DNA from: Kutzneria chonburiensis
Lineage (GTDB): Bacteria; Actinomycetota; Actinomycetes; Mycobacteriales; Pseudonocardiaceae
Direction of reading: 5' to 3'
DNA: 64,000 bases
Assembly (NCBI RefSeq): GCF_028622115.1
Contig: NZ_CP097263.1
Location: 1,984,001 to 2,048,000 of the forward strand
The notes beneath the pieces are model-generated. The model ran no database searches and was not told the origin of the DNA. It saw only the letters and a program-made list of their open reading frames with translations. The position numbers were made by a program, and so were the translations under genes. Position 1 is the first letter of the stretch, and each line of letters opens with the position of its first letter. Shown piece after piece: positions 1-64,000 of this stretch.

Positions 1-1305
1 ACGACCGGCAACCCGCCGCCGCCCGGGACCCACGTGGACAACCCCTACGCCGGCGCGAAGGGCTACGTGAACCCGGACTGGTCGAGCGAGGTCACCGCCG
101 CCGCGGCGACCGCCGGCGGCACGCTCGGCAGCAAGATGTCCAAGGTGGCCAACACCTCCACGGCGGTGTGGCTGGACCGGATCGCCGCCATCGCCGGCAC
201 CGACACCCAGCGCGGGCTGCGCGCCCACCTGGACGCCGCGCTCGCGCAGGCCACCGGCGGCACGCCCGTCGTCGCCCAGTTCGTGATCTACGACCTGCCG
301 AACCGGGACTGCGCCGCGCTGGCCTCCAACGGCGAGCTCCAGGTCAGCCAGGACGGCCTGAGCAAGTACAAGTCCCAGTACATCGACCCGATCGCGGCGA
401 TCATGGCCGACCCGAAGTACGCGAGCCTGCGCATCGTGAACATCGTCGAACCGGACTCGCTGCCCAACCTCGTCACCAACACCTCGATGGCCAAGTGCGC
501 GGAGGCCCAGTCCAGCGGCGCCTACGTGCAGGGTGTGCAGTACGCGCTGAACAAGCTGCACGCGATCAGCAACGTCTACAACTACATCGACATCGCGCAC
601 TCGGCCTGGTTGGGCTGGGACAGCAACCTGCAGCCGGCGGTCAACCTGATCACGCAGACGATCAGGGGCACCACGGCCGGCGTGAACAGCGTTGACGGCT
701 TCATCAGCGACACCGCCAACGACACGCCGGTCACCGAGCCGTACCTGACCGACTCCAGCCTGAACGTCGGCGGGCAGCCGCTCAAGTCGGCCACCTTCTA
801 CCAGTGGAACCCGTACTTCGACGAGTCCCACTACGACAACGCGATGTACAGCGCGTTCGTGGCGGCGGGTATGCCGAGCAGCATCGGCATGCTGATCGAC
901 ACCTCGCGCAACGGCTGGGGCGGCTCGGCCCGGCCGACCGGCGCCAGCGGGTCCACAGTGGACACCTACGTCAACTCCGGGCGGATCGACCGGCGGCTGG
1001 CCCGTGGCAACTGGTGCAACCAGGACGGCGCCGGCCTCGGCCAGCGACCGACCGCCAGCCCGGCGCCGCACTTCGACGCCTACGTGTGGATCAAGCCGCC
1101 GGGTGAGTCGGACGGGGCCAGCAAGTCGATCCCGAACGACGAGGGCAAGGGCGCCGATCCGATGTGCGACCCGACCTTCCACGGCAGCCAGCAGGCCAAC
1201 GGCGGCAACCTGACCGGCGCCCTGCCCGACGCGCCGCTGTCCGGGCACTGGTTCCAGGCGCAGTTCGCGCAGCTGGTCACCAACGCCTACCCGCCGGTGC
1301 AGTAG
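1..1305 (+). CDS. Secreted GH6 cellulase, cellobiohydrolase type (5' end outside window)
   Basis: Family 6 glycoside hydrolase acting on cellulose outside the cell. The frame is open from base 1, so the start, signal peptide and any N-terminal binding module are lost. The first 11 visible codons are a Thr/Pro/Gly linker (TTGNPPPPGT), the kind that joins a CBM to a catalytic domain. The remaining ~420 residues are catalytic: YDLPNRDCAA near visible residue 97, and EPDSLPN near residue 150 with the expected catalytic acid Asp. The domain is long and has an extended loop around NGWGGSARPTG, which suits a cellobiohydrolase better than an endoglucanase; that choice is inference. It precedes GH48, the usual exo-exo pairing in actinomycete cellulase loci. 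A strong hairpin follows the stop. Confidence 0.93.
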   Translation, partial: TTGNPPPPGTHVDNPYAGAKGYVNPDWSSEVTAAAATAGGTLGSKMSKVANTSTAVWLDRIAAIAGTDTQRGLRAHLDAALAQATGGTPVVAQFVIYDLPNRDCAALASNGELQVSQDGLSKYKSQYIDPIAAIMADPKYASLRIVNIVEPDSLPNLVTNTSMAKCAEAQSSGAYVQGVQYALNKLHAISNVYNYIDIAHSAWLGWDSNLQPAVNLITQTIRGTTAGVNSVDGFISDTANDTPVTEPYLTDSSLNVGGQPLKSATFYQWNPYFDESHYDNAMYSAFVAAGMPSSIGMLIDTSRNGWGGSARPTGASGSTVDTYVNSGRIDRRLARGNWCNQDGAGLGQRPTASPAPHFDAYVWIKPPGESDGASKSIPNDEGKGADPMCDPTFHGSQQANGGNLTGALPDAPLSGHWFQAQFAQLVTNAYPPVQ

Positions 1306-1312
1306 TCAGCCT

Positions 1313-1360
1313 CTCCCGTCCCGGGCGGTGCCTCCTCCTCCGACCCGCCCGGGACGGGAG
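1313..1360. terminator. Strong hairpin between GH6 and GH48
   Basis: A perfect 16-bp inverted repeat: CTCCCGTCCCGGGCGG (1313-1328) pairs with 1345-1360 across a 16-base loop. No T-tract follows, as is common in high-GC actinomycetes. It starts 7 bases after the GH6 stop and probably ends GH6 transcription or protects its 3' end, leaving GH48 and the genes after it as a separate unit. Confidence 0.7.
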
Positions 1361-1387
1361 TCCCATTCCGGAAAGGAATCCCTGCGC

Positions 1388-4290
1388 ATGCGTCGACGAC
1401 TGCGGGTCGCCCTTGGCGCCGTGGCGGCGCTGATCGCCGCCCTGATCACACCGACTGTTAACGCCAACGCGGCGGCCGTGGCCTGCACGGTCGTCTATAC
1501 CACCAACGACTGGTCCAACGGCTTCACCGCCAACGTGGCCCTCACCAACAACGGCCCGGCGCTGACCAGCTGGTCGCTGACCTGGACCTTCCTGGACGGC
1601 CAGCAGGTGCAGCAGGGCTGGAGCGCCACCATCACCCAGTCCGGCGCCAAAGTTACCGCTAACAACCTGAGCTACAACGGGAATCTGCCGACGGGTGCGT
1701 CCACGTCCTTCGGCTTCAACGGCAGCAAGGGCGCGGCCAACCGGCCGCCGACGGACTTCGCCGTCAACGGCACCGCCTGCACCGGCCCGAACCAGGCCCC
1801 GACGGTGTCGCTGACCTCGCCGCGCGCCACCGACACCTACAACGCCCCGGCGACCATTCCGTTGGCCGCCACGGCGTCGGACAGCGACGGCACCATCAGC
1901 AAGGTCGAGTTCTACGCCGGCGACACGCTGCTGGCCACCGACACCACCGCCCCGTACGCCGGCAGCTGGACCAACGTGCCGGCCGGCACGTACTCCATCA
2001 CCGCCAAGGCGTACGACGACAAGGGCGCGTCCACGTCGTCCAGCCCGGTCGCGGTGAAGGTGTTGTCCGGCCCGACGATCGTGGCCTCACCGGCGACGGT
2101 CAGCGTCAAACAGGGTTCAACGGCCACCTTCGGTGTGAGCCTGGCCAGCGCCCCGACCGCCAGTGTGACCGTGAACATCGCCCGGACCTCCGGCAGCGCC
2201 GACCTGACGGCGTCGCCGACCAGCCTGACGTTCACCCCGTCGAACTGGCAGACCGCGCAGAACGTCACGGTCACCTCGGCCGACAACGGGGAGACCTGGG
2301 TTCCGCGGTCTTCACCGCCACGTCCGCCGGCTACGCGTCCGGCACGGTCACCGTGACCGAGGTGTCGAAGTCCACTTCGGACTACCAGGTGGAGTTCCTC
2401 AAGCAGTACAACAAGATCAAGGACCCGAACAGCGGCTACTTCCGCAAGCTGGGCAACCTGCTGGTGCCCTATCACTCGGTGGAGACGCTGGTCGTCGAGG
2501 CCCCGGACTACGGTCACGAGACCACCTCCGAGGCGTTCAGCTACTACCTGTGGCTGGAGGCGTCCTACGGCCGGATCACCCAGGACTGGGCCCCGTTCAA
2601 CGCGGCCTGGACCTCGCTGGAGACCTTCGCCATCCCGTCCAGCACCGACCAGCCGACCAACTCCGGCTACAACGCGAGCAAGCCGGCCACCTACGCGGCC
2701 GAGTACCCGAGCCCGTCGAAGTACCCGTCACAGCTGCAGTCCGGCGTGTCCGTCGGCAGTGACCCGATCGCCGGCGAGCTGAAGAACGCTTACGGCACAA
2801 GCGATGTCTACGGCATGCACTGGCTGCTGGACGTGGACAACATCTACGGCTTCGGCCACTGCGAGGACGGCACGAACACCGCGCCGGCGTTCATCAACAC
2901 CTTCCAGCGCGGCTCGCAGGAGTCGGTGTGGGAGACCGTCACGCAGCCGTCCTGCGACATGATGAAGTTCGGCGGCAAGAACGGCTACCTGGACCTGTTC
3001 ACCGGGGATTCCAGCTACGCCAAGCAGTGGAAGTACACCGACGCGCCGGACGCCGACGCCCGCGCCGTGCAGGTGGCGTTCCAGGCCGAGCAGTGGGCCA
3101 AGGCCCAGGGCAAGTCCTCGGCCGTCGCCGACGTGGTCAAGAAGGCGTCCAAGATGGGCGACTACCTGCGCTACTCGCTGTTCGACAAGTACTTCAAGAA
3201 GATCGGCAACTGCGTCGGGGCGAGCACCTGCGCCGCCGGCACCGGCAAGGACAGCGAGCACTACCTGATCTCCTGGTACTACGCGTGGGGCGGCTCGGCC
3301 GACCCGTCCAACGCCTGGGCCTGGCGGATCGGTGACGGGGCCGCGCACCAGGGCTACCAGAACCCCCTTGCGGCCTACGCACTGTCCACCGATCCGGGAC
3401 TGAAGCCGTTGTCCAGCACCGGGGCGAGCGACTGGGCGACCAGCCTCGGCCGGCAGCTGGAGTTCCTCCAGTGGCTGCAGTCCGCCGACGGCGGCATCGC
3501 CGGCGGCGCCACCAACAGCTGGGACGGCCAGTACGGCACGCCGCCGGCCGGCGACCCGACGTTCTACGGCATGTACTACGACTGGCAGCCGGTGTGGCAC
3601 GACCCGCCGAGCAACCAGTGGTTCGGCTTCCAGACGTGGGGCATGGAGCGGGTCGCCGAGTACTACCAGGCGACCAAGGACGCCCGGGCCAAGAAGATCC
3701 TGGACAAGTGGGTGCCGTGGGCGATCGCCAACACCACCGTGGGCACCGGCGGCTCGTTCCAGATCCCGTCCGACCTGACCTGGACCGGCGCCCCGGACAC
3801 GTGGAACGCCAGCAACCCCGGCGGCAACACGAGCCTGCACGTGGCGGTCAAGAACTACAGCCAGGACGTCGGTGTCGCGGCTTCGCTGGCCAAGACCCTG
3901 ATGTACTACGCGGCCGGCTCCGGCGACACGAAGTCGAAGACGACGGCCGAGGGTCTGCTCACGGCGCTGACCGGGCACGAGGACGCCAAGGGCATCGCGG
4001 TGCCCGAGACGCGGGCCGACTACAACCGGTTCGATGACGCGTACAACGCCTCTACGGACCAGGGTCTGTACGTGCCGCCGGGGTGGACCGGCACCATGCC
4101 CGACGGGGACAAGATCAGCTCCAGCTCGACGTTCGAGTCGATCCGGTCCTTCTACAAGAACGACCCCGACTGGTCCAAGGTGCAGTCCTATCTGGACGGT
4201 GGCCCCGCGCCGACGTTCACCTACCACCGGTTCTGGTCCCAGTCGGAGATCGCGACCGCGTTCGCGACGCACGTCGACCTCTTCGGATGA
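1388..4290 (+). pseudogene. GH48 reducing-end cellobiohydrolase with CBM2, broken by one frameshift
   Basis: Start ATG 1388 follows an AAGGA-type ribosome site and gives a signal peptide (about residues 1-30). Next come a CBM2 (31-130), an Ig-like domain (135-228), a second beta domain (229-320) and a GH48 catalytic domain of normal size. GH48 is recognised from FLKQYNKIKDPNSGYFR and GHETTSEAFSYYLW, the latter holding the catalytic-acid Glu. The frame breaks near 2288-2291: upstream reads ...SADNGET and downstream resumes ...GDLGSAVFTATSAGY. Adding one G to the GGGG run joins them into an ordinary domain (DNGGDLGSAVFT) and a protein of about 967 residues. Nothing else is damaged. It could be a sequencing error or a very recent mutation. 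The stop lies 7 bases before the GH5 start. Confidence 0.88.
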
Positions 4291-4297
4291 GGTGCAC

Positions 4298-5809
4298 ATG
4301 AAGCGATGGCTCGCCGCCGTTGCCGCAGTGGCCGGGCTCACCGCTGTCACGGTGAGCCCGGCCCACGCGGCCGCGAGCGCAGGCTACTACCACACGGTCG
4401 GTTCGCAGATCGTGGACTCGACCGGGGCGCCGGTCCGGCTGACCGGGCTGAACTGGTTCGGCGCGGAGACGGCCAACTACACCTTCCACGGCCTGTGGTC
4501 CCGCAACTACAAGGACATGGTCGACCAGATGGCGTCGCTGGGCTACAACGCCGTCCGGGTGCCGTACTCCAACCAGCTGTTCGACCCGGGTTCCACGCCC
4601 AACAGCATCGACGCCAACTCGAACCCGGAGCTGATCGGCCTTTCCGGCATCCAGATCCTGGACAAGGTGATCGACTACATCGGCCGCAAGGGCATGCGGG
4701 TGGTGCTCGACCAGCACCGCCCGGACAGCGGCGCGCAGTCCCCGCTGTGGTACACCGCGCAGTACCCGGAGAGCCGGTGGCTCTCCGACTGGACCATGCT
4801 CGCCCAGCGGTACAAGGGAAATCCCACCGTGGTCGGCATGGACCTGCACAACGAGCCGCACACGATCCAGGGAGGTGGCGGCGCCTGCTGGGGGTGCGGC
4901 GACACCGCCCACGACTGGCGGCTCGCCGCCGAGCGGGCCGGCAACGCCATCCTGGCGGTCAATCCGGACGTGCTGATCATCGTCGAGGGCATCGACTGCG
5001 TTTCCGGCACCGGCGATCCGCAGTGCGGCTGGTGGGGCGGCAACCTGTCGGGCGCCGCGCAGTATCCGGTTCGACTGTCCAAATCGGACAAGCTGGTGTA
5101 CTCGGCCCACGAGTACGCCACCTCGGTGTTCCACCAGACCTGGTTCGACGACCCCACCTTCCCGGCCAACATGCCGGCCCTGTGGGACCACTTCTTCGGC
5201 TACCTGGTCAAGCAGCACATCGCGCCGGTGCTGGTCGGCGAGTTCGGCAGCACGCTGGTCGATCCGAAGGACACGGTCTGGTTGCAGAAGCTGTTGGCGT
5301 ACATGGGAACCGGGCCGACCGGGATGAGTTTCACCTACTGGTCCTGGAACCCGGACTCCGGGGACACCGGCGGCATCCTGAAGGACGACTGGAAGACCGT
5401 CGACCAGAACAAGCAGTCGATTCTCCAGCCGTACCTGATCCCGCCGGTCGGCGGCGGCGGAGGTGGCGGTGGCGGCCCCACCCCGCCGCCTGCCTCCTGC
5501 GCGGTGACCTATCACGTCGACAGCAGCTGGAACGGCGGTTTCAACGCCACCGTCACGCTCAAGGACACCGGCACCGCTCCGCTGGCCAACTGGACGCTGA
5601 CCTGGACCGAGCCCGGCGGAGTGCAGATACTCAACGGCTGGAACGCGACCGTGAGCCAGAGCGGCACGACCGTCACCGCCAAGGCTCCGAGCTGGGCACC
5701 CACGCTCAATGCCGGGGCCAGCGTGTCGATCGGCTTCCAGGCCAACGGTTCCTCGTCGGGACAGCCGACGGGGTACGCCGTGGACGGCACCGCCTGCGGG
5801 GTGAGCTGA
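4298..5809 (+). CDS. Secreted endo-beta-1,4-glucanase, GH5 with C-terminal CBM2
   Basis: ATG 4298 is preceded by GAGG overlapping the GH48 stop, so translation is probably coupled. 503 residues: signal peptide (~1-28), GH5 barrel (~30-370), a Gly-rich linker near residue 385, and CBM2 (~400-503) with paired Cys and exposed Trp residues. The acid/base Glu is E186 in MDLHNEPH and the nucleophile is E315 in VGEFGS. Segments such as GLNWFGAETANY, LWYTAQYPES and FTYWSWNPDSGDTGGILKDD closely recall the Acidothermus E1 endoglucanase type (GH5_1); that subfamily is assigned from memory of the family. It would open internal sites in cellulose for the neighbouring GH6 and GH48 enzymes. Confidence 0.93.
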   Translation: MKRWLAAVAAVAGLTAVTVSPAHAAASAGYYHTVGSQIVDSTGAPVRLTGLNWFGAETANYTFHGLWSRNYKDMVDQMASLGYNAVRVPYSNQLFDPGSTPNSIDANSNPELIGLSGIQILDKVIDYIGRKGMRVVLDQHRPDSGAQSPLWYTAQYPESRWLSDWTMLAQRYKGNPTVVGMDLHNEPHTIQGGGGACWGCGDTAHDWRLAAERAGNAILAVNPDVLIIVEGIDCVSGTGDPQCGWWGGNLSGAAQYPVRLSKSDKLVYSAHEYATSVFHQTWFDDPTFPANMPALWDHFFGYLVKQHIAPVLVGEFGSTLVDPKDTVWLQKLLAYMGTGPTGMSFTYWSWNPDSGDTGGILKDDWKTVDQNKQSILQPYLIPPVGGGGGGGGGPTPPPASCAVTYHVDSSWNGGFNATVTLKDTGTAPLANWTLTWTEPGGVQILNGWNATVSQSGTTVTAKAPSWAPTLNAGASVSIGFQANGSSSGQPTGYAVDGTACGVS

Positions 5810-5810
5810 C

Positions 5811-6514
5811 ATGCGGATGTTGTTGGCAGCAGCGCTGATCACGGCGCTGCTGCCACACCCGACGACCACGGTGCTCAGCGACGGTTTCGAGACGCAGACC
5901 GGGTTGTGGACGACCGGCGCGGCCAACTGCCAGGGCACCGGCACGGTGTCGGTGGACAACACGGTCGCGCACAGCGGCAGCCATTCGATGCGGGTCGACG
6001 GCAAGGCGTACTACTGCAACCACGCCTTCTTCGGCACGAAGCTGTCCGGCGGCACGCCGCTCTACGTCCGCTTCTACTTACGGCACAGCACACTGCTGCC
6101 GACCGGACACGTCACTTTCCTCGCCATGAAGGACAGCAACGACAACGGCCGTGATCTGCGCATGGGCGGCCAGAACGGTGCGTTGCAGTTCAACCGCGAG
6201 TCCGACGACGCGACACTGCCGGCGCAGAGCCCGGTCGGCGTGGCCCAGAGCCGGCCGCTGCCGGTCGGCGACTGGCACTGCCTGGAGTTCGGGTTGGACG
6301 GCAGCCATCTCCAGACCTGGTTGGACGGCGCCGTGGTGCCGGGTCTGGTCGTGGACGGCGTGCCGACACCGGACGTCGACCAGCAGTGGCTGGCTCGGGC
6401 TCCTGGCGTCCCGCGCCGGTGGACCTGCGGTTCGGCTGGGAGAGCTATGCCGGCGGCGACGACACCCTGTGGTTCGACGACGTCGCCGTGGCCACCACGC
6501 GAATCGGCTGTTGA
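5811..6514 (+). pseudogene. Cip1-like secreted beta-jelly-roll protein, frameshifted near its end
   Basis: Starts one base after the GH5 stop. A short signal peptide is followed by SDGFETQTGLWTTG, CSGTG-like spacing (NCQGTGTVSVDN), AHSGSHSMRV and a predicted beta-sandwich. This resembles Cip1-like proteins, a concanavalin-type fold secreted with cellulases and of uncertain catalytic role. The frame is lost near 6397-6399: reading on gives ...LARAPGVPRRW, which runs into the next gene, whereas one extra base gives ...LRFGWESYAGG, TLWFDDVAVATTRIGC and a stop at 6512-6514, a normal ending (about 234 residues). The uncorrected frame runs on through the LPMO gene and falsely suggests a fusion. It contains a rare TTA codon at 6078. 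Confidence 0.68.
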
Positions 6515-6524
6515 GGAGTTGATC

Positions 6525-7550
6525 GTGAAGATGTGGAGATCGCTCGTCGTGATCGCGGCGAGCGCGGCACTGGTGCTGCTGGGCGCGGGACCCGCCTCGG
6601 CCCACGGCGCGATGATGAAACCCGGTAGCCGCACCTTCCTGTGCTGGGAGGACGGGCTGACCTCGACCGGCCAGATCGTGCCGCAGAACCCCGCCTGCTC
6701 GTCGGCGGTGAACGTCAGCGGCACGAATTCCCTGTACAACTGGTTCGCCGTGCTGCGGTCCGACGGCGCCGGCCGCACCCGCGGCTTCATCCCCGACGGA
6801 AAGCTGTGCAGCGGCGGCAATCCCAACTACGCCGGCTTCGACCAGGTCGGCAACTGGCCGCTCACGCACCTCACGGCCGGCGCCCGGTTCGACTTCGCCT
6901 ACAACGCCTGGGCGGCGCACCCCGGCTGGTTCTACACCTACGTCACCAAGGACGGCTGGGATCCCACGAAGCCACTGACCTGGGACGAGTTGGAGGACCA
7001 GCCTTTCCTCACCGTGGACCACCCGCCGGTGACCGGCCAGGTCGGCACGGTCAACGGCCAGTACGACTGGTCGGGGGCGTTGCCGGCCGACAAGACCGGT
7101 CGGCACATCATCTACTCGGTGTGGAAGCGTTCGGACAGCACGGAAACCTTCTACGGCTGCTCCGACGTGACGTTCGACGGCGGGCACGGCGAGGTCACCG
7201 GCATCAAGGACGCGCCGCCGCCCCCGCCGCCCGGCAGCGGCGACCACGGGTGCATGGCCGAGTTCGCCATCACCAACCAGTGGAACGGCGGCTACCAGGC
7301 CACCGTGCAGGTCATGAACCACGGCACCGCGCCGATCAACGGCTGGACCGTCAGCTGGACCCAGCCGGCCGGGCAGACCGTGAACAGCCTGTGGAACGGC
7401 GTGATGAGCCAGGACGGTTCACTCACGGTCGTCCGCAACGCCGACTGGAACCGAACGGTGCCGGCCGACGGCTCGACCACGTTCGGACTCACCATGAACG
7501 TGACCGGGTCCAATCCCGCGCAGCCCACGGTGAACTGCTCTTCGCCGTGA
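6525..7550 (+). CDS. AA10 lytic polysaccharide monooxygenase with CBM2
   Basis: Copper enzyme that cleaves crystalline polysaccharide oxidatively. GTG 6525 sits 6 bases after GAGGAG (6513-6518); ATG 6531 is an alternative. The signal peptide ends ASA-H, giving the mature N-terminal His (H27) that all AA10 enzymes need. The second copper His is H132 in AAHPGWFYTY. Further AA10 marks are GAMMKPGSRTF at the mature N-terminus and HIIYSVWKRSDS. A Pro-rich linker leads to a CBM2 (~241-341), which suggests cellulose as substrate. It is the last gene of the GH48-GH5-Cip1-AA10 run and is followed by a hairpin. Confidence 0.94.
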   Translation: MKMWRSLVVIAASAALVLLGAGPASAHGAMMKPGSRTFLCWEDGLTSTGQIVPQNPACSSAVNVSGTNSLYNWFAVLRSDGAGRTRGFIPDGKLCSGGNPNYAGFDQVGNWPLTHLTAGARFDFAYNAWAAHPGWFYTYVTKDGWDPTKPLTWDELEDQPFLTVDHPPVTGQVGTVNGQYDWSGALPADKTGRHIIYSVWKRSDSTETFYGCSDVTFDGGHGEVTGIKDAPPPPPPGSGDHGCMAEFAITNQWNGGYQATVQVMNHGTAPINGWTVSWTQPAGQTVNSLWNGVMSQDGSLTVVRNADWNRTVPADGSTTFGLTMNVTGSNPAQPTVNCSSP

Positions 7551-7557
7551 CGTGACC

Positions 7558-7587
7558 GACGCCCCCGGTTCCCCGGCCGGGGGCGTC
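7558..7587. terminator. Hairpin ending the cellulase operon
   Basis: GACGCCCCCGG (7558-7568) pairs perfectly with CCGGGGGCGTC (7577-7587) across an 8-base loop, 7 bases after the LPMO stop. Confidence 0.75.
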
Positions 7588-7676
7588 ACCCGCCGGAGGC
7601 CGGGCGGTCACTGGCTGTGAGCGGGGTTCGGCGGCGTCCGTCTCGGGCATTCTCAAGGTGACGAAAGGACGTTGCC

Positions 7677-8564
7677 TTGACCTCATCGCATTCTCGTCCC
7701 GTCCTGGTCGGCACCGACGGGTCGCCCGGCGCCCGGGACGCCGTGGTGTGGGCGGCGCGGGAGGCGACCGTGCGTGGCCGGCCGCTGCATCTCGTGCAGG
7801 CCGTCGAGACGCAGTGGCCGGTCGGCTACCTGCCGGGCTCGATCGCCGAGTACCCGCCGGAGCCCGACCGCGACCAGATCCGGGAGGTCCTCGCGGAGCA
7901 GTTGGCCGCGCAGGCCGCGGAGTTGGATCAGGAAGTCACGACTGCGCTGCGTGACGGCCCGGCCGCCGACGTGCTGGCGGCCGAAGCCGAGGCCGTGGAG
8001 GCCGAGCTGGTCGTCGTCGGCGGGCGCGGTCACAGTGCGTTGGCCCGCACGCTCCTCGGCTCCACGGCCTCCGAGCTCCTGCACGTGACATCGCGGCCGG
8101 TCATTGTCGTCCGAGGGACGGCTCCGGGATCGTGTGTCGTGATCGGTGTCGGCGGTCTGGGCGGCGGCGATCACGCCGCCCGCTTCGCCCTCGACTTCGC
8201 CGCACGGCACAAGCTGCCGGTGCGCGCCGTGCATGGCCGGGCCGACAGCCTGTTCGCCCTGGTCGCCGAGCGGCTGACCACTGAGCAGCGCAATGCCGCC
8301 GCGGCCGAGCACGACGTCGTGAACGCGGCCGTCGCCGCCGAGGTCGACGCGTGGCGCACGGCGCATCCCGAGCTCGACATCCAGCGCGAGGAGGTCGACG
8401 AGCAGCCCGTCCAGGCGCTGCTCGACCGTGCCGGCGACGCCGCGCTGCTGGTCGTGGGCAGCCGCCATCGCGGCGCGCTACAGCGGGTGATCCTCGGTTC
8501 GATCAGCCACGCTGTGGTCCATCACGCGCCCGTCCCGGTCGCCGTGATCCGCGAACCGGGCTGA
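7677..8564 (+). CDS. Tandem universal stress protein (UspA family)
   Basis: 295 residues made of two Usp domains (about 1-145 and 148-295). The first starts PVLVGTDGSPGARDAVVWAA and carries VVVGGRGHSALARTLLGSTA, the G-x2-G-x9-GS ATP-binding pattern. The second ends VVGSRHRGALQRVILGSISHAVVHHAPVPV with the same pattern. Start TTG 7677 has GAAAGGA upstream; no better start is in frame. In actinomycetes such proteins often belong to hypoxia or dormancy responses. The GAF-domain gene downstream fits that setting, but no shared promoter was seen. Confidence 0.9.
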   Translation: MTSSHSRPVLVGTDGSPGARDAVVWAAREATVRGRPLHLVQAVETQWPVGYLPGSIAEYPPEPDRDQIREVLAEQLAAQAAELDQEVTTALRDGPAADVLAAEAEAVEAELVVVGGRGHSALARTLLGSTASELLHVTSRPVIVVRGTAPGSCVVIGVGGLGGGDHAARFALDFAARHKLPVRAVHGRADSLFALVAERLTTEQRNAAAAEHDVVNAAVAAEVDAWRTAHPELDIQREEVDEQPVQALLDRAGDAALLVVGSRHRGALQRVILGSISHAVVHHAPVPVAVIREPG

Positions 8565-8723
8565 CAGGGGTGGGCGTCGGTCGAGTCGGTGGCGGCCGTC
8601 AGCGCGTTACACCCGAAGGTGCGGTGTCGGTTGGTGAACGGGTGACGGTTGCCTCCTGGCGTTCACGTTGACTGTGCAACGACGACGTCACGGGCGCATC
8701 CACCCTGTGACAGGAGCCAACCC

Positions 8724-9779
8724 TTGGAGCCCTTCCGGCAGACGCTCGACGCCATGTCCGAACGCGTGCGGGCGCAGGACCGACGCCCGGACTGGCGCGA
8801 GGTGCTCGGCCGGGTGCTGCTCGACGCCCGCCCGCAGGAGCAGCCGCGCGCCTTCCTGAGCACGTTGCTGGACAGTGCGGCGGTGTGCGGTTCGGCCGAC
8901 ACCGCCGTGTTGGCGGTGCTGATCGACGGTGGACGTTGGCTGCGGGTCGCGATGACGGCCGGCGGTTTCGGCGACTGGGCCGGTCGGCTCATCCCGGTCG
9001 AGGGATCGGTGTCGGCACTGGCGATCGAAGCCGGCCGGGCCGTGCTGCTCAGCGACATCGAGCGGGACAGCGGCGCGGTGCGGGCCGAACGCAGCGTGCG
9101 GGTCGGTCCGGCGCTGGTCGCGCCGGTGTGGCTGAACTCGCGGATGGTCGGCGTGGTGGCGCTCGGCCGGCACATCGGCCGGCCGGAGTTCCGTGCCGGC
9201 GACCGGGACATGCTGGTGGGCTTCGCCGAGCACATGGGCTGGTCGCTCGTGCTCGGCGAGCACGACGACGAGCCGGCGCCGATCACCGTCGAGGAGTACG
9301 CCGGCATCGCGACCAGAACGGCGGCCGAACTCTTCGACGTCACCATCGATCTGTCGCGGATCGGCACGGCCGCCGACGAGCACGTCCACCGGCGGCTGGC
9401 CGGCCCGATCGCCGCGCTGGCCACCGCGATCGAGCGTCTGCACGGACGGCTGCCCGGTGGTCCGCGGCCGGACCTGCGTCAGCAACTCGTGGCGGCCTTG
9501 CTGACCGAAGCCGGGCAACGGGGTCTGGTGGCGCATGTCGACGTGCCCGCGGAGCTGGGGCCGGTTTCCGCCCAGGAGCGGGCCGATCTGGCGGCGTGGG
9601 TGGAGCGTGGTGTGCGGATCGCCGCGACCTGCGCGGAGAAGCCGCACGTGGGCTTGATGCTGACCGCCGAGCGCGTCGAACTCCGTTACCAGGGACGAAG
9701 ACCCGGCCATCACCTGGACGGCGTGGAAGTCCAGGACGACACCGTCGTGCTCACGCGGGCCTTCGAGCCGCAGCCGTGA
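8724..9779 (+). CDS. GAF-domain sensor-like protein
   Basis: 351 residues from TTG 8724, chosen because AGGAG (8712-8716) is 7 bases upstream; a longer frame from 8649 has no such site. The N-terminal half reads as a GAF domain (PVEGSVSALAIEAGRAVLLSDI; GPALVAPVWLNSRMVGVVALGR), the small-molecule or redox-sensing fold found in DevS-like sensors. The C-terminal half (HRRLAGPIAALATAIERLHG) looks like a degenerate histidine-kinase dimerisation helix, with no ATPase motifs seen. It is probably a sensor or partner protein rather than a working kinase. The stop overlaps the next start (GTGA), so the two are likely translated together. Confidence 0.72.
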   Translation: MEPFRQTLDAMSERVRAQDRRPDWREVLGRVLLDARPQEQPRAFLSTLLDSAAVCGSADTAVLAVLIDGGRWLRVAMTAGGFGDWAGRLIPVEGSVSALAIEAGRAVLLSDIERDSGAVRAERSVRVGPALVAPVWLNSRMVGVVALGRHIGRPEFRAGDRDMLVGFAEHMGWSLVLGEHDDEPAPITVEEYAGIATRTAAELFDVTIDLSRIGTAADEHVHRRLAGPIAALATAIERLHGRLPGGPRPDLRQQLVAALLTEAGQRGLVAHVDVPAELGPVSAQERADLAAWVERGVRIAATCAEKPHVGLMLTAERVELRYQGRRPGHHLDGVEVQDDTVVLTRAFEPQP

Positions 9780-10354
9780 GCGCGGCGGCACGGCTGTCGT
9801 CCGCCGCCGTACGTCGTGCGCTCCAGGTCGCCGCCGTCGAGTACGCGGTGCATGGTTGGCCGGTGGTGCCGGTGTCGTTCTTCGACGGCCGGAACTACGT
9901 GTGTGTGCAGGCAGATTGTTTCGAGCAGACGCTGCATCCGGTGTGGCGGCTCTGGCACGACCGCGCCAGCGCGGACCCGAAGGTCGTGGCGGCGTGGTTC
10001 CGTATGCTCACCGTGTCGGTGGGCATTCGAACCGGCGTGGTGTTCGACGTCGTCAGCCTGCCCGAAGTGGCTGCTACCAGGGTGCAGGGCGTGCTCGAGG
10101 AACGCCGTACCCCTACTCCGGTTGCGGTGTGGCGGGAACGTGGCCGGCGGCTGTTCTGGGTGGCGCGGGATCTGCCGTGGCGGCCCGCGTTGGGACGGTT
10201 GGATGCCCGCGTGTCCAGCCGTGACGGGTGGGTCCCGGCCCCGCCGACCCCGACCCGGCACGGGCCGGTGCAGTGGGCGGTGGAACCGGCGCAGACCGAA
10301 TGGGGCATCGTCCAGCACGCCGATTTCCTTGCCGCGGCAGCGTCCGTGCAGTGA
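9776..10354 (+). CDS. Small Prim-Pol-like protein
   Basis: 192 residues from GTG 9776, which overlaps the GAF gene stop by 4 bases. The sequence ALQVAAVEYAVHGWPVVPVSFF, followed by WRLWHDRASADPKVVAAWF and SVGIRTG, resembles the N-terminal part of actinobacterial proteins annotated as bifunctional DNA primase/polymerase. The usual acidic catalytic pair (DxD-like) is not evident: the equivalent stretch reads VFDVVSLP. No helicase or C-terminal part is present. It may be a non-catalytic nucleotide-binding relic or a regulator. Family assignment is by pattern only. Confidence 0.55.
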   Translation: MSAAARLSSAAVRRALQVAAVEYAVHGWPVVPVSFFDGRNYVCVQADCFEQTLHPVWRLWHDRASADPKVVAAWFRMLTVSVGIRTGVVFDVVSLPEVAATRVQGVLEERRTPTPVAVWRERGRRLFWVARDLPWRPALGRLDARVSSRDGWVPAPPTPTRHGPVQWAVEPAQTEWGIVQHADFLAAAASVQ

Positions 10355-10515
10355 GCGCCATTGCTGGCGGGCAGTGTGAGTTGCCGCCATGACCCTTGTC
10401 GGCCCCGGTTCCGCAACGGCCGTCCCACGATCGCGTCGATCAATACTGGGCCCGATGAGCCCGCCAGGGTGCGGAACTGAGGGCGATTCACCAGTCGCGA
10501 GCGAGGGAGACAGGC

Positions 10516-11523
10516 ATGGTCCGGATCGACACCGGCGACATGATGGCTGGTCCACGGGATATTGGTGCGGCGGCAAGACGGGTGGAGGCGGCCGGGTTCG
10601 ACGGTGTGTGGATCGCCGAAGCCCAACACGATCCGTTCGTGCTGGCGGCATTGGCCGCGCAGGCCACCACCACGCTGAAGGTGCAGACGATCGTGGCGAT
10701 CGCGTTTGCCCGCAACCCCATGTCCATGGCCGTCGCGGCCAATGACACGCAGCTGGTGAGCGCGGGGCGGTTCACCCTTGGCCTGGCCTGTGGGGTGGAG
10801 AGCCAGATCCGGCACCGCTACGGCATGCCGTGGTCCCGCCCCGCGGCCAGGATCCGGGAGTACGTGCTGGCCGTGCGGGCCATCTGGACGGCGTTCCGCA
10901 CCGGGACGCAGCCCGATTTTCGGGGCGATTTCTTCACCCACACGGAACTTCCACCGTTCTTCGACCCCGGCCCCAACCCGTACGGCTACCCGGACATCAA
11001 CCTGTCCGGGGTCGGCCGGCGCATGGCGGAGGTGGCCGGTGAGGTGGCGGACGGCTTCCTGTGCCACAACTTCATGACGGAGCGCTACCTGCGGGAGGTG
11101 ACCCTGCCGGCGTTGGCCCGGGGCCGGGCCCGGGCGGGAAAGACCATGGCCGGCTTCCGGATCGGGCCGCCGTCGTTCCTGGTGACCGGCGCCGACGAGG
11201 CGTCGTTCCAGCGGTCCAAGGACATGGTCAAGCAGGAGATCGCCTTCTACGCCGCCACTGCGAGCTACCGACCGGTGTTGGAGTTGCACGGCTGGGACTC
11301 GCTGGCCGACGAAGCGGTGAAGCTGGCGGCCGACGGCCGGCTCGATCTCCTGGGACCGTCGATCGACGACGAGATGCTGGCGGCCTTCGCGATCGTCGCC
11401 GAACCCGATCACGTGGCCGACCGGATCAAGGCCCGGTTCGGCGACATCGCCACCCAGATCATCGTGCCCATGCCGGCGGAAGGCCACGACACCTGGTCCG
11501 GTGTGCTGGCCGCGCTGCGGTAG
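10516..11523 (+). CDS. LLM-class F420-dependent oxidoreductase
   Basis: 335 residues from ATG 10516, with GAGGGAGA upstream. It has the luciferase-like monooxygenase TIM-barrel pattern: GAAARRVEAAGFDGVWIAE at the N-terminus, VQTIVAIAFARNPMSMAVAA in the first strands, GRFTLGLACG, and REYVLAVRAIWTAFRTG before the substrate-side insertion. It resembles the F420-dependent subgroup rather than the FMN type; the natural substrate cannot be read. It stands alone and ends in a hairpin at 11536-11561. Confidence 0.83.
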   Translation: MVRIDTGDMMAGPRDIGAAARRVEAAGFDGVWIAEAQHDPFVLAALAAQATTTLKVQTIVAIAFARNPMSMAVAANDTQLVSAGRFTLGLACGVESQIRHRYGMPWSRPAARIREYVLAVRAIWTAFRTGTQPDFRGDFFTHTELPPFFDPGPNPYGYPDINLSGVGRRMAEVAGEVADGFLCHNFMTERYLREVTLPALARGRARAGKTMAGFRIGPPSFLVTGADEASFQRSKDMVKQEIAFYAATASYRPVLELHGWDSLADEAVKLAADGRLDLLGPSIDDEMLAAFAIVAEPDHVADRIKARFGDIATQIIVPMPAEGHDTWSGVLAALR

Positions 11524-11535
11524 TCGACGCCTTCG

Positions 11536-11561
11536 CCGTCCCGGCCGTTCGGCCGGGACGG
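11536..11561. terminator. Hairpin after the oxidoreductase gene
   Basis: CCGTCCCGGCC (11536-11546) pairs perfectly with GGCCGGGACGG (11551-11561) across a GTTC tetraloop, 13 bases after the stop. Confidence 0.75.
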
Positions 11562-11709
11562 ATGTCCTCGGCCGAACAGCTGAGTGGTCGTCGAATTCGA
11601 CGGATTCCGCCGCGGTCGGCGACGAACCGGTGACGGGCGGGGGAATCTCGGGTTCTGCCCTTGACGGCTCCCGGCGGAACCGCTGATCATTCCATTCGAC
11701 CGCAAGAGA

Positions 11710-11723
11710 TGTTAGCGCTAACG
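11710..11723. promoter_or_regulatory. LacI-family operator TGTTAGCGCTAACG
   Basis: 13 of 14 bases match the recurring palindrome TGTTAGCGCTAACA. It lies 65 bases before the start of the secreted phosphatase/jacalin gene and nothing else starts nearby, so that gene probably belongs to the shared sugar regulon. Confidence 0.75.
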
Positions 11724-11787
11724 CTGCGCTGTGGTGTTCCGTTGGCACACGCGGAAGAACGCCGGTCGACGTCGTAGGGGAGAGCCC

Positions 11788-13110
11788 GTGAGGAAAAGCC
11801 TTGTCGTCCTTGTTGCCGCAGCGGCCATGGTCGCGCCGGCGATGGTCCACGCCGACACCGCGGACGGGGGCAGCTTCTCGGTGCTGAGCTACAACGTGGC
11901 CGGGCTGCCGGAAGGGATCTCCAGCGCGCCGACGCCGCGCCAGTCGGCGACAACCGCCATCGGGCAGCGACTCGGCCCGTACGACGTCGTGCACGTGGAA
12001 GAGGACTTCAACTACCACGCCGCGTTGTACGCCGCCGACAGCCACCCGTACCGGACGCCGACCAGTGGCGGCGCGGGCATCGGCAGCGGCCTGAACTCCC
12101 TGTCGTCACTGCCGTACGACGAGGACGACTTCGAGCGCGTGCACTGGAAATCGTGCCAGCTCGACTCGGGGGACTGCCTGACGCCCAAGGGTTTCACCTT
12201 CATCCGGGAGCGGCTCGCCGAGGGCGTGTACGTGGATGTCTACAACCTGCACACCAACGCCGGCGACAACAGCGGGGACGAGTCGTCGCGGGCGTCGAAC
12301 CTGGCTCAGCTGAGCGACTTCATCCAGAGCCACTCGGTCGGCAACGCGGTGATCGTCATGGGCGACACCAACACTCGCTACACCCGTGCCGCCGACACCA
12401 TCGCCGGTTTCGCCGCCGCCAACGGCTTGACCGACGCGTGGGTGCAGCTCGTCCGGAACGGCAGTGCCCCGGCCCCGGGCAGCCCGGCGCTGGTGTGCGA
12501 CGAGCAGCACGTCACCAATGACTGCGAGGTGGTGGACAAGATCCTCTACCGCGGCAGCCGGCTCATCGACCTCACTGCCACGTACTACAACAACGAGCAC
12601 GCCAAGTTCCTCGACGACGCCGGGCGGATGCTCTCCGACCACGACCCCGTGACGGTCCGGTTCACGTGGACGCGCAACCCGGCGCTGCGCCTGTCCGACC
12701 AGTTCGGCGGTCCGCACGGCGACTACTTCACTGATGTCGCAACGGTTCCGTCAGCGGCGCGTGTCCGCACGGTATCGCTGCGCAGCGGCTCCCGGGTGGA
12801 CCAGGTCGGCGTCACCCTGGCCGACGGCACGACACTGGCGCACGGCGGCAACGGCGGTGACCCGGCGTCATTGACGTTGGCCGGCAACGAGTTCATCACC
12901 TCGGCGACGCTGTGCCAGGGCAAGTACAAGGGCAACACCCGCATCTTCTCGGCCCGGTTCGTCACCAACCTCGGGCACACGCTCGCCGGCGGCTCGCCGA
13001 CCTCGGACTGCGTGACGCGCACAGCACCCGACGGCTGGCAGATCGCCGGCTTCCACGGACGATCCGGCGACGAGGTGGACAAGGTCGGTTTCGTCTACAC
13101 GCAGCGCTGA
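11788..13110 (+). CDS. Secreted endonuclease/exonuclease/phosphatase-fold protein with jacalin-like tail
   Basis: 440 residues from GTG 11788 (AGGGGAGA upstream): signal peptide (~1-25), then an EEP fold (~28-290) shown by FSVLSYNVAG, HVEEDFNY, VYVDVYNLHTNA, VIVMGDTNTRY and LSDHDPVTVRF. These are the metal, phosphate and catalytic His/Asp positions of the sphingomyelinase/DNase I-like superfamily. The last ~140 residues (GGPHGDYFTDVA, HGGNGGDPASLTL, IAGFHGRSGDEVDKVGFVY) look like a jacalin-type sugar-binding beta-prism. The substrate is unknown: a phospholipid, a phosphorylated glycan or extracellular DNA are all possible. The sugar-regulon operator upstream and the lectin tail favour a plant-surface target (inference). 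Confidence 0.8.
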   Translation: MRKSLVVLVAAAAMVAPAMVHADTADGGSFSVLSYNVAGLPEGISSAPTPRQSATTAIGQRLGPYDVVHVEEDFNYHAALYAADSHPYRTPTSGGAGIGSGLNSLSSLPYDEDDFERVHWKSCQLDSGDCLTPKGFTFIRERLAEGVYVDVYNLHTNAGDNSGDESSRASNLAQLSDFIQSHSVGNAVIVMGDTNTRYTRAADTIAGFAAANGLTDAWVQLVRNGSAPAPGSPALVCDEQHVTNDCEVVDKILYRGSRLIDLTATYYNNEHAKFLDDAGRMLSDHDPVTVRFTWTRNPALRLSDQFGGPHGDYFTDVATVPSAARVRTVSLRSGSRVDQVGVTLADGTTLAHGGNGGDPASLTLAGNEFITSATLCQGKYKGNTRIFSARFVTNLGHTLAGGSPTSDCVTRTAPDGWQIAGFHGRSGDEVDKVGFVYTQR

Positions 13111-13126
13111 CCGGCGGGAAGGATGG

Positions 13127-13285
13127 GCCGCTGTCGATCTGCGACCGGGGCCGGCAGTCGCGTCCGTCCGCGACGGGTGGAGCGCGACCAACCGCGGCAC
13201 GATGATCTCGGGCTACGCCGTCACCGTCCACGCGCAGGCGGCGGTGCTGCTCGCCGTGACCGGCGCCGACAAGGCGGGCTCTTGA
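13127..13285 (+). pseudogene. Possible 3' remnant of a GH27 alpha-galactosidase gene
   Basis: No complete gene lies between 13111 and 13656. One frame ending at TGA 13283-13285 reads ...VASVRDGWSATNRGTMIS, then GYAVTVHAQAAVLLAVTG. This resembles the C-terminal beta domain of GH27 enzymes (VRD-LW, TGxxxGxYxVxVPAHGxALLxVTG pattern). There is no start codon or catalytic domain. If correct, the rest was deleted. The remaining bases to 13656 hold the LacI leader and show no other feature except a weak TGTCAATGCTAACG at 13558. Confidence 0.4.
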
Positions 13286-13656
13286 TCGTTGGTTGCCGTG
13301 ACAACCATCGTTGGACTTACCCCGCGCCCGGCAACTCGCCGGCTGCTGTTTGGCCGCCATGAACAACGGATCGGCAACGGCGTCGACCGGTCAACGCCTT
13401 TTTTCGCGAGTCGGACAATAGGCCGTGGCGGCCTCGTTTGAACATGGGATGTTTTCCCCGCCGCAGGCTCGTGACCAGGTGATATCGGGCACAGTGAATT
13501 GCCGTCCAGTGGTCTGGACATATTTCCGGCCGTGATGTGTTCGACACATTCGACGAGTGTCAATGCTAACGATTGCCATCCATGCTTGTGTGCCGTCTCC
13601 GCTCTCGTCTACTTTCCCTCCTCATCGACGGAATTCGACGGCAAAGGAGCCGGCGC

Positions 13657-14678
13657 GTGGTGACGATCATCGACGTGGCCCGTGCGGCCGGGGTGGCGCC
13701 CAGCACGGTGTCCTACGTGCTCAACGGGAAAAGGCCGATCTCGGCCGACACCCGCCGGCTGGTGGAGCAGAGCATCCGCCAGCTCGGCTACCGGCCGCAC
13801 AGCCGGCGGACGTCCGCGCCCCGACAGCGCACGGGGGTCATCGGCCTGCTGGCGCCGCTGCACTCGGCCAACACCGTGCCCACGTTGACCAGGTTCGTGG
13901 GCTCGGTGATGACCGCCGCCCACGCCCGGGACCACGACCTGTTGCTGCTCACCCACGGCACCGGCATGGCCGCCCTGCGGCGGGCGGTGTCCACCGCGGT
14001 CGCCGACGCGCTCATCGTGACGGACGTGCAGGCGTCGGACCCGAGGATCCCTGCGCTGACGGCTCTTGGCCGCCCGGTGGTGCTGGTCGGCGAGCCGGCG
14101 CAGTCGACGGGCCTGTCGTGTGTGACGCTCGACTTCGATGCGGCGGCCGCCGGCGTCGTCGAACACCTGGCGAGTCTGGGCCACCGGACCGTCGGGCTGG
14201 TGGGCTCGCCGCTGTCCACCACCGTGTGGGGGCCGACCACGCGCGGCAGTGCACGCGAACATTCGAGGCTACGGCGGCACGGTCCGGCATTCACGTGCGT
14301 CGGCGTCCGTGCGGGGATTCCGCCGATGCCGTGCGGAGCTGCCTCCAGGCGTTGTTGGCCGGGGAATCGGGCGTCACGGCGCTGGTCGTGGAGAACGAGG
14401 TCGTGCTGCCGGGCGTGCTGGAGCACCTGCACGCGCTGGGGCGACGGGTGCCCGAGGACATCTCGGTTGTCGCCGTTTGCCGGGATGAGACGGCCAGGCG
14501 AGCGCCGATTCCGCTCACGTCCGTCGCCGTGCCCACGGCCGACCTCGGCGCGCTCGCGGTGGACACGGTGTTACGCCAGTTCGAGGGGGAGGACGAACCC
14601 GAGGTGCGGCGGATCGTGCCCCGGCTCACCGTCCGGCAGAGCTCGGGACCCGCACCGGCCATTTCGTCGTGCGCATGA
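13657..14678 (+). pseudogene. LacI-family regulator, frameshifted in the sugar-binding core
   Basis: GTG 13657 lies 7 bases after AAGGAG. The N-terminus is a LacI HTH (VVTIIDVARAAGVAPSTVSYVLNGKR) written here as two parts: VVTIIDVARAAGV and APSTVSYVLNG. The core domain runs to about 14228, where the frame breaks in the GGGGG run at 14228-14232. One added base continues it as DHARQCTRTFEATAARSG and on to ALVVENEVVLPGVLEHL and ISVVAVCRDE, ending at 14678 (about 340 residues, normal length). The HTH recognition residues match those of the LacI gene at 41036, so the two are paralogs. It contains a TTA codon at 14571. Function is lost unless the break is a sequencing error. Confidence 0.78.
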
Positions 14679-14692
14679 TGTTAGCGCTCACA
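14679..14692. promoter_or_regulatory. Operator variant TGTTAGCGCTCACA
   Basis: One mismatch from TGTTAGCGCTAACA, immediately after the stop of the frameshifted LacI gene and 114 bases before a second copy at 14793. The pair flanks the likely promoter region of the next LacI gene. Confidence 0.65.
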
Positions 14693-14792
14693 GCAGATCC
14701 GGCCAGAGGGCGGACGACGCCGTTCGCGCCGTACCAGGCCGGTTCGGCGGCCGGCATCGAACCGTTATCCGACCGGTCATTGACCCGCGGCC

Positions 14793-14806
14793 TGTTATCG
14801 CTAACA
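14793..14806. promoter_or_regulatory. Operator TGTTATCGCTAACA before lacI
   Basis: One mismatch from the palindrome and about 20 bases before GTG 14826. With 14679 it forms a two-site arrangement suited to autorepression of the downstream regulator. The identical 14-mer recurs inside a permease gene at 46853. Confidence 0.75.
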
Positions 14807-14825
14807 CTGTCCACCTCGACAAGCG

Positions 14826-15905
14826 GTGGTGAACCGCGGACGACGGGGGCTGACACAGGTGGCACGCACATCCTCGACCGACGGCGGTCGCAAGAACGCG
14901 GGGACGCCCGGCGTACGGCAGGCGAGCCTGACGGACGTGGCCGAGGTGGCGGGCGTGTCGCACATGACGGTGTCCCGGGTGATCAACGGCACCGGGCCGG
15001 TGCGGCCGGAGACCCGCGCACGGGTCGAGGCGGCCATTCGCGAGCTGGACTACCGCCCCAACTCGGCGGCGCGGGCGCTGGCCACGGGCAAGTCCGAGAC
15101 GCTGGGCGTGGTCGCGCTGGACTCCACGCTGTTCGGGCCGGCCAGCATGCTGTACGGCATCGAGCACGCGGCGCGTGAGGCCGGCTACGCCATCACCATC
15201 TCCAGTGTCGGCCGGCCGCAGCCACAGTCCATTTCGGACGCCGTGGAGAACCTGCGCCGGCAGGCGGTCGAGGGCATCCTGGTGATCGCCCCGCACGTCT
15301 CGGCCGGTCACGCGCTGGACGTCGTGCCGAGCGACGTTGCGCTGGTCGCCGTCGGCGCCGCCGATTCGGCACCGGTTCCGGTGGTGACCGTGGACCAGTT
15401 CGACGGCGCGCGGCGGGCCACCGAGCACCTGCTGGCCCTTGGGCACGAGACCGTGTGGCACGTGGCCGGTCCGTCGGACTGGCTGGAGGCCGGGGCCAGG
15501 GAGCGGGGTTGGCTGGAAACGCTGCTGTCGCACGATCTTGTGGTGCCGCCGGTCCTGCGGGGCGACTGGAGTCCTCGCTCGGGCTATGAGGCGGGGCAGG
15601 CCCTGGTGAAGATGGGCAACGTCACCGCCGTGTTCGTGGCCAACGACCAGATGGCCCTCGGCATGCTGCGGGCCTTCGCCGAGGCCGGCGTCGCCGTGCC
15701 GCGGGACGTGCACGTGGTCGGGTTCGACGACGTGCCCGAGGCGGCGTACTACAGCCCGCCGCTGACCACCGTCCGGCAGGACTTCATCGAGGTCGGCCGG
15801 CAGGCGTTCGAGTTGTTGCTGCTGCGGCTGCGTGAGGAGGCCCGCGGGGCGCGTCAGCTGATCACGCCGGAGCTCATCGTGCGGGAGAGCACCGGCCCCC
15901 GATAA
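14826..15905 (+). CDS. LacI-family regulator, candidate master regulator of the TGTTAGCGCTAACA regulon
   Basis: 359 residues from GTG 14826. GTG 14859 is an equally possible start, since the first 12 residues are not conserved-looking. HTH: VAEVAGVSHMTVSRVING, with hinge helix YRPNSAARAL, then a periplasmic-binding-protein-like core with FVANDQMALGMLRAF and VVGFDDVPEAAYYSPPLTT. Its own leader carries operators at 14679 and 14793, and a third (15947) lies just after its stop, before the importer genes. It is therefore the best candidate to bind that palindrome. Its recognition helix (SHMTV) differs from those of the other LacI proteins here (SGQTV, STGTV, APSTV). The effector is presumably arabinose, galactofuranose or a related sugar imported by the adjacent system. 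Confidence 0.9.
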   Translation: MVNRGRRGLTQVARTSSTDGGRKNAGTPGVRQASLTDVAEVAGVSHMTVSRVINGTGPVRPETRARVEAAIRELDYRPNSAARALATGKSETLGVVALDSTLFGPASMLYGIEHAAREAGYAITISSVGRPQPQSISDAVENLRRQAVEGILVIAPHVSAGHALDVVPSDVALVAVGAADSAPVPVVTVDQFDGARRATEHLLALGHETVWHVAGPSDWLEAGARERGWLETLLSHDLVVPPVLRGDWSPRSGYEAGQALVKMGNVTAVFVANDQMALGMLRAFAEAGVAVPRDVHVVGFDDVPEAAYYSPPLTTVRQDFIEVGRQAFELLLLRLREEARGARQLITPELIVRESTGPR

Positions 15906-15946
15906 CGGGCGGGACGGCCCGGCACGCCGCCGCCGAGCCCGTCGAA

Positions 15947-15960
15947 TGTTAGCGCTAACG
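15947..15960. promoter_or_regulatory. Operator TGTTAGCGCTAACG before the furanose importer
   Basis: 13 of 14 bases match the palindrome. It sits 31 bases before the start of the ytfQ-like gene and 42 bases after the lacI stop. Confidence 0.8.
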
Positions 15961-15990
15961 GATCGGATCAACGGTGATCGAGGAGTGAAC

Positions 15991-16965
15991 GTGTTACGTA
16001 CCAGAGTGGCGTTGCTCGTGGCCGGCGCGCTCGGCCTGACCATGCTGGCCGGCTGCGGTGGCGGTTCCCCCGCCGCGGGCGGCGACGGCGCCATCACCCT
16101 GGGCTTCGCCCAGGTCGGCGCGGAGAGCGGCTGGCGGACGGCGAACACCAAGTCGATCCAGGAGTCGGCCAAGTCGGCCAACATCACGCTGAAGTTCTCC
16201 GACGCACAGCAGAAGCAGGCCAACCAGATCCAGGCCATCCGCTCCTACATCCAGCAGAAGGTCAGCGTGATCGCCTTCTCGCCGGTGGTGGAGACCGGCT
16301 GGGACACCGTGCTCAAGGAGGCCAAGACCGCGAACATCCCGGTGATCCTCACCGACCGCGCGATCGACTCCAAGGACACCTCGCTGTACAAGAGCTTCCT
16401 GGGCTCCGACTTCGTCAACGAGGGCAAGGAGGCCGGTGACTGGGTGGCCAAGGAGTACGCGTCGGCCACCGCGCCGGTGAACGTCGCCGTGCTGGAGGGC
16501 ACCACCGGCTCGGCGCCGGCCAACGACCGGTCCAAGGGCTTCAACGACGTGGTCAAGGCCGACCCGAAGTTCAAGATCGTCGCCTCCCAGAGCGGTGACT
16601 TCACCCGGGCCCAGGGCAAGCAGGTGATGGAGTCGTTCCTCAAGTCGCAGAGCAAGATCGACCTGCTCTTCGCGCAGAACGACGACATGGGCCTCGGCGC
16701 GCTGGACGCCATCCAGGCCGCCGGCCTGACCCCCGGCAAGGACATCAAGATCGTCACGGTCGACGGCACCCACGACGGCCTGCAGGCCCTGGCCGACGGC
16801 AAGTTCAACTACGTCGTCGAGTGCAACCCGCTGCTCGGCCCGCAGCTGATGGACCTGGTCAAGAAGGTCGCCGCCGGGCAGAGCGTGCCCGAGCGCATCC
16901 TGACCAAGGAGACCGCGTTCGACCAGGCGGCGGCCAAGGCCGCGCTGCCGAGCCGCCAGTACTGA
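15991..16965 (+). CDS. ytfQ: Furanose-binding lipoprotein, YtfQ-type
   Basis: 324 residues. GTG 15991 is chosen because AGGAG (15981-15985) is 5 bases upstream; GTG 15985 overlaps that site. Lipoprotein signal with lipobox LAGC (TMLAGCGGG). The mature protein closely follows E. coli YtfQ, the galactofuranose-binding protein: LGFAQVGAESGWRTAN, FSDAQQKQANQIQAIRS, IAFSPVVETGWDTVLKEA, ILTDRAIDSKDTSLY and VAVLEGTTGSAPANDR. It captures a furanose sugar for the ATPase and two permeases downstream. Given the arabinan enzymes around it, L-arabinofuranose or galactofuranose are the likely ligands. Its second codon is TTA, which in actinomycetes can tie translation to the bldA tRNA. Confidence 0.9.
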   Translation: MLRTRVALLVAGALGLTMLAGCGGGSPAAGGDGAITLGFAQVGAESGWRTANTKSIQESAKSANITLKFSDAQQKQANQIQAIRSYIQQKVSVIAFSPVVETGWDTVLKEAKTANIPVILTDRAIDSKDTSLYKSFLGSDFVNEGKEAGDWVAKEYASATAPVNVAVLEGTTGSAPANDRSKGFNDVVKADPKFKIVASQSGDFTRAQGKQVMESFLKSQSKIDLLFAQNDDMGLGALDAIQAAGLTPGKDIKIVTVDGTHDGLQALADGKFNYVVECNPLLGPQLMDLVKKVAAGQSVPERILTKETAFDQAAAKAALPSRQY

Positions 16966-17002
16966 TCGTGTCCGCCCGCGTCCACCCCAGAACGGCCATG
17001 CG

Positions 17003-18520
17003 ATGAACCAATCCCGAGCGATCCTCCGGATGACCGGCATCAGCAAGCGGTTCCCCGGCGTCACCGCCCTCGACGGCGTCGACTTCCGCCTGTTCCCCGG
17101 CGAGGTGCACGCCCTGATGGGCGAGAACGGCGCCGGAAAGTCGACCCTGATCAAGGTGTTGACCGGGGTCGAGGGTGTGGACGCGGGCGCGATCGAGTTG
17201 TCCGGGTCGCCGGTGGCCTTCGGCGGCCCGGACCAGGCCCAGCGGGCCGGCGTCAGCACGGTCTACCAGGAGGTGAACCTGTGTCCGAACCTGTCGGTCG
17301 CGGAGAACATCTTCATCGGCCGTGAGCCGCGCCGGTTCGGCCGCATCCAGTGGTCGCGGATGCGCAAGCGGGCCGAAGAGCTGTTGGCCCGGCTCGACCT
17401 TCGCGTCGACGTGTCGGCCGAGCTGGGCACGCAGTCGATCGCGGTGCAGCAGATGGTGGCCATCGCCCGCGCCCTCGACGTGCAGGCGCGGGTGCTGGTG
17501 CTCGACGAGCCGACGTCCAGTTTGGACGCCAAGGAGGTCGAGCAGCTGATGACCGTGCTGCGGGCGCTGCGCGCCGACGGCATGGCCATTCTGTTCGTGT
17601 CCCACTTCATCGACCAGGTTTTCGCCATCGCCGACCGGATGACCGTGCTGCGCAACGGAAAGCTCGTCGGCGAGTACCTCACCGCCGAGATGACGCCGGT
17701 CGAGCTGGTCCGGAAGATGATCGGCAAGGAACTGGCCGCGCTGGACGAGCTGGAGGTGTCCGAGCGGTCCCGGCCCGACGCGGACCCTCCGGTGCTGGTG
17801 TCGGCCGACGGGTTGGGCCGCAACGGCGCCATCGAGCCGTTCGCGTTAACAGTCAAGCGGGGCGAGGTGGTCGGGCTGGCCGGGCTGCTCGGCTCCGGCC
17901 GCACCGAGCTGGCCCGGCTGCTGTTCGGCGCCGACCACGCCGACGCCGGCACCGTCGACATCGACGGCCAGCGCGTGCACCTGCGGTCGCCTCGGGTGGC
18001 GATGAAGCACCGCATCGCCTTCTGTTCCGAGAACCGCAAGACCGAGGGCCTGATCGCCGAGCTGACCATCCGGGAGAACATCGCGCTGGCCGTGCAGGCC
18101 TCCCGCGGTTGGCTGCGGCCGATCCCGCGGCGGCGTCAGCTCGAACTGGCCGCCCGCTACATCGAGGCGCTGGACATCCGCCCGGCCGATCCCGAGGCCG
18201 TGGTGGGCACGCTGTCCGGCGGCAACCAGCAGAAGGTGCTGCTGGCCCGGTGGCTGGCCACCGAGCCGCGGCTGCTGATCCTGGACGAGCCCACCCGCGG
18301 CATCGACATCGGCGCCAAGGCGGAGATCCAGCGGCTGGTGGCGTCGCTGTCCGAGGACGGCATGGCCGTGCTGTTCGTCTCCGCCGAGCTGGAGGAGGTG
18401 CTGCGGCTGAGCCATCACGTGGCCGTGCTGCGTGACCGGCGCGTCGTGGCCCAGCTGGCCAACGAGGGGCTCACCCCGGAGGAGATCATGTCGACCATCG
18501 CGGACGGGACCGGATCATGA
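17003..18520 (+). CDS. ytfR: Sugar ABC importer ATPase with two cassettes, YtfR-type
   Basis: 505 residues with two ATP-binding cassettes, as in all RbsA/YtfR-type proteins. Cassette 1 has Walker A GENGAGKST (~residue 40), VLVLDEPTSSLD and a degenerate signature. Cassette 2 has the usual degenerate Walker A (GLLGSGRTELAR), FCSENRKTEGLI, LSGGNQQKVLLARWL and LLILDEPTRGIDIGAK. It powers import by the two permeases that follow; its last codons overlap the next start (ATGA). Codon 282 is TTA inside an operator-like CGTTCGCGTTAACA at 17838-17851 (three mismatches). Confidence 0.94.
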   Translation: MNQSRAILRMTGISKRFPGVTALDGVDFRLFPGEVHALMGENGAGKSTLIKVLTGVEGVDAGAIELSGSPVAFGGPDQAQRAGVSTVYQEVNLCPNLSVAENIFIGREPRRFGRIQWSRMRKRAEELLARLDLRVDVSAELGTQSIAVQQMVAIARALDVQARVLVLDEPTSSLDAKEVEQLMTVLRALRADGMAILFVSHFIDQVFAIADRMTVLRNGKLVGEYLTAEMTPVELVRKMIGKELAALDELEVSERSRPDADPPVLVSADGLGRNGAIEPFALTVKRGEVVGLAGLLGSGRTELARLLFGADHADAGTVDIDGQRVHLRSPRVAMKHRIAFCSENRKTEGLIAELTIRENIALAVQASRGWLRPIPRRRQLELAARYIEALDIRPADPEAVVGTLSGGNQQKVLLARWLATEPRLLILDEPTRGIDIGAKAEIQRLVASLSEDGMAVLFVSAELEEVLRLSHHVAVLRDRRVVAQLANEGLTPEEIMSTIADGTGS

Positions 18521-19539
18521 CCAGGCATCGGCTGTTCTGGCCGGCCGCGGCGCTGGTGGCGCTGCTGCTCGGCAATGTCGCGGTGTCGCCGCGGTTCTTC
18601 GCGATCGAGATCCGTGACGGCCACCTGTACGGCAACGTCATCGACATCCTCCGCAACGGCGCCCCGCTGATCCTCGTCGCCGTCGGCATGACCCTGGTCG
18701 TCGCCACGCGGGGCATCGACCTGTCCGTCGGCGCGGTGGTCGCGGTGAGCGGCGGCATGGCCTGCGTGCAGCTGGGCAGCACCTCCGTGGTCCTCGCCGT
18801 GGCCATGGCCCTCGGGCTGTGCCTGGTGCTGGGCGCGTGGAACGGCTGGCTGGTGGCGGGACTGAAGATCCAGCCGATCGTCGCCACGCTGATACTCATG
18901 GTGGCCGGCCGTGGCCTGGCCCAGCTGATCACCGGCGGCCAGATCGTCACGGTGTCTTCGGCGCCGTTCCTGGCCATCGCGGGCGGCTACCTGCTCACGC
19001 TGCCGCTGTCGTTCCTCATCGCCATGGCGGTGTTCGCGCTCACATCCCTTGTCGTGCGCCGAACTGCGCTCGGTCTGCTGCTGGAGTCGGTTGGCGGCAA
19101 CCCCGAGGCCAGCCGGCTGTCCGGGCTGCGGTCGGGCCGGCTGATCTGGCTGTGCTACGTCTTCAGCGCGCTGTGCGCCGGCATCGCCGGGCTGATCATC
19201 AGCTCCAACGTGACCGGGGCCGACGGCAACAACGCCGGCCTGTGGATGGAGCTGGACGCCATCCTCGCCGTGGTGATCGGCGGCACCCAGCTCACCGGCG
19301 GCCGGTTCTCGTTGGGCGGCACCGTGATCGGCGCGCTGCTCATCCAGACCCTGACCACCACGGTGTACGCGCTCGGCATCCCGTCCCAGGAAACCCTGCT
19401 GTTCAAGGCAGTTGTCGTCACCGCCGTGTGCCTGGTGCAGTCGCCGGCGTTCCGCGCCAAACTCGTCCGTCGCCGACGACGGCCAGAACCGCCGGCGTCG
19501 CTGCCCGCGCCCGAGAAGAAGGTGGAGGTGGCCTCGTGA
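18517..19539 (+). CDS. ytfT: Furanose ABC permease, YtfT-type
   Basis: 340 residues, overlapping the ATPase stop by 4 bases. About ten hydrophobic helices. The conserved family signature TLVVATRGIDLSVGAVVAVSG lies near residues 55-75, and GGTQLTGGRFSLGGTVIGALL near the C-terminus. One of two unequal permease subunits of the YtfQRT-YjfF importer. Confidence 0.92.
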   Translation: MTRHRLFWPAAALVALLLGNVAVSPRFFAIEIRDGHLYGNVIDILRNGAPLILVAVGMTLVVATRGIDLSVGAVVAVSGGMACVQLGSTSVVLAVAMALGLCLVLGAWNGWLVAGLKIQPIVATLILMVAGRGLAQLITGGQIVTVSSAPFLAIAGGYLLTLPLSFLIAMAVFALTSLVVRRTALGLLLESVGGNPEASRLSGLRSGRLIWLCYVFSALCAGIAGLIISSNVTGADGNNAGLWMELDAILAVVIGGTQLTGGRFSLGGTVIGALLIQTLTTTVYALGIPSQETLLFKAVVVTAVCLVQSPAFRAKLVRRRRRPEPPASLPAPEKKVEVAS

Positions 19540-20522
19540 CCGCGCTGGCCGTTCGTCTGCGGTCCTACCGGCCGCAGCGCCGCTACCTGCCCGTGTTGGC
19601 CGCCTTCGCTTTGTTGGTCGGCGCATACGGCTTCGGTGCCGCCCGGTACCCCGCGTTCGGTTCCGGCCAAGTGGTGCTGGACATCTTCATCGACCATGCC
19701 TTCCTACTGGTGGTCGCGGTCGGGGCGACGTTCGTCATCCTGACCGGCGGCATCGACCTCTCGGTCGGTTCCGTCGCCGCACTGTCCACAATGGCCTCCG
19801 CTGATCTGTTGCAGCACAAGGGCTGGCCCGCCTACGCCGTCATCCCGTTGGTGCTCGCGATGGGCGCGATCCTCGGCTTCGCGATGGGGCTGGTGATCCA
19901 CTACTTCGAGATCCAGCCGTTCATCGTCACGCTGGCCGGCATGTTCTTGGCCCGGGGGCTGTGCTACACGATCAGCACCGAGTCCATCGCCATCGACAAC
20001 GGCACCTACACCGCCATGGCCCAGACGCCGATTCCACTCGGTGGCACCCTGCACGTGTCGCCCAGCGTCGTGATCGCCCTGGTAGTCGTCGCGATCGCCG
20101 GCTACGTCCTGCACTTCTCCCGCTTCGGCCGGACCGTCTACGCCGTCGGCGGCGGTGAGCGCTCCGCGCTGTTGATGGGCTTGGCCGTCGCGCGCACCAA
20201 GGTTGCCGTCTACACCATCAGCGGCCTTTGCTCCGCCCTCGGCGGTGTGCTCATGGCCTTCTACACCCTGTCCGCCGACCCCCTCGGGGGCGTCGGCATG
20301 GAGCTCGACGCCATCGCCGCCGTAGTCATCGGCGGCACCATCCTCACCGGCGGTTCCGGCTACGTCCTCGGCACCGTGCTCGGCGTGCTCGTCCTGGGCA
20401 TCATCCAGACCCTCATCACCTTCGACGGCACGCTGAGTTCGTGGTGGACCCGCATCGTGATCGGCGTGCTGTTGTTCGTGTTCATCGCCCTCCAGCGCCT
20501 GATCGCCCGCCGCTCGCGCTGA
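19536..20522 (+). CDS. yjfF: Furanose ABC permease, YjfF-type
   Basis: 328 residues from GTG 19536, overlapping the previous stop (GTGA). Permease signature ATFVILTGGIDLSVGSVAALS, then IQPFIVTLAGMFLARGLCY, GRTVYAVGGGERSALLMGL and GGTILTGGSGYVLGTVLGV, all typical of YjfF. It completes the four-gene importer transcribed after the operator at 15947. The downstream gene is convergent. Confidence 0.92.
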   Translation: MTALAVRLRSYRPQRRYLPVLAAFALLVGAYGFGAARYPAFGSGQVVLDIFIDHAFLLVVAVGATFVILTGGIDLSVGSVAALSTMASADLLQHKGWPAYAVIPLVLAMGAILGFAMGLVIHYFEIQPFIVTLAGMFLARGLCYTISTESIAIDNGTYTAMAQTPIPLGGTLHVSPSVVIALVVVAIAGYVLHFSRFGRTVYAVGGGERSALLMGLAVARTKVAVYTISGLCSALGGVLMAFYTLSADPLGGVGMELDAIAAVVIGGTILTGGSGYVLGTVLGVLVLGIIQTLITFDGTLSSWWTRIVIGVLLFVFIALQRLIARRSR

Positions 20523-20971
20523 CCGCCACGTGTCCCTGCCGATCCCCACCACCTTGTCCGGCCAGGAGGAGTTGTTCATCGCCTACCTGACCCGGCCCGT
20601 TGGTCGCCTGCTCCACGCCGCCGTACACCGCCTTCGGCACCGCAGCCGCCAGGCAGGGCGCACAAGTGATCCCGGCCGCCGCCCGATGTGATGCGGGTGG
20701 GTGGGTGGCTTTTGCGCCCCGCCCGCCCTCGGCGGTCTAGCGGTTGGGGTTGGTGTCAGCGACTGCTTCACTTCTCGGCCGGGCTGAGCGCGGGTACCCA
20801 CGTCACACTCTGCCGTTGCGAGCTCGACGACCACGTCCAGGACACTGCCTCGCGCCGTGTGTGACCTTGGTGCCCCACCCGCCCGCCACTCCGGTGTACC
20901 GCCCGTCGTCCGAGCAAGCCCGCGGAACCCAGCCCCACCAACACCCGTGCGGTGATCCCGACGCAAAATCG
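20523..20971. other. Intergenic stretch without a convincing gene
   Basis: About 450 bases between convergent genes. Frames on both strands are open by GC bias but show no domain, no ribosome site with sensible spacing and no normal third-position bias. A 53-codon frame from GTG 20530 is the best small candidate and is not supported. A short G/T-rich stretch (GGGTGGGTGGGTGG near 20696) is the only compositional oddity. Confidence 0.5.
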
Positions 20972-21002
20972 AGCCCGGTGCGACCGAAGGTCGCACCGGG
21001 CT
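20972..21002. terminator. Bidirectional hairpin between yjfF and the GH43 gene
   Basis: Perfect 14-bp stem AGCCCGGTGCGACC (20972-20985) with its complement at 20989-21002 and a 3-base loop. It is placed 20 bases after the GH43 stop on the minus strand and serves that gene at least. Confidence 0.8.
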
Positions 21003-21022
21003 GTCGTGCTCAGGGATCCGAC

Positions 21023-24000
21023 TCACAGATACCAGGATCGGCCGCAGTGGTGTGAAGGGATCCACTGCGGGGCAACGCTTTCCAAGGTGGGCTTGACCGC
21101 CGCGATGGTGCCGTCGCGGTTGAACGTCAGCTTGTCGATGGTGGTCTCACGGTGTGTGCCGTCCCCGCCGGGAATACCGAAGCGGTGGTAGGCGATGTAC
21201 CAGTCGTCGGTGCCGGGCACCTGGAGCATGGAGCTGTGGCCGGTGCCGAGGATGCCGAGCTGAGGATCCTTGCTCAGGATCACGCCGTGGTTGGTGAACG
21301 GCCCGGTGGGGCTGGACGACGTGGCGTAGCCGACCCGGTAGTTCTGGCTGCCGGTGTCGTCGATCGACCAGCTCAGGTAGTACGTGCCCCGCCGCTCCAC
21401 CATGAACAGGCCCTCACGGAAGTCGGCCAACCCGGCGAGGTGCGTGATCTTCGTGGGATCGTAGGAGATCATGTCGTCGCCCAGCGGCACGACGTAGGCG
21501 TTGCCGTTGCCCCAGTACAGGTACGGCTGTCCACTGTGGTCGATGAACACGGCGGGGTCGATGGCCTGCCCGCCGTCCGGGTTGGACGCGATCAAGGGCT
21601 TGCCGGTGTCCTTGAACGGACCGGTGGGCGAATCGCCGACGGCGACGCCGATCTTGGCCTCGGCGCAGAAGTAGAAGTAGTACTTGCCGTTGCGCTCGGC
21701 GATGGTCGGGGCCCACGCGTTCTTGTCGGCCCAGCTCACACCGGGACCGAGGTCGAGCACGACGCCGCGGTTCGTCCAGTGCACGAGATCCTTGGAGGAC
21801 CAGGCGGAGAACGAGGTGCTGCCCCAACCGGGAAAGCCGTCGGTGGTCGGGTAGATGTAGTACGTGTCACCGAACGCCACGATGTTGGGGTCCGCGTTGT
21901 AGCCCGCCAACACGGGGCTGCGCATCTCGTGTGCCTCGACCGTCCACACGCGACTGCTGCCGTCCGGCCCGGTGACGGTGAACCGACGGGGTCGGCTCAG
22001 ATCCACCGTGCGGCCACTGCCGGGCTCGATCCGCGAACCCGGTGCGAGCCCGAACTTCGGGGCCAGCCGGCGCAGGTCGGTGCCCGGTTTGACGGGCAGC
22101 ACGACGGTGCCCGCGGCGCTGTCGATCACGGCCGGGGCCTTGAGGGAAGCCAGGTCAACGGAACGGATCAAGGTGCTGTTCGACGGCAACGCGGCGACCT
22201 CGTCCCCGGACAGCGCCCGGTCGTACAGGCGGACGTCCTTCATCCTGCCGGTGAAGAACTTGTCCGGCGCGTACACCGACCGGCCGAGATAGTTCGCCGC
22301 GGTCACGCCGCCGCCGATGTCCGACGGCTTGATCGTGGCGCTGGTGTTCCGGCCGACCTCGACGCCGTCCAGGTACAGCACCTCCACGCCATTGCCGACG
22401 GTCAAGGTCAGGTTCTTCCAGACCCCGCGTGGCAGTGGTGTGGTGGACTGCGCCTGCTGTTCGGTGGTCCAGTTGCCGGTCGCGATCGCGCCGCGCAGGC
22501 CGCTGTCGGCGGTGCCGCCGGTGGCGAACAGGTAGCCGTTGCCGACGCCGGAAGGTGCCGTATTGCCGAAGCCGTAAAGGAAGTACGGCGTCTGCTGGTT
22601 CGGATCGACGAAGACGTCGGTCGAGACCGTGGCGGCGCTCGCCCCGGTCAGCAGGTTGTTGGGCAACTGCACGTGGCCGTTCGTGCCACCGAAAGACAGC
22701 GCGCCGCCGGACCACGCCACGTCGCCGGCCAGTGCGCCGTCATAGCCGTGACCGGTGGTGTCGGCGGCGACCAGGCCCGACTTGGCGTCGAGCGGCCAGT
22801 GCGCGACCAGGCCGTTGGCATCGGCCTTGACCGGGGCCGGGGGAGCGGTCAGCCGGTTCAACTCGGCCTGCGTGACCGGCAGGACGGTGCCGTGCCGCGG
22901 CGACGCCGGCAGGTGCGCGCCGGTGGACATGGTCCACTTGCCCGAATTGAGATCCGTGGTCTCGAACGGCACGTAGCCGCGGCCGCCGTACTCGTCGATG
23001 AACAGGTACCACTTGTTCTCGGTGTTGGACTTGAAACCGGTCGGCCCCTCGCCGGCGGAAAGGCCGGGACTGTCCACAGTGGCCTTGCCGATGCACTCGG
23101 CGACGAAGTCGAAGTTCGGGTCGAGCAGGTCGGCGGACTTCTGCTCAAGGATGTACTTGCTGCACGGCGACGAGGACGTGTTGTTCCGCTCGTCCTTGGT
23201 GAACCGGTAGTAGGTGCCGTTGTTCTGGATCACCGTGGAGTCGATCACCGAGTAGCCGGGGTCGATCCACACCTTGGGCGCGCTGAATGTGACGAAGTCC
23301 CGCGTGGTCGCGTACATCATGCGGTTGTAGCTGTCGCCGGTGTGGCCGGGGTCGTTGTCCGCGTACAGCTTGGACGCCCAGAAGACGACGTAGTCACCGC
23401 GTTTGGCGTCCCAGAAGGCTTCCGGGGCCCAAGTGTTGCCGGCGTTCGGCGGGGCGACCTGTGCACTGCGTTCCTGCGACCAGTGGACCAGATCGTCGGA
23501 CTCCCAGATCATGATCGACCGGCTGCCGGTGCGCTGCTCGGCGTCCCAGCCGCGGCCGCCGTTGATCTTCAGATCGGTGGCCAGCAGGTAGAACTTGTCG
23601 CCGTCGGGGGAGCGCATGACGAACGGGTCGCGCACGCCCATCTCGCCGAGGCTCGACTTGAGCACCGGCTGCCCGTTGTTGAGCTCGGTCCAGTTGAGCG
23701 GGTCGTTGCCCTTGCTGGCCGCGGAGTAGATCTGTTCCCCGTTCGAGTTTCCCTCGCCGGTGAAGTAGAAGAAGCTGTAGCCGGCCAACGGCTCCTTGGG
23801 CGGCAGCGGCGCGACGGTCGCGGTGAACCGACGTGTGGCGCTGTCCCGCCCGAGGCGCACCGTCGCGGTCAGCCCGACCTTGGCCGGCTTGCCGCCGGCG
23901 GCCGGCCGGGTGACCTCGCCGGTCGGCGTGATCACCTTGCCGTCGGACGACGTCCAGGTGACGGTCGCGCCGTTCGTGCCGGTGGTGGGCAGGGTGATGT

Positions 24001-24181
24001 TGCCGCGAACATCGTCGATGTTCGGCACGGACAGGGAATTCGCCGCGCTCCGCACGGGTGAGTCGGCCTCGGCCCGCACGGTGGGGCGTGGCGCCGCGTC
24101 GGCCGTCACGCCGCCGAGCGGGAGGACCGTGGCCGTCACGGCCAGTGCGACGCCGAGCCGGCGTAACAGGAACAACTTCAT
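21023..24181 (-). CDS. Secreted double GH43 enzyme with LamG-like middle domain
   Basis: 1052 residues: signal peptide (~1-30), a cell-surface-type beta domain (DDVRGNITLPTTG, TVTWTSSDGKVITPTGEV), GH43 domain 1 (~125-440), a LamG/concanavalin-like domain (~465-680, GLVAHWPLDAKSG to MKDVRLYDRALSGDE), an Ig-like strand region, then GH43 domain 2 (~735-1040). Domain 1 has VRDPFVM, VIDSTVI and GEGPTGF. Domain 2 has YNADPNIV, AIDPAVF and FREGLFM, so each retains the Asp/Asp/Glu triad of the five-bladed propeller. Likely alpha-L-arabinofuranosidase or arabinanase on arabinan or arabinogalactan; the two domains may attack different linkages. An exact operator palindrome lies 45 bases before the start. 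Confidence 0.9.
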   Translation of the reverse strand: MKLFLLRRLGVALAVTATVLPLGGVTADAAPRPTVRAEADSPVRSAANSLSVPNIDDVRGNITLPTTGTNGATVTWTSSDGKVITPTGEVTRPAAGGKPAKVGLTATVRLGRDSATRRFTATVAPLPPKEPLAGYSFFYFTGEGNSNGEQIYSAASKGNDPLNWTELNNGQPVLKSSLGEMGVRDPFVMRSPDGDKFYLLATDLKINGGRGWDAEQRTGSRSIMIWESDDLVHWSQERSAQVAPPNAGNTWAPEAFWDAKRGDYVVFWASKLYADNDPGHTGDSYNRMMYATTRDFVTFSAPKVWIDPGYSVIDSTVIQNNGTYYRFTKDERNNTSSSPCSKYILEQKSADLLDPNFDFVAECIGKATVDSPGLSAGEGPTGFKSNTENKWYLFIDEYGGRGYVPFETTDLNSGKWTMSTGAHLPASPRHGTVLPVTQAELNRLTAPPAPVKADANGLVAHWPLDAKSGLVAADTTGHGYDGALAGDVAWSGGALSFGGTNGHVQLPNNLLTGASAATVSTDVFVDPNQQTPYFLYGFGNTAPSGVGNGYLFATGGTADSGLRGAIATGNWTTEQQAQSTTPLPRGVWKNLTLTVGNGVEVLYLDGVEVGRNTSATIKPSDIGGGVTAANYLGRSVYAPDKFFTGRMKDVRLYDRALSGDEVAALPSNSTLIRSVDLASLKAPAVIDSAAGTVVLPVKPGTDLRRLAPKFGLAPGSRIEPGSGRTVDLSRPRRFTVTGPDGSSRVWTVEAHEMRSPVLAGYNADPNIVAFGDTYYIYPTTDGFPGWGSTSFSAWSSKDLVHWTNRGVVLDLGPGVSWADKNAWAPTIAERNGKYYFYFCAEAKIGVAVGDSPTGPFKDTGKPLIASNPDGGQAIDPAVFIDHSGQPYLYWGNGNAYVVPLGDDMISYDPTKITHLAGLADFREGLFMVERRGTYYLSWSIDDTGSQNYRVGYATSSSPTGPFTNHGVILSKDPQLGILGTGHSSMLQVPGTDDWYIAYHRFGIPGGDGTHRETTIDKLTFNRDGTIAAVKPTLESVAPQWIPSHHCGRSWYL

Positions 24182-24226
24182 CGTTGTTGTCTTCTTTCTC
24201 GCCGCCCTGCCGTGCGATCACGGGAG

Positions 24227-24240
24227 TGTTAGCGCTAACA
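24227..24240. promoter_or_regulatory. Perfect operator TGTTAGCGCTAACA before the GH43 gene
   Basis: Exact palindrome, 45 bases upstream of the minus-strand GH43 start and 79 bases past the stop of the neighbouring lacI gene. It most likely controls GH43. Confidence 0.85.
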
Positions 24241-24319
24241 CAACTGAGGGCATGTCGACATTAAGTTCCTGTGTGGTCGACGGTCAAGATTCGGCGGCCC
24301 GCGTTCACCCCACGCTCGA

Positions 24320-25345
24320 TCAGTTCGACGGTGGCGCGGTGCTCGACCGGACGACGAGCTCGGTCGGGATGCGGACGGTGGTCGACTCCTGCCGGCCGCT
24401 GCTGATCTCCGCGATGAGGGCGGCGACGGCGTGCCGCCCCACACTGTCGAAGGACTGGCGGACCGTGGTGAGCGGCGGCCAGAAGTGGGCGGCCTCGGCC
24501 ATGTCGTCGAAGCCGACGACGCTGACCTCACCCGGCACGTCCCGGCCGGCTTCGTGCAGTGCCCGCAGCAGCCCGAGCGCCATCTGGTCGTTGGCGGTGA
24601 ACACGGCGGTGACGGACGGATCCGCGGCGAGCCGTTTGCCGTGCGCATAGCCGGCCGCCGCCGACCAGTCGCCGACCAGCACGGGCGGCACGCGACGGCC
24701 GGCCGACTCCAGAACCTCCCGCCACGACCTGAGACGACGCTCGGCGGCGTAGGACTGCGGCGGCCCGGCGATGTGCCAGACGGTGTCGTGGCCCAGCTCC
24801 AGCAGGTGCCGGGTCGCGGAGGCGGCGCCCTCGGCCTGGTCGGTGTCGATCACGGGGGAGGGGTAGCGCGCGCTGGAGTCGATCACGACGACCGGCAGGC
24901 CCTGCGGCAGCTCGATCTCGTTCTGGTCCAGCTGGTGCTGCTCGATCAGGATGATCACGCCGTCCACCGCCTGCTCGCCGAGCCGGCTGAACGCCCCGGT
25001 GACCTCGCCCTGGGTGGACCGCGGCACGGTCATCAGCACGATGGAGAAGCCGTGCTCGACCATGGCGGCGGCGATGGCGTCCAGGGTGCGGCTGTTGCCG
25101 AAGGTGGACAGCGACGAGACGATCACGCCGATGGTGCGGAACCGGCCGTTGCGCAGGGCGCGGGCGGCGCTGTTGGGCCGGTAGCCGACCCGGCGCATCG
25201 CGGCCAGCACCCGCTCGCGGGTGTCGGCGTCGACATTGGACCGGCCGTTGGCCACCCGGGACACGGTCTGCCCGGACACGCCGGCCTCCCGGGCCACATC
25301 GGCCATGGACGGCCCGCGCTGACCTGCTCCGGGACTCTGTCGCAC
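24320..25345 (-). CDS. LacI-family regulator of the adjacent ABC/GH35/GH5 operon
   Basis: 341 residues from GTG 25345, chosen because GAGGGAG precedes it at good spacing. The frame extends to ATG 25378, but that start would have the operator itself in place of a ribosome site. HTH: VAREAGVSGQTVSRVANG, hinge YRPNSAARAL, core with VFTANDQMALGLLRAL and VVGFDDMAEAAHFWPPLTT. It is divergent from the importer operon at 25468, and two inverted operators of a distinct type (TGTTTACGTCAACA) lie between them, so local and self-regulation is very likely. Confidence 0.9.
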   Translation of the reverse strand: MRQSPGAGQRGPSMADVAREAGVSGQTVSRVANGRSNVDADTRERVLAAMRRVGYRPNSAARALRNGRFRTIGVIVSSLSTFGNSRTLDAIAAAMVEHGFSIVLMTVPRSTQGEVTGAFSRLGEQAVDGVIILIEQHQLDQNEIELPQGLPVVVIDSSARYPSPVIDTDQAEGAASATRHLLELGHDTVWHIAGPPQSYAAERRLRSWREVLESAGRRVPPVLVGDWSAAAGYAHGKRLAADPSVTAVFTANDQMALGLLRALHEAGRDVPGEVSVVGFDDMAEAAHFWPPLTTVRQSFDSVGRHAVAALIAEISSGRQESTTVRIPTELVVRSSTAPPSN

Positions 25346-25377
25346 CGGTTCGTCTCCCTCGATGTCGACGCTGGACA

Positions 25378-25425
25378 TGTTTACGTCAACAAGTTAGCCT
25401 CGCCGAACTCATGTTGACGTAAACA
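25378..25425. promoter_or_regulatory. Twin inverted LacI operators in the divergent lacI/ABC region
   Basis: TGTTTACGTCAACA (25378-25391) and its exact reverse complement TGTTGACGTAAACA (25412-25425), with centres 34 bp apart. The central CG and the TGTT...AACA ends are LacI-like, but the core differs from the window-wide palindrome. Two same-phase sites suggest cooperative binding by the divergent regulator. Confidence 0.8.
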
Positions 25426-25467
25426 TCTGGGTCGAATCGGCGATTCGGCCACGAATCCGGAGGGACG

Positions 25468-26382
25468 ATGACGTCCACGGTTGGCTCGCCCCCGATGCGG
25501 GCCGGCGCGCGCGGCCGACGCCAGCATCGGCGCGGGTGGATCTTCGTCGGGCCGTTCGCGGTGGTGTTCGCGCTAACATTCCTGGCCCCGCTGGCCTATG
25601 CGTTCGGCCTGAGCCTGTTCCGCGACCAGGCCTTCTTCGGCGGCACGGTGTTCGTCGGCCTCGGTAACTACACCCAGGCGCTGGCCGACGCCAACTTCTG
25701 GGCGGCGTTCCTGCGCGTGCTGCTGTTCCTGGCCGTGCAGGTGCCGATCATGCTGGTGCTGGCCCTGGTCGCGGCCTTCGCGATCGACAGCGCCCGACTG
25801 CACGCCGCCGGCTTCTTCCGGATGGTGATCTTCCTGCCGTACGCGGTTCCCGGCGTGGTCGCGGTGCTGATGTGGGGCTTCATCTACGGCGACCACTTCG
25901 GACTGGCCGCCGACCTGAACCACCTGCTCGGCCAGGACGCCGTGCAACCGCTGTCCGACAACTGGATCCTCACGTCCATCGGCAACATCGTGACCTGGGA
26001 GTTCGTCGGCTACAACATGCTGATCTTCTACTCGGCCCTCAAGGTCGTGCCGCCGGACCAGATCGAGGCCGCGGCGATCGACGGCGCCGGCCCGCTGCGC
26101 ACGATCCTCAGCGTCAAACTGCCGGCCATCCGCGGCGCGATCGTGGTCGCCACCATCTTCTCCATCATCGGCAGCTTCCAGCTGTTCAACGAGCCGAACA
26201 TCCTGCGCACGCTGGCCCCCAACGTGATCACCACCTACTTCACGCCGAACATGTACGCCTACAACCTGTCCTTCTCCGGCCAGCAGTACAACTACTCGGC
26301 CACCGTGGCCATCGTGATGGGCGTGATCACCGCGGTCATCGCCTACGCCGTGCAGCTGCGCGGCCAGCGGAAGGAGCGCTGA
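25468..26382 (+). CDS. Sugar ABC permease, MalF-like
   Basis: 304 residues, ATG 25468 after GGAGGGA. Six hydrophobic segments. The EAA-type loop reads EAAAIDGAGPLRTILSVKLPAI, the contact point for the MsiK/MalK-type ATPase, which is not encoded here and is presumably shared, as usual in actinomycetes. First gene of the permease-permease-SBP-GH35-GH5 run. An operator-like TGTTCGCGCTAACA lies in the first membrane helix codons (25565). Confidence 0.92.
   Translation: MTSTVGSPPMRAGARGRRQHRRGWIFVGPFAVVFALTFLAPLAYAFGLSLFRDQAFFGGTVFVGLGNYTQALADANFWAAFLRVLLFLAVQVPIMLVLALVAAFAIDSARLHAAGFFRMVIFLPYAVPGVVAVLMWGFIYGDHFGLAADLNHLLGQDAVQPLSDNWILTSIGNIVTWEFVGYNMLIFYSALKVVPPDQIEAAAIDGAGPLRTILSVKLPAIRGAIVVATIFSIIGSFQLFNEPNILRTLAPNVITTYFTPNMYAYNLSFSGQQYNYSATVAIVMGVITAVIAYAVQLRGQRKER
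25565..25578. promoter_or_regulatory. Intragenic operator TGTTCGCGCTAACA in permease gene
   Basis: One mismatch from TGTTAGCGCTAACA, 98 bases into the first gene of the operon. It is read as GTG TTC GCG CTA ACA (V-F-A-L-T); CTA and ACA are rare choices here. It could act as a roadblock for the window-wide regulator. Confidence 0.55.
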
Positions 26383-26384
26383 CC

Positions 26385-27242
26385 GTGAGCTCCGTGCTGC
26401 GGCCCCGCCGCTCCCGCACCCTGACCGCCGTGATGGCGCTCTACCTGCTCTACACGCTGATCCCGTTGGCCTGGCTGGTGATCAGCGCGACCAAGACCCA
26501 GCCCGACCTGTTGTCCACGCCGGGCCTGTCCTTCGGCGGCGTCTTCGCCCTGTTCGACAACATCGGCCAGACGTTCACCTACAACAACGGGATCTTCCTG
26601 CGCTGGCTGGGCAACACCGTGCTCTACGTCGTGGTCGGCGCCGGTGGCGCGACCGTGCTGGCCACCGCCGCCGGCTACGGCCTGGCCAAGTACCGGTTCC
26701 GGGGCCGGCGGGCGGTGTTCGCGGTGGTGCTGGGCGCGATCGCGGTCCCGGGCACCGCGCTCGCGGTGCCGACCTTCCTGCTGTTCAGCCGGCTCGGCCT
26801 GACCGACACCCCGCTTGCGGTGATCATCCCGTCGCTGATCAGCCCGTTCGGCCTGTACCTGATCTGGGTGTACGCCACCGACGCCATCCCGGACGAGATG
26901 ATGGAGGCGGCCCGCATCGACGGCGCCGGCGAGATCCGGATCTTCCTCGCCGTGACACTGCGGCAGCTGGCGCCGGGCATCGTGACCGTGGCCCTGTTCG
27001 CGGTGGTGGCCACCTGGAACAACTACTTCCTGCCGCTGATCATGCTGAGCGACCCGGACTGGTACCCGCTCACCGTCGGGCTCAACCAGTGGAACGCGCA
27101 GGCCATCGGCGCCGCGGCACAACCGGTGTACCACCTGGTGATCACCGGCTCGGTGCTCACGATCATCCCGCTCGTGATCGCTTTCCTTTTCCTGCAACGG
27201 TTCTGGCAGTCCGGGCTGACCGCGGGAAGCGTCAAGCAGTAA
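26385..27242 (+). CDS. Sugar ABC permease, MalG-like
   Basis: 285 residues from GTG 26385, two bases after the previous stop, with AAGGAG upstream. Six helices. EAA loop EAARIDGAGEIRIFLAVTLRQL, and the MalG-type ending FLQRFWQSGLTAGSVKQ. Partner of the preceding permease. Confidence 0.92.
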   Translation: MSSVLRPRRSRTLTAVMALYLLYTLIPLAWLVISATKTQPDLLSTPGLSFGGVFALFDNIGQTFTYNNGIFLRWLGNTVLYVVVGAGGATVLATAAGYGLAKYRFRGRRAVFAVVLGAIAVPGTALAVPTFLLFSRLGLTDTPLAVIIPSLISPFGLYLIWVYATDAIPDEMMEAARIDGAGEIRIFLAVTLRQLAPGIVTVALFAVVATWNNYFLPLIMLSDPDWYPLTVGLNQWNAQAIGAAAQPVYHLVITGSVLTIIPLVIAFLFLQRFWQSGLTAGSVKQ

Positions 27243-27272
27243 CCAGTCACCACGTCGCGAAGGAACCTCCCG

Positions 27273-28604
27273 ATGGCACTATTCCGCCGCCACAGAGCAC
27301 TTGCCGCGCTGGCGCTGGCCGCCGCGCTCGCCACCGCGTGCGGCTCGCCCGCCCAGGACACGGCCAAGGCCACCGGCACCCAGGACTCGGTCGACGCCGC
27401 GCTCAAGGCCGGCGGCACGATCACCTACTGGACCTGGACGCCGTCGGCCAAGGCGCAGGTCGCCGCGTTCGAGCAGGAGTACCCGAAGGTCAAGGTCAAC
27501 CTGGTCAACGCCGGCACCGGCAAGGACCAGTACACCAAGCTGCAGAACGCGATCAAGGCCGGCTCCGGCGGCCCGGACGTGGCCCAGATCGAGTACCAGG
27601 CGCTGCCGCAGTTCGCGCTGCCGGGCTCGCTGGTCGACCTGAACCAGTACGGCTTCGGCACGTTCCAGAAGGACTACACGGCGTCCACCTGGACCAGTGT
27701 TACCGTGAACAACGCGCTGTTCGGGCTGCCGCAGGACTCCGGCCCGATGGCGTTGTTCTACAACAAGGAGGACTTCGACAAGTACGGCATCGCCGTGCCG
27801 AAGACCTGGGACGAGTACCTGGACGCGGCCAAGAAGCTGCACGCCGCCGACCCGACCAAGTTCATCACCTCCGACATCGGCGACCCCGGCTTCACCACGA
27901 GCATGATCTGGCAGGCCGGCGGCCACCCGTTCAGCACCGACGGCCGCAACATCAAGATCAACCTGGACGACGCCGGCGCGCAGAAGTGGACCAAGGTCTG
28001 GGACCAGCTGGTGCAGGGCAAGCTGCTGTCCACGGTCAAGGGCTGGAGCGACGACTGGTACCGCGCCCTGGGTGACGGCTCGATCGCCACGCTGGTCACC
28101 GGCGCCTGGATGCCCGGCGTGTTCAAGTCCTCGGTGACGGCGGGCAGCGGCAAGTGGGCGGTCGCACCGATGCCGACCTACGACGGGCAGCCGGTCAGCG
28201 CGGAGAACGGCGGCAGCACGCAGTCGGTGCTCAAGCAGAGCTCGAATCCGGCGCTGGCCGCGGCGTTCGTGCGCTGGCTCAACCACGGCAACGGCATCAA
28301 GCCGTTCATCGCCAGCGGCGGTTTTCCGTCCACCACGGCGGATCTGAGCTCGCCGGCGTTCCTGAACGCGGCCGACCCGTACTTCGGCGGCCAGCAGGTC
28401 AACCAGGTGCTGAGCGCGTCCAGCGGCGTGGTTGCCAAGGGCTGGAGCTACCTGCCGTACCAGCTCTACGCCAACAGCGTCTACGGCGACACCGTCGGCA
28501 AGTCCTATCTCAACGGCACGGACATCGGCAGCGGTCTCAAGGCCTGGCAGGCCACGCTGGTCGACTACGGCAACCAACAGGGTTTCACCGTCAGCGCGGG
28601 CTGA
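27273..28604 (+). CDS. Sugar-binding lipoprotein of the GH35-linked importer
   Basis: 443 residues, ATG 27273 with GAAGGA upstream. Lipobox LATACGSP. Extracellular solute-binding protein family 1: TITYWTWTPSAKAQVAAFEQEYPKV at the N-terminus, ALFYNKEDFDKYGIAVPKTWDEY in the middle, aromatic-rich sugar pocket. It delivers a galactose- or arabinose-containing oligosaccharide to the two permeases; the next genes (GH35, GH5) suggest a beta-galactan or arabinogalactan fragment. A weak operator-like TGTTACCGTGAACA is at 27698. Confidence 0.92.
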   Translation: MALFRRHRALAALALAAALATACGSPAQDTAKATGTQDSVDAALKAGGTITYWTWTPSAKAQVAAFEQEYPKVKVNLVNAGTGKDQYTKLQNAIKAGSGGPDVAQIEYQALPQFALPGSLVDLNQYGFGTFQKDYTASTWTSVTVNNALFGLPQDSGPMALFYNKEDFDKYGIAVPKTWDEYLDAAKKLHAADPTKFITSDIGDPGFTTSMIWQAGGHPFSTDGRNIKINLDDAGAQKWTKVWDQLVQGKLLSTVKGWSDDWYRALGDGSIATLVTGAWMPGVFKSSVTAGSGKWAVAPMPTYDGQPVSAENGGSTQSVLKQSSNPALAAAFVRWLNHGNGIKPFIASGGFPSTTADLSSPAFLNAADPYFGGQQVNQVLSASSGVVAKGWSYLPYQLYANSVYGDTVGKSYLNGTDIGSGLKAWQATLVDYGNQQGFTVSAG

Positions 28605-28627
28605 CCTGACCGGAGGCACGACCACGC

Positions 28628-30370
28628 ATGGCTGAGTTCGCCATCGGCGACGCCGACTTCCTGCTCGACGGGCAACCGTTCCGGATCCTTTCCGGTGCGC
28701 TGCACTACTTCCGGGTGCATCCGGAGCTGTGGGCGGACCGGATCGACAAGGCCCGGCGGATGGGCCTGAACACCATCGAGACGTACGTGCCGTGGAACGC
28801 CCACGCGCCCGAGCGCGGCACGTTCGATCTCACCGGTGGTCTGGACCTTGACCGGTTCCTTGGTCTGATCGCGGATGCCGGCATGTACGCGATCGTGCGG
28901 CCCGGCCCGTACATCTGCGCCGAGTGGGACAACGGCGGCCTGCCGACCTGGCTGCCCGCGTCCGGCGTCCGCAGCTGCGAGCCGGGTTATCTCGACGCCG
29001 TCCGGGAATACCTGGGGCAGGTATACCGCGTGGTCGTGCCGCGCCAGATCGACCGGGGCGGCCCGGTGCTGCTGGTGCAGATCGAGAACGAGTACGGGGC
29101 CTACGGCAGCGACCAGCGCTACCTCGCCGAACTCGCCACTCACACCAGGGAAGCCGGCATCACCGTGCCACTGACCACAGTGGACCAACCGGTGGGTGAC
29201 ATGCTGGCGGCCGGCAGTCTGGACGGACTGCACCGCACCGCCTCGTTCGGATCCCGGGCCGCCGAGCGACTGGCCGTCCTGCGGGCCTACCAGCCGACCG
29301 GACCGTTGATGTGCAGCGAGTTCTGGTGTGGCTGGTTCGACCATTGGGGCGCGCACCACCACACCACATCGGTCGAGGAGTCCGCGGCGGAGCTGGACGC
29401 GCTGCTGGCGGCCGGCGCCTCGGTCAACATCTACATGTTCCACGGCGGCACCAACTTCGGCCTGGCCAACGGCGCCAACGACAAGGGCACGTACCAGCCG
29501 ATCGTCACGTCCTACGACTACGACGCGCCGTTGGACGAGGCCGGCAGTCCCACGGCCAAGTACCACGCGTTCCGGGACGTCATCGCGCGCTACCACAAGG
29601 TGCCGGACAGCGTGCCGCCGCCGGCCCAGCCGTTGCCGACACCGGTCACGTCCCTGCACGATCCGTTCCCGTTGTTGGCGTTGACAGGGCAATGGGAGCA
29701 GTGGTCGACGCTGCCCACTTTCGACGACCTGACGCCGACTCCGCGCCTGGTGTTGGCGCGCACGCAGATTGCCGGCGACGGACCTGGTGTGCTGGTGTTC
29801 GGCGAGATTCGGGACCGTGTCACGGTTTTCGTCGACGGCGTGCGGCTCGGCACGCTGCTGCGGGAGCACCACGACGAGGCCATGGGGCTGCCGGTCACCA
29901 GCGGTGAACTGACGTTGCTGATCGAGGACCTCGGGCGGGTGGACTACGGTCCCCGGCTCGGCGAACCCAAGGGGGTCATCGACGGCGTCAGCCTGAACGG
30001 GCAGGCGCTGACCGAGTGGGACGTGCTCCCCATCGACGCCGCGACGCTGCCGGACCGCTGTCCCGGCAGCGTCGACGGCCCGGCCGTCAGCGGGCCGCTG
30101 GCCGGGCCGGTGCTGGTACGCGCCTCGCTGACGGTCGAGGAGTCGACGGACCTGTTCCTCGACACCGCCGGCTGGGGCAAGGGAATGGTCTGGTTCAACG
30201 GGTTCCTGCTCGGCCGCTACTGGCGCCGCGGGCCGCAGCGAACGCTCTACGTGCCCGCGCCGCTGGTCGAGGCCGGCGGCAACGACCTCGTCGTGCTCGA
30301 ACTGGACACGATGATCGATCCCGTGGTCGCCTGCGCCCCGCGGGCGCGCCTGGGCCACACCGAAGCCTGA
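28628..30370 (+). CDS. GH35 beta-galactosidase, cytoplasmic
   Basis: 580 residues without a signal peptide, ATG 28628. GH35 signatures: ILSGALHYFRVHPELWADRI at the N-terminus, IVRPGPYICAEWDNGGLPTW, acid/base E155 in QIENEYGAYG and nucleophile E231 in SEFWCGWFDHWG, then NIYMFHGGTNFG. C-terminal beta domains end KGMVWFNGFLLGRYWRRGPQ. It would cleave beta-galactosides brought in by the preceding importer. Confidence 0.94.
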   Translation: MAEFAIGDADFLLDGQPFRILSGALHYFRVHPELWADRIDKARRMGLNTIETYVPWNAHAPERGTFDLTGGLDLDRFLGLIADAGMYAIVRPGPYICAEWDNGGLPTWLPASGVRSCEPGYLDAVREYLGQVYRVVVPRQIDRGGPVLLVQIENEYGAYGSDQRYLAELATHTREAGITVPLTTVDQPVGDMLAAGSLDGLHRTASFGSRAAERLAVLRAYQPTGPLMCSEFWCGWFDHWGAHHHTTSVEESAAELDALLAAGASVNIYMFHGGTNFGLANGANDKGTYQPIVTSYDYDAPLDEAGSPTAKYHAFRDVIARYHKVPDSVPPPAQPLPTPVTSLHDPFPLLALTGQWEQWSTLPTFDDLTPTPRLVLARTQIAGDGPGVLVFGEIRDRVTVFVDGVRLGTLLREHHDEAMGLPVTSGELTLLIEDLGRVDYGPRLGEPKGVIDGVSLNGQALTEWDVLPIDAATLPDRCPGSVDGPAVSGPLAGPVLVRASLTVEESTDLFLDTAGWGKGMVWFNGFLLGRYWRRGPQRTLYVPAPLVEAGGNDLVVLELDTMIDPVVACAPRARLGHTEA

Positions 30371-30382
30371 GGAAGGTCGACA

Positions 30383-31390
30383 ATGAGCTCAACCCTGCGC
30401 CGCCGGCTCGCCGCGGTCTGCTGTGCCGTCGGCGTGGCCGGCGCGATGGTCGCCGCCGCTCCGACCGCAGGCGCCGCGACCACCAGCGACTTCCGCGGCG
30501 TGAACTGGGCCGACCCACGCGACAACTACGCCTCCGACGCGGTGGTGCCGTCCGGTCTGTCCACAACGGACAGCTACGCCACCACCTTCGCCAAGGCCAG
30601 CGCGATCATCGGCCAGTTCCGGGCGAAGGTTGGCGCTAACACTGTTCGCCTGCCAGTGAATCCGACCTCGGTGAACGGCCCGTTCTGGCAGTCCTACACC
30701 GCGGCCGTCGACGCGGCGACGGCCAAGGGCTTCAAGGTCATCCTCGGCTACTGGGAGTCGCCGACGGCCAAGGACGGCCGTATCGACGACCAGTCCACGT
30801 TCAACGCCATGTGGCAGCGCATCACCACGCGGTTCGCGTTCTACCCCAACGTCTACTTCGAGCCGATGAACGAGCCGTTCGGCTACAGCAGCCAGGAATG
30901 GACCGGGATCGCCACGTCCTGGCTGTCGACCTACTGGTACGTGCCGCGCTCCCGGGTCGTCGTCGACGGCACCGGCTACGCCGACGACGTCAAGTCGGTG
31001 TGCGCCGACGACCGCCTGGCCGGCACTCACCTCGCCCTGCACTTCTACGGCTTCTGGCACAGCACGTGGACCGACCCGCAGCAGTGGCTGGCCGATTTCG
31101 ACCAGCGGCTCGGCACCTGCTCGTCCCGGACGATCCTCGACGAGTTCGGTGCGAGCATGACCACCGGCCTCAACTACAACGGCCCGATCAACGGCTCCAA
31201 CGAGATCGCCTACCTCCAGACCGTCACCAACCGGCTGCGCGAGCTGCACATGGGCTCGGTCTACTGGCCCGGGCTGCGCACCGGCGACACCTACTCGCTC
31301 ACCGAGCTGCACGGCAGCGGCACCGTGCTGTCGCTGAGCGTCACCAATGCCAGTGGCGCCGATCTCCTGGCTCGGGCCTGGGGCCGATGA
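30383..31390 (+). CDS. Secreted GH5 hydrolase
   Basis: 335 residues, ATG 30383 soon after GAGGAAGG, with a signal peptide ending about AGAA. GH5 barrel: FRGVNWADPRDNY, NTVRLPVNP, acid/base E164 in EPMNEPFG and nucleophile E254 in ILDEFGAS. There is no binding module. It is not close to the E1-type cellulase at 4298. Being the last gene of a beta-galactosidase operon, a galactanase-type activity such as beta-1,6-galactanase is possible, but that is inference from context. An operator-like GGTTGGCGCTAACA is at 30628. Confidence 0.85.
   Translation: MSSTLRRRLAAVCCAVGVAGAMVAAAPTAGAATTSDFRGVNWADPRDNYASDAVVPSGLSTTDSYATTFAKASAIIGQFRAKVGANTVRLPVNPTSVNGPFWQSYTAAVDAATAKGFKVILGYWESPTAKDGRIDDQSTFNAMWQRITTRFAFYPNVYFEPMNEPFGYSSQEWTGIATSWLSTYWYVPRSRVVVDGTGYADDVKSVCADDRLAGTHLALHFYGFWHSTWTDPQQWLADFDQRLGTCSSRTILDEFGASMTTGLNYNGPINGSNEIAYLQTVTNRLRELHMGSVYWPGLRTGDTYSLTELHGSGTVLSLSVTNASGADLLARAWGR
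30628..30641. promoter_or_regulatory. Intragenic operator-like GGTTGGCGCTAACA
   Basis: Two mismatches from the palindrome, inside the GH5 gene (codons GTT GGC GCT AAC, V-G-A-N). Weak on its own; reported because it is part of the repeated pattern. Confidence 0.35.
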
Positions 31391-32632
31391 TCACGGCGTG
31401 ACGGTGAGCAGCCGGGTCACCGGCCGCGCGCCGATGCCGTGCACCAGCACGCTGCCCAGCACACAGATCACGGTGATCACGAGGATGACGTCGGCCGTCG
31501 GTCCTTCCGGCAACCGGTTGAACGCCAACAGGCCGAACACGATCGACGTCGTTCCCCGTGGTCCCAGTGCCCCGACGAGCAGCCGCTCACGGGCCGAGAA
31601 CCTCGAGCCGATCAGCGAGAGGAGCACCGGCCCGACCCGGACCACGGTGAGGGCCAGCGCGCAGAACACGACCACCTGCCAGGGGATCCCGATCAGCACC
31701 GTGAGCACGGCCGCGATGCCGACCATGAACCACATGGTCATGGTCAGCACGGACGTGATGTCCTCCAGCAGATGGAAGTCCTGGCTGAGGGCGTGCGTCG
31801 CGCCGGCCGGCGTCGACCGGAGGCGGCGGGCCTTGGCCAGCCGGTGCACGTACCGGAAGGCGATGCCGCAGATGAACGAGGCGACGAACCCGTTGCCGTC
31901 GATGCCGACCGTGACGGTGTAGGTCAGCAGCGGAGCCAGCAGAACGGTGATGCGACCGGACTGCCCGGTCATCCAGCCGGCCCGTTCGGCGAGATTCATC
32001 AGCAGCGCCAAGACGGTGCCGAGCACGACACCGACGACGAGGGCCTTGAGCGCGAACGGGATCGCGGTGCCCAGGGCATCCAGCGGCGTGCGCTGCTGGT
32101 CGTGGTCGCCGGCCAGGATCAGCGCGAACAGGAACAGCGGGGAGACGATGCCGTCGTTGTAGCCGCTCTCCACGTTGAGCACGCTGCGCACCCGCGTGGG
32201 GAGCCCGCGGTCGCGGACGAGGCGTTCGGCCGGCGCGAAGTCGGTCGGCACGACGACGCCGGCGATGAGCAGCAACACCGGCCACGGCAGCCCGGGGAAC
32301 AGCAGCCAGCCGCACGCCATTGCCAGCAATAGGCTCAGTGGTAGCGCTATCAGCAGCACCCGGGCGACCAGGCCGCCCGATCCGCCGAACAGCCGACCGC
32401 CGCGGACCTCGGTGGCGTCGGTGAACAGCAGCACCGCGAGGATGATCTCCGCCGCCTGCTGCACCGCCTGTGTGTTCAGCACGGCCGACAGCGAGTCCTC
32501 GTTGAGCAGCCCGACGGCCACGCCGGCGAGCACCAGAACGACCGGCGCGCCGAGGTTCAACCGGTCGAGGCGCGCGGCGGCCAGTGACCGGACCATGAGG
32601 GCGACGGCGATCGCGAGGAAGAGGGAGTTCAT
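31391..32632 (-). CDS. Na+/H+ antiporter, CPA1-type
   Basis: 413 residues from ATG 32632. Upstream in-frame codons look non-coding and lack hydrophobic helices. About 12 membrane segments. VVVPTDFAPAERLV and ESGYNDGIVSPLFLF match the CPA1 antiporter core, the latter carrying the acidic residue pair region. GPRGTTSIVFGLLAF is near the C-terminus. The stop abuts the stop of the convergent GH5 gene without spacing. No link to sugar metabolism is seen. Confidence 0.85.
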   Translation of the reverse strand: MNSLFLAIAVALMVRSLAAARLDRLNLGAPVVLVLAGVAVGLLNEDSLSAVLNTQAVQQAAEIILAVLLFTDATEVRGGRLFGGSGGLVARVLLIALPLSLLLAMACGWLLFPGLPWPVLLLIAGVVVPTDFAPAERLVRDRGLPTRVRSVLNVESGYNDGIVSPLFLFALILAGDHDQQRTPLDALGTAIPFALKALVVGVVLGTVLALLMNLAERAGWMTGQSGRITVLLAPLLTYTVTVGIDGNGFVASFICGIAFRYVHRLAKARRLRSTPAGATHALSQDFHLLEDITSVLTMTMWFMVGIAAVLTVLIGIPWQVVVFCALALTVVRVGPVLLSLIGSRFSARERLLVGALGPRGTTSIVFGLLAFNRLPEGPTADVILVITVICVLGSVLVHGIGARPVTRLLTVTP

Positions 32633-32804
32633 TCGACCGGTGCTCGTTTTCGTCGTCGGGCCGGTTGGTCGGCTCGGATCATAGACGAGGTCAGGCCATG
32701 TCCACATCGGACCGACCGGGCGTCGCGCCACTTCGACGAATTCGACCGTGACCAGTGCGCGAAACGGCGGCGGAAGGGGAGAGGCCCGACCTAGCCTCAC
32801 GTTC

Positions 32805-34331
32805 ATGTCGAGACACACCTGGGCTGTGGCGGTCGCGCTGGTCACCGCCCTGCTCCCCGCCGGCGCCGCCGCGGCGGCGGGCACGCCGCACACCGTCGTC
32901 GCCGACCCGCGACCCGAGATCGGCTCCCTCTCGGACGGCTCCGATCCCAGCAACCACCACTGCTCGGCCAGCATCGTGGCCAGCCCCAAGGGCAACGTCA
33001 TCGTCACCGCGGCGCACTGCGTGGCCGGCAAGGCCCACGTGTACTTCACGCCCGGCTACCACGACGGCCAGGCCCCGTACGGCACGTGGCGCTCGGCGGC
33101 CACCTACCTCGACCCGGGCTGGGCCACCAGTCACGATATCGACGGCGCCGGCTCGCCCTACGACTACGCGTTCGTGGTGCTCGAGCCGCGCAACGGCAAG
33201 AACGTCGCCGACGTGACCGGCGCCTCGCTCACCCTGAAGACCGATGCCACCCTGCCGGCCGACCTGAAGGTGTACGGCTACCCGTCCACCGGCACGTCCG
33301 GATACCAGGACAAGCCGTACGTCGGGACTAGCACCGCTAACAAGGACGGCCAGTACTGGGAAACGCTCCAGTGCACCGGCATTCCCGGCGGGTTCAGCGG
33401 CGGTCCGTGGATCCTCGGCGGCGGCAAGGACCTCATCGGCGTGATCGGCGGCAAGGGCCAGAACCTGCCGGCCAGCGATCCCCGCAACTACAGCGTCCGC
33501 TTCGACGAGCGCGTCAAGGCCTTGTACGACAAGGCCGTCGCCGCGCCGGTGCCGCCGAGCGACGGCAACCTCGGCTATCCGCTCGGCGACGGGCCGCTGT
33601 GGAAGCACGCCGACCTGATCACCAGCGGCGACTTCACCGGCAGCAGCCAGCTCGACATGATCGTCAAGTGGAGCGACGGCGAGGTCACGCTCTACCAGGG
33701 CGGGTCGACCACCGATCCGCAGAAGCCGTTCGTCGGCGAGACCCAGCTGGCCGCGCCGGGTGGTCTCTGGACGCACGCCAAGGGCATCGCCACCGTCAAC
33801 CGCGGTGTCGTGGTCACGTGGAGCGACGGCGAGGTCACCTACTACGGCTCCGTCGGCAAGGGCGGTTTCGGTGGCGAGGTCCAGCTCACCGCCCCGAACG
33901 ACCTGTGGCGCGACCACGCCTCCCTCATCGCCGGTCTCGGCGGCGACCTCGCGGTTGTCTGGAACGACGGCGAAACCACCCTGTACCAGGGCATCGCCGC
34001 CAACGGCATCCACTCGGAGCGTCAGCTCGCCGCCCCCAACGGCACCTGGACCCACGCCCAGACCATCTCCGGCGGCGACTGGGTCGGTTCCGGGGCTTCT
34101 GACCTGCTGGTCCGGTGGAGCGACGGCGAGTTCACCATCTACGGCGACGTCGCCGGCGCCGGCCTCGGCCAGGAGCACCAGGTCAAGGCCCCCAATGAGC
34201 TGTGGACCCACGCCACCGTCACCGCCGGCCGCGGCAACGCGATCGTGGTCCGGTGGAGCGACGGCGAGGTCAGCCTCTACCCCGCCGTGGACGGGCAGCT
34301 GCACCGCGAGATCCAGCTCGTCGCGCCGTGA
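32805..34331 (+). CDS. Secreted trypsin-like serine protease with C-terminal WSDGE repeats
   Basis: 508 residues from ATG 32805: signal peptide (~1-27), S1-type domain (~40-240) with catalytic H71 (VTAAHCVAG), D120 (PYDYAFVVL) and S198 (GGFSGGPW), then about 240 residues built from repeats of ~48 residues. Each repeat carries a variant of VRWSDGEVTLY followed by ELWTHA-type segments. The repeat resembles tectonin or propeller-like binding blades and probably anchors the enzyme to a surface or glycan. A weak partial site TAGCACCGCTAACA at 33329 was not accepted as an operator. No ribosome site is near ATG 32805; the next possible start is GTG 32748. Confidence 0.83.
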   Translation: MSRHTWAVAVALVTALLPAGAAAAAGTPHTVVADPRPEIGSLSDGSDPSNHHCSASIVASPKGNVIVTAAHCVAGKAHVYFTPGYHDGQAPYGTWRSAATYLDPGWATSHDIDGAGSPYDYAFVVLEPRNGKNVADVTGASLTLKTDATLPADLKVYGYPSTGTSGYQDKPYVGTSTANKDGQYWETLQCTGIPGGFSGGPWILGGGKDLIGVIGGKGQNLPASDPRNYSVRFDERVKALYDKAVAAPVPPSDGNLGYPLGDGPLWKHADLITSGDFTGSSQLDMIVKWSDGEVTLYQGGSTTDPQKPFVGETQLAAPGGLWTHAKGIATVNRGVVVTWSDGEVTYYGSVGKGGFGGEVQLTAPNDLWRDHASLIAGLGGDLAVVWNDGETTLYQGIAANGIHSERQLAAPNGTWTHAQTISGGDWVGSGASDLLVRWSDGEFTIYGDVAGAGLGQEHQVKAPNELWTHATVTAGRGNAIVVRWSDGEVSLYPAVDGQLHREIQLVAP

Positions 34332-34339
34332 CGCGAAGG

Positions 34340-34366
34340 GCCAGGCCGGGTATCGCCCGGCCTGGC
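34340..34366. terminator. Bidirectional hairpin between protease and enolase-superfamily genes
   Basis: GCCAGGCCGGG (34340-34350) pairs with CCCGGCCTGGC (34356-34366), loop TATCG. It lies between two convergent stop codons. Confidence 0.8.
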
Positions 34367-34375
34367 ACCGTCACG

Positions 34376-35530
34376 TCACCAGGTGTCAACAATGTGAGCG
34401 TTAACATAATCGAGGTTCCAGTCGTCGCCGAGTCCTGGCACGGTGGGCATGGCGACCATGCCGTCCTCGTCCACGGCGTCGAGGATCGAGTTGCGGTGGG
34501 GTGGCAGGCGGTCGAAGTCGACGTGGGGGTGCAACAGGCCGCGCTCGTACCAGCGGGGATTGGCGGTGGCGCCGAGGACGGCGAGATTGCCGGAGCCGTT
34601 GCCGTGGATCTCGCAGTCCATGTTGAACGCCTCGGCGAGGTGCACGGTCTTGAGCGTGGCGCTGATGCCGCCGCAGTCGTCGACGCCGGCCCGGAGGATG
34701 TCGCACGCGCCGGCCCGGATCCACTCGGCGCGGACGAAATGCTTGCCGGCGGCGGTTTCCGGCCCGATCACCGGCACGGCCAGCTGCTCGGCCAACCACC
34801 GGTAAGAGCTGATCGACGCCTCGTCCATCGGCTCCTCGTACCAGGCGAAGTCGAGCTTCTCCAGGGCCCGCCCGAGCTCGAGGGCTTCGGTCCGGCGGTA
34901 CCAGTGGTTGGCGTCGAGCATCAGTGCGACGTCCGGCCCGACGGCCTCCCGCACGGCGGCGCACGTCCGGATGTCCAGCTGGAGATCCGGGGCGAACGGC
35001 ACCGGCGGCATCCAGGTGTGCAGTTTGATGCCCCGGTAGCCGCGTTTGGCCAGCTGCTCGGCGAACGCCGCGTAGTCCTCGGGGCTGCTCAGACCGCCGG
35101 GGATCTCGTCGCCGCACATGGTGCTCGCGTAGGCCGGCACACGGTCGCGAGCGCCGCCGAGCAGCTTCCAGACCGGCAGTCCGGCGCGGCGACCGAGCAG
35201 ATCCCACAACGCCTGGTCCACGTAGCCGAGCGCACGATCGGTCAGGCCGCCATGGGCGCCGCGCTGGCGTCGGGACAGCGTCTGCCAGATCTGCTCCCGC
35301 TGCCACGGGTCGCGGCCGAGCAGCGCCGGCCGGATGTGCGCGGACAACACCGGTTCCCGCAGATGGTCGGGCTGCACCTGGCAGTAGCCGGTGTGCCCGT
35401 CCTGGTCGGTGATCTCCAGCAGCGCGGCCCGGACCTCGTGCTCGGGCGCCGGATGACGGTGCCCGGCCTCGTCGACCTCGGTGCACGCGGTCGTGGCGAA
35501 GACCCGGACGGCCACGGCTTCGATCAGCAT
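34376..35530 (-). CDS. Enolase-superfamily sugar-acid dehydratase or cycloisomerase
   Basis: 384 residues, ATG 35530. Mandelate racemase/muconate-lactonising fold: Mg ligands expected at D in LMLDANHWY, E in WYEEPMDEAS and E in IGPETAAGKH, and a K-x-H in YRGIKLHTWMP where many relatives have K-x-K. A later His lies in CEIHGNGSG. Last gene of the pectate-lyase/importer operon, so a uronate- or aldonate-derived substrate is likely; the exact acid cannot be read. It lies 13 bases after the SBP gene. Its final codons hold an operator-like sequence with unusually AT-rich codon choice. Confidence 0.82.
   Translation of the reverse strand: MLIEAVAVRVFATTACTEVDEAGHRHPAPEHEVRAALLEITDQDGHTGYCQVQPDHLREPVLSAHIRPALLGRDPWQREQIWQTLSRRQRGAHGGLTDRALGYVDQALWDLLGRRAGLPVWKLLGGARDRVPAYASTMCGDEIPGGLSSPEDYAAFAEQLAKRGYRGIKLHTWMPPVPFAPDLQLDIRTCAAVREAVGPDVALMLDANHWYRRTEALELGRALEKLDFAWYEEPMDEASISSYRWLAEQLAVPVIGPETAAGKHFVRAEWIRAGACDILRAGVDDCGGISATLKTVHLAEAFNMDCEIHGNGSGNLAVLGATANPRWYERGLLHPHVDFDRLPPHRNSILDAVDEDGMVAMPTVPGLGDDWNLDYVNAHIVDTW
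34393..34406. promoter_or_regulatory. Operator-like TGTGAGCGTTAACA in the last codons of the dehydratase gene
   Basis: Two mismatches from the palindrome. On the coding strand it is GTT AAC GCT CAC ATT, flanked by GAT TAT and GTT, an AT-rich run in an otherwise GC-ending gene. It lies near the bidirectional hairpin, at the 3' end of both convergent units. Confidence 0.4.
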
Positions 35531-35543
35531 CGGCGGTGTGTTC

Positions 35544-36836
35544 CTATCCGTTGTGCGAACGCCGGTCGCGCTCGGCGGCGGTCAGTTCGTCGGCCAGCTT
35601 GCGCAGGAAGTCCTTGGGGGACAGGGAACCGAGCAGCACCTTCTGGTACAGGGGCTCGCTGTCGGCCTTGGTGATGGCGGAGAACTGCGGTAGTGCGAAC
35701 GGCGCTGTGGCCAGCACCGTGTCCTTGGCCCGCAGCACGCCCAGCGCCATGGCCACCGGTTGGTTGGCGCGCAGCCAGTCCTCGGTGTACACGTCGGTGT
35801 TGGCCGGGATCTGTCCGACCTTCTGGTTCCAGTAGCTGTTGCTGTCCTTGGACAGCAGGAACTGGACGAACCGCCAGGCGGCATCCTTGTGTTCACTGCC
35901 CTTGAACACGCCGAAGCCATCGGTCGGGTTGGGCACCACGGTGCGCTTGCCGGACGGCCCGACGGGCAGCGGAACCGCGCCGACCTTGTCCGGCCCGAGC
36001 GCCTTCAGCAGGTCGGCGGACGAGCCGAGATTGTGGTGCATCATCGCCACCGTGCCGCCGGTGAACTCGGCGACCATCTGGGTGTAGCCGTTGTTGACGT
36101 CGGCGCTCGGCGTGGCCTTCCCGTACAGCGCGGCGACCTTGCCCACAAGATCGACGTTGCCCTGGTCGGCGACGGTGCTGACGCCGTCGGCGGTGAAGAA
36201 CGCCGGCACACCTGAGTAGGCGTAGGCCTCGCTGAGCAGTTGGAACACCGATCCGCCGCCGCCGCGAACGGTGTAGCCGTAACGGTTGGCGGCCTTGTCG
36301 GTCAGCCGGGTCGCGTCGGCCAGCAGTTCGTCCCAAGTGGACGGTGGCTGGAGACCGGCCTGCGCGAACCAGTCCTTGCGGTACCAGAGCACATCCAGGT
36401 TGGCCGAGGACGGCAGCTCGAACAGCTGCTTGCCGCCGCCGGCCCGGCGGACGTCGTCGACCAGGTCGGGCAGCAGTTTGCCGTTCAGGGGACCGGCCGA
36501 CACCCGGTCGTCCAACGGCTCCAGCGCGTCCTGGCCGACCAGGTCGGCCAGGTACGAGGTGGTGATACCGCCGACATCGGGAGTGGCGCCGCCCGCGATC
36601 GCCGTGTCGTACTTCTGCTGCACCGACGAGCTGGGGATGCCGACGTACTCCACGTGGACGTCCGGGTTGGCCTGCTCGAACTGAGCGATCAGATGCTGGA
36701 ACACCGGTGTCCGAGCCGGCCCGCCGTTGTTGTCCCAGAACGTGATCGTCTCCTTGCCGCCGCCACCGTCGTCGCCGCAGCCGGCCATCGCCAGCCCACA
36801 CGCCAGGATCAGCGCCACAGCCTTGGCTCTGCTCAT
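35544..36836 (-). CDS. Sugar-binding lipoprotein of the pectin-locus importer
   Basis: 430 residues from ATG 36836, overlapping the permease stop by 4 bases (ATGA). Lipobox AMAGCGDD. Family 1 binding protein: ETITFWDNNGGPARTPVFQHL, then LWYRKDWFAQAGLQPPSTWDELLADATRL. It follows its permeases, the reverse of the common order. Ligand presumably an oligo-galacturonide or RG-I fragment from the two pectate lyases upstream. Confidence 0.9.
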   Translation of the reverse strand: MSRAKAVALILACGLAMAGCGDDGGGGKETITFWDNNGGPARTPVFQHLIAQFEQANPDVHVEYVGIPSSSVQQKYDTAIAGGATPDVGGITTSYLADLVGQDALEPLDDRVSAGPLNGKLLPDLVDDVRRAGGGKQLFELPSSANLDVLWYRKDWFAQAGLQPPSTWDELLADATRLTDKAANRYGYTVRGGGGSVFQLLSEAYAYSGVPAFFTADGVSTVADQGNVDLVGKVAALYGKATPSADVNNGYTQMVAEFTGGTVAMMHHNLGSSADLLKALGPDKVGAVPLPVGPSGKRTVVPNPTDGFGVFKGSEHKDAAWRFVQFLLSKDSNSYWNQKVGQIPANTDVYTEDWLRANQPVAMALGVLRAKDTVLATAPFALPQFSAITKADSEPLYQKVLLGSLSPKDFLRKLADELTAAERDRRSHNG

Positions 36837-37639
36837 CCCTTCACCGCTCCCGCCGTCAGTCCCTGCACCAGGAATCGTTGGATCACCGCGAACACCGCGA
36901 CCACCGGCACGGCCGCGACCAGACCACCGGCCGCCAGCGCGCCGAAGTCGACGTTGAACTCGCCGAGCGTGTAGCTCAGCCCGACCGGCAGCGTGAACCG
37001 GTCCTGCCGGCCGGCGAACATCAGCGCGAACAGGAAGTTGTTCCAGGAGCCGATGAACGCGAACGAGCCGACCGCGACCAGCGCCGGCCGCAGCTGCGGC
37101 AGCACCACCGCGAGAAACGCGCGCAGCCGGCCGCAGCCGTCGACCATCGCGGCTTCCTCGAGGTCGACCGGAACGCCCCGGACGAAGCCGCTCATCAGGA
37201 TCAGCGCCAGCGGCAGCTGGAACGCGCTGTCGGCGATCACCAGGCCCTGCAGGCTGTTCAGCAGGTGCGTGGCCTTGAACACCAGGAACAGCGGGATGAG
37301 CACCATCGCGCCGGGCACGAACTGCGAGCACAGCAGCGCGAGCAGGAACGCCCGGCGGCCGCGGAAGGCGAAGCGCGCCAACGCGTAGCCGCCCATCAGC
37401 GCGAAGACGCTGACCACGACCAGGGTGCCGAGCGCGACGATCAGGCTGTTGCGGAAGAACACCGCGAAGCCCAGATCCGTCCACACGGTACGGAAGTGGT
37501 CCAGCGTGATCGGCCACGGCACCAGCGCCGTCGACCCGGTCGGCCGGAACGCGAACACCACCATCCAGTAGAACGGCACCAGTGTGACCACCAGATAGGC
37601 GCCGAGCGGCAGGAACAGCCGGGCCACCCTGTCGTGCAT
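36833..37639 (-). CDS. Sugar ABC permease, MalG-like (pectin locus)
   Basis: 268 residues from ATG 37639, preceded by GGAGGTGAGG; the frame is open further but without coding character. Six helices, EAA loop EEAAMVDGCGRLRAFLAVVLPQL, and the MalG-type end IQRFLVQGLTAGAVKG. Two bases after the partner permease stop. Confidence 0.92.
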   Translation of the reverse strand: MHDRVARLFLPLGAYLVVTLVPFYWMVVFAFRPTGSTALVPWPITLDHFRTVWTDLGFAVFFRNSLIVALGTLVVVSVFALMGGYALARFAFRGRRAFLLALLCSQFVPGAMVLIPLFLVFKATHLLNSLQGLVIADSAFQLPLALILMSGFVRGVPVDLEEAAMVDGCGRLRAFLAVVLPQLRPALVAVGSFAFIGSWNNFLFALMFAGRQDRFTLPVGLSYTLGEFNVDFGALAAGGLVAAVPVVAVFAVIQRFLVQGLTAGAVKG

Positions 37640-37641
37640 CC

Positions 37642-38514
37642 TCACCTCCGGTCGAACTTGGACAGTCGCAGGTACAGCACCGAGAAGAACAGCAGCACGA
37701 CGAAGCCCGCGGTGGTCAGCGCGGAGCCGTAGCCGAAGTCGTGCGAGTCGACGGCCTTGCGCGCCACGTACAGCGGCAGCGTGGTGGTCTGATCGGCCGG
37801 GCCGCCGCCGGTCAGCGTGTACAGCAGGTCGACGTTGTTGAACTCCCACACTGCCCGCAGCAGCGTGGACAGCACGATGGCGTCCCGCAGATGTGGCAAC
37901 GTCACCAGGCGGAACCGTTGCCACCGCGTCGCGCCGTCCACCTCGGCCGCCTCGTACAGCTCATGGGGAATGGTCTGGAGGTCGGCGAGCAGCAGGATGG
38001 CGAAGAAGGGCACGCCGCGCCACAGCTCCGCGACCACCGTGGCAGGGAAGACGGTGGCCGGGTCGCCGAGCACGGACGTGCCGTGGTTGCCGACGCCCCA
38101 CGACGCCAGCTGCTCGAAGATGCCGGTGGACGGGTTGTAGAGCAGGATCCAGATGCCGGTGGTCAGCACGCCCGACACCGCCCACGGCGAGAACACCAGG
38201 GCCCGTGCCAGGCCGCGGCCGACGAACGTCTCGTTGACGATCAGCGCCAGCACCAGGCCGAGCAGCAGCTGGAGTCCGACCTCGACGACCACCCAGCGCG
38301 CGCTGAACCCGAGGCTCTGCCAGAACAGGGGGTCGTGCAGCAGCATCTGCCGGAAGTTGTCCAGACCGGCGAAGCCGTTGGCCCAGCTGCGGGTGGCGTT
38401 GTAGTGCTGGAGGCTGTAGTACACGACGCTGCCGACGGGATAGGCCAGGAACACGGCCATCAGCAGCACCGTCGGTGCGATCAGCAGGTACGGCGTCCAT
38501 CGGGCTCGGCTCAC
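37642..38514 (-). CDS. Sugar ABC permease, MalF-like (pectin locus)
   Basis: 290 residues from GTG 38514, with AAAGGA about 11 bases upstream. N-terminal helix follows SRARWTPYLLIAPTVLLMAVF. EAA loop YEAAEVDGATRWQRFRLVTLPHL. First transporter gene after the pectate-lyase pair; the hairpin at 38541-38570 separates them. Confidence 0.9.
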   Translation of the reverse strand: MSRARWTPYLLIAPTVLLMAVFLAYPVGSVVYYSLQHYNATRSWANGFAGLDNFRQMLLHDPLFWQSLGFSARWVVVEVGLQLLLGLVLALIVNETFVGRGLARALVFSPWAVSGVLTTGIWILLYNPSTGIFEQLASWGVGNHGTSVLGDPATVFPATVVAELWRGVPFFAILLLADLQTIPHELYEAAEVDGATRWQRFRLVTLPHLRDAIVLSTLLRAVWEFNNVDLLYTLTGGGPADQTTTLPLYVARKAVDSHDFGYGSALTTAGFVVLLFFSVLYLRLSKFDRR

Positions 38515-38540
38515 GCCGTGTCTGTCCTTTCGGGATGAAG

Positions 38541-38570
38541 GGCGCCGGTGCGGCTGCGCGCACCGGCGCC
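38541..38570. terminator. Hairpin between pectate lyase and importer genes
   Basis: GGCGCCGGTGCG (38541-38552) pairs with CGCACCGGCGCC (38559-38570), 6-base loop. Lying inside a same-strand gene run, it may lower importer expression relative to the lyases or protect the lyase mRNA end. A near-identical stem occurs at 54233. Confidence 0.65.
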
Positions 38571-38590
38571 TCTGGCGGGACGGCGGCCCG

Positions 38591-39832
38591 TCAGCCGAGG
38601 TGGCCGGCGCCGGTGCTACCGGGAAGCTGTCGGGGCAGCACGGATGCCGGTTGCAGATCGGTGTAGAGGGTCGGTGTCCAGTCGACCGTCGTGCCCAGTT
38701 GCTTGCCGGGATTGGCCGCGTCGTACGCCGCCACCACGTCGACCGCCTTGCCGTCGACCACGCTGCCGGTGGCGTGGATGCCGGTGCCGCCCCAGTTGTA
38801 GAGCGCCTTGTCCGCCGACACGCCACCGAACTGGAAGTAGTTGTTCTGGGCGTAGATCTGCGACTGCTTGCCCACGCCGAGGCTGTAGTCGAACCCGGCG
38901 CCGGGGCGGTAGAGGTTGTCGTAGACGTGGACCTCGCCGAAGCGCACCCGCGGCGACCGTTCCTGCACGCCGTCGAACACGTTGTGGTGCACGGTGACCC
39001 GGAGGTGCCCGGCGTCGGAGGTCTTGCCGTCGGAGTTGCCGATCAGCATGGTCTTGTCGTGCTGGGTGAACACGTTGCGCTCGACCGTGACGAGGTCGGC
39101 CGCGTTGGTGATGTCCAGCTGCCCGTCGTGCTGCTGGTACGGCCGGCCGAAGTAGGTCGGCTCCTTGCTGTCCGGGTAGGGCGCGTCGGTGAACGTGTTG
39201 TGGTCGACCCACACGTGCGTCGCGCCGGCCAGCGACACGTTGTCGAACAAGGAGTTCCAGTTGCCGGTGCTGCCGTCGGTCGGGTCCCACTGCGGGAAGC
39301 AGTCGGCCGCGTCGGCCAGGGTGAGGTTGCGGATGATCACGTTGTCGCCCTTGACCATCAGGTTGGCACCGAGCAGCCGGGCCGTCGGGCCGATGCCGAC
39401 GATGGTGGTGTTAGCGCCAACACTGATCTGGACCCTGGCTGCCTGCCGGGATTCCGACGCCGCGCGGGCGCTCTCCAGCGGGCCGGACGGGACCTTGGTG
39501 CGGCCCCAGGTCGCCGGGTCGTACGCCTTCAGGTAGCCGGCGAGCGTGTAGCCGCCGGTCGCGTAGTCCTGGCAGGACAGCGACTTGCCCGACGCGTCGG
39601 TGTTGGCGTCGATGGTCCCCCGGACGTACACGATCTTCGGCGTGCTGCCGGCCACCGCGGCGGCCAACTGGTCGCGGGTGGTGACCGTGGTGACGTGACC
39701 GGCGGTGGCGGCGGAACCGCCGGTCGTGCCGTTGGCCCAGCCGTCCTTGGCCGGCAGCGGCTGGTGGCCGGGGTCGGCGGCCGGGTGGGACAGCAGTGCG
39801 ACGACCGAGAGTGCGGTCATGAACAGCTTCAT
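38591..39832 (-). CDS. Secreted pectate lyase, PL1 family (first copy)
   Basis: 413 residues, ATG 39832 with GGAAGG upstream; short signal peptide (~1-20). Right-handed beta-helix repeats of the PL1 type: VQISVGANTTIVGIG, NVIIRNLTL, HVWVDHNTF with the Ca-site Asp, KTMLIGNSDG, and HHNVFDGVQERSPRVRFG with the catalytic Arg region. It cleaves de-esterified homogalacturonan by beta-elimination. It has a longer N-terminal and inserted loop than the next PL1. The region coding VGANTT holds an operator (39409). Confidence 0.92.
   Translation of the reverse strand: MKLFMTALSVVALLSHPAADPGHQPLPAKDGWANGTTGGSAATAGHVTTVTTRDQLAAAVAGSTPKIVYVRGTIDANTDASGKSLSCQDYATGGYTLAGYLKAYDPATWGRTKVPSGPLESARAASESRQAARVQISVGANTTIVGIGPTARLLGANLMVKGDNVIIRNLTLADAADCFPQWDPTDGSTGNWNSLFDNVSLAGATHVWVDHNTFTDAPYPDSKEPTYFGRPYQQHDGQLDITNAADLVTVERNVFTQHDKTMLIGNSDGKTSDAGHLRVTVHHNVFDGVQERSPRVRFGEVHVYDNLYRPGAGFDYSLGVGKQSQIYAQNNYFQFGGVSADKALYNWGGTGIHATGSVVDGKAVDVVAAYDAANPGKQLGTTVDWTPTLYTDLQPASVLPRQLPGSTGAGHLG
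39409..39422. promoter_or_regulatory. Intragenic operator TGTTAGCGCCAACA in pectate lyase gene
   Basis: One mismatch from the palindrome, about 410 bases into the second pectate lyase gene of the operon. Coding strand GTT GGC GCT AAC (V-G-A-N); GTT and GCT are uncommon here. Confidence 0.5.
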
Positions 39833-39853
39833 TGCTGTTGCCTTCCAGGGTGA

Positions 39854-40822
39854 TCAGCCGACGACGCCGGTGCCGGCGCCCGCGGTGACGGAGCTGACGA
39901 CGGACGAGGTCGGCGTCAGGGTGTAGCCGTAGGGCGGCTTGGTGAAGGTGCCGGTGCGGGTGATGTCGGTCTTGGCGCCGCCGAGGTCGTTGCCGGACAG
40001 GTTGGCGTAGCCGTCGGTCTTGCTGTCGCCGGTGGTGGTGACGGCCGTTCCGACGCTGCGGAACACGTTGTTCTGCACCAGAGCCTGGGCGTTCATCCGC
40101 GAGTGCACGGCGCTGTCGGAGACGTTCTGGAAGTAGTTGTCGTAGATGTGTGCCGTGCCGAACCGGACGCTGGGCAGCCGCGAGTTGACGTTGCTGAACC
40201 AGTTGTGCGCGTAGGTGACGTGCAGGTGGCCGGTGTCCTCGGCGGCGTTGCTGTCCGAGTGGCCGACCAGCGAGACCTTGTAGTGGTCGTGGAAGTGGTT
40301 CCAGGACACGGTGATGTAGTCGGCGGCGTGGGTGATGTCGAGCAGGCCGTCGTAGTAGTCCTTGCCGTGGGACAGATCCGAGGACAGGTCGTCGTGGTCG
40401 ACCCAGATGTGGTTGGCGCCGCGGATGACCGTGATCGCGTCCGTGCCGACCGCCTTGCTGATGCGCAGGTTCTGCACGATGACGTTGTGCACGCCGTCCA
40501 GCGACAGTCCGCCGCCGGTGAAGCCGGAGCCGGAGCCGACGCCGACCACGGTGGTGTTGGAACCGACTTTCACCTGACCGGACAAGGTGATCGTGCCGGA
40601 GACCCGTACGGTCTTGGCGGCGTCGCCCTTGACCGCCGCGGTGAACGCGGACAGCGAGCTGACGGTGGTCGTGCCGCCGCCGGCGCCGCCGGTCGTGCCC
40701 GCGCCGTAGCCCTCGGGGCCGGCGGCCGCGGCGTGCGCGGGGCCGCCGAGCAGGTTCACGGCGAGGGCGGCGCAGGCGGGCAGCAGGGCGAGCGTGACCT
40801 TTCGCCGAAGTGTGGCAGACAT
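39854..40822 (-). CDS. Secreted pectate lyase, PL1 family (second copy)
   Basis: 322 residues from ATG 40822, with GAGGG 5 bases upstream; the frame extends further upstream without a ribosome site. Signal peptide ends about AHAAA. PL1 motifs: NTTVVGVGSGSGF, NVIVQNLRI, HIWVDHDDL, YKVSLVGHSD and YAHNWFSNVNSRLPSVRFG. First gene of a minus-strand run of six (two lyases, two permeases, SBP, dehydratase). A 16-bp perfect palindrome lies about 52 bases upstream. Confidence 0.93.
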   Translation of the reverse strand: MSATLRRKVTLALLPACAALAVNLLGGPAHAAAAGPEGYGAGTTGGAGGGTTTVSSLSAFTAAVKGDAAKTVRVSGTITLSGQVKVGSNTTVVGVGSGSGFTGGGLSLDGVHNVIVQNLRISKAVGTDAITVIRGANHIWVDHDDLSSDLSHGKDYYDGLLDITHAADYITVSWNHFHDHYKVSLVGHSDSNAAEDTGHLHVTYAHNWFSNVNSRLPSVRFGTAHIYDNYFQNVSDSAVHSRMNAQALVQNNVFRSVGTAVTTTGDSKTDGYANLSGNDLGGAKTDITRTGTFTKPPYGYTLTPTSSVVSSVTAGAGTGVVG

Positions 40823-40873
40823 GGAAACCCTCTTTTCCAGCAGGATGGGGCGAGTGGTTTCTGCGTATGTGAA

Positions 40874-40889
40874 ACACATCCGGATGTGT
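40874..40889. promoter_or_regulatory. Perfect palindrome ACACATCCGGATGTGT upstream of the pectate-lyase operon
   Basis: Sixteen bases, fully symmetric, with a central CG as in LacI-type operators. It lies between the divergent pectate-lyase operon (start 40822) and the LacI gene at 41036. Likely the target of that regulator; its sequence is unlike the other operators in the window. Confidence 0.6.
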
Positions 40890-41035
40890 GAACGAAGTGT
40901 TGTGCCGCTGTTCGTCGAATGTCAACTTTCGATGTCGTTCGATGAAAGGCGTCGAATTGCGTTCGACAGTTTCGGCGTCCGGCCGTCAATTGTGAACCGC
41001 TTGTCGGCGCGATCGGCCGCCGGTAACGTGGGTTG

Positions 41036-41956
41036 GTGGTCACGATCGCCGACGTCGCCCGGCATGCCGGCGTGGCGCCGAGCACGGTCTCCTATGTGCT
41101 GACCGGAAAACGTGCGATATCGGGGGAAACCGCGGACCGGGTCCGCGAGAGCATTCGGTCGCTCGGTTACCGCCAACGTGCCGCCGCCATCGGTGTGCTG
41201 CTGCCGCTGCGGGACGGCGTCAACGTGGCCGTCGCGATGCGATTCGTGCGCGCGGTCGTCGCGGCCGCGCGCGTCCGCGACCGGGACGTCCTGGTGATCT
41301 CCGCCGACGAGGGGGCGGACGGCGTGCTGCGGGCGGTGGAATCGGGCGTGGCCGGCCTGGTGGTGATGGACGTCGAGATGGACGACCCGCGCGTGCCGGT
41401 GCTGCGGGCCTGCGCGGTGCCGTCGGTGCTGATCGGCGTGCCGACCGACCCGTGTGGCCTGAGCTGTGTCGATCTGGACTTCGCCGCCGCGTACGCGCTG
41501 TGCGTGGACCACTTGGCGGACAAGGGACATACGGACATCGCGCTGCTCGGCCCGGCGCGCGCGGTCTACGAGCGGCGCACCGGATACGCCGAGCGCGGCG
41601 TGGCCGGCTTCAGCGCGGCGGCCCTGCGTCGCGGCGTGAACTTCGTGGTGCGTACCTGCGAATCCGACGGCCTCGCGGCCAAGCAACTGCTGACCGACCA
41701 CGCCGAGATCACGGCTGTGGTGGTGCACAACGAAGCCGCGCTGTCGGCCGTGCTGGCTTGCGTGCAGCCGCCGATCGACCTGGTCGCTATCTGCCCGGAC
41801 GAGGTGGCGCGGCGGACCGAGCCGAAGGTGTCGTCGGTGCACGTGCCGGCCGAGGACCTGGGCCGGCGCGCCGTCGAACTCCTGATGGCCAGGATCGACG
41901 GTGCGCCGCCGCAGGGTGTGGAGCTGTCGGTGCCGACGTTGACCGTCAGGGACTGA
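41036..41956 (+). CDS. Short LacI-family regulator next to the pectate-lyase operon
   Basis: 306 residues from GTG 41036 (TTG 41033 is possible; no clear ribosome site). HTH: IADVARHAGVAPSTVSYVLTG. Helix three leads straight into the core (LGYRQRAAAIGVLLPL), so the usual hinge-helix segment is about ten residues short. The core has ITAVVVHNEAALSAVL and LVAICPDEVARR. Divergent from the pectate-lyase operon, with a perfect palindrome between, and paralogous to the frameshifted regulator at 13657. Its stop is immediately next to the stop of the convergent GH54 gene. Confidence 0.85.
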   Translation: MVTIADVARHAGVAPSTVSYVLTGKRAISGETADRVRESIRSLGYRQRAAAIGVLLPLRDGVNVAVAMRFVRAVVAAARVRDRDVLVISADEGADGVLRAVESGVAGLVVMDVEMDDPRVPVLRACAVPSVLIGVPTDPCGLSCVDLDFAAAYALCVDHLADKGHTDIALLGPARAVYERRTGYAERGVAGFSAAALRRGVNFVVRTCESDGLAAKQLLTDHAEITAVVVHNEAALSAVLACVQPPIDLVAICPDEVARRTEPKVSSVHVPAEDLGRRAVELLMARIDGAPPQGVELSVPTLTVRD

Positions 41957-43416
41957 TCAGCCGAGCGTCCACTGCTGGTTGCTGCCGCCGTTGCACGGCC
42001 ACAGTTCGAGCAAGGCGCCGTTGGCGGTCGACGCACCCGTGACGTCCAGGCACAGCCCGGACTGCGCGCCGACTATCGTGCCGTCGGAGTTGACGTTCCA
42101 CTGCTGGTTGGTCTGTCCGTTGCAGGACCACGTGATCACCTTGGTGCCGGCGCTGGTCCCTTGGCCAGAGGCGTCCAGACACAAGGTGTTACCGCTAACA
42201 GTAACCGTCAGCTGGTTCGACGAGGAGTGGGTCCAGGCCTGGTTCGCCTGGCCGTTGCACGTGTAGATCTGCGTCTGCGTGCCCTGCGTCGAGTTCGGCA
42301 CATCCGCGCACTTGCCCGCGCCCACGGCGTGCAGCGGACCGGTGGCAGCAGTGCTGGTGGTGGCGTACCCGGCGGCCGTGATGTTGGCCTGGACGGCGTT
42401 TTCCGTGGCGTCCGAGGGATAGCCGGTGGTCAGCACGCCTTCGTAGAAGGTGCCGGCGGAGCCGTTGCTGTTGTCGCCGCCGATGCCGAGGATGATCGCC
42501 CCCTCCTTGCGCATCGGGTTGTAGCCCGAGACGTTCGGCCGCGCGCCGTCGTAGAACGTGGACAGCGCGCCGGACTGGGCGTCGCCGCCGCGGATGGCCC
42601 AGTGGTTGGGGCCGCCCTTGACGATGGCGGTCAGATAGCGGTGGCTCACGCTCGGGTCGTTGGCGTTGTAGCCGGCGTTCACCCCCGAGTAGAGCCCGTT
42701 CTCCAGGTCGGCCATCACCCAGGGGCCGTTGCCCGGGCCGTAGCCCCAGACCTTGCTGTTGCCGAAGTAGATGGCCTCCATGGTGCCGTTGCCGTTGTCC
42801 CGGCTGTTGGTCTCGGCGTTGCCGTAGTCGAAGCAGCAGCCGCCGTTGAAGTGGGTGCCGTCGAAGATCGCGTACTCGCCCTCGGGCTGGTCGCCGGTGG
42901 CGACCCCGGCGGTGTTGTTGTTGCGGTAGCCGGTGCCTGGGGCGACGAAGACGCCGTACGCCTTGTGCCCGCCGACCATGGTCGGCGCGGCGGTGGCGTC
43001 GGCCAGGTTGTCGTAGCCGCCGGCGGCCGGGCCGTTGAAGCCGCCAGGGGTGCCTGGGTCAGGCTGTTGCCCTTGCCGGACTGGTCGTAGATCACGGTGA
43101 TCAGGCAGCTCGTGTTGGCGCAGAAGGAATCCTGCGCCGCGGCGTTGGCGACACCACCGACGCTGAGCGGTGTGATGTCACGCGTCGAGCCGTCGGAGGA
43201 GCGCTTCACCTGGTACAGCGGGCCGTTGTAGCCGCCGTAGAGCGCTCGGGTGGTGCTGTGCGCGGCGACGCAGGGCGTGCCACCAGCCGCGTAGATGTCG
43301 CACGGGCCTTGTGTGGCGGCGGTGGAGGCGGGCGCCGTGACGACGGCGAACGCGGTCGCCGCGGTCGCGGCCAGCAGGGCCCGCCCGAGTCGGGGCAGCC
43401 GTGCCCGAAAGACCAT
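41957..43416 (-). pseudogene. GH54 alpha-L-arabinofuranosidase with C-terminal CBM13, one frameshift
   Basis: ATG 43416 with AAGGAG upstream; signal peptide, then GH54 core: GPCDIYAAGGTPCVAAHSTT, ALYGGYNGPLYQV, LITVIYDQSGKGNSLTQAP, CCFDYGNAETNSRDNG and KEGAIILGIGGDNSNGSAG. The C-terminal ~130 residues are a ricin-type CBM13 (KCADVPNST, QTQIYTCNGQANQAW, LCLDASGQG), where fungal GH54 has CBM42. The frame breaks at the G-run 43047-43050 (plus strand): one added base turns ...LTQAPLAAST into ...LTQAPPGGFNGPAAGGYDNLA, joining both halves into about 486 residues. Secreted debranching of arabinan. An exact operator is 126 bases upstream and another lies in the CBM13. Confidence 0.85.
42187..42200. 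promoter_or_regulatory. Intragenic operator TGTTACCGCTAACA in the GH54 CBM13
   Basis: One mismatch from the palindrome. Coding strand GTT AGC GGT AAC (V-S-G-N) in the ricin-type module, about 1.35 kb downstream of the exact copy at 43542. Confidence 0.5.
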
Positions 43417-43541
43417 TGTGAGCTCCTTTGCCCATGGTCGAATGAATGGTGGCGGCCGCATTCGACAGCGCGGCCGCGATGATTTCCGAGCGAGAACGAC
43501 GGCCGTGCGGGCCCGATTTCCGGGGCACGTTCGCCGCGTAC

Positions 43542-43555
43542 TGTTAGCGCTAACA
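43542..43555. promoter_or_regulatory. Perfect operator TGTTAGCGCTAACA upstream of GH54
   Basis: Exact palindrome in the 245-base region between the GH54 start (43416) and the stop of the minus-strand lacI (43662). The rest of that region holds short inverted GTCGAAT elements (near 43437 and 43459) and no gene. Confidence 0.85.
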
Positions 43556-43661
43556 TCTCACGTCGCTCGTATTTGCAGGCGTGACCTCCGGCAGGGTGCA
43601 GGGTTGCTGGCGCATCACTATCCCGGCGGGGTGATGGCGCGTCAAGGCTCGTCCCGGGTGA

Positions 43662-44696
43662 TCACCGGGCCGGCGCCGCCGTGGAGTCGCGAATCACCAG
43701 CCGGCACGGATGGATGTGCCGTCGTGGCGGCGTCTCGCCGTTGATCGCGGCCAGCAGCAGTTCGGCCGCGGTCCGGCCGAGCTGCTCCAGCTCCATGTCC
43801 ACACTGGTCAGCGGCGGCTGGCAGGCCAGGGCCATGACGTCCCAGTTGTCGAAGCCGATGAGGGCGACGTCGTCGGGCACTCGTCGGCCCACTGTCCGCA
43901 GCGCGTCGGCGACGCCACGGGCGATCTGATCGCTGCCGCAGAACACGGCGTCGAATCCTTGATGGGGCAGGATCTTCGCCGCGTGCCGGCCCCAGGCCTC
44001 GCTCCACTCACCGAAAAGCGGTGGTGCGACCAGGTCCAACCCGGCCTCGGCGAGCCGTGCCACGGTGGCCGATGCTCGCACTGCCGCCGAATGGTGGTGC
44101 TCGGGCCCAGTGACATGGGCGATCCGGCGGCGGCCGATCGCCAGCAGGTGCTCGATCGCCTTGCGCGCGCCGCCGGCCTCGTCGGGCACGACCGACACGT
44201 CCCGGGGATCGGTGGAGCTGGTGAACGCGTACACCACGGGGATCGGCAGATCCGCGCCGATCGGCGGACGGGCGTGGCTGCGCCGTCCGGTGACGATGAT
44301 GCCGTCCACCCGGCGGCTGAGCAGCGTGCGCAGGTAGTACTGCTCCCGGATGCGATCGTCGCGCGCGTCGCACAGGAACACGGACATCTCGCCGGCGCCC
44401 AGTGCGTCCTCGACGCCCATCAGCAGCGGGATGCTGAACCGGCCGATGGTGTCGGTGGTGATCATGCCGACCGTGTAGGTCCGGCCGGAGTTCAGCGTGA
44501 CCGCCGCCCGGTTCGGGTGGAAACCCAGCTGCTCGGCCGCGGCCAGCACGCGGTCACGGGTCTCGGCGCGCAGCGTGCCACGACCGTTGAGCGCCTTGGA
44601 CACCGTGCCCGTGGACACGCCGGCCAACTGGGCGACGTCGGCGATGGTGGTCGGCCGGTCCCGGCCATCGGTTGCCGAAAGTTTCCGTGAGGGCAT
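43662..44696 (-). CDS. LacI-family regulator of the beta-arabinofuranoside locus
   Basis: 344 residues, ATG 44696. HTH: TIADVAQLAGVSTGTVSKALNG, hinge FHPNRAAVTL, core with DAVFCGSDQIARGVADAL and LIGFDNWDVMALACQPPLTS. Divergent from the importer/GH127 operon at 44856; the intergenic promoter carries an AACCGGTT-centred operator candidate. Probably the local repressor that senses an arabinofuranosyl oligosaccharide. Confidence 0.9.
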   Translation of the reverse strand: MPSRKLSATDGRDRPTTIADVAQLAGVSTGTVSKALNGRGTLRAETRDRVLAAAEQLGFHPNRAAVTLNSGRTYTVGMITTDTIGRFSIPLLMGVEDALGAGEMSVFLCDARDDRIREQYYLRTLLSRRVDGIIVTGRRSHARPPIGADLPIPVVYAFTSSTDPRDVSVVPDEAGGARKAIEHLLAIGRRRIAHVTGPEHHHSAAVRASATVARLAEAGLDLVAPPLFGEWSEAWGRHAAKILPHQGFDAVFCGSDQIARGVADALRTVGRRVPDDVALIGFDNWDVMALACQPPLTSVDMELEQLGRTAAELLLAAINGETPPRRHIHPCRLVIRDSTAAPAR

Positions 44697-44756
44697 GGTC
44701 GGAGACTACCTGGAGCCGGCCGACCATAGCGCCGGAACCATTGGTGAACAAGGTTC

Positions 44757-44802
44757 TTGACGCCGCTCGCGGCCGGGTCTAGCTTGGCGGCAACCGGTTT
44801 CC
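44757..44802 (+). promoter_or_regulatory. Promoter and operator candidate for the GH127 operon
   Basis: A -35 TTGACG (44757-44762), 17-base spacer and -10 TAGCTT (44780-44785) put the start of transcription near 44792. There GGCAACCGGTTTCC (44789-44802) is palindromic at 12 of 14 positions with a central CG, placing a LacI-type site over the transcription start. A separate 12-bp palindrome GCCGCTAGCGGC is at 44829-44840, before the ribosome site. Confidence 0.5.
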
Positions 44803-44855
44803 GGTTTTCTCTCCTCGAAGCCAGCAGAGCCGCTAGCGGCCGTTAGGAGAAGCAG

Positions 44856-46142
44856 ATGATCGCGCGGGCCCGTGCCGCGGTCGCCGTGGCCGCAGTGTTA
44901 GCGCTAACAGCCTGCCAGGCCGGCCCGCCGTCGACAGCGGACGGCGGCACCGGGGCGGTGGACGACGGCACGACCATCACCATGTGGACCCGGTCCCCGA
45001 CGGCCACGTTCAGCCAGACGCTGGTGGACGCGTACAACGCGAGCCACAAGAACAAGGTGAAGCTGACCGTGTTCCCGGCCGACTCCTACCAGCAGAAGGT
45101 CGGCACGGCCGCCGGCGCCAAGCAGCTGCCCGACCTGCTGGCGTCCGATGTGGTGTACGCGCCCAACTACGCCGCCAACGGCGTGTTCATGGACCTCACC
45201 GCGCGGGTGAACCAGTTGCCGTTCAAGGCTTCCCTGGCCCCCGCGCACATGAAGGCCGCCGCGCACGACGGCAAGGAGTTCGCCGTCCCGCACGACATCG
45301 ACCTGTCGGCCATGTTCTACAACAAGGCGTTGTTCACCAAGGCCGGCCTCGACCCGGCCAAGCCGCCGACCACCCTCGCCGAGATCGTCGCTGACGCCAA
45401 GCAGATCAGCGCCCTCGGCGGCGACGTCAAGGGCTACTTCTTCGGCGGCGCCTGTCCCGGCTGCCAGCTGTTCACCAGTTGGCCGATGATCTGGGCGTCC
45501 GGCGGCACCGTGCTCAACGAGCAGGGGACCGCGTCCACCATCGACAATCCCGTTGCGTCCCAGGTGTATGCGACGCTGCACCAGCTCTACGCCGACGGTC
45601 TCGTGCCGGCGTCGGCCAAGGACGAGTCCGGTCCGACCTGGACCCAGTCCTTCCTCGACGGCAAGATCGGCATCCAGCCCATGGGCGCAACCGCCTTGCA
45701 GGGCATCAAGGAGGGCCCCGACCTCCAGGTCGGCGTCGCCCCGATCCCCGGTCTTACCGGCGGCAGCTCTTCGTTCGTCGGCGGCGACGTCCTCGGTGTT
45801 GGCGCCAACAGCCAGCACGCAGCCGCCGCGTGGGACTTCATCTCCTGGACGCTCTCCGACCAGGCTCAGGTGGACGTCGTGGCCAAGCACAAGAACATCA
45901 CCGTCCGGTCCGACCTCGCCGACAACACCTATGCCAAGCAGGATCCCCGCCTGGCCGTGTTCAACAAGCTCGCCGGCCAGGGCCAGACGCCCATCTCGGT
46001 CAACTTCGGCAAGACCTACAACGACACCAACGGCCCCTGGACCCAGACCGTGATCGACGCCGTCTTCGCCGCGACCGGCCCCGCGACCGCCCTGCACGAC
46101 CACAACGCCGCCATCACCGAGTCGCTGGCAAGTGGGGGCTGA
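44856..46142 (+). CDS. Sugar-binding lipoprotein of the GH127 locus
   Basis: 428 residues, ATG 44856 after TAGGAGA. Signal and lipobox LTAC (VLALTACQAG). Family 1 binding protein: TTITMWTRSPTATFSQTLVDAYNA, FNKALF-like MFYNKALFTKAGLDPAKPPTT, and YFFGGACPGCQLFTSW. Delivers the sugar to the next two permeases; beta-arabinofuranosyl oligosaccharides fit the enzymes downstream. The exact operator palindrome lies within the lipobox codons (44896), including a TTA codon, and a second symmetric variant is at 45797. Confidence 0.92.
   Translation: MIARARAAVAVAAVLALTACQAGPPSTADGGTGAVDDGTTITMWTRSPTATFSQTLVDAYNASHKNKVKLTVFPADSYQQKVGTAAGAKQLPDLLASDVVYAPNYAANGVFMDLTARVNQLPFKASLAPAHMKAAAHDGKEFAVPHDIDLSAMFYNKALFTKAGLDPAKPPTTLAEIVADAKQISALGGDVKGYFFGGACPGCQLFTSWPMIWASGGTVLNEQGTASTIDNPVASQVYATLHQLYADGLVPASAKDESGPTWTQSFLDGKIGIQPMGATALQGIKEGPDLQVGVAPIPGLTGGSSSFVGGDVLGVGANSQHAAAAWDFISWTLSDQAQVDVVAKHKNITVRSDLADNTYAKQDPRLAVFNKLAGQGQTPISVNFGKTYNDTNGPWTQTVIDAVFAATGPATALHDHNAAITESLASGG
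44896..44909. promoter_or_regulatory. Perfect intragenic operator TGTTAGCGCTAACA over the lipobox codons
   Basis: Exact palindrome starting at codon 14 of the SBP gene. Read as GTG TTA GCG CTA ACA GCC TGC (V-L-A-L-T-A-C): three rare codons in a row-and-skip pattern, TTA being the rarest in actinomycetes, encode the lipobox. About 105 bases past the predicted transcription start. Confidence 0.8.
45797..45810. promoter_or_regulatory. Intragenic symmetric variant TGTTGGCGCCAACA
   Basis: Two compensating mismatches keep full dyad symmetry. Codons GGT GTT GGC GCC AAC (G-V-G-A-N) in the SBP gene. Confidence 0.45.
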
Positions 46143-46143
46143 C

Positions 46144-47067
46144 GTGGTGTCACTGTCGCCGCCCCGGCCCTCGGTGCGCCCGGCCCCGACGCCGACGCCC
46201 CGGCGAGCGTCGATCAGTCGGCATCGGGCCAGGCTCGGCCTGCTGTACGCGGCGCCGATGGCGGTGCTGGTGGGGACGCTGTTCGTGGTGCCGCTGCTGT
46301 TGATGGTGTGGATGTCGGTCAACCACTGGCCGCTGCTGGGGGCGTCGGCGCCGAACGGCGTGGCGAACTACAGCGCGCTGGGGGATCCGCTGTTTCTGCG
46401 GGCGGTGTGGTTTACCGCCAAGTACACGGTGGTGACCACGGTGGTGCTGGGCCTGATCGCGTTTGGGCTGGCCCTGCTGGTGCAGAGGAACCGGCGTGGG
46501 GTGGGGGCGGTCAGGACGGTGCTGTTCCTACCGAGCGCGGTGGGGCTGGCGTCGACGAGCCTGCTGTTCTACGGGCTGTTCACGACGGATTCCTCGCCGC
46601 TGAACGGACTCGTGCAGGCGATCGGGCTGGGGCGGGTGGACTGGCTGGGCTCGACGGGCACGGCGCTCGGCTCGACAGTAGCGATGATCACCTGGCGGTT
46701 TGCCGGGTTCTACATGCTGATCCTGATGACGGGCCTGCAAAGCATCGACCCGGTGCTGTACGAAGCGGCGCGGATCGACGGGGCCGGACGGTGGCAGACG
46801 CTGTGGCGGGTCACGCTTCCGCTGCTGCGGCCGACGCTTGCGCTGGCAATGGTGTTATCGCTAACAGGATCGCTGCTGGCCTTCGACCAGTTCTTCATCC
46901 TCACCGGCGGCCGGCACGACACGGCGACGGTGGTGATCGACATCTATCGCGAGGCGTTCCTGTCGCAGGACCTGGGCCGGGCGGCGGCGGTGTCGGTGGC
47001 GACGCTGGCCGTGCTGATCGTCGTGAACGTGGCGCAGCTGCGGCTGATCCGGCGGGAGGGCCGGTGA
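46144..47067 (+). CDS. Sugar ABC permease, MalF-like (GH127 locus)
   Basis: 307 residues from GTG 46144, just after the SBP stop; GTG 46132 overlaps the SBP gene and GTG 46147 is also possible. Hydrophobic helices begin LGLLYAAPMAVLVGTLF. EAA loop YEAARIDGAGRWQTLWRVTLPLL. Codon 238 is TTA within an operator (46853). Confidence 0.9.
   Translation: MVSLSPPRPSVRPAPTPTPRRASISRHRARLGLLYAAPMAVLVGTLFVVPLLLMVWMSVNHWPLLGASAPNGVANYSALGDPLFLRAVWFTAKYTVVTTVVLGLIAFGLALLVQRNRRGVGAVRTVLFLPSAVGLASTSLLFYGLFTTDSSPLNGLVQAIGLGRVDWLGSTGTALGSTVAMITWRFAGFYMLILMTGLQSIDPVLYEAARIDGAGRWQTLWRVTLPLLRPTLALAMVLSLTGSLLAFDQFFILTGGRHDTATVVIDIYREAFLSQDLGRAAAVSVATLAVLIVVNVAQLRLIRREGR
46853..46866. promoter_or_regulatory. Intragenic operator TGTTATCGCTAACA in permease gene
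   Basis: Identical to the site before lacI at 14793. Codons GTG TTA TCG CTA ACA (V-L-S-L-T), again with rare TTA and CTA, in a late membrane helix. Confidence 0.65.
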
Positions 47068-47870
47068 AGACACGCGGGTTCTACCTCACCGGAGCGGCGC
47101 TGGCGGTGCTGTTCCTGCTGCCGATGGTGTGGACGTTGTACGCCTCGGTGCACGGCAGGGAGGCCGCCGGCGGCGGTGACGGCTGGGGATTGTCGAACTA
47201 CCAAAGGCTTCTGGACTACGGCAGTGGCCTGAGCACGTATCTGGTCAACACCGTGGTGGTGGCGGTCGTCGCGGTGAGTGTCACGGTCCTGACGACGACG
47301 CTCGGCGGATATGCCATGGTGCGGCTGCCGTTTCGCGGACGCAACGCGCTGTTCCTGGTGACGTTGGCCGTGCTGATGGTGCCGTACACCACGATCCTGG
47401 TTCCGCTCTACATCCTGCTCGGCTGGATCGGCCTGCAGAACTCGCTGGTCGGCCTTGGCCTGGTGCTCGCCGTGCTGCAACTGCCGTTCGGGCTGTTCAT
47501 GATGCGCAACTCCTTCGAAGCCCTGCCGGCCGAACTGGAAGAGGCGGCGCTGGTCGACGGCTGCACGATCACCGGCGCGCTGCGCCGGGTGCTGCTGCGC
47601 GGCGTGCTGCCCGGCATCGTCACGGTCGCCCTGTTCTCGTTCCTGGCCTCCTGGAACGAGTTCGTCGCGCCGCTGATCTTCCTCACCGACGGCGCGAAGT
47701 TCACGCTGCCGGTCGCGTTGTTCAACCTCCAGTCCGGCAGCCTCGGCTCGGTGGACTTCGGGGCGCTGCAAGCCGGCGTGGTCGTGTCCGCCCTGCCGTG
47801 CGTCGCCGTGTTCCTGGTGTTGCAACGCTACTACGTGCGTGGTTTTACCTCTGGTGCCCTCAAGGGCTGA
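47064..47870 (+). CDS. Sugar ABC permease, MalG-like (GH127 locus)
   Basis: 268 residues from GTG 47064, overlapping the previous stop, with GGGAGGG upstream. EAA loop EEAALVDGCTITGALRRVLLRGV. Ends VLQRYYVRGFTSGALKG as in MalG types. Confidence 0.92.
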   Translation: MKTRGFYLTGAALAVLFLLPMVWTLYASVHGREAAGGGDGWGLSNYQRLLDYGSGLSTYLVNTVVVAVVAVSVTVLTTTLGGYAMVRLPFRGRNALFLVTLAVLMVPYTTILVPLYILLGWIGLQNSLVGLGLVLAVLQLPFGLFMMRNSFEALPAELEEAALVDGCTITGALRRVLLRGVLPGIVTVALFSFLASWNEFVAPLIFLTDGAKFTLPVALFNLQSGSLGSVDFGALQAGVVVSALPCVAVFLVLQRYYVRGFTSGALKG

Positions 47871-47888
47871 CAGACAGGAGAGGCCTCG

Positions 47889-49751
47889 ATGGCCGAACTT
47901 GGTCCCGTCCATCCAACCGAGGACGCGGTCGCGGCGCTGGGCCCGCTGCCGCTCACCGCGACCACCGTCGCTGACGACAGCCTGTGGGGGACATGGTTGC
48001 GGCGCAATGCCGTGCACACCCTGCCGCACTGCGTGCGGCAGCTGCACGCCAGCGGCGCGGTCGACAACCTGCGGCGTGTCACCGGTGAGGTCGACGGCGA
48101 GTTCCAGAACATGTGGTTCGCCGACTCCGACGTGTACAAGACACTGGAGGCGGCGGCGTGGCAGCTCGTTCACACGCCGGAAGACCTTGAACTGCGGTCG
48201 TTCCTCGACACCACCGCTGCGCTGTTGGTGAAGGCCCAGGGAGAGGACGGCTACCTCAACTCGTACTTCACGGTCGCCAAGCCGGAGAAGCGGTGGCAGG
48301 AACTGCATTGGAGTCATGAGCTTTACTGCGCCGGCCATCTCATCCAAGCGGCCGTCGCGGCCGCCCGTGCGGGGGTGGGGGCCGAGATCGTCACGGTCGC
48401 CCGCCGGTTCGCCGACCTTATCGTGGAACGGTTCGCCGACGTCAACGCGGTCGACGGCCACCCGGAGATCGAGACCGCCCTGGTCGAGCTGTACCGGGTG
48501 ACCGGCCACCGGCCGTACCTGGACCTGGCTGCGCGGTTCGTCGACCTGCGCGGCCACGGGCTGCTCAACCCGGATCGCTTCGGGCCCGTGTATCTCCAGG
48601 ACCACGTGCCGGTCCGACAGGCGGAAGCCGTTGCCGGCCATGCGGTGCGGCAGCTCTACCTGCTGGCCGGCGTGGTGGACGTGGCGGTGGAGACCCATGA
48701 CGACGAACTGCTGGCGGCGGCGAATCGTCTGTGGGAGGACGCTTTCGGCAGCAAGACGTACCTCACCGGTGCGCACGGTTCACGGCATCGCGACGAGGCG
48801 TTCGGCGACCCGTACGAGCTGCCCGCCGATCGCGCGTACGCGGAGACCTGCGCCGCGATCGCCAGCTTCCAGTGGAACTGGCGCATGCTGCTCGCGACCG
48901 GCGACGTGCGCCACGCCGACGAGATGGAACGCGTGCTGCACAACGCCATCGCCGGCTCGATCGCCGCGGACGGCGAGCACTTCTTCTACTCCAACCCGTT
49001 GCACCTGCGTACCGGTCACGACGGCTCGCACGAGGATGCCCCGTCGCAACGCCTGCCGTGGTACAGCTGTGCCTGCTGCCCGCCCAACCTCGCCCGCCTG
49101 ATGGCCTCGCTGCCCGGATACGCGGTCACCACCGACCACAGTGGACTCCAGATCCAACTTTACACGGCTGGCGAGATCGAGACCACTGTGGACGGACACG
49201 CGGTGCGGATCTCCCTGCGCACCGACTATCCGTGGGACGGTCGGGTCGAAATAACCGTGACCACGGATGCGCCACTGACCCTGGCCCTGCGGATTCCGGG
49301 TTGGTGCCGCACCGAGGACGTGCGTCTGGACGGAGCGGCCGTCGATCCGGTCGGCGGTTACGTGCGGCTGCGGCGGGATTGGGCACGGGGATTCACCCTG
49401 ACGCTGGATCTGCCGATGCCGGCCCGTGTCGTCCGACCGCATCCGCGGATCGACGCCGTGCGCGGGTGCGTCGCCCTGGCCCGCGGGCCGCTGGTGTACT
49501 GCGTCGAGCAGGCGGACCTGCCCGACGGCGTGACGTTGGAGGACGTGCGAATCGACCCGTCGACAGTGATGGTCAACCGTACGTCCGTGGTGACGTTGGC
49601 GGTGGCCGGCAGCGTCCGGAGCGCCGACACCGAGCTCTATCCGCCGGCGGTCGACGAGACCGCCGAGCCGATCACCCTCACCGCCCTGCCTTATTTCCTG
49701 TGGGGGAACCGGAAGCCCGGCCCGATGCGGGTGTGGATCCCGCTCTCCTGA
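47889..49751 (+). CDS. GH127 beta-L-arabinofuranosidase, cytoplasmic
   Basis: 620 residues, no signal peptide, ATG 47889 after ACAGGAG. DUF1680/GH127 enzyme like HypBA1 of Bifidobacterium, which hydrolyses beta-L-arabinofuranosyl disaccharides with a zinc-bound Cys nucleophile. The four ligand residues are visible: E319 and C321 in YAETCAAI, and C396 and C397 in YSCACCPPN, with C396 the expected nucleophile. Other marks: FWDSDVYK-like MWFADSDVYKTLE, LTGAHGSRHRDEAFGDPYELP. Placed directly after the importer, it would hydrolyse the imported beta-arabinofuranosides to L-arabinose. Confidence 0.92.
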   Translation: MAELGPVHPTEDAVAALGPLPLTATTVADDSLWGTWLRRNAVHTLPHCVRQLHASGAVDNLRRVTGEVDGEFQNMWFADSDVYKTLEAAAWQLVHTPEDLELRSFLDTTAALLVKAQGEDGYLNSYFTVAKPEKRWQELHWSHELYCAGHLIQAAVAAARAGVGAEIVTVARRFADLIVERFADVNAVDGHPEIETALVELYRVTGHRPYLDLAARFVDLRGHGLLNPDRFGPVYLQDHVPVRQAEAVAGHAVRQLYLLAGVVDVAVETHDDELLAAANRLWEDAFGSKTYLTGAHGSRHRDEAFGDPYELPADRAYAETCAAIASFQWNWRMLLATGDVRHADEMERVLHNAIAGSIAADGEHFFYSNPLHLRTGHDGSHEDAPSQRLPWYSCACCPPNLARLMASLPGYAVTTDHSGLQIQLYTAGEIETTVDGHAVRISLRTDYPWDGRVEITVTTDAPLTLALRIPGWCRTEDVRLDGAAVDPVGGYVRLRRDWARGFTLTLDLPMPARVVRPHPRIDAVRGCVALARGPLVYCVEQADLPDGVTLEDVRIDPSTVMVNRTSVVTLAVAGSVRSADTELYPPAVDETAEPITLTALPYFLWGNRKPGPMRVWIPLS

Positions 49752-49774
49752 CCCTGCCCTGGAGGAAAGACCCG

Positions 49775-51460
49775 ATGTCGTCACGACGTCTGGGTATCGC
49801 CGCTGCCGTCATCGCGGTGACCACCCTGCTCGCACCGCCCGCCCAAGCCGCCGGCCACACCCTGCTGGTCGACGTCGGCTCCCCGTTCCGGCCGGTCACG
49901 CACGTCGCGTCCGGCGGACTGTACGCGCTCGCCGAGAACAGCCGGCCGGCCGACTCGACGCTGCTGCCGATCAAGATGAACACCCTCACCCAACCACCGC
50001 CCGGGGTGGGCCAGCGGCCCAACGGCCAACCACCCGGCGGCGACGGCCTGCTGGTCGCGCCGCAGGCCGACCGGGTCGGCGCCGGCGAGGTGATCCGCAT
50101 GCCGGACATCTATCCCGACTTCCCGTACAAGTGGGTCAGCTGGGACGACTGGCTGTCCAAAGTGGACACGATGGTGTCGGCCCGGCTGGCTGCCGGCTCG
50201 GTGAGCAACGTCGCCGCGTGGGAGATCTGGAACGAGCCCGACGGCACCTGGAACACCGCTGCCGCCGGCGACTTCAACGCCGGCTGGACCCGGACGGTGC
50301 AACGGATCCGCACCCGTGACACGGTCACGCCGGTCGCCGGCCCCGGCTACTCGCACTGGGATGCCGCCCGGATGCGCACGTTCCTGGTCAACGCCAAGAA
50401 CACCGGCACGGTGCCGGACATCATGGTCTGGCACGAGCTGGACCACAGCAGCGGATCCGTCGCCGCCGACGTGGCGGCGTACCGGTCGCTGGAGTCGTCG
50501 CTGGGCATCAGCCCACGGCCGATCTTCATCAACGAGTACGCCTGGACCGACGAGGTGGACGTGCCGGGCCGCGTCACCGACTACATCGCCAAGTTCGAGC
50601 GGGCCGGTGTGTGGGCGGCCGACCGCGCGTTCTGGTACGAGTACGGCACGGTCAACGGCTTGGTGGTGAACAACAACCAGCCGACCGGCACGTGGTGGCT
50701 GTACAAGTGGTACGGCGACATGGCCGGCTCGATGGTCACGACAACGCCGCCGGCCCAGACCGGGCTCGACGGATTCGCCTCCTACGACTCCACCCGCCGC
50801 CGGACCGACGTCGTCTTCGGTGACGAGTCCGGCACGAACTCCGTGCGTGTCAACGGTCTTTCCGGCAGTCAGGTCCGGGTGACCCTCGAGTCGACTCCGG
50901 CCTCCGGTCGGTTCACGGCGGTCACCGCACCGATGGTGATCGCCGACTCCACCTACACCGTCGCCAATGGACAGATCACCGTGGCCGTGCCGAATATGGT
51001 GGCTGGCAGCGCGTACCACCTGGTGATCCAGCCGACCGCCGGTGTCCCGGCGTACCAGCAGCGGTACGAGGCGGAGAACGCGTCGGTGTTCCGGGCGCAG
51101 CGGCTGTCCAGCTCGACCGCATCCAACGGCGGCTATGTCGGCCGGATCGACAACACCGGCGACCCGCGCGCTGACAGCTACGTCGACTTCGTGGTCAATG
51201 TCCCGAACACCCGGGCGTACACGATGACCATCGGCTACGCCAACGGCACCGGGGCCGTTGCGACGCAAGGCCTGGCCTACAACGGCGGCGCCTGGTCGAC
51301 CGTGAGCTATCCGCCGACGGCCGGCTGGGGCAAGTTCGCCACCACGACCACCACCGTCTCCCTGCACGCCGGCTACAACGTGATCCGGCTGGCCAAGGGC
51401 TCGCCCTACTTCGCCGGCGGCACCGGATACGCGGAACTGGACTACATCCAACTCAACTGA
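49775..51460 (+). CDS. Secreted GH39-like hydrolase with C-terminal CBM6/35-type module
   Basis: 561 residues, ATG 49775 after GGAGGAAAG; signal peptide ends about AQAA. The middle has a clan-A TIM-barrel pattern: AAWEIWNEPDGTW with acid/base E154 and RPIFINEYAWTDE with nucleophile E254, as in GH39 relatives. A beta domain follows, then (~427-561) a module starting YEAENASVF and ending YAELDYIQLN, typical of CBM6/35. Exact family and substrate are unknown; co-location with GH127 and GH146 suggests an arabinose-containing glycan. Confidence 0.75.
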   Translation: MSSRRLGIAAAVIAVTTLLAPPAQAAGHTLLVDVGSPFRPVTHVASGGLYALAENSRPADSTLLPIKMNTLTQPPPGVGQRPNGQPPGGDGLLVAPQADRVGAGEVIRMPDIYPDFPYKWVSWDDWLSKVDTMVSARLAAGSVSNVAAWEIWNEPDGTWNTAAAGDFNAGWTRTVQRIRTRDTVTPVAGPGYSHWDAARMRTFLVNAKNTGTVPDIMVWHELDHSSGSVAADVAAYRSLESSLGISPRPIFINEYAWTDEVDVPGRVTDYIAKFERAGVWAADRAFWYEYGTVNGLVVNNNQPTGTWWLYKWYGDMAGSMVTTTPPAQTGLDGFASYDSTRRRTDVVFGDESGTNSVRVNGLSGSQVRVTLESTPASGRFTAVTAPMVIADSTYTVANGQITVAVPNMVAGSAYHLVIQPTAGVPAYQQRYEAENASVFRAQRLSSSTASNGGYVGRIDNTGDPRADSYVDFVVNVPNTRAYTMTIGYANGTGAVATQGLAYNGGAWSTVSYPPTAGWGKFATTTTTVSLHAGYNVIRLAKGSPYFAGGTGYAELDYIQLN

Positions 51461-51485
51461 ACAACCGATTCCCTGCGAGGGCCCG

Positions 51486-54224
51486 ATGAAGCGTCCTGTC
51501 GTACCACGACGATCGGTTCTCCTGGCGGTCGCCGCGCTCGCCATGATGGTCCCGGCGACCGCGGCGCACGCCGCCGACGGCTTCACCAGCACGATGGTCA
51601 ACCAGGCCAACGGGAACTGCGCCGACGTGCCAGGCGGCGCAGGCACCAGTGGCCTGCAACTCGTCCAGTGGTCCTGCAATTCCGGGACCAACCAGTCGTT
51701 CACGTTCACCCCCGTCTCCGGTGACGTGTACACAATCGGCACGGTCACCGCCGGGGACTGCGTCGACATCTCCGGCGCGTCCGGCAGTGACAACGCCGCG
51801 GTCATCCAGTACGGCTGCCACTCCGGCACGAACCAGCAGTTCCACGTGTCGGCTGTTAGCGCTAACATTTACAGCATTGCCTCGGTCAGCTCCGGCAAGT
51901 GCATCGCGCCGTCCGGCGACAGCTCGGCGAACAACACGGCGCTGGTTCAGTTGCCCTGTACGAACGTCGCCAGCCGGACCTGGCGGCTCCCGGGCTTCGG
52001 CGGCGGCACGACCCCGCCGCCGAGCGGTTACCAGGGCATTCCGAACCTCAACCCGAACGCGTGCCACAACTCCGGCCTGCCGCGGGCGTACGGCACGAAC
52101 TTCCAGACCCCGACCGACCCGAACGGCCAGGGCTTTCAGAACACCACGGCCCTGGGCTGGGACGGCAACTACTGGCCGGTCTTCGCCTACCTGTCCGGCT
52201 CGTTCTTCGCCCGTGGCGTGAACAGCACGTACAACGGCGTTTGCGGTGGGATGTACTCGTTCAGCGCGTACAACTACGGCGGTGCACCCGGCCGCCAGAG
52301 CGTGCAGTGGACCGAGGACAACGGCTACCTGCCGGCGATGAAGACCAGCCGCTCGTCGGGCAGCGTCGGCATCGCGATCAAGAACTTCGCCGACAAGGAA
52401 ACCATCAACGGCAACAGCTTCATGCTGGTCTACACCCGGGTTTCCGTCACCAACAGCGGATCCGCCGCGGTGACTGTGCCGCCTGGGGGCTCCGGTCCGA
52501 ACCTGGTGCGGCTGACCAGCTCCTCGCTGGACACCGTCCAACCCGGACAGACCAGCAACCACGACTTCGTGGTGGCGGTGGACAACTTCGGCAACGGCGC
52601 GGCGCTGCCCACGGGGTCGGTGCTGTCCGGTGGCGCACCGAACTACGACACTGCCTACAACCACATGGCCTCGTACTGGAACTCGAGGCTGGCCGAGCTG
52701 AACACGTTCACCCTGCCCAACACCACGCTGCCCAACACCGGCAACCTGGCCAACCCGGGTACCGCGCTGGCCAACGCCGACAAGGCCGGCACCATCTACA
52801 ACCTGATGATGCAGATCGGCCAGGCGCAGTTCTCCGGGGCCAACAACTACAACTGGATCCTCAACCATGACGTGCCCGGCGAGCTGACCGCCAAGTTCGA
52901 GACCGGCGACTTCCACGACGGCCGCAACCTGCTGCTGACCGCGCGGATCTCCGAGCAGGACAACTGGGACGAGGTCGGCGCCAACTGGTACTGGGACGGC
53001 GTGTGGAAGACGATGGGCGCCTGGGCGACCTATCTGGCCAAGACCGATGACACCTCGTTCGTCAGCCAGTTCTTCCACGACGACAGCAGCGGTTCCGGGC
53101 AGTGGGGACCCAGCCTGTACACCATCGCCCGGGTGAAGTACCCGGCGCAGCTGGCCTCCGATGGCACGCTGCAGACCAACTTCGACAACGACTCCACCGG
53201 CCGCTGGCTGTTCAGCAACTTCTCCGCGTTGCAGATGCTGGCGTCCTACAAGTACATCGCGACCAAGATCGGCCAGACCGGCGAGGCGCAGTGGGCCGAC
53301 GGGGCCTACACCAAGCTGCTCAACGCCCTCAACACCGTGGTCGGCCGCAACCAGTCCGCGAACGGCTTCAACTACCTGCCGTGCGAGGTGGACAAGCCCA
53401 ACAGCGCCAACCGCTGCAACATGACCAACGACGCCAACTGGGCGTCGCCGGGCTGGGTCGGGCAGAACCAGTGGTCGACCATGCTGGCCGGTGGGGCACT
53501 GACCGGGATCATGGGCGACCCCGGGCAGATCGACCGGATGTACCAGTGGGGCTTCAACCGGCTGTCCGGCGCGGGCTATCCCTATCCCACCTTCGGTGCG
53601 TTCAACGGGTATTCCACCGCGTACAACACCTCGTACTCCTCGGACGGCTTGTTCTCCAACACCTATCGTGACCTGCCGATCACCAGCTACGCCTGGCAGG
53701 TCAAGACCACGACCGGCGGCCCGAACGCCTGGTGGGAGGCCAACGGGGACGGTCCGGACCCGAACAACCCGTGGATCGGCAGCCATGCCGGGCCCGAGTT
53801 CGGCGCCTGCCCGTACGCGTGGCCGGTCGCCGGCCAGCAGCAGGGCCTGCTCGAATCCCTGGTGGCGGAAGGACTGTCGGCCAGCGGCTCGGGGCCGTAC
53901 ACCTACACCCGGCCGCTCTACATCGGACGCGGCGTGCCGAATGCCTGGCTCACCGCCGGCCAGACGCTCTCGGTCGGCAACCTGACCACCAGCTACGACG
54001 TCTCGTCGGGCAGCCGGTCGACGTACGGCGTCTCGATCTCCGTCGCCGCGGGTCGGACCGTGACGGTCACGTTGTCGGGTTCGCTGCCCGGCGGTCCGGT
54101 CTACATCCAGCTTCCGGCGTTCCTCAACACCGGCGTGACCGCCGTCAGCGGCGGCAGCTACAACGCCGGCACGCACACCGTCACCGCGAGCTCGAACACC
54201 GTGACGATCACCCTGGCCAGCTGA
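51486..54224 (+). CDS. Secreted CBM13 protein with a large helical-barrel-like domain, activity unknown
   Basis: 912 residues, ATG 51486 after GCGAGGG. Signal peptide (~1-30), a ricin-type CBM13 with three repeats (~32-168: CADVPGGAG, QLVQWSCNSGTNQSF; CVDISGASG, CHSGTNQQF; CIAPSGDSS), a Pro/Gly linker, then ~730 residues not recognised by name. That part has a beta-rich start and a helix-rich middle (DNWDEVGANWYWDGVWKTMG, WLFSNFSALQMLASYKYIA, WASPGWVGQNQWSTMLAGG) and a beta ending, a layout like (alpha/alpha)6-barrel glycosidases with acidic residues near aromatics. An endo- or biosidase acting on beta-arabinofuranosyl chains is possible by context, comparable in role to GH121, but no family match is claimed. 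Confidence 0.7.
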   Translation: MKRPVVPRRSVLLAVAALAMMVPATAAHAADGFTSTMVNQANGNCADVPGGAGTSGLQLVQWSCNSGTNQSFTFTPVSGDVYTIGTVTAGDCVDISGASGSDNAAVIQYGCHSGTNQQFHVSAVSANIYSIASVSSGKCIAPSGDSSANNTALVQLPCTNVASRTWRLPGFGGGTTPPPSGYQGIPNLNPNACHNSGLPRAYGTNFQTPTDPNGQGFQNTTALGWDGNYWPVFAYLSGSFFARGVNSTYNGVCGGMYSFSAYNYGGAPGRQSVQWTEDNGYLPAMKTSRSSGSVGIAIKNFADKETINGNSFMLVYTRVSVTNSGSAAVTVPPGGSGPNLVRLTSSSLDTVQPGQTSNHDFVVAVDNFGNGAALPTGSVLSGGAPNYDTAYNHMASYWNSRLAELNTFTLPNTTLPNTGNLANPGTALANADKAGTIYNLMMQIGQAQFSGANNYNWILNHDVPGELTAKFETGDFHDGRNLLLTARISEQDNWDEVGANWYWDGVWKTMGAWATYLAKTDDTSFVSQFFHDDSSGSGQWGPSLYTIARVKYPAQLASDGTLQTNFDNDSTGRWLFSNFSALQMLASYKYIATKIGQTGEAQWADGAYTKLLNALNTVVGRNQSANGFNYLPCEVDKPNSANRCNMTNDANWASPGWVGQNQWSTMLAGGALTGIMGDPGQIDRMYQWGFNRLSGAGYPYPTFGAFNGYSTAYNTSYSSDGLFSNTYRDLPITSYAWQVKTTTGGPNAWWEANGDGPDPNNPWIGSHAGPEFGACPYAWPVAGQQQGLLESLVAEGLSASGSGPYTYTRPLYIGRGVPNAWLTAGQTLSVGNLTTSYDVSSGSRSTYGVSISVAAGRTVTVTLSGSLPGGPVYIQLPAFLNTGVTAVSGGSYNAGTHTVTASSNTVTITLAS
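51854..51867. promoter_or_regulatory. Perfect intragenic operator TGTTAGCGCTAACA in the CBM13 codons
   Basis: Exact palindrome, read GTT AGC GCT AAC ATT (V-S-A-N-I) between CBM13 repeats, with the rare GTT, GCT and ATT codons. About 370 bases into the gene and 7 kb from the operon promoter. Confidence 0.7.
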
Positions 54225-54232
54225 GCCGAACA

Positions 54233-54260
54233 GCGCCGGTGCGCGTCCGCGCACCGGCGC
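54233..54260. terminator. Hairpin between the CBM13 enzyme and GH146 genes
   Basis: GCGCCGGTGCGCG (54233-54245) pairs with CGCGCACCGGCGC (54248-54260), only 2 unpaired bases between, so the real loop is a little larger. In-operon position suggests partial termination or mRNA end protection. Confidence 0.65.
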
Positions 54261-54281
54261 TTCCTGGGAAAGGTGCACACG

Positions 54282-56507
54282 ATGATCTCTTTCGACCGAC
54301 GCACCATGCTCAAGGCCGTCGGCGCGGCCTCGGCCGGCGTCGCACTCGCGCCGGCACTGGCGCCGACCGCGGCCGCCGCGCCGACTCCCGTTGGCGTGGC
54401 GGCGAATCCGTTCCCGCTGGGCGCGGTCCGCCTCCAGGCCGGACCGTTCCTGGACAACATGAACCGCCAGCTGGCCTACTTCCGGTTCGTCGACCCGGAC
54501 CGGCTGCTGCACATGTTCCGGCTCAATGTCGGCCTGCCCAGCTCGGCCCAGCCCTGCGGCGGCTGGGAAAGCCCGGACACCGAGCTGCGCGGCCACTCCA
54601 CCGGCCACCTGATGTCCGGCCTGGCCCAGGCTTACGCCAACACGGGCGACACCACGTACAAGAACAAGGGCGACTACCTCGTGAGTTCCCTTGCCGCGTG
54701 CCAGAACGCGTCGCCGAACGCCGGCTTCCACGGCGGCTACCTGTCGGCCTATCCGGAGAACTTCTTCGACCGCTTGGAAAGCGGCCAGCAGGTGTGGGCG
54801 CCGTACTACACCCTGCACAAGATCATGGCCGGCCTGCTCGACCAGTACAACCTGGCCGGCAACAGCCAGGCACTGACCGTGCTGACCGCCATGGCGGCGT
54901 GGGTGAAGTGGCGCACCGACCGGCTCAGCCAGTCCCAGATGCAGGCCGCGCTGAACACGGAGTTCGGCGGCATGCCCGAGGTACTGGCCAACCTCTACCT
55001 TGTCAGCGGTAACAGGGACCATCTCACCACGGCCCAGCGGTTCGACCACGCCCGCATCCTGGACCCGCTGGCCGCCAACCAGGACCAGCTCGCCGGCAAC
55101 CACGCCAACACCCAGATCCCGAAGATCATCGGGGCGATCCAGGAGTACCACGCCAGCGGCACGACCCGGTACCGGGACATCGCCGACAACTTCTGGCGGA
55201 TCGTCACCGCCCACCACAGCTACGTGATCGGCGGCAACTCCAACGGCGAGTACTTCCAGACCCCCGACGCGATCGCCGGCCAGCTCTCGGACACCACGTG
55301 CGAGGTCTGCAACACGTACAACATGTTGAAGCTGACCCGACAGCTGTTCTTCACCGACCCCACCCGCGCCGAGCTGATGGACTACTACGAGCTGGCGCTG
55401 CTCAACCAGATCCTCGGCGAGCAGGACCCGACCTCCGCGCACGGGTTCGTCACGTACTACACGCCGCTGCGTGCCGGCGGCATCAAGACCTACGCCAACG
55501 ACTACGACGACTTCACCTGCGACCACGGCACCGGGATGGAGTCGCAGACCAAGTTCGCCGACAGCATCTACTTCTACGCCGGCGAGACGCTGTACGTGAA
55601 CCTGTTCACCGCCTCGGTGCTGACCTGGCCGGGACGGTCGATCACGGTCAAGCAGGACACCGCTTTCCCGAGCTCGACCAGCACCCGGCTCACCATCGGC
55701 GGCACCGGCCACATCGCGCTGAAGATCCGCATCCCGGCCTGGACCTCGGGCGCGACGATCAAGGTCAACGGCGCGGCGCAGAACATCGCCGTCACGCCGG
55801 GGACGTACGCGACGATCGACCGCACCTGGGCCAACGGCGACGTGATCGACGTGTCGCTGCCGGCAGTGCTGAGTTTCCCGCGGGCCAACGACAATTCCGG
55901 CGACGGGGCGGTGAAGTACGGACCGGTCGTGCTGGCCGGCCAGTACGGCACCACCGATCTCGGCGGTGTACTTCCCACGCTGCGTACCGACACTCTCGTG
56001 CAGGACGCGGCGAATCCCTTGCGCTTCACGGCGACCGCGAGCACCGGGTCGGTGTCGCTGCTGCCGTTCCATCAGACCCACCACACCCGCTACACGGTGT
56101 ACTGGAAGATCGCCGGTACGCCGCCGCAGGGCACCTCGTACGAAGCCGAGGCCAGCGGCAACACCCTCGGCGGCCAGGCCGCCGTGCGCAGTTCGTCCGG
56201 TGCCTCGGGCGGCGCGCTGGTCGGCTACGTCGGCAACGGCACCGCGAACTACCTGCGGTTCAACAACGTCACCGGCACCTCCGGCACACACAAGATCACT
56301 GTCTACTACGCCTCCGGCGAAGATCGCTCGATTGCAGTTAGCGCCAACAATGGCGCGGCGACAACGGTCGCCACCCCCAACACCGGCGGCTGGGACACCG
56401 TCGGCTCCGTGACCGTCACCCTCACGTTGGCGGCCGGCGCCAACACCGTTCTGATCACCAACCCCGCCGGCTGGGCGCCGGACATCGACCGAATCGTGGT
56501 GAGCTGA
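54282..56507 (+). CDS. Secreted GH146-type beta-L-arabinofuranosidase with CBM6/35-type module
   Basis: 741 residues from ATG 54282, about 9 bases after GGGAAAGG; GTG 54273 is too close. A twin-arginine signal (SFDRRTMLKAVG) suggests export by Tat, perhaps with its metal bound. DUF1680 core (~45-600): GGWESPDTELRGHSTGHLMSG, LHKIMAGLLDQYNLAG, GGNSNGEYFQ. Zinc-site candidates C340, E341 and C343 in TTCEVCNTYNML, and C413 in DFTCDHGTGMES, where many relatives have two adjacent Cys and this one has Cys-Asp. The C-terminal module (~618-741) starts YEAEASGNTLGG. Likely releases beta-L-arabinofuranose outside the cell. Confidence 0.87.
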   Translation: MISFDRRTMLKAVGAASAGVALAPALAPTAAAAPTPVGVAANPFPLGAVRLQAGPFLDNMNRQLAYFRFVDPDRLLHMFRLNVGLPSSAQPCGGWESPDTELRGHSTGHLMSGLAQAYANTGDTTYKNKGDYLVSSLAACQNASPNAGFHGGYLSAYPENFFDRLESGQQVWAPYYTLHKIMAGLLDQYNLAGNSQALTVLTAMAAWVKWRTDRLSQSQMQAALNTEFGGMPEVLANLYLVSGNRDHLTTAQRFDHARILDPLAANQDQLAGNHANTQIPKIIGAIQEYHASGTTRYRDIADNFWRIVTAHHSYVIGGNSNGEYFQTPDAIAGQLSDTTCEVCNTYNMLKLTRQLFFTDPTRAELMDYYELALLNQILGEQDPTSAHGFVTYYTPLRAGGIKTYANDYDDFTCDHGTGMESQTKFADSIYFYAGETLYVNLFTASVLTWPGRSITVKQDTAFPSSTSTRLTIGGTGHIALKIRIPAWTSGATIKVNGAAQNIAVTPGTYATIDRTWANGDVIDVSLPAVLSFPRANDNSGDGAVKYGPVVLAGQYGTTDLGGVLPTLRTDTLVQDAANPLRFTATASTGSVSLLPFHQTHHTRYTVYWKIAGTPPQGTSYEAEASGNTLGGQAAVRSSSGASGGALVGYVGNGTANYLRFNNVTGTSGTHKITVYYASGEDRSIAVSANNGAATTVATPNTGGWDTVGSVTVTLTLAAGANTVLITNPAGWAPDIDRIVVS
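55001..55014. promoter_or_regulatory. Intragenic operator-like TGTCAGCGGTAACA
   Basis: Two mismatches from the palindrome, in the GH146 gene (GTC AGC GGT AAC, V-S-G-N). Weak alone. Confidence 0.3.
56336..56349. promoter_or_regulatory. Intragenic operator-like AGTTAGCGCCAACA
   Basis: Two mismatches, in the C-terminal module of the GH146 gene (GCA GTT AGC GCC AAC, A-V-S-A-N). The neighbouring codons are GC-ending, so the GTT stands out. Confidence 0.4.
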
Positions 56508-56509
56508 TC

Positions 56510-57309
56510 ATGGGGACGATGGTGGCCGCCCTCATGCTTGTGCTGTCGATGACGACCGGCGTGCCGGCCGGGGAGTGGTGCCGGGACTGACCGGCCCCGC
56601 CGCGCTGGCCGACGCCGGCGCGGCGGCCGACCACTTCCGTGCCCTCACCCCACATCGGGTCGCCGAACTGCACGACGCGTGGGGAATCTTCTTCAACGAC
56701 ACCGCCAGCAGCGGCCTGCGGGCCACGCACACGGTGCTGGACATCACCGCCAGCGGCGGCGATTACGTCTACGCCCCAACGGCTCTACCGCCCGGCAACG
56801 CGTGCATCGAACTCACCACGGCCTACACACCGGACGGACCCAAGCTGTGGGCCTGGGACTGGTGCGGCGGCCGGGACACCATCGGCAAACTCGTCGACAT
56901 GGACGCGGCGTTCACCGCGACCTACACGACCGTCGTCAACGGGCGACGTGTGTACAGCATGGATGAACACCGCACGTCAACCACGGCAAACACCTGGACC
57001 GTGTACCTGATGAACTACCGGACGCACGCGTGGGACGTCTTCTACACCAGCAGCGGGCAGAAGGACATTCCTGGCTCCAGCTGGGACTTCTTCGAGGTCT
57101 ACACCGCGTCCGGCAGCTACTGCAACGACCTCCGCGGGCGGACGATCGAGGCATCCAGCGTGAAGGTGTCCCGCAACGGCGCCTGGGTGTCGGCCGCGCC
57201 GAGCAACTCCACCATCGACCCGCCGCCGTCCGGCGCGGCGTTCGACTGCCCGTCGATGACGTTCACCGTCACGCACGCGAACGACGACTGGACGGCCGTC
57301 ACCAGGTGA
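56510..57309 (+). pseudogene. Unknown secreted protein, frameshifted just after its signal peptide
   Basis: ATG 56510 follows the GH146 stop by two bases and gives a signal-like start (MVAALMLVLSMTTGVPAG). The frame then stops at 56588; one extra G in the GGGG run 56570-56573 continues it as VVPGLTGPAALADAGAAADH and on to 57309 (about 266 residues). The body has a beta-rich, Trp-rich look (KLWAWDWCGGRDTIGKL, SMDEHRTSTTANTWTVYLMN, SSWDFFEVYTASGSYCNDL) and several Cys, with no family recognised. It is the last gene of the beta-arabinofuranoside operon and overlaps the convergent P450 gene by 11 bases. Confidence 0.62.
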
Positions 57310-58489
57310 CGGGGAGTTCGTGGACGCCGTAGGCCGACATGTCGTGCCGGAACTTGACGTCCTCGAACGGAATGGCGAGCCGCAGCGTGGGCAGCCGGCG
57401 CAGCAGGGCCGGCAGCGCCACCTGGAGTTCGGCTCGGGCCAGTGACTGACCGAGGCACTGGTGGATGCCATGGCCGAAGGCCATGTGACCGCGAACATTG
57501 CGGTCGAAGGAGAAGATGTCGGGCTGGTCGAGGAACACCGGGTCACGGTTCGCGGCCGGCAGGTTGATGGTGAGCAGGTCGCCGGCCCGGACGGCCTGCC
57601 CGCCGATGGTGAGGTCCTCGGCCGCGACGCGCAGGATCATGTCCTGGGCGATCGACAGGTAGCGCAGCAGCTCCTCGACCGCGTTGGCGATCACCGCCGG
57701 GTCGTCGGTGTCCCGGATCCGGGCGGCCTGGTCGGGATGGCGCAGCAGGGCCAGCGTGGCCAGGCCGATCATGTTCGCCGTGGTCTCGTGCCCGGCGAAC
57801 AGCAGGATCATGCCGTTCATGGCCACCTCCGGCCGGCTCAGCTCGCCGGTCGCCACGCGGTCGGTGAGCAGCCGGCTGATCAGGTCGTCCCCGGGCTCGG
57901 CCTGTTTGCGCTGCACGAGACCGGCCAGATAGCCGAACAGTGCCTTGCCGGCCGCTGCCTTCTCCTCGGGGGAGGCGTTGGCGTGGTTGATGGTGGCGCT
58001 GTGCTGCTGGAAGAACTCGTGGTCGGCGTACGGCACGCCGAGCAGCATCGAGATCACCAGCGAGGGGATCGGTAACGCGAAGTCGCGGACCAGGTCGGCC
58101 GGCCGGCCCTTGTCGATCATCTCGTCGAGGAAGTGGTCGACCAGCTCCTCGATGTGCGGGCGCATCGCCGCCACCCGCCGGACCGTGAACTCGCCGGTGA
58201 GCATGCGGCGCAGCCGGGCGTGGTCGGGGTCGTCCATGCGTGGGAACGAATGCGGCTGCCCGTTCTGCGCGCCCGGGTTGAGCTCGGGATAGCGGCGCGC
58301 GTCCGCGCTGATCCGGGAATCGGCCAGCACCGCGCGGACGTCGTCGTAGCGGCTCACCACCCAGGCCGTCGCGCCATTCCAGAGGGTGGCCCGTTGCAGG
58401 CCGTCCGCCGCGCGCCAGTCGGCGTACTCCGGCGGCGGGTCGAACGGGCAGCGCTGGGCGCGGACGCCGGGGTAGACGGGTGTCGACAC
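57299..58489 (-). CDS. Cytochrome P450, actinobacterial CYP105/CYP107-like
   Basis: 396 residues from GTG 58489, with GGAGG upstream; the frame extends further without a start site. P450 motifs in order: I-helix LLFAGHETTANMIGL, K-helix EELLRYLSI, heme loop FGHGIHQCLGQSLAR with the Cys ligand. Such soluble class-I P450s oxidise small molecules, with electrons from ferredoxin (not encoded nearby). Divergent from a TetR gene with an inverted-repeat operator between them. Confidence 0.92.
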   Translation of the reverse strand: MSTPVYPGVRAQRCPFDPPPEYADWRAADGLQRATLWNGATAWVVSRYDDVRAVLADSRISADARRYPELNPGAQNGQPHSFPRMDDPDHARLRRMLTGEFTVRRVAAMRPHIEELVDHFLDEMIDKGRPADLVRDFALPIPSLVISMLLGVPYADHEFFQQHSATINHANASPEEKAAAGKALFGYLAGLVQRKQAEPGDDLISRLLTDRVATGELSRPEVAMNGMILLFAGHETTANMIGLATLALLRHPDQAARIRDTDDPAVIANAVEELLRYLSIAQDMILRVAAEDLTIGGQAVRAGDLLTINLPAANRDPVFLDQPDIFSFDRNVRGHMAFGHGIHQCLGQSLARAELQVALPALLRRLPTLRLAIPFEDVKFRHDMSAYGVHELPVTW

Positions 58490-58504
58490 GGTTCCTCCCG
58501 ATGA

Positions 58505-58542
58505 TATCCAACAACCGATGGTTATCCGACAACTGTTGGATA
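58505..58542. promoter_or_regulatory. Inverted repeat operator between P450 and TetR genes
   Basis: TATCCAACA (58505-58513) and TGTTGGATA (58534-58542) are exact complements. Inside lies a related half ATCCGACAAC (58524-58533), a direct repeat of ATCCAACAAC at 18-base spacing. A TAGTCT -10-like element (58541-58546) overlaps the right arm, so binding would block the tetR promoter. Confidence 0.7.
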
Positions 58543-58557
58543 GTCTACGCTGAGGGC

Positions 58558-59097
58558 GTGCCAGCGCAACCAGTCGACCCCCGCGCCCGGCGATCACGCG
58601 CGGCGCTGGAAGCCGCGCTGCGGGAGCTGATCGCCGAGCGGGACCTCGCCCAGATCTCGATTTCCGACGTCACCAAGCGGGCCGACGTCAACCGCTCGAC
58701 GTTCTACGACCACTACACCGACCTCGACGACCTGGCCGCCGCCGCGTGCACCGGGCTGTTCGACGAGCTCGTCGCCGCGCTGTCCGGCCACGACCTGGAT
58801 GCCGCCGAACCCACGTCGCTGGCCGGGTTGTTCGCGCACGTCGCCGAGCACGCCCACCTCTACCGAACCCTGCTGGGGTCGGCCGGCAGCGCCCGGGTGA
58901 TCAACCACCTGCTGCGGCGCATCACCGACAACGCCCAGCTCCGCCGCGGCACCGTCGACCACGATCCCGTTGCCGCGTTCCTCGCCGGCGCCGTCCTCGG
59001 CACCGTGATCGACTGGCTGCGTCGCGACTGCCCCGGCACGCCCGAACAGATGGGCGCGGCCATCTGGCCCCACCTCGTCGCCGCGTCGTCAGGGTGA
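58558..59097 (+). CDS. TetR-family repressor of the divergent P450
   Basis: 179 residues from GTG 58558; the only purine-rich site is immediately adjacent, so it may be nearly leaderless. TetR HTH: ISISDVTKRADVNRSTFYDHYTDLDDL, split as ISDVTKRADV and NRSTFYDHYTD. The C-terminal ligand domain is short. It likely represses itself and the P450 through the inverted repeat at 58505-58542. Confidence 0.87.
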   Translation: MPAQPVDPRARRSRAALEAALRELIAERDLAQISISDVTKRADVNRSTFYDHYTDLDDLAAAACTGLFDELVAALSGHDLDAAEPTSLAGLFAHVAEHAHLYRTLLGSAGSARVINHLLRRITDNAQLRRGTVDHDPVAAFLAGAVLGTVIDWLRRDCPGTPEQMGAAIWPHLVAASSG

Positions 59098-59167
59098 CCC
59101 CGCCCCTTCGGGCGCATCGCCCGGTGGCGATCGTGACACCGGACCGGGCGGCGCGGATAGTCGAGGA

Positions 59168-60334
59168 ATGACGAGTCCGTTCGCGGTGAGTTCGTCGAGC
59201 CCGACCACGATCGGGATGTCGCTCGCGGAACTGGGGCGGGCACGGGCGACGGTGTTCGACGAGCACATGGGCGCGCTGGTTGTGTTGCGGCACAAGGACG
59301 TCTCCGCCGCGCTGCGGGACACCGGCCGGTTCGGCACCGGCTTCTACGCGGCCAGCCCCGCGGTCGAGTCGATGATGATCGCGCACGACGGGGCCGAGCA
59401 CAGCCGCCAGCGGCGCGTCCACAACCGGTTCTTCAGCCCGGGGGCGAGCGCGCGGTACGCGGCCAGGATCGCGCCGATCGCCGAGCGAACCTTCGGCGCG
59501 CTCGCCGGCCGGGACCGAGCGGACCTCGTTGATGACGCGTTCGCGCGGTACCCCATGGAGGTATTCCTCGACCTGCTCGGTATCCCCGACGAACTGGGCG
59601 ACCAGGGTCGGGAATGGGTGCGGGCGATCGTCACGTGGCTGGGATCGCCGATGGACGAGCAGCTGGCGGCTGCGGGTCGGACGGCGTTCACCGACCTGAG
59701 TGCGTACGCCGGCACGCTGATCGAGGCCGAAGTGGCGAATCCGGGGGACAACCTGCTGGGCGAGATCATTCGGGCCCATCTGACCGAGGGCGGGTTCACG
59801 GTCGACGCGTGCACGGTCGCGGTGGTCAGCCTGCTGCTGGGCGGCCTGGAGACCACGATCCAGATGCTGTCCGCGACCGTGTCTTCGTTGCTGCTCAACC
59901 CCTCCGCGCTGGACCGGGTCCGGACCGACCGCGATCGGCGGGACGACGCGCTGGACGAGTCGTTCCGGTGGGCCAACCCGTCCGCCGGCCTCTACCGGCT
60001 CGTCAACGCCGACACGACGGTCGCGGGCGTGCCGGTCAGCGCCGGCAGCATGATCTACCTCTGCATCGCCGCGGCCCACTACGACCGTGACGCCTATCCG
60101 GATCCCGAGGTGTTCCGCCTCGACCGCAACCCCAGCCACCTCGGCTTCGGTCTCGGCCCGCACTGCTGCGTCGGAGCACCGCTGGCCCGCATCGAGGTTC
60201 GAGCCGCGTTGGACGCCCTGCTCGACCGGTTCCCGCGGCTGCGTCTCGACCCTTCTCAACCGCTCGCTTTCCGTTACGGCGCACGAGGTTTCGTGCAGCA
60301 CGGCACGGAATCGCTGCCCGTGCTGCTCACGTAG
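59168..60334 (+). CDS. Second cytochrome P450
   Basis: 388 residues, ATG 59168. Heme loop FGLGPHCCVGAPLAR with the Cys ligand; I-helix LLLGGLETTIQML, which lacks the usual acid-alcohol pair in its standard form (LETT in place of HETT/DDTT); K-helix DESFRWANPSAGLYR has DESFR in place of E-x-x-R as EESF-R. It is clearly different from the first P450. Same strand as tetR, 70 bases later. Confidence 0.88.
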   Translation: MTSPFAVSSSSPTTIGMSLAELGRARATVFDEHMGALVVLRHKDVSAALRDTGRFGTGFYAASPAVESMMIAHDGAEHSRQRRVHNRFFSPGASARYAARIAPIAERTFGALAGRDRADLVDDAFARYPMEVFLDLLGIPDELGDQGREWVRAIVTWLGSPMDEQLAAAGRTAFTDLSAYAGTLIEAEVANPGDNLLGEIIRAHLTEGGFTVDACTVAVVSLLLGGLETTIQMLSATVSSLLLNPSALDRVRTDRDRRDDALDESFRWANPSAGLYRLVNADTTVAGVPVSAGSMIYLCIAAAHYDRDAYPDPEVFRLDRNPSHLGFGLGPHCCVGAPLARIEVRAALDALLDRFPRLRLDPSQPLAFRYGARGFVQHGTESLPVLLT

Positions 60335-60400
60335 CCATCTGCTGGCGGATCCAGTCGGCGACGACGTCGAGGGTGTAGGAGTGCAGCGCGGCGACGGTGA

Positions 60401-60436
60401 AGGTGCAACGCGGCCGGGGCGTTCCTCGTTGCACCT
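60401..60436. repeat. Inverted repeat downstream of the second P450
   Basis: AGGTGCAACG (60401-60410) pairs with CGTTGCACCT (60427-60436), 16-base loop, 67 bases after the P450 stop. It could be a terminator or an operator for the next gene. The 203-base gap otherwise holds no gene; a minus-strand frame ending near 60333 (LHSYTLDVVADWIRQQ) may be a gene scrap. Confidence 0.5.
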
Positions 60437-60537
60437 CGGGCTGTCGGGATCACTATCTTTCCTGTCGGATTCGCCACTGATGAGCCGCGGTATCGGCCGT
60501 CTAGATTCCTTCACGTCGAACGGCTCAGGAGGAGAAA

Positions 60538-61416
60538 ATGCCGCTGCTCACCGCGTCAGCCACGCCCGCGGGATTTGTCGAGGAAAGGCGTCAGGTCAAC
60601 GGAATCACGATGAACTACGCGATCGGCGGCGCCGGTCCGACGGTTGTGCTGCTGCACGGATATCCGGAGACCTGGTATTCGTGGCGGAAGATCATGCCGG
60701 CGCTGGCCGAACGGCACACGGTGATCGCGCCGGACCTGCGCGGGTCGGGCGGCTCGGACGCGCCGCCGAGCGGGTACGACAAGGCGACGCTGGCCGAGGA
60801 CGTGCACCAGCTGCTGGTCGCGCTGGGCCGTGACGAGGAGGTCGACGTGGTCGGCCACGACATCGGCACGATGGTGGCGTACGCCTACGCGGCGGCGCAT
60901 CGGAGCACGACCCGGCGGCTGGCGTTGCTGGAGGCGCCGCAGGTCGACGAGCTGGCGTACCAGCTGCCGGCGTGGACCCGGGAAGGCCCGGGCCTGTGGA
61001 ACTTCGGCTTCTTCACGCTGGACAACGGCTTGCCGGAGAAGATCGCCACTGGCCGCGAGGATGTCTGGGTCGAGGGGTTCATCGACTGGATGGAGGTGGT
61101 GAAGGGCGGCGTCGGCGACCAGGCGCTGGCCGAATACGCGCAGTCGCTGCGGCGTCCGGGCTACCTGCACGCGTCGATGGAGTACTTCCGGACGTTCCCC
61201 GGCGACGCCGAGACGACGATCCGCAGCCGGAACCGGCCGCTGACCATGCCGGTGCTGGCCGTCGGCGCGGCCGGCGCGCTAGGAGTGATCGTGCCCGACC
61301 AGGCCCGGCACTACGCCGAGGATGTGACCGGCGTGGTGATTCCCGGCGGCCACTGGATTCCCGAGGAAGCGCCGGAGATTCTGCTCGACCATCTGCTGCC
61401 GTTCCTCGACAAGTAG
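60538..61416 (+). CDS. Alpha/beta hydrolase, epoxide-hydrolase-like
   Basis: 292 residues, ATG 60538 after a strong AGGAGGAG. Oxyanion motif HGYPETWYSW, VIAPDLRGSGGSD, nucleophile Asp in VVGHDIGTMVAY (an Asp where esterases have Ser, as in epoxide hydrolases and haloalkane dehalogenases), and a catalytic His in GGHWIPEEAPE. A cap domain lies around residues 130-220. The neighbourhood of P450s would suit epoxide hydrolysis, but the substrate is unknown. Confidence 0.87.
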   Translation: MPLLTASATPAGFVEERRQVNGITMNYAIGGAGPTVVLLHGYPETWYSWRKIMPALAERHTVIAPDLRGSGGSDAPPSGYDKATLAEDVHQLLVALGRDEEVDVVGHDIGTMVAYAYAAAHRSTTRRLALLEAPQVDELAYQLPAWTREGPGLWNFGFFTLDNGLPEKIATGREDVWVEGFIDWMEVVKGGVGDQALAEYAQSLRRPGYLHASMEYFRTFPGDAETTIRSRNRPLTMPVLAVGAAGALGVIVPDQARHYAEDVTGVVIPGGHWIPEEAPEILLDHLLPFLDK

Positions 61417-61495
61417 GTTGTGCCTCCCAGCTGAGAGGAAATGCGTCGTAGCAAGATCTCGTGGCGGAAAACAATGCGTTGCTAGTGTTTCCGAC

Positions 61496-62440
61496 GTGAA
61501 GATCGCGGTCCTTGTCTGTGACGGTGTGTTCGATTTGGGGCTGGCGGCCGTGCTCGACGTTTTCGACACCGCCAACGCAATGGCCGATGAGCCGCGTTGG
61601 ACCGTGACGAAGGTCGGGTTCGCGCCGCGCGTCCGGACCTCGGCCGGCAGCCTCGTCGACTGCGCGCCGGCTGCCCAGGCGGAGTCGGCGGACCTGCTGG
61701 TCGTGCCGGCGGTGAATGAGCGTGAGCCGAAGGGCATGGTCGAGTTCGTCAGCGGCGACCGGTCCCGCCGCGCCCGGGAGTTGATCGTGCGGACCCGGGC
61801 GCGCGGCGCGGCGGTCGCGTCCGCCTGCTCGGGCACGTTCCTGCTGGCGGAGGCCGGCGTCGTGGACGACGTGCGGGTCACCACCACCTGGTGGCTGACG
61901 CCGGTGTTCCGGACGCGTTATCCCCACGTCCGGCTCGACCAGGACCGCATGGTGGTGCAGGAGGACGGGATCACCACGGCCGGCGCGGCCTTCGGTCACG
62001 TCGACATGGCGATGGCCCTGGTCCGCGAAGGCAGCCCGGCGGTCGCCGATCTCGTCGCCCGCTACCTCGCCATCGACGAGCGTCCCTCGCAGGCCCCGTA
62101 CGTGCTGCCGAGCGTGCTGGCCCAGCACGATCCGACGGTCGCCGCGTTCGAACGCTGGGTGCGCGACCATCTCGCCGGGCCGATCAGTGTGCCCGCCGTG
62201 GCCCGGCGGCTCGGCGTCAGCGAACGCACGTTGCAGCGAGCCGTGCAGCGGACCATGGGCACGTCCCCGATTCGCCTCGTGCAGGACCTGAGGATCGAGC
62301 GGGCCACGGAGTTGTTGCGTACCACCGATCTCTCAGTCGAGACGATCGCGCGCCGGGTCGGCTACGAACAGGCCAACACCCTGCGGGTGCTCCTGCGCGA
62401 ACGTACCGGCAAGACCACCACGGCGCTGCGGGCGGGCTGA
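61496..62440 (+). CDS. GlxA-type transcription regulator (DJ-1/PfpI domain plus AraC HTH)
   Basis: 314 residues from GTG 61496. There is no ribosome site; TAGTGT (61483-61488) ends 7 bases before the start, so the mRNA is likely leaderless. N-terminal amidase-like domain (VLVCDGVFDLGLAAVLDVFD; VASACSGTFLLAEAG with the Cys) and C-terminal AraC pair of helices (VARRLGVSERTLQRAVQRTMG; ETIARRVGYEQANTLRVLLRE). Probably an activator of nearby or unlinked genes; no target seen. Confidence 0.9.
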   Translation: MKIAVLVCDGVFDLGLAAVLDVFDTANAMADEPRWTVTKVGFAPRVRTSAGSLVDCAPAAQAESADLLVVPAVNEREPKGMVEFVSGDRSRRARELIVRTRARGAAVASACSGTFLLAEAGVVDDVRVTTTWWLTPVFRTRYPHVRLDQDRMVVQEDGITTAGAAFGHVDMAMALVREGSPAVADLVARYLAIDERPSQAPYVLPSVLAQHDPTVAAFERWVRDHLAGPISVPAVARRLGVSERTLQRAVQRTMGTSPIRLVQDLRIERATELLRTTDLSVETIARRVGYEQANTLRVLLRERTGKTTTALRAG

Positions 62441-62546
62441 CCTGCTCGAACCCGAGTGGACAGTTGCTCGAAACGAGCCGTGTCGCGGTCGCGAAGCGCT
62501 TACAGTGTGCCGGCCGGGCCATCTGGTGGCCTGAGATGGAGGGGAC

Positions 62547-63779
62547 ATGCTGGCTCGAATCGTGCCCCCGGCCGGGCCGTCCAGGGCGCTGGCGCTGGCC
62601 CAGTTGACCAATTCCATCGGTGACGGGGCGTACTACGTCTGCTCCGTCCTCTACTTCACGCGAACCGTGGGGCTCTCGGCGACGGAGGTCGGCCTCGGGC
62701 TCACGCTCGGGTGGTCGCTCGGCACGCTGGCCGGGACGCCGCTCGGGCATTTCGCCGACCGGCGCGGCCCGCGGGGCGTCGCCGTGTTGCTGGCGGTGCT
62801 GACCGCGTTCGCCGTCGCCGGGTTCGCGTTGGTCCAGAGCTTTCCGGCGTTCCTCGTGGTGGCGTGTGTCTACACGGTGTGCCAGTGCGGGTTGGTCGCG
62901 GCGCGTCAGGCGTTGTTGGCCGGCGTGGTCGACGCGGCCGGTCGCACGCAGGCCCGTGCGTATATGCAGTCGACCGCCAACGCCGGCATCGCCGTCGGCG
63001 CCGCGCTCGGCGGCGTCGCGTTGCAGTTCGACACCGCGCCCGCCTATCTCGCCGCTTTCGGCCTCGACGCGTTGACCTTCCTCGCCGCCGCCGTGGTGTT
63101 GCGACGGCTGCCGCGCGTCCCGGGGACCGCCCGCGCCACCGACGGCGAGCCGGCGTTGGTTGTGCTGCGGGACCGGCCGTACGTCCTGATCACCGTGCTC
63201 AACTCGATCATGATGCTCTACATGCCGCTGTTGAGCGTCGTGCTGCCGCTGTGGGTGGTCGAGCACACCTCGGCCCCGCGGTGGATGGTGTCCGCGCTGA
63301 TGGTGGTCAACACCGGCTGCGTGGTGCTGTTCCAGGTGTCCGTGGCCAACCGTGTCACCGATCTCGGTATCGCCGTCCGGTACGTGCGGTGGGCCGGCGT
63401 GCTGCTGTTGACCATGTCGGCGGTGTTCGCCTGCTCCGCCGGCACCATGGCCGTGTGGGCCGCCGCCGCCGTGCTCCTGGCCGGCGCCTTCCTCCAGGTG
63501 GCCGGCGAGATGATGTTGGCCTCCGGTTACTGGGAGATCAGCTTCGGGCTCGCCATCGACGGCCGGCAGGGCCAGTACCAGGGCTTCTTCGGCAGCGGCA
63601 TCGCCGTCGCCCGCGCCGCCGGGCCCCTGCTGCTCACCACCCTCGTCATCGGCGGCGGCCCGATCGGCTGGCTGGTGCTCGGCGGCCTCTTCCTGCTGGC
63701 CGCCCTCGCCACCGCCCCGGCCGTCGCCTGGGCCAAGCGCACCCGCGCGGTCAGCCCGTCACTTCCCAGCTCGACGTGA
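62547..63779 (+). CDS. MFS transporter
   Basis: 410 residues, ATG 62547 after GGAGGGG. About 12 helices. The loop 2-3 motif GHFADRRGPRGVAVLL corresponds to the MFS motif A. Likely an exporter; substrate unknown. The end overlaps the convergent TetR gene by 21 bases. Confidence 0.88.
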   Translation: MLARIVPPAGPSRALALAQLTNSIGDGAYYVCSVLYFTRTVGLSATEVGLGLTLGWSLGTLAGTPLGHFADRRGPRGVAVLLAVLTAFAVAGFALVQSFPAFLVVACVYTVCQCGLVAARQALLAGVVDAAGRTQARAYMQSTANAGIAVGAALGGVALQFDTAPAYLAAFGLDALTFLAAAVVLRRLPRVPGTARATDGEPALVVLRDRPYVLITVLNSIMMLYMPLLSVVLPLWVVEHTSAPRWMVSALMVVNTGCVVLFQVSVANRVTDLGIAVRYVRWAGVLLLTMSAVFACSAGTMAVWAAAAVLLAGAFLQVAGEMMLASGYWEISFGLAIDGRQGQYQGFFGSGIAVARAAGPLLLTTLVIGGGPIGWLVLGGLFLLAALATAPAVAWAKRTRAVSPSLPSST

Positions 63780-64000
63780 CACCTCGGCCGCGTATCCGGA
63801 CAGCACGGTCTTGACGGCGTCGTACGGGGCGGGGCTGCGGCGGGCCCGTGAGGTGATCATCGCACCTTCGACACCGGCGATGACGGCGTCGGCGAGAGTG
63901 CGGGCGGCGGCGCGGTCGACGCCGAAGGTGATGAAGTGGAACGCGAGCCGGTCGATCATCTCGGTGAAGGTGCGGCGGCCGGTCTCGTCGATCGCTGTGG
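63759..64000 (-). CDS. TetR-family regulator, C-terminal part only
   Basis: The frame is open from the window edge to stop 63759-63761 with no earlier stop, so the N-terminal HTH lies outside. The visible ~80 residues (FHFITFGVDRAAARTLADAVIAGVEGAMITSRARRSPAP) match the ligand-domain end of TetR proteins: ARTLADAVIAGVEGAMITSR is the usual last helix pair. Overlaps the MFS gene tail to tail and may control it. Confidence 0.78.
   Translation of the reverse strand, partial: TAIDETGRRTFTEMIDRLAFHFITFGVDRAAARTLADAVIAGVEGAMITSRARRSPAPYDAVKTVLSGYAAEVSRRAGK

What the first reader, a model, noticed from the sequence alone, without database searches (positions are those of the whole stretch)
1456..56349. 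One LacI-type palindrome recurs inside many carbohydrate genes, not only between them
TGTTAGCGCTAACA and near copies occur in intergenic sites (11710, 14679, 14793, 15947, 24227, 43542) and inside reading frames (exact at 44896 and 51854; one mismatch at 25565, 39409, 42187, 46853; two at 1651, 30628, 34393, 45797, 55001, 56336). In frame they read V-(S/G/T)-A-N with GTT and GCT, or L-(A/S)-L-T with TTA, CTA and ACA. All are rare codon choices in this GC-rich DNA, so the bases rather than the amino acids seem selected. All intragenic copies I accept lie in carbohydrate genes. Roadblock repression from coding-region sites is known for CcpA in Bacillus; an actinomycete regulon built this way would be notable.
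Basis: partly seen in the sequence, partly recalled or inferred. Interest (0 to 1): 0.9.

Follow-up and report, generated by a model that had tools for sequence, protein, structure and literature searches.

The report
Repressor sites written inside genes
In one soil actinomycete, the DNA site of a sugar-responsive repressor appears to have been built recently into the middle of dozens of genes, mostly for breaking down plant sugars, by changing codons and even amino acids, while relatives keep the site almost only in front of genes.

Summary
All 18 listed sites are present. Genome-wide there are 39 sites with <=1 mismatch (reversed control 0) and 68 with <=2 (control 9). Wholly inside island genes are 22 and 43; codon shuffling gives 0.017 and 0.47. 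Thirty-nine of 63 island sites lie deep in 35 genes.

In eight relatives, 4 of 133 sites read are deep. Where sister DNA aligns, all 10 intergenic or gene-start sites are shared, but 15 of 16 deep sites exist only here, made by synonymous and amino-acid changes. The likely repressor (window 14826) was duplicated in this lineage; its paralog sits beside araB, araD and araA.

Best reading: an arabinose-type LacI regulon that recently gained operators in gene bodies, most likely elongation roadblocks. Binding, inducer and roadblocking are inferred. 'Only carbohydrate genes' is wrong: 13 of 39 deep sites are in other genes. Single intragenic LacI-family operators were known; the scale, rapid gain and protein-altering cost are new as far as my limited searches show.

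The parts
14826..15905 (+). LacI-family repressor P0001, the likely binder; 88% paralog elsewhere in this genome (G000:C1:1536137)
   Evidence: lineage-specific duplication, support 100/98; recognition helix SHMTVSR as in the four sister orthologs
14679..14692 (.). promoter operator, 1 mismatch, upstream of P0001; not in the sister alignments
14793..14806 (.). promoter operator, 1 mismatch, upstream of P0001; present in all four sisters (with one extra base in the alignment to G001)
15947..15960 (.). operator at the start of the sugar ABC transporter genes (ytfQRT-like); shared with sisters
11710..11723 (.). intergenic operator, 1 mismatch; no sister alignment
24227..24240 (.). exact operator before the GH43 gene 21023-24181(-); exact in all four sisters
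43542..43555 (.). exact intergenic operator upstream of the GH54-type arabinofuranosidase gene; shared with G002, the one sister aligned
44896..44909 (.). exact operator in the signal-peptide codons (VLALTAC) of an ABC solute-binding protein; exact in the two sisters aligned
51854..51867 (.). exact operator deep in the 893-aa ricin-lectin protein gene 51543-54224(+), +311; absent in the two sisters aligned
46853..46866 (.). deep operator in ABC permease gene 46258-47067(+), +595; two sisters read GTG CTG TCG CTG ACC, here GTG TTA TCG CTA ACA
45797..45810 (.). deep operator (2 mismatches) in solute-binding protein gene 44856-46142(+); absent in the two sisters aligned
42187..42200 (.). deep operator in GH54-type/ricin gene 41957-42979(-); the three closest orthologs have 8 mismatches
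39409..39422 (.). deep operator in pectate lyase gene 38591-39832(-); absent in the two sisters aligned
34393..34406 (.). operator 17 bp from the 3' end of a mandelate-racemase-like gene 34376-35530(-); absent in the one sister aligned
30628..30641 (.). deep operator (2 mismatches) in a GH5 gene 30383-31390(+); absent in the one sister aligned
25565..25578 (.). deep operator in ABC permease gene 25468-26382(+), +97; four sisters have 3-4 mismatches
1651..1664 (.). deep operator (2 mismatches) in a CBM2/Ig-domain protein gene; no sister alignment
55001..55014 (.). deep operator (2 mismatches) in a GH127 gene 54282-56507(+); no sister alignment
56336..56349 (.). second deep operator (2 mismatches) in the same GH127 gene; no sister alignment

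Best explanation
The palindrome is the operator of a LacI-family repressor (P0001 at 14826 and its 88% paralog at genome position 1536137, beside araB, araD and araA). Its sister-shared sites sit at promoters and gene starts. In this lineage the repressor gene was duplicated and operators arose inside coding sequence (39 deep sites; 15 of the 16 that could be compared are gains), mostly in genes for plant-polysaccharide breakdown and sugar uptake, through synonymous and amino-acid substitutions. The most likely function is repression: without sugar, repressor dimers bound in gene bodies stop elongating RNA polymerase (roadblock), so operons without a promoter operator join the regulon and operons that have one become tighter. 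Shown here: the sites, their excess, their identity in sequence with promoter sites, the gain of those compared, the repressor duplication. Inferred: binding by P0001, arabinose as inducer, roadblocking, selection as the cause, and gain of the sites not compared.
For: Excess over codon shuffles, over composition-matched palindromes and with a matrix built only from 55 sister sites (40 hits >=14 bits in island genes against 0.89 expected; control genes 0). A de novo search for inverted repeats in genes returns TGTTA-N4-TAACA first in islands and does not list it in control genes. Ten of 10 intergenic or start sites shared with sisters against 1 of 16 deep sites (Fisher p 2e-6). At 15 gained sites with a codon alignment, 4.87 of 14 bases differ from the sister against 1.92 expected from the whole gene; 35 synonymous and 26 nonsynonymous codon changes. 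Repressor duplicated only here among five genomes; the two genus members without it have 0 sites at <=1 mismatch. araB, araD and araA models match the genes beside the paralog. Relative position in genes is compatible with uniform (KS p 0.57, n 43) and 33 of 44 matrix-scored deep sites lie in predicted transcription units without a promoter operator, as a position-independent roadblock would allow. LacI roadblocking of RNA polymerase in E. coli cells is established (PMC4132739, abstract).
Against: No binding or expression data. Thirteen of 39 deep sites are in genes with no carbohydrate annotation, six of them in a stretch at 1.57-1.62 Mb where I saw no sugar genes among those named. Twenty of the 39 deep sites have two mismatches and may bind weakly. 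Only 16 of 39 deep sites could be aligned to sister DNA. Sister genes also exceed the shuffle (8 hits >=14 bits against 0.12), though these sites lie at gene starts or ends apart from one deep site. Selection is inferred from excess and pattern; no population data exist here. Codon shuffling ignores codon-pair context, which creates at least one other apparent palindrome. Transcription units are predicted from strand and spacing only.
Confidence: 0.6

Rival explanations
1. Inert sites: the gene-body copies bind repressor but do nothing, as proposed for most intragenic PhoB sites in E. coli.
For: Deep sites are not conserved between species (15 of 16 compared), the pattern seen for PhoB sites judged inert (PMC10294691, section 14 read).
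Against: Inert sites should match chance numbers; here there are 43 against 0.47 expected, none in control genes, and amino-acid replacements were accepted at gained sites. Eight relatives with the same motif have 4 deep of 133 sites read.
Confidence: 0.1
2. Titration or decoy sites: after duplication of the repressor, gene-body sites act as a sponge that tunes free repressor and sharpens or delays induction.
For: Repressor duplication and site gain occur in the same lineage; position within genes is compatible with uniform; non-carbohydrate genes are included.
Against: A sponge needs no clustering, yet all 39 sites with <=1 mismatch lie in a few islands totalling 560 kb of 10.4 Mb.
Confidence: 0.12
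3. Looping or domain silencing: repressors on many sites bridge DNA and fold or coat whole clusters, shutting them regardless of promoter position.
For: For 33 of 44 deep sites another site lies within 3 kb; sites are in genes of both strands and in neighbouring unrelated genes. Auxiliary intragenic operators for looping are classic in E. coli lac (recalled).
Against: P0001 and its paralog align to NCBIfam's lacI model only to position 333 of 358, so the C-terminal part, where LacI's tetramerisation helix lies (recalled), is missing.
Confidence: 0.12
4. A mutational process, such as gene conversion from existing copies, writes the palindrome without selection.
For: Four ricin-lectin modules, 69-82% identical in DNA, carry the same site at the same place. 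Several changes cluster in 14 bp.
Against: Flanking bins differ from the sister at 0.09-0.27 per base, against 0.35 in the site and 0.14 gene-wide, and the sites share little beyond a purine two bases out; each site is fitted to its own reading frame and local amino acids.
Confidence: 0.06

Closest known systems
AraQ-type LacI arabinose regulators of Actinobacteria (PMC5928203, passages; PMC6882875, passages)
   Same: LacI family; the paralog at 1536137 sits beside araB, araD and araA and a sugar ABC transporter, like the reported araBDA and araFGH regulon.
   Different: The two AraQ operators spelled out in those passages hold TGTGAGC-GCTCACA and lie upstream of genes; here TGTTAGC-GCTAACA and mostly inside genes.
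CebR site in txtB (+1507) of Streptomyces scabies (PMC5332605, passages)
   Same: An actinomycete regulator (LacI family, recalled) with a 14-bp palindrome inside a coding sequence.
   Different: One such site in the part of the table I saw; 39 deep sites here, gained recently where tested.
CcpA/cre roadblocks in Bacillus (PMC4348106, passages)
   Same: A protein of the LacI family (recalled) blocking elongation downstream of the promoter.
   Different: The cre discussed there lies between genes and CcpA acts with P-Ser-HPr; P0001 looks like a local sugar repressor.
E. coli LacI in lacZ and PurR in purB (PMC4052901, passages)
   Same: Operators in a coding region.
   Different: That survey puts under 1% of LacI-family sites in coding regions; here 39 of 63 island sites are deep in genes.
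Intragenic PhoB sites judged inert, E. coli (PMC10294691, abstract and one section)
   Same: Many intragenic sites, not conserved between species.
   Different: Those are ascribed to genetic drift; these exceed the codon-shuffle expectation about ninetyfold.

Membership tests
LacI/GalR-family repressor (P0001) | N-terminal LacI HTH domain plus periplasmic-binding-like effector domain | tested here: met
   PF00356 and PF13377 above cut-off
LacI/GalR-family operator | even palindrome with central CG | tested here: met
   TGTTAGCGCTAACA; central CG near-invariant in the sister logo; criterion from PMC4052901
AraQ-type arabinose regulator | gene linked to araBDA and a sugar ABC transporter | tested here: met
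   for the paralog: ribulokinase and ribulose-5-phosphate epimerase models above cut-off, arabinose isomerase 591 of 622 bits on a gene piece cut by the locus end, ChvE-type binding protein above cut-off; P0001 itself sits beside ytfQRT-like genes
AraQ-type arabinose regulator | AraQ operator sequence | tested here: not met
   reported sites TGTGAGC-GCTCACA against TGTTAGC-GCTAACA here
LacI tetramer with auxiliary looping operators | C-terminal tetramerisation region | tested here: not met
   match to the lacI model ends at 333 of 358 for both copies; indirect
Roadblock operators (cre-like) | site downstream of the promoter, within the transcribed region | tested here: met
   39 sites deep in genes; promoters themselves not mapped
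Roadblock operators (cre-like) | bound protein stops elongating polymerase | not testable with these tools
   needs binding and transcript data
Inert intragenic binding sites | number equals chance expectation | tested here: not met
   43 against 0.47

The most novel reading that the evidence does not exclude
A local sugar regulon has moved much of its control from promoters into gene bodies: dozens of operators per genome form arrays over whole gene clusters, giving promoter-independent, cluster-wide repression that also takes in neighbouring genes. It evolved within the divergence of one genus by rewriting codons and proteins, alongside duplication of the repressor.
Probability: 0.25. Interest if true: 0.9.

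Novelty: new variant of a known kind. Interest (0 to 1): 0.76.

Why it matters
Intragenic transcription-factor sites in bacteria are often read as products of drift (PMC10294691, PMC6397444). This genome gives a clean counter-example: about 90 times more in-gene sites than codon shuffling predicts, absent at the same places in sister species for 15 of the 16 compared, and built at the cost of rare codons and amino-acid changes. It makes two open questions testable: whether gene-body operators are selected, and how a regulon can expand without touching promoters. It is also a warning for regulon reconstruction that searches upstream regions only, and for codon-usage and dN/dS analyses, because DNA-binding sites can drive protein change.

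Tried and rejected
Chance or amino-acid motif: rejected by codon shuffles and composition-matched palindromes. Paralogous duplication of one module: explains at most the four ricin modules at 3.24-3.26 Mb. Mobile or inserted element: among deep sites with an ortholog at >=60% identity, site windows align without gaps to the closest one except at 2035854 (window 51854), where the sister DNA is six bases longer, and at 1957322. A different LacI as binder: other island LacI proteins have other recognition helices (for example GQ, QK, VP, TG against HM), and only P0001 and its paralog keep the helix of the sister orthologs; not excluded. Old, conserved intragenic operators: 15 of 16 compared are lineage-specific. 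Orthologs of non-carbohydrate host genes: penicillin amidase has none in four sisters at E<=1e-60 (no positive control in that search); RidA orthologs in two sisters lack the site; amidase matches of 40-44% are too distant to count as orthologs. Flank signals: besides the purine two bases out, A/T-ending codons are in excess both 2 and 5 bases from the site (11 and 10 of 39), so that test is not specific to the operator. Paper search for the 14-mer: 0 papers. One search used a malformed term and is uninformative.

Full report
OBSERVATION. The window is positions 1984001-2048000 of a 10.41-Mb single-contig genome. The closest repressor relatives in named genomes belong to Kutzneria; this genome itself is unnamed. 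In the whole genome there are 39 copies at <=1 mismatch and 68 at <=2; the same pattern read backwards gives 0 and 9. I read 560 kb of islands, chosen because one search listed sites there, and 280 kb of control stretches, and called genes with my own codon-based caller. All 39 strong sites and 63 of the 68 are in the islands; the controls have none. The other five sites were not located.

MORE THAN CHANCE. Of the 63 island sites, 44 overlap called genes and 43 lie wholly inside them. Shuffling synonymous codons within each of the 430 island genes, 300 times, gives on average 0.017 sites at <=1 mismatch (observed 22) and 0.47 at <=2 (observed 43); 247 control genes have none. A weight matrix built only from 55 sites of four sister genomes finds 40 hits of >=14 bits in island genes against 0.89 expected, and none in control genes; the 313 sister genes give 8 against 0.12, and the sister sites inside genes are at starts or ends apart from one. 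Among 420 palindromes with the same half-site letters it is first with 43 hits; the other 419 average 0.42, maximum 10. A scan for inverted repeats in genes puts TGTTA-N4-TAACA first in the islands and does not list it in the controls. The other strong repeat, GTCCA-N3-TGGAC, reads S-x-(V/L/M)-D in one frame in 32 of 36 in-gene copies and occurs in islands and controls alike, probably a codon-context effect; it shows the limit of codon shuffling as a null.

ANATOMY. With the matrix at >=10 bits I count 71 island sites: 44 deep in genes (at least 50 bp from the start and 30 bp from the stop), 20 intergenic, 4 at starts, 3 at ends; restricted to <=2 mismatches it is 39, 19, 3 and 2. The 39 deep sites lie in 35 genes; 19 of them have <=1 mismatch. 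Relative position within genes is compatible with uniform (KS p 0.57, n 43). Thirty reading frames give V-S-A-N, thirteen L-A-L-T, none the frame in which the site holds stop codons. A purine two bases outside the palindrome, not used in the search, is preferred in deep (72 of 78 half-flanks) and intergenic sites (29 of 38); in deep sites codon structure may contribute, and in sister sites the preference is weaker (64%). Of the 44 deep sites, 11 are in predicted transcription units with an operator within 500 bp before or 50 bp after the unit's start; 33 are not. Units are predicted by strand and spacing only; the GH54-type gene 41957-42979, whose operator at 43542 lies 562 bp before the called start, counts among the 33.

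HOST GENES. Twenty-six of the 39 deep sites are in glycoside hydrolase genes (GH2, 5, 10, 29, 35, 42, 54, 115, 127; the numbers 29 and 54 are recalled from the Pfam names), a pectate lyase, other carbohydrate-binding or lectin-domain proteins, or sugar-type ABC transporter genes; the sorting is mine. The other 13 are in genes without carbohydrate annotation: AMP-binding enzyme, MFS transporter (two sites), carboxylesterase, penicillin amidase (two), RidA-like, HAD hydrolase, a purine-permease/peptidase-like protein, a 1717-aa protein without Pfam match, Na/H exchanger, amidase and sigma factor. Ten of these 13 lie between 1.52 and 1.62 Mb; four of the 13 have one mismatch.

RELATIVES. Four sister genomes have 14-22 sites at <=2 mismatches, with controls of 6-10. 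I read the DNA around 55 of their 70 sites and around 78 of 175 sites in four genomes of two other genera of the family (totals). Classed with the same rules: G001-G004, 1 deep of 55; G128, 0 of 15; G141, 3 of 20; G143, 0 of 17; G158, 0 of 26; together 4 of 133. Two further genus members without a P0001 ortholog at E<=1e-60 have no site at <=1 mismatch. In 200 family genomes, this one included, 75 have a site at <=1 mismatch; the highest count after this genome's 39 is 35.

GAIN. Where sister DNA aligns (43-59 kb per sister, >=78% identity), 28 of the 63 sites could be compared. All 7 intergenic and 3 start sites are shared; 15 of 16 deep sites, and 1 of 2 end sites, are found only here. Of the 32 sister sites in these alignments, 28 have their counterpart here; of the other four, three are alignment gaps or edges over a site that is otherwise present and one is a position with 3 mismatches here. 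Example: G002 aligns in two blocks, 2018368-2025956 and 2027327-2036480, at about 87% identity, and has 2 sites there; this genome has 7. At 15 gained sites with a codon alignment (14 of them among the 15 above; orthologs >=70% identical, sites near starts, one gapped and one shared site left out), 4.87 of 14 bases differ from the sister against 1.92 expected from the whole gene; flanking 5-bp bins differ at 0.09-0.27 per base against 0.35 in the site; 35 codon changes are synonymous and 26 change the amino acid. Seventy of 73 differences lead to the motif, which largely follows from how the sites were chosen. Examples: permease GTG CTG TCG CTG ACC in two sisters, GTG TTA TCG CTA ACA here; GH54-type ALGGTT or TLGGTT in three sisters, TVSGNT here. 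The one shared deep site (1933427) was compared with G003 only.

REGULATOR. The protein at 14826-15905 is a LacI-family repressor. Two sites lie before it, one of them present in all four sisters (one alignment has an extra base). Its 88% paralog lies beside genes matching ribulokinase, L-ribulose-5-phosphate 4-epimerase and L-arabinose isomerase models, and a ChvE-type binding protein (the isomerase piece, cut by the locus end, scores 591 of a 622-bit cut-off). Each of the four sisters has one ortholog of 84-86% identity and, next, one of 43-46%. A tree joins the two copies of this genome (support 100/98), so the duplication belongs to this lineage. The recognition helix is identical in the copies and the sister orthologs, and differs in the other LacI proteins of the islands. 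The link between protein and motif is by gene neighbourhood, co-occurrence and helix conservation, not by a binding test.

MECHANISM. The most economical reading is elongation roadblock by a LacI-type dimer: sites work anywhere in a transcribed region, need no promoter geometry, and the protein seems to lack the C-terminal part of LacI (matches of both copies to the lacI model end at 333 of 358). Roadblocking by LacI in E. coli is established (PMC4132739, abstract), CcpA roadblocks in Bacillus are described (PMC4348106, passages), and a CebR site lies at +1507 of txtB in Streptomyces scabies (PMC5332605, passages). A comparative survey of LacI-family regulons puts fewer than 1% of sites in coding regions (PMC4052901, passages); I do not know how far its search reached into genes. 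Titration, domain-wide silencing and inert binding remain open; the last fits least, since inert sites are expected at chance numbers (PMC10294691, section 14; PMC6397444, abstract).

NOVELTY. Single intragenic operators and roadblocking are known. A burst of dozens of gene-body operators of one local repressor within a genus, together with repressor duplication, I did not find in what I could search (listings; open-access full texts only). I file it as a new variant of a known kind.

LIMITS. Only 28 of 63 sites were tested for gain; sister DNA was fetched mostly around sister sites; gene starts are approximate; the genome was not scanned whole with the matrix; binding, inducer and effect on transcription are untested.

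Noticed in passing
window 41957-43437 (-): The GH54-type arabinofuranosidase ORF matches its Pfam domain only from position 111, while DNA similarity to sisters runs on to about 43437: the 5' part looks out of frame, a possible frameshift or sequencing error.
   Followed up: no
window 13557-14678 (+): An ORF just upstream of P0001 resembles LacI regulators only over its last ~105 residues, possibly a remnant of another LacI-type gene.
   Followed up: no
genome G000, islands and controls: GTCCA-N3-TGGAC is about tenfold over-represented in coding DNA of islands and controls alike; 32 of 36 in-gene copies are in one frame, reading S-x-(V/L/M)-D, so probably codon context.
   Followed up: partly
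L039-L041, genome 3239725-3260394: Four ricin-lectin modules, 69-82% identical in DNA, carry the site at the same place near the stop codon; convergent gain or local gene conversion.
   Followed up: partly
L195 (G141:C33:630000-649999): The only other relative read with several in-gene copies: three in 20 kb, perhaps a parallel case.
   Followed up: no
window 44896 and genome 1537333: Conserved sites in the L-A-L-T frame put a TTA codon near the start of a solute-binding protein gene and of the ribulokinase gene; in Streptomyces TTA codons depend on bldA (recalled).
   Followed up: no
G128, G141, G143, G158 (listings): In other family members sites often come in pairs about 55-145 bp apart.
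   Followed up: no
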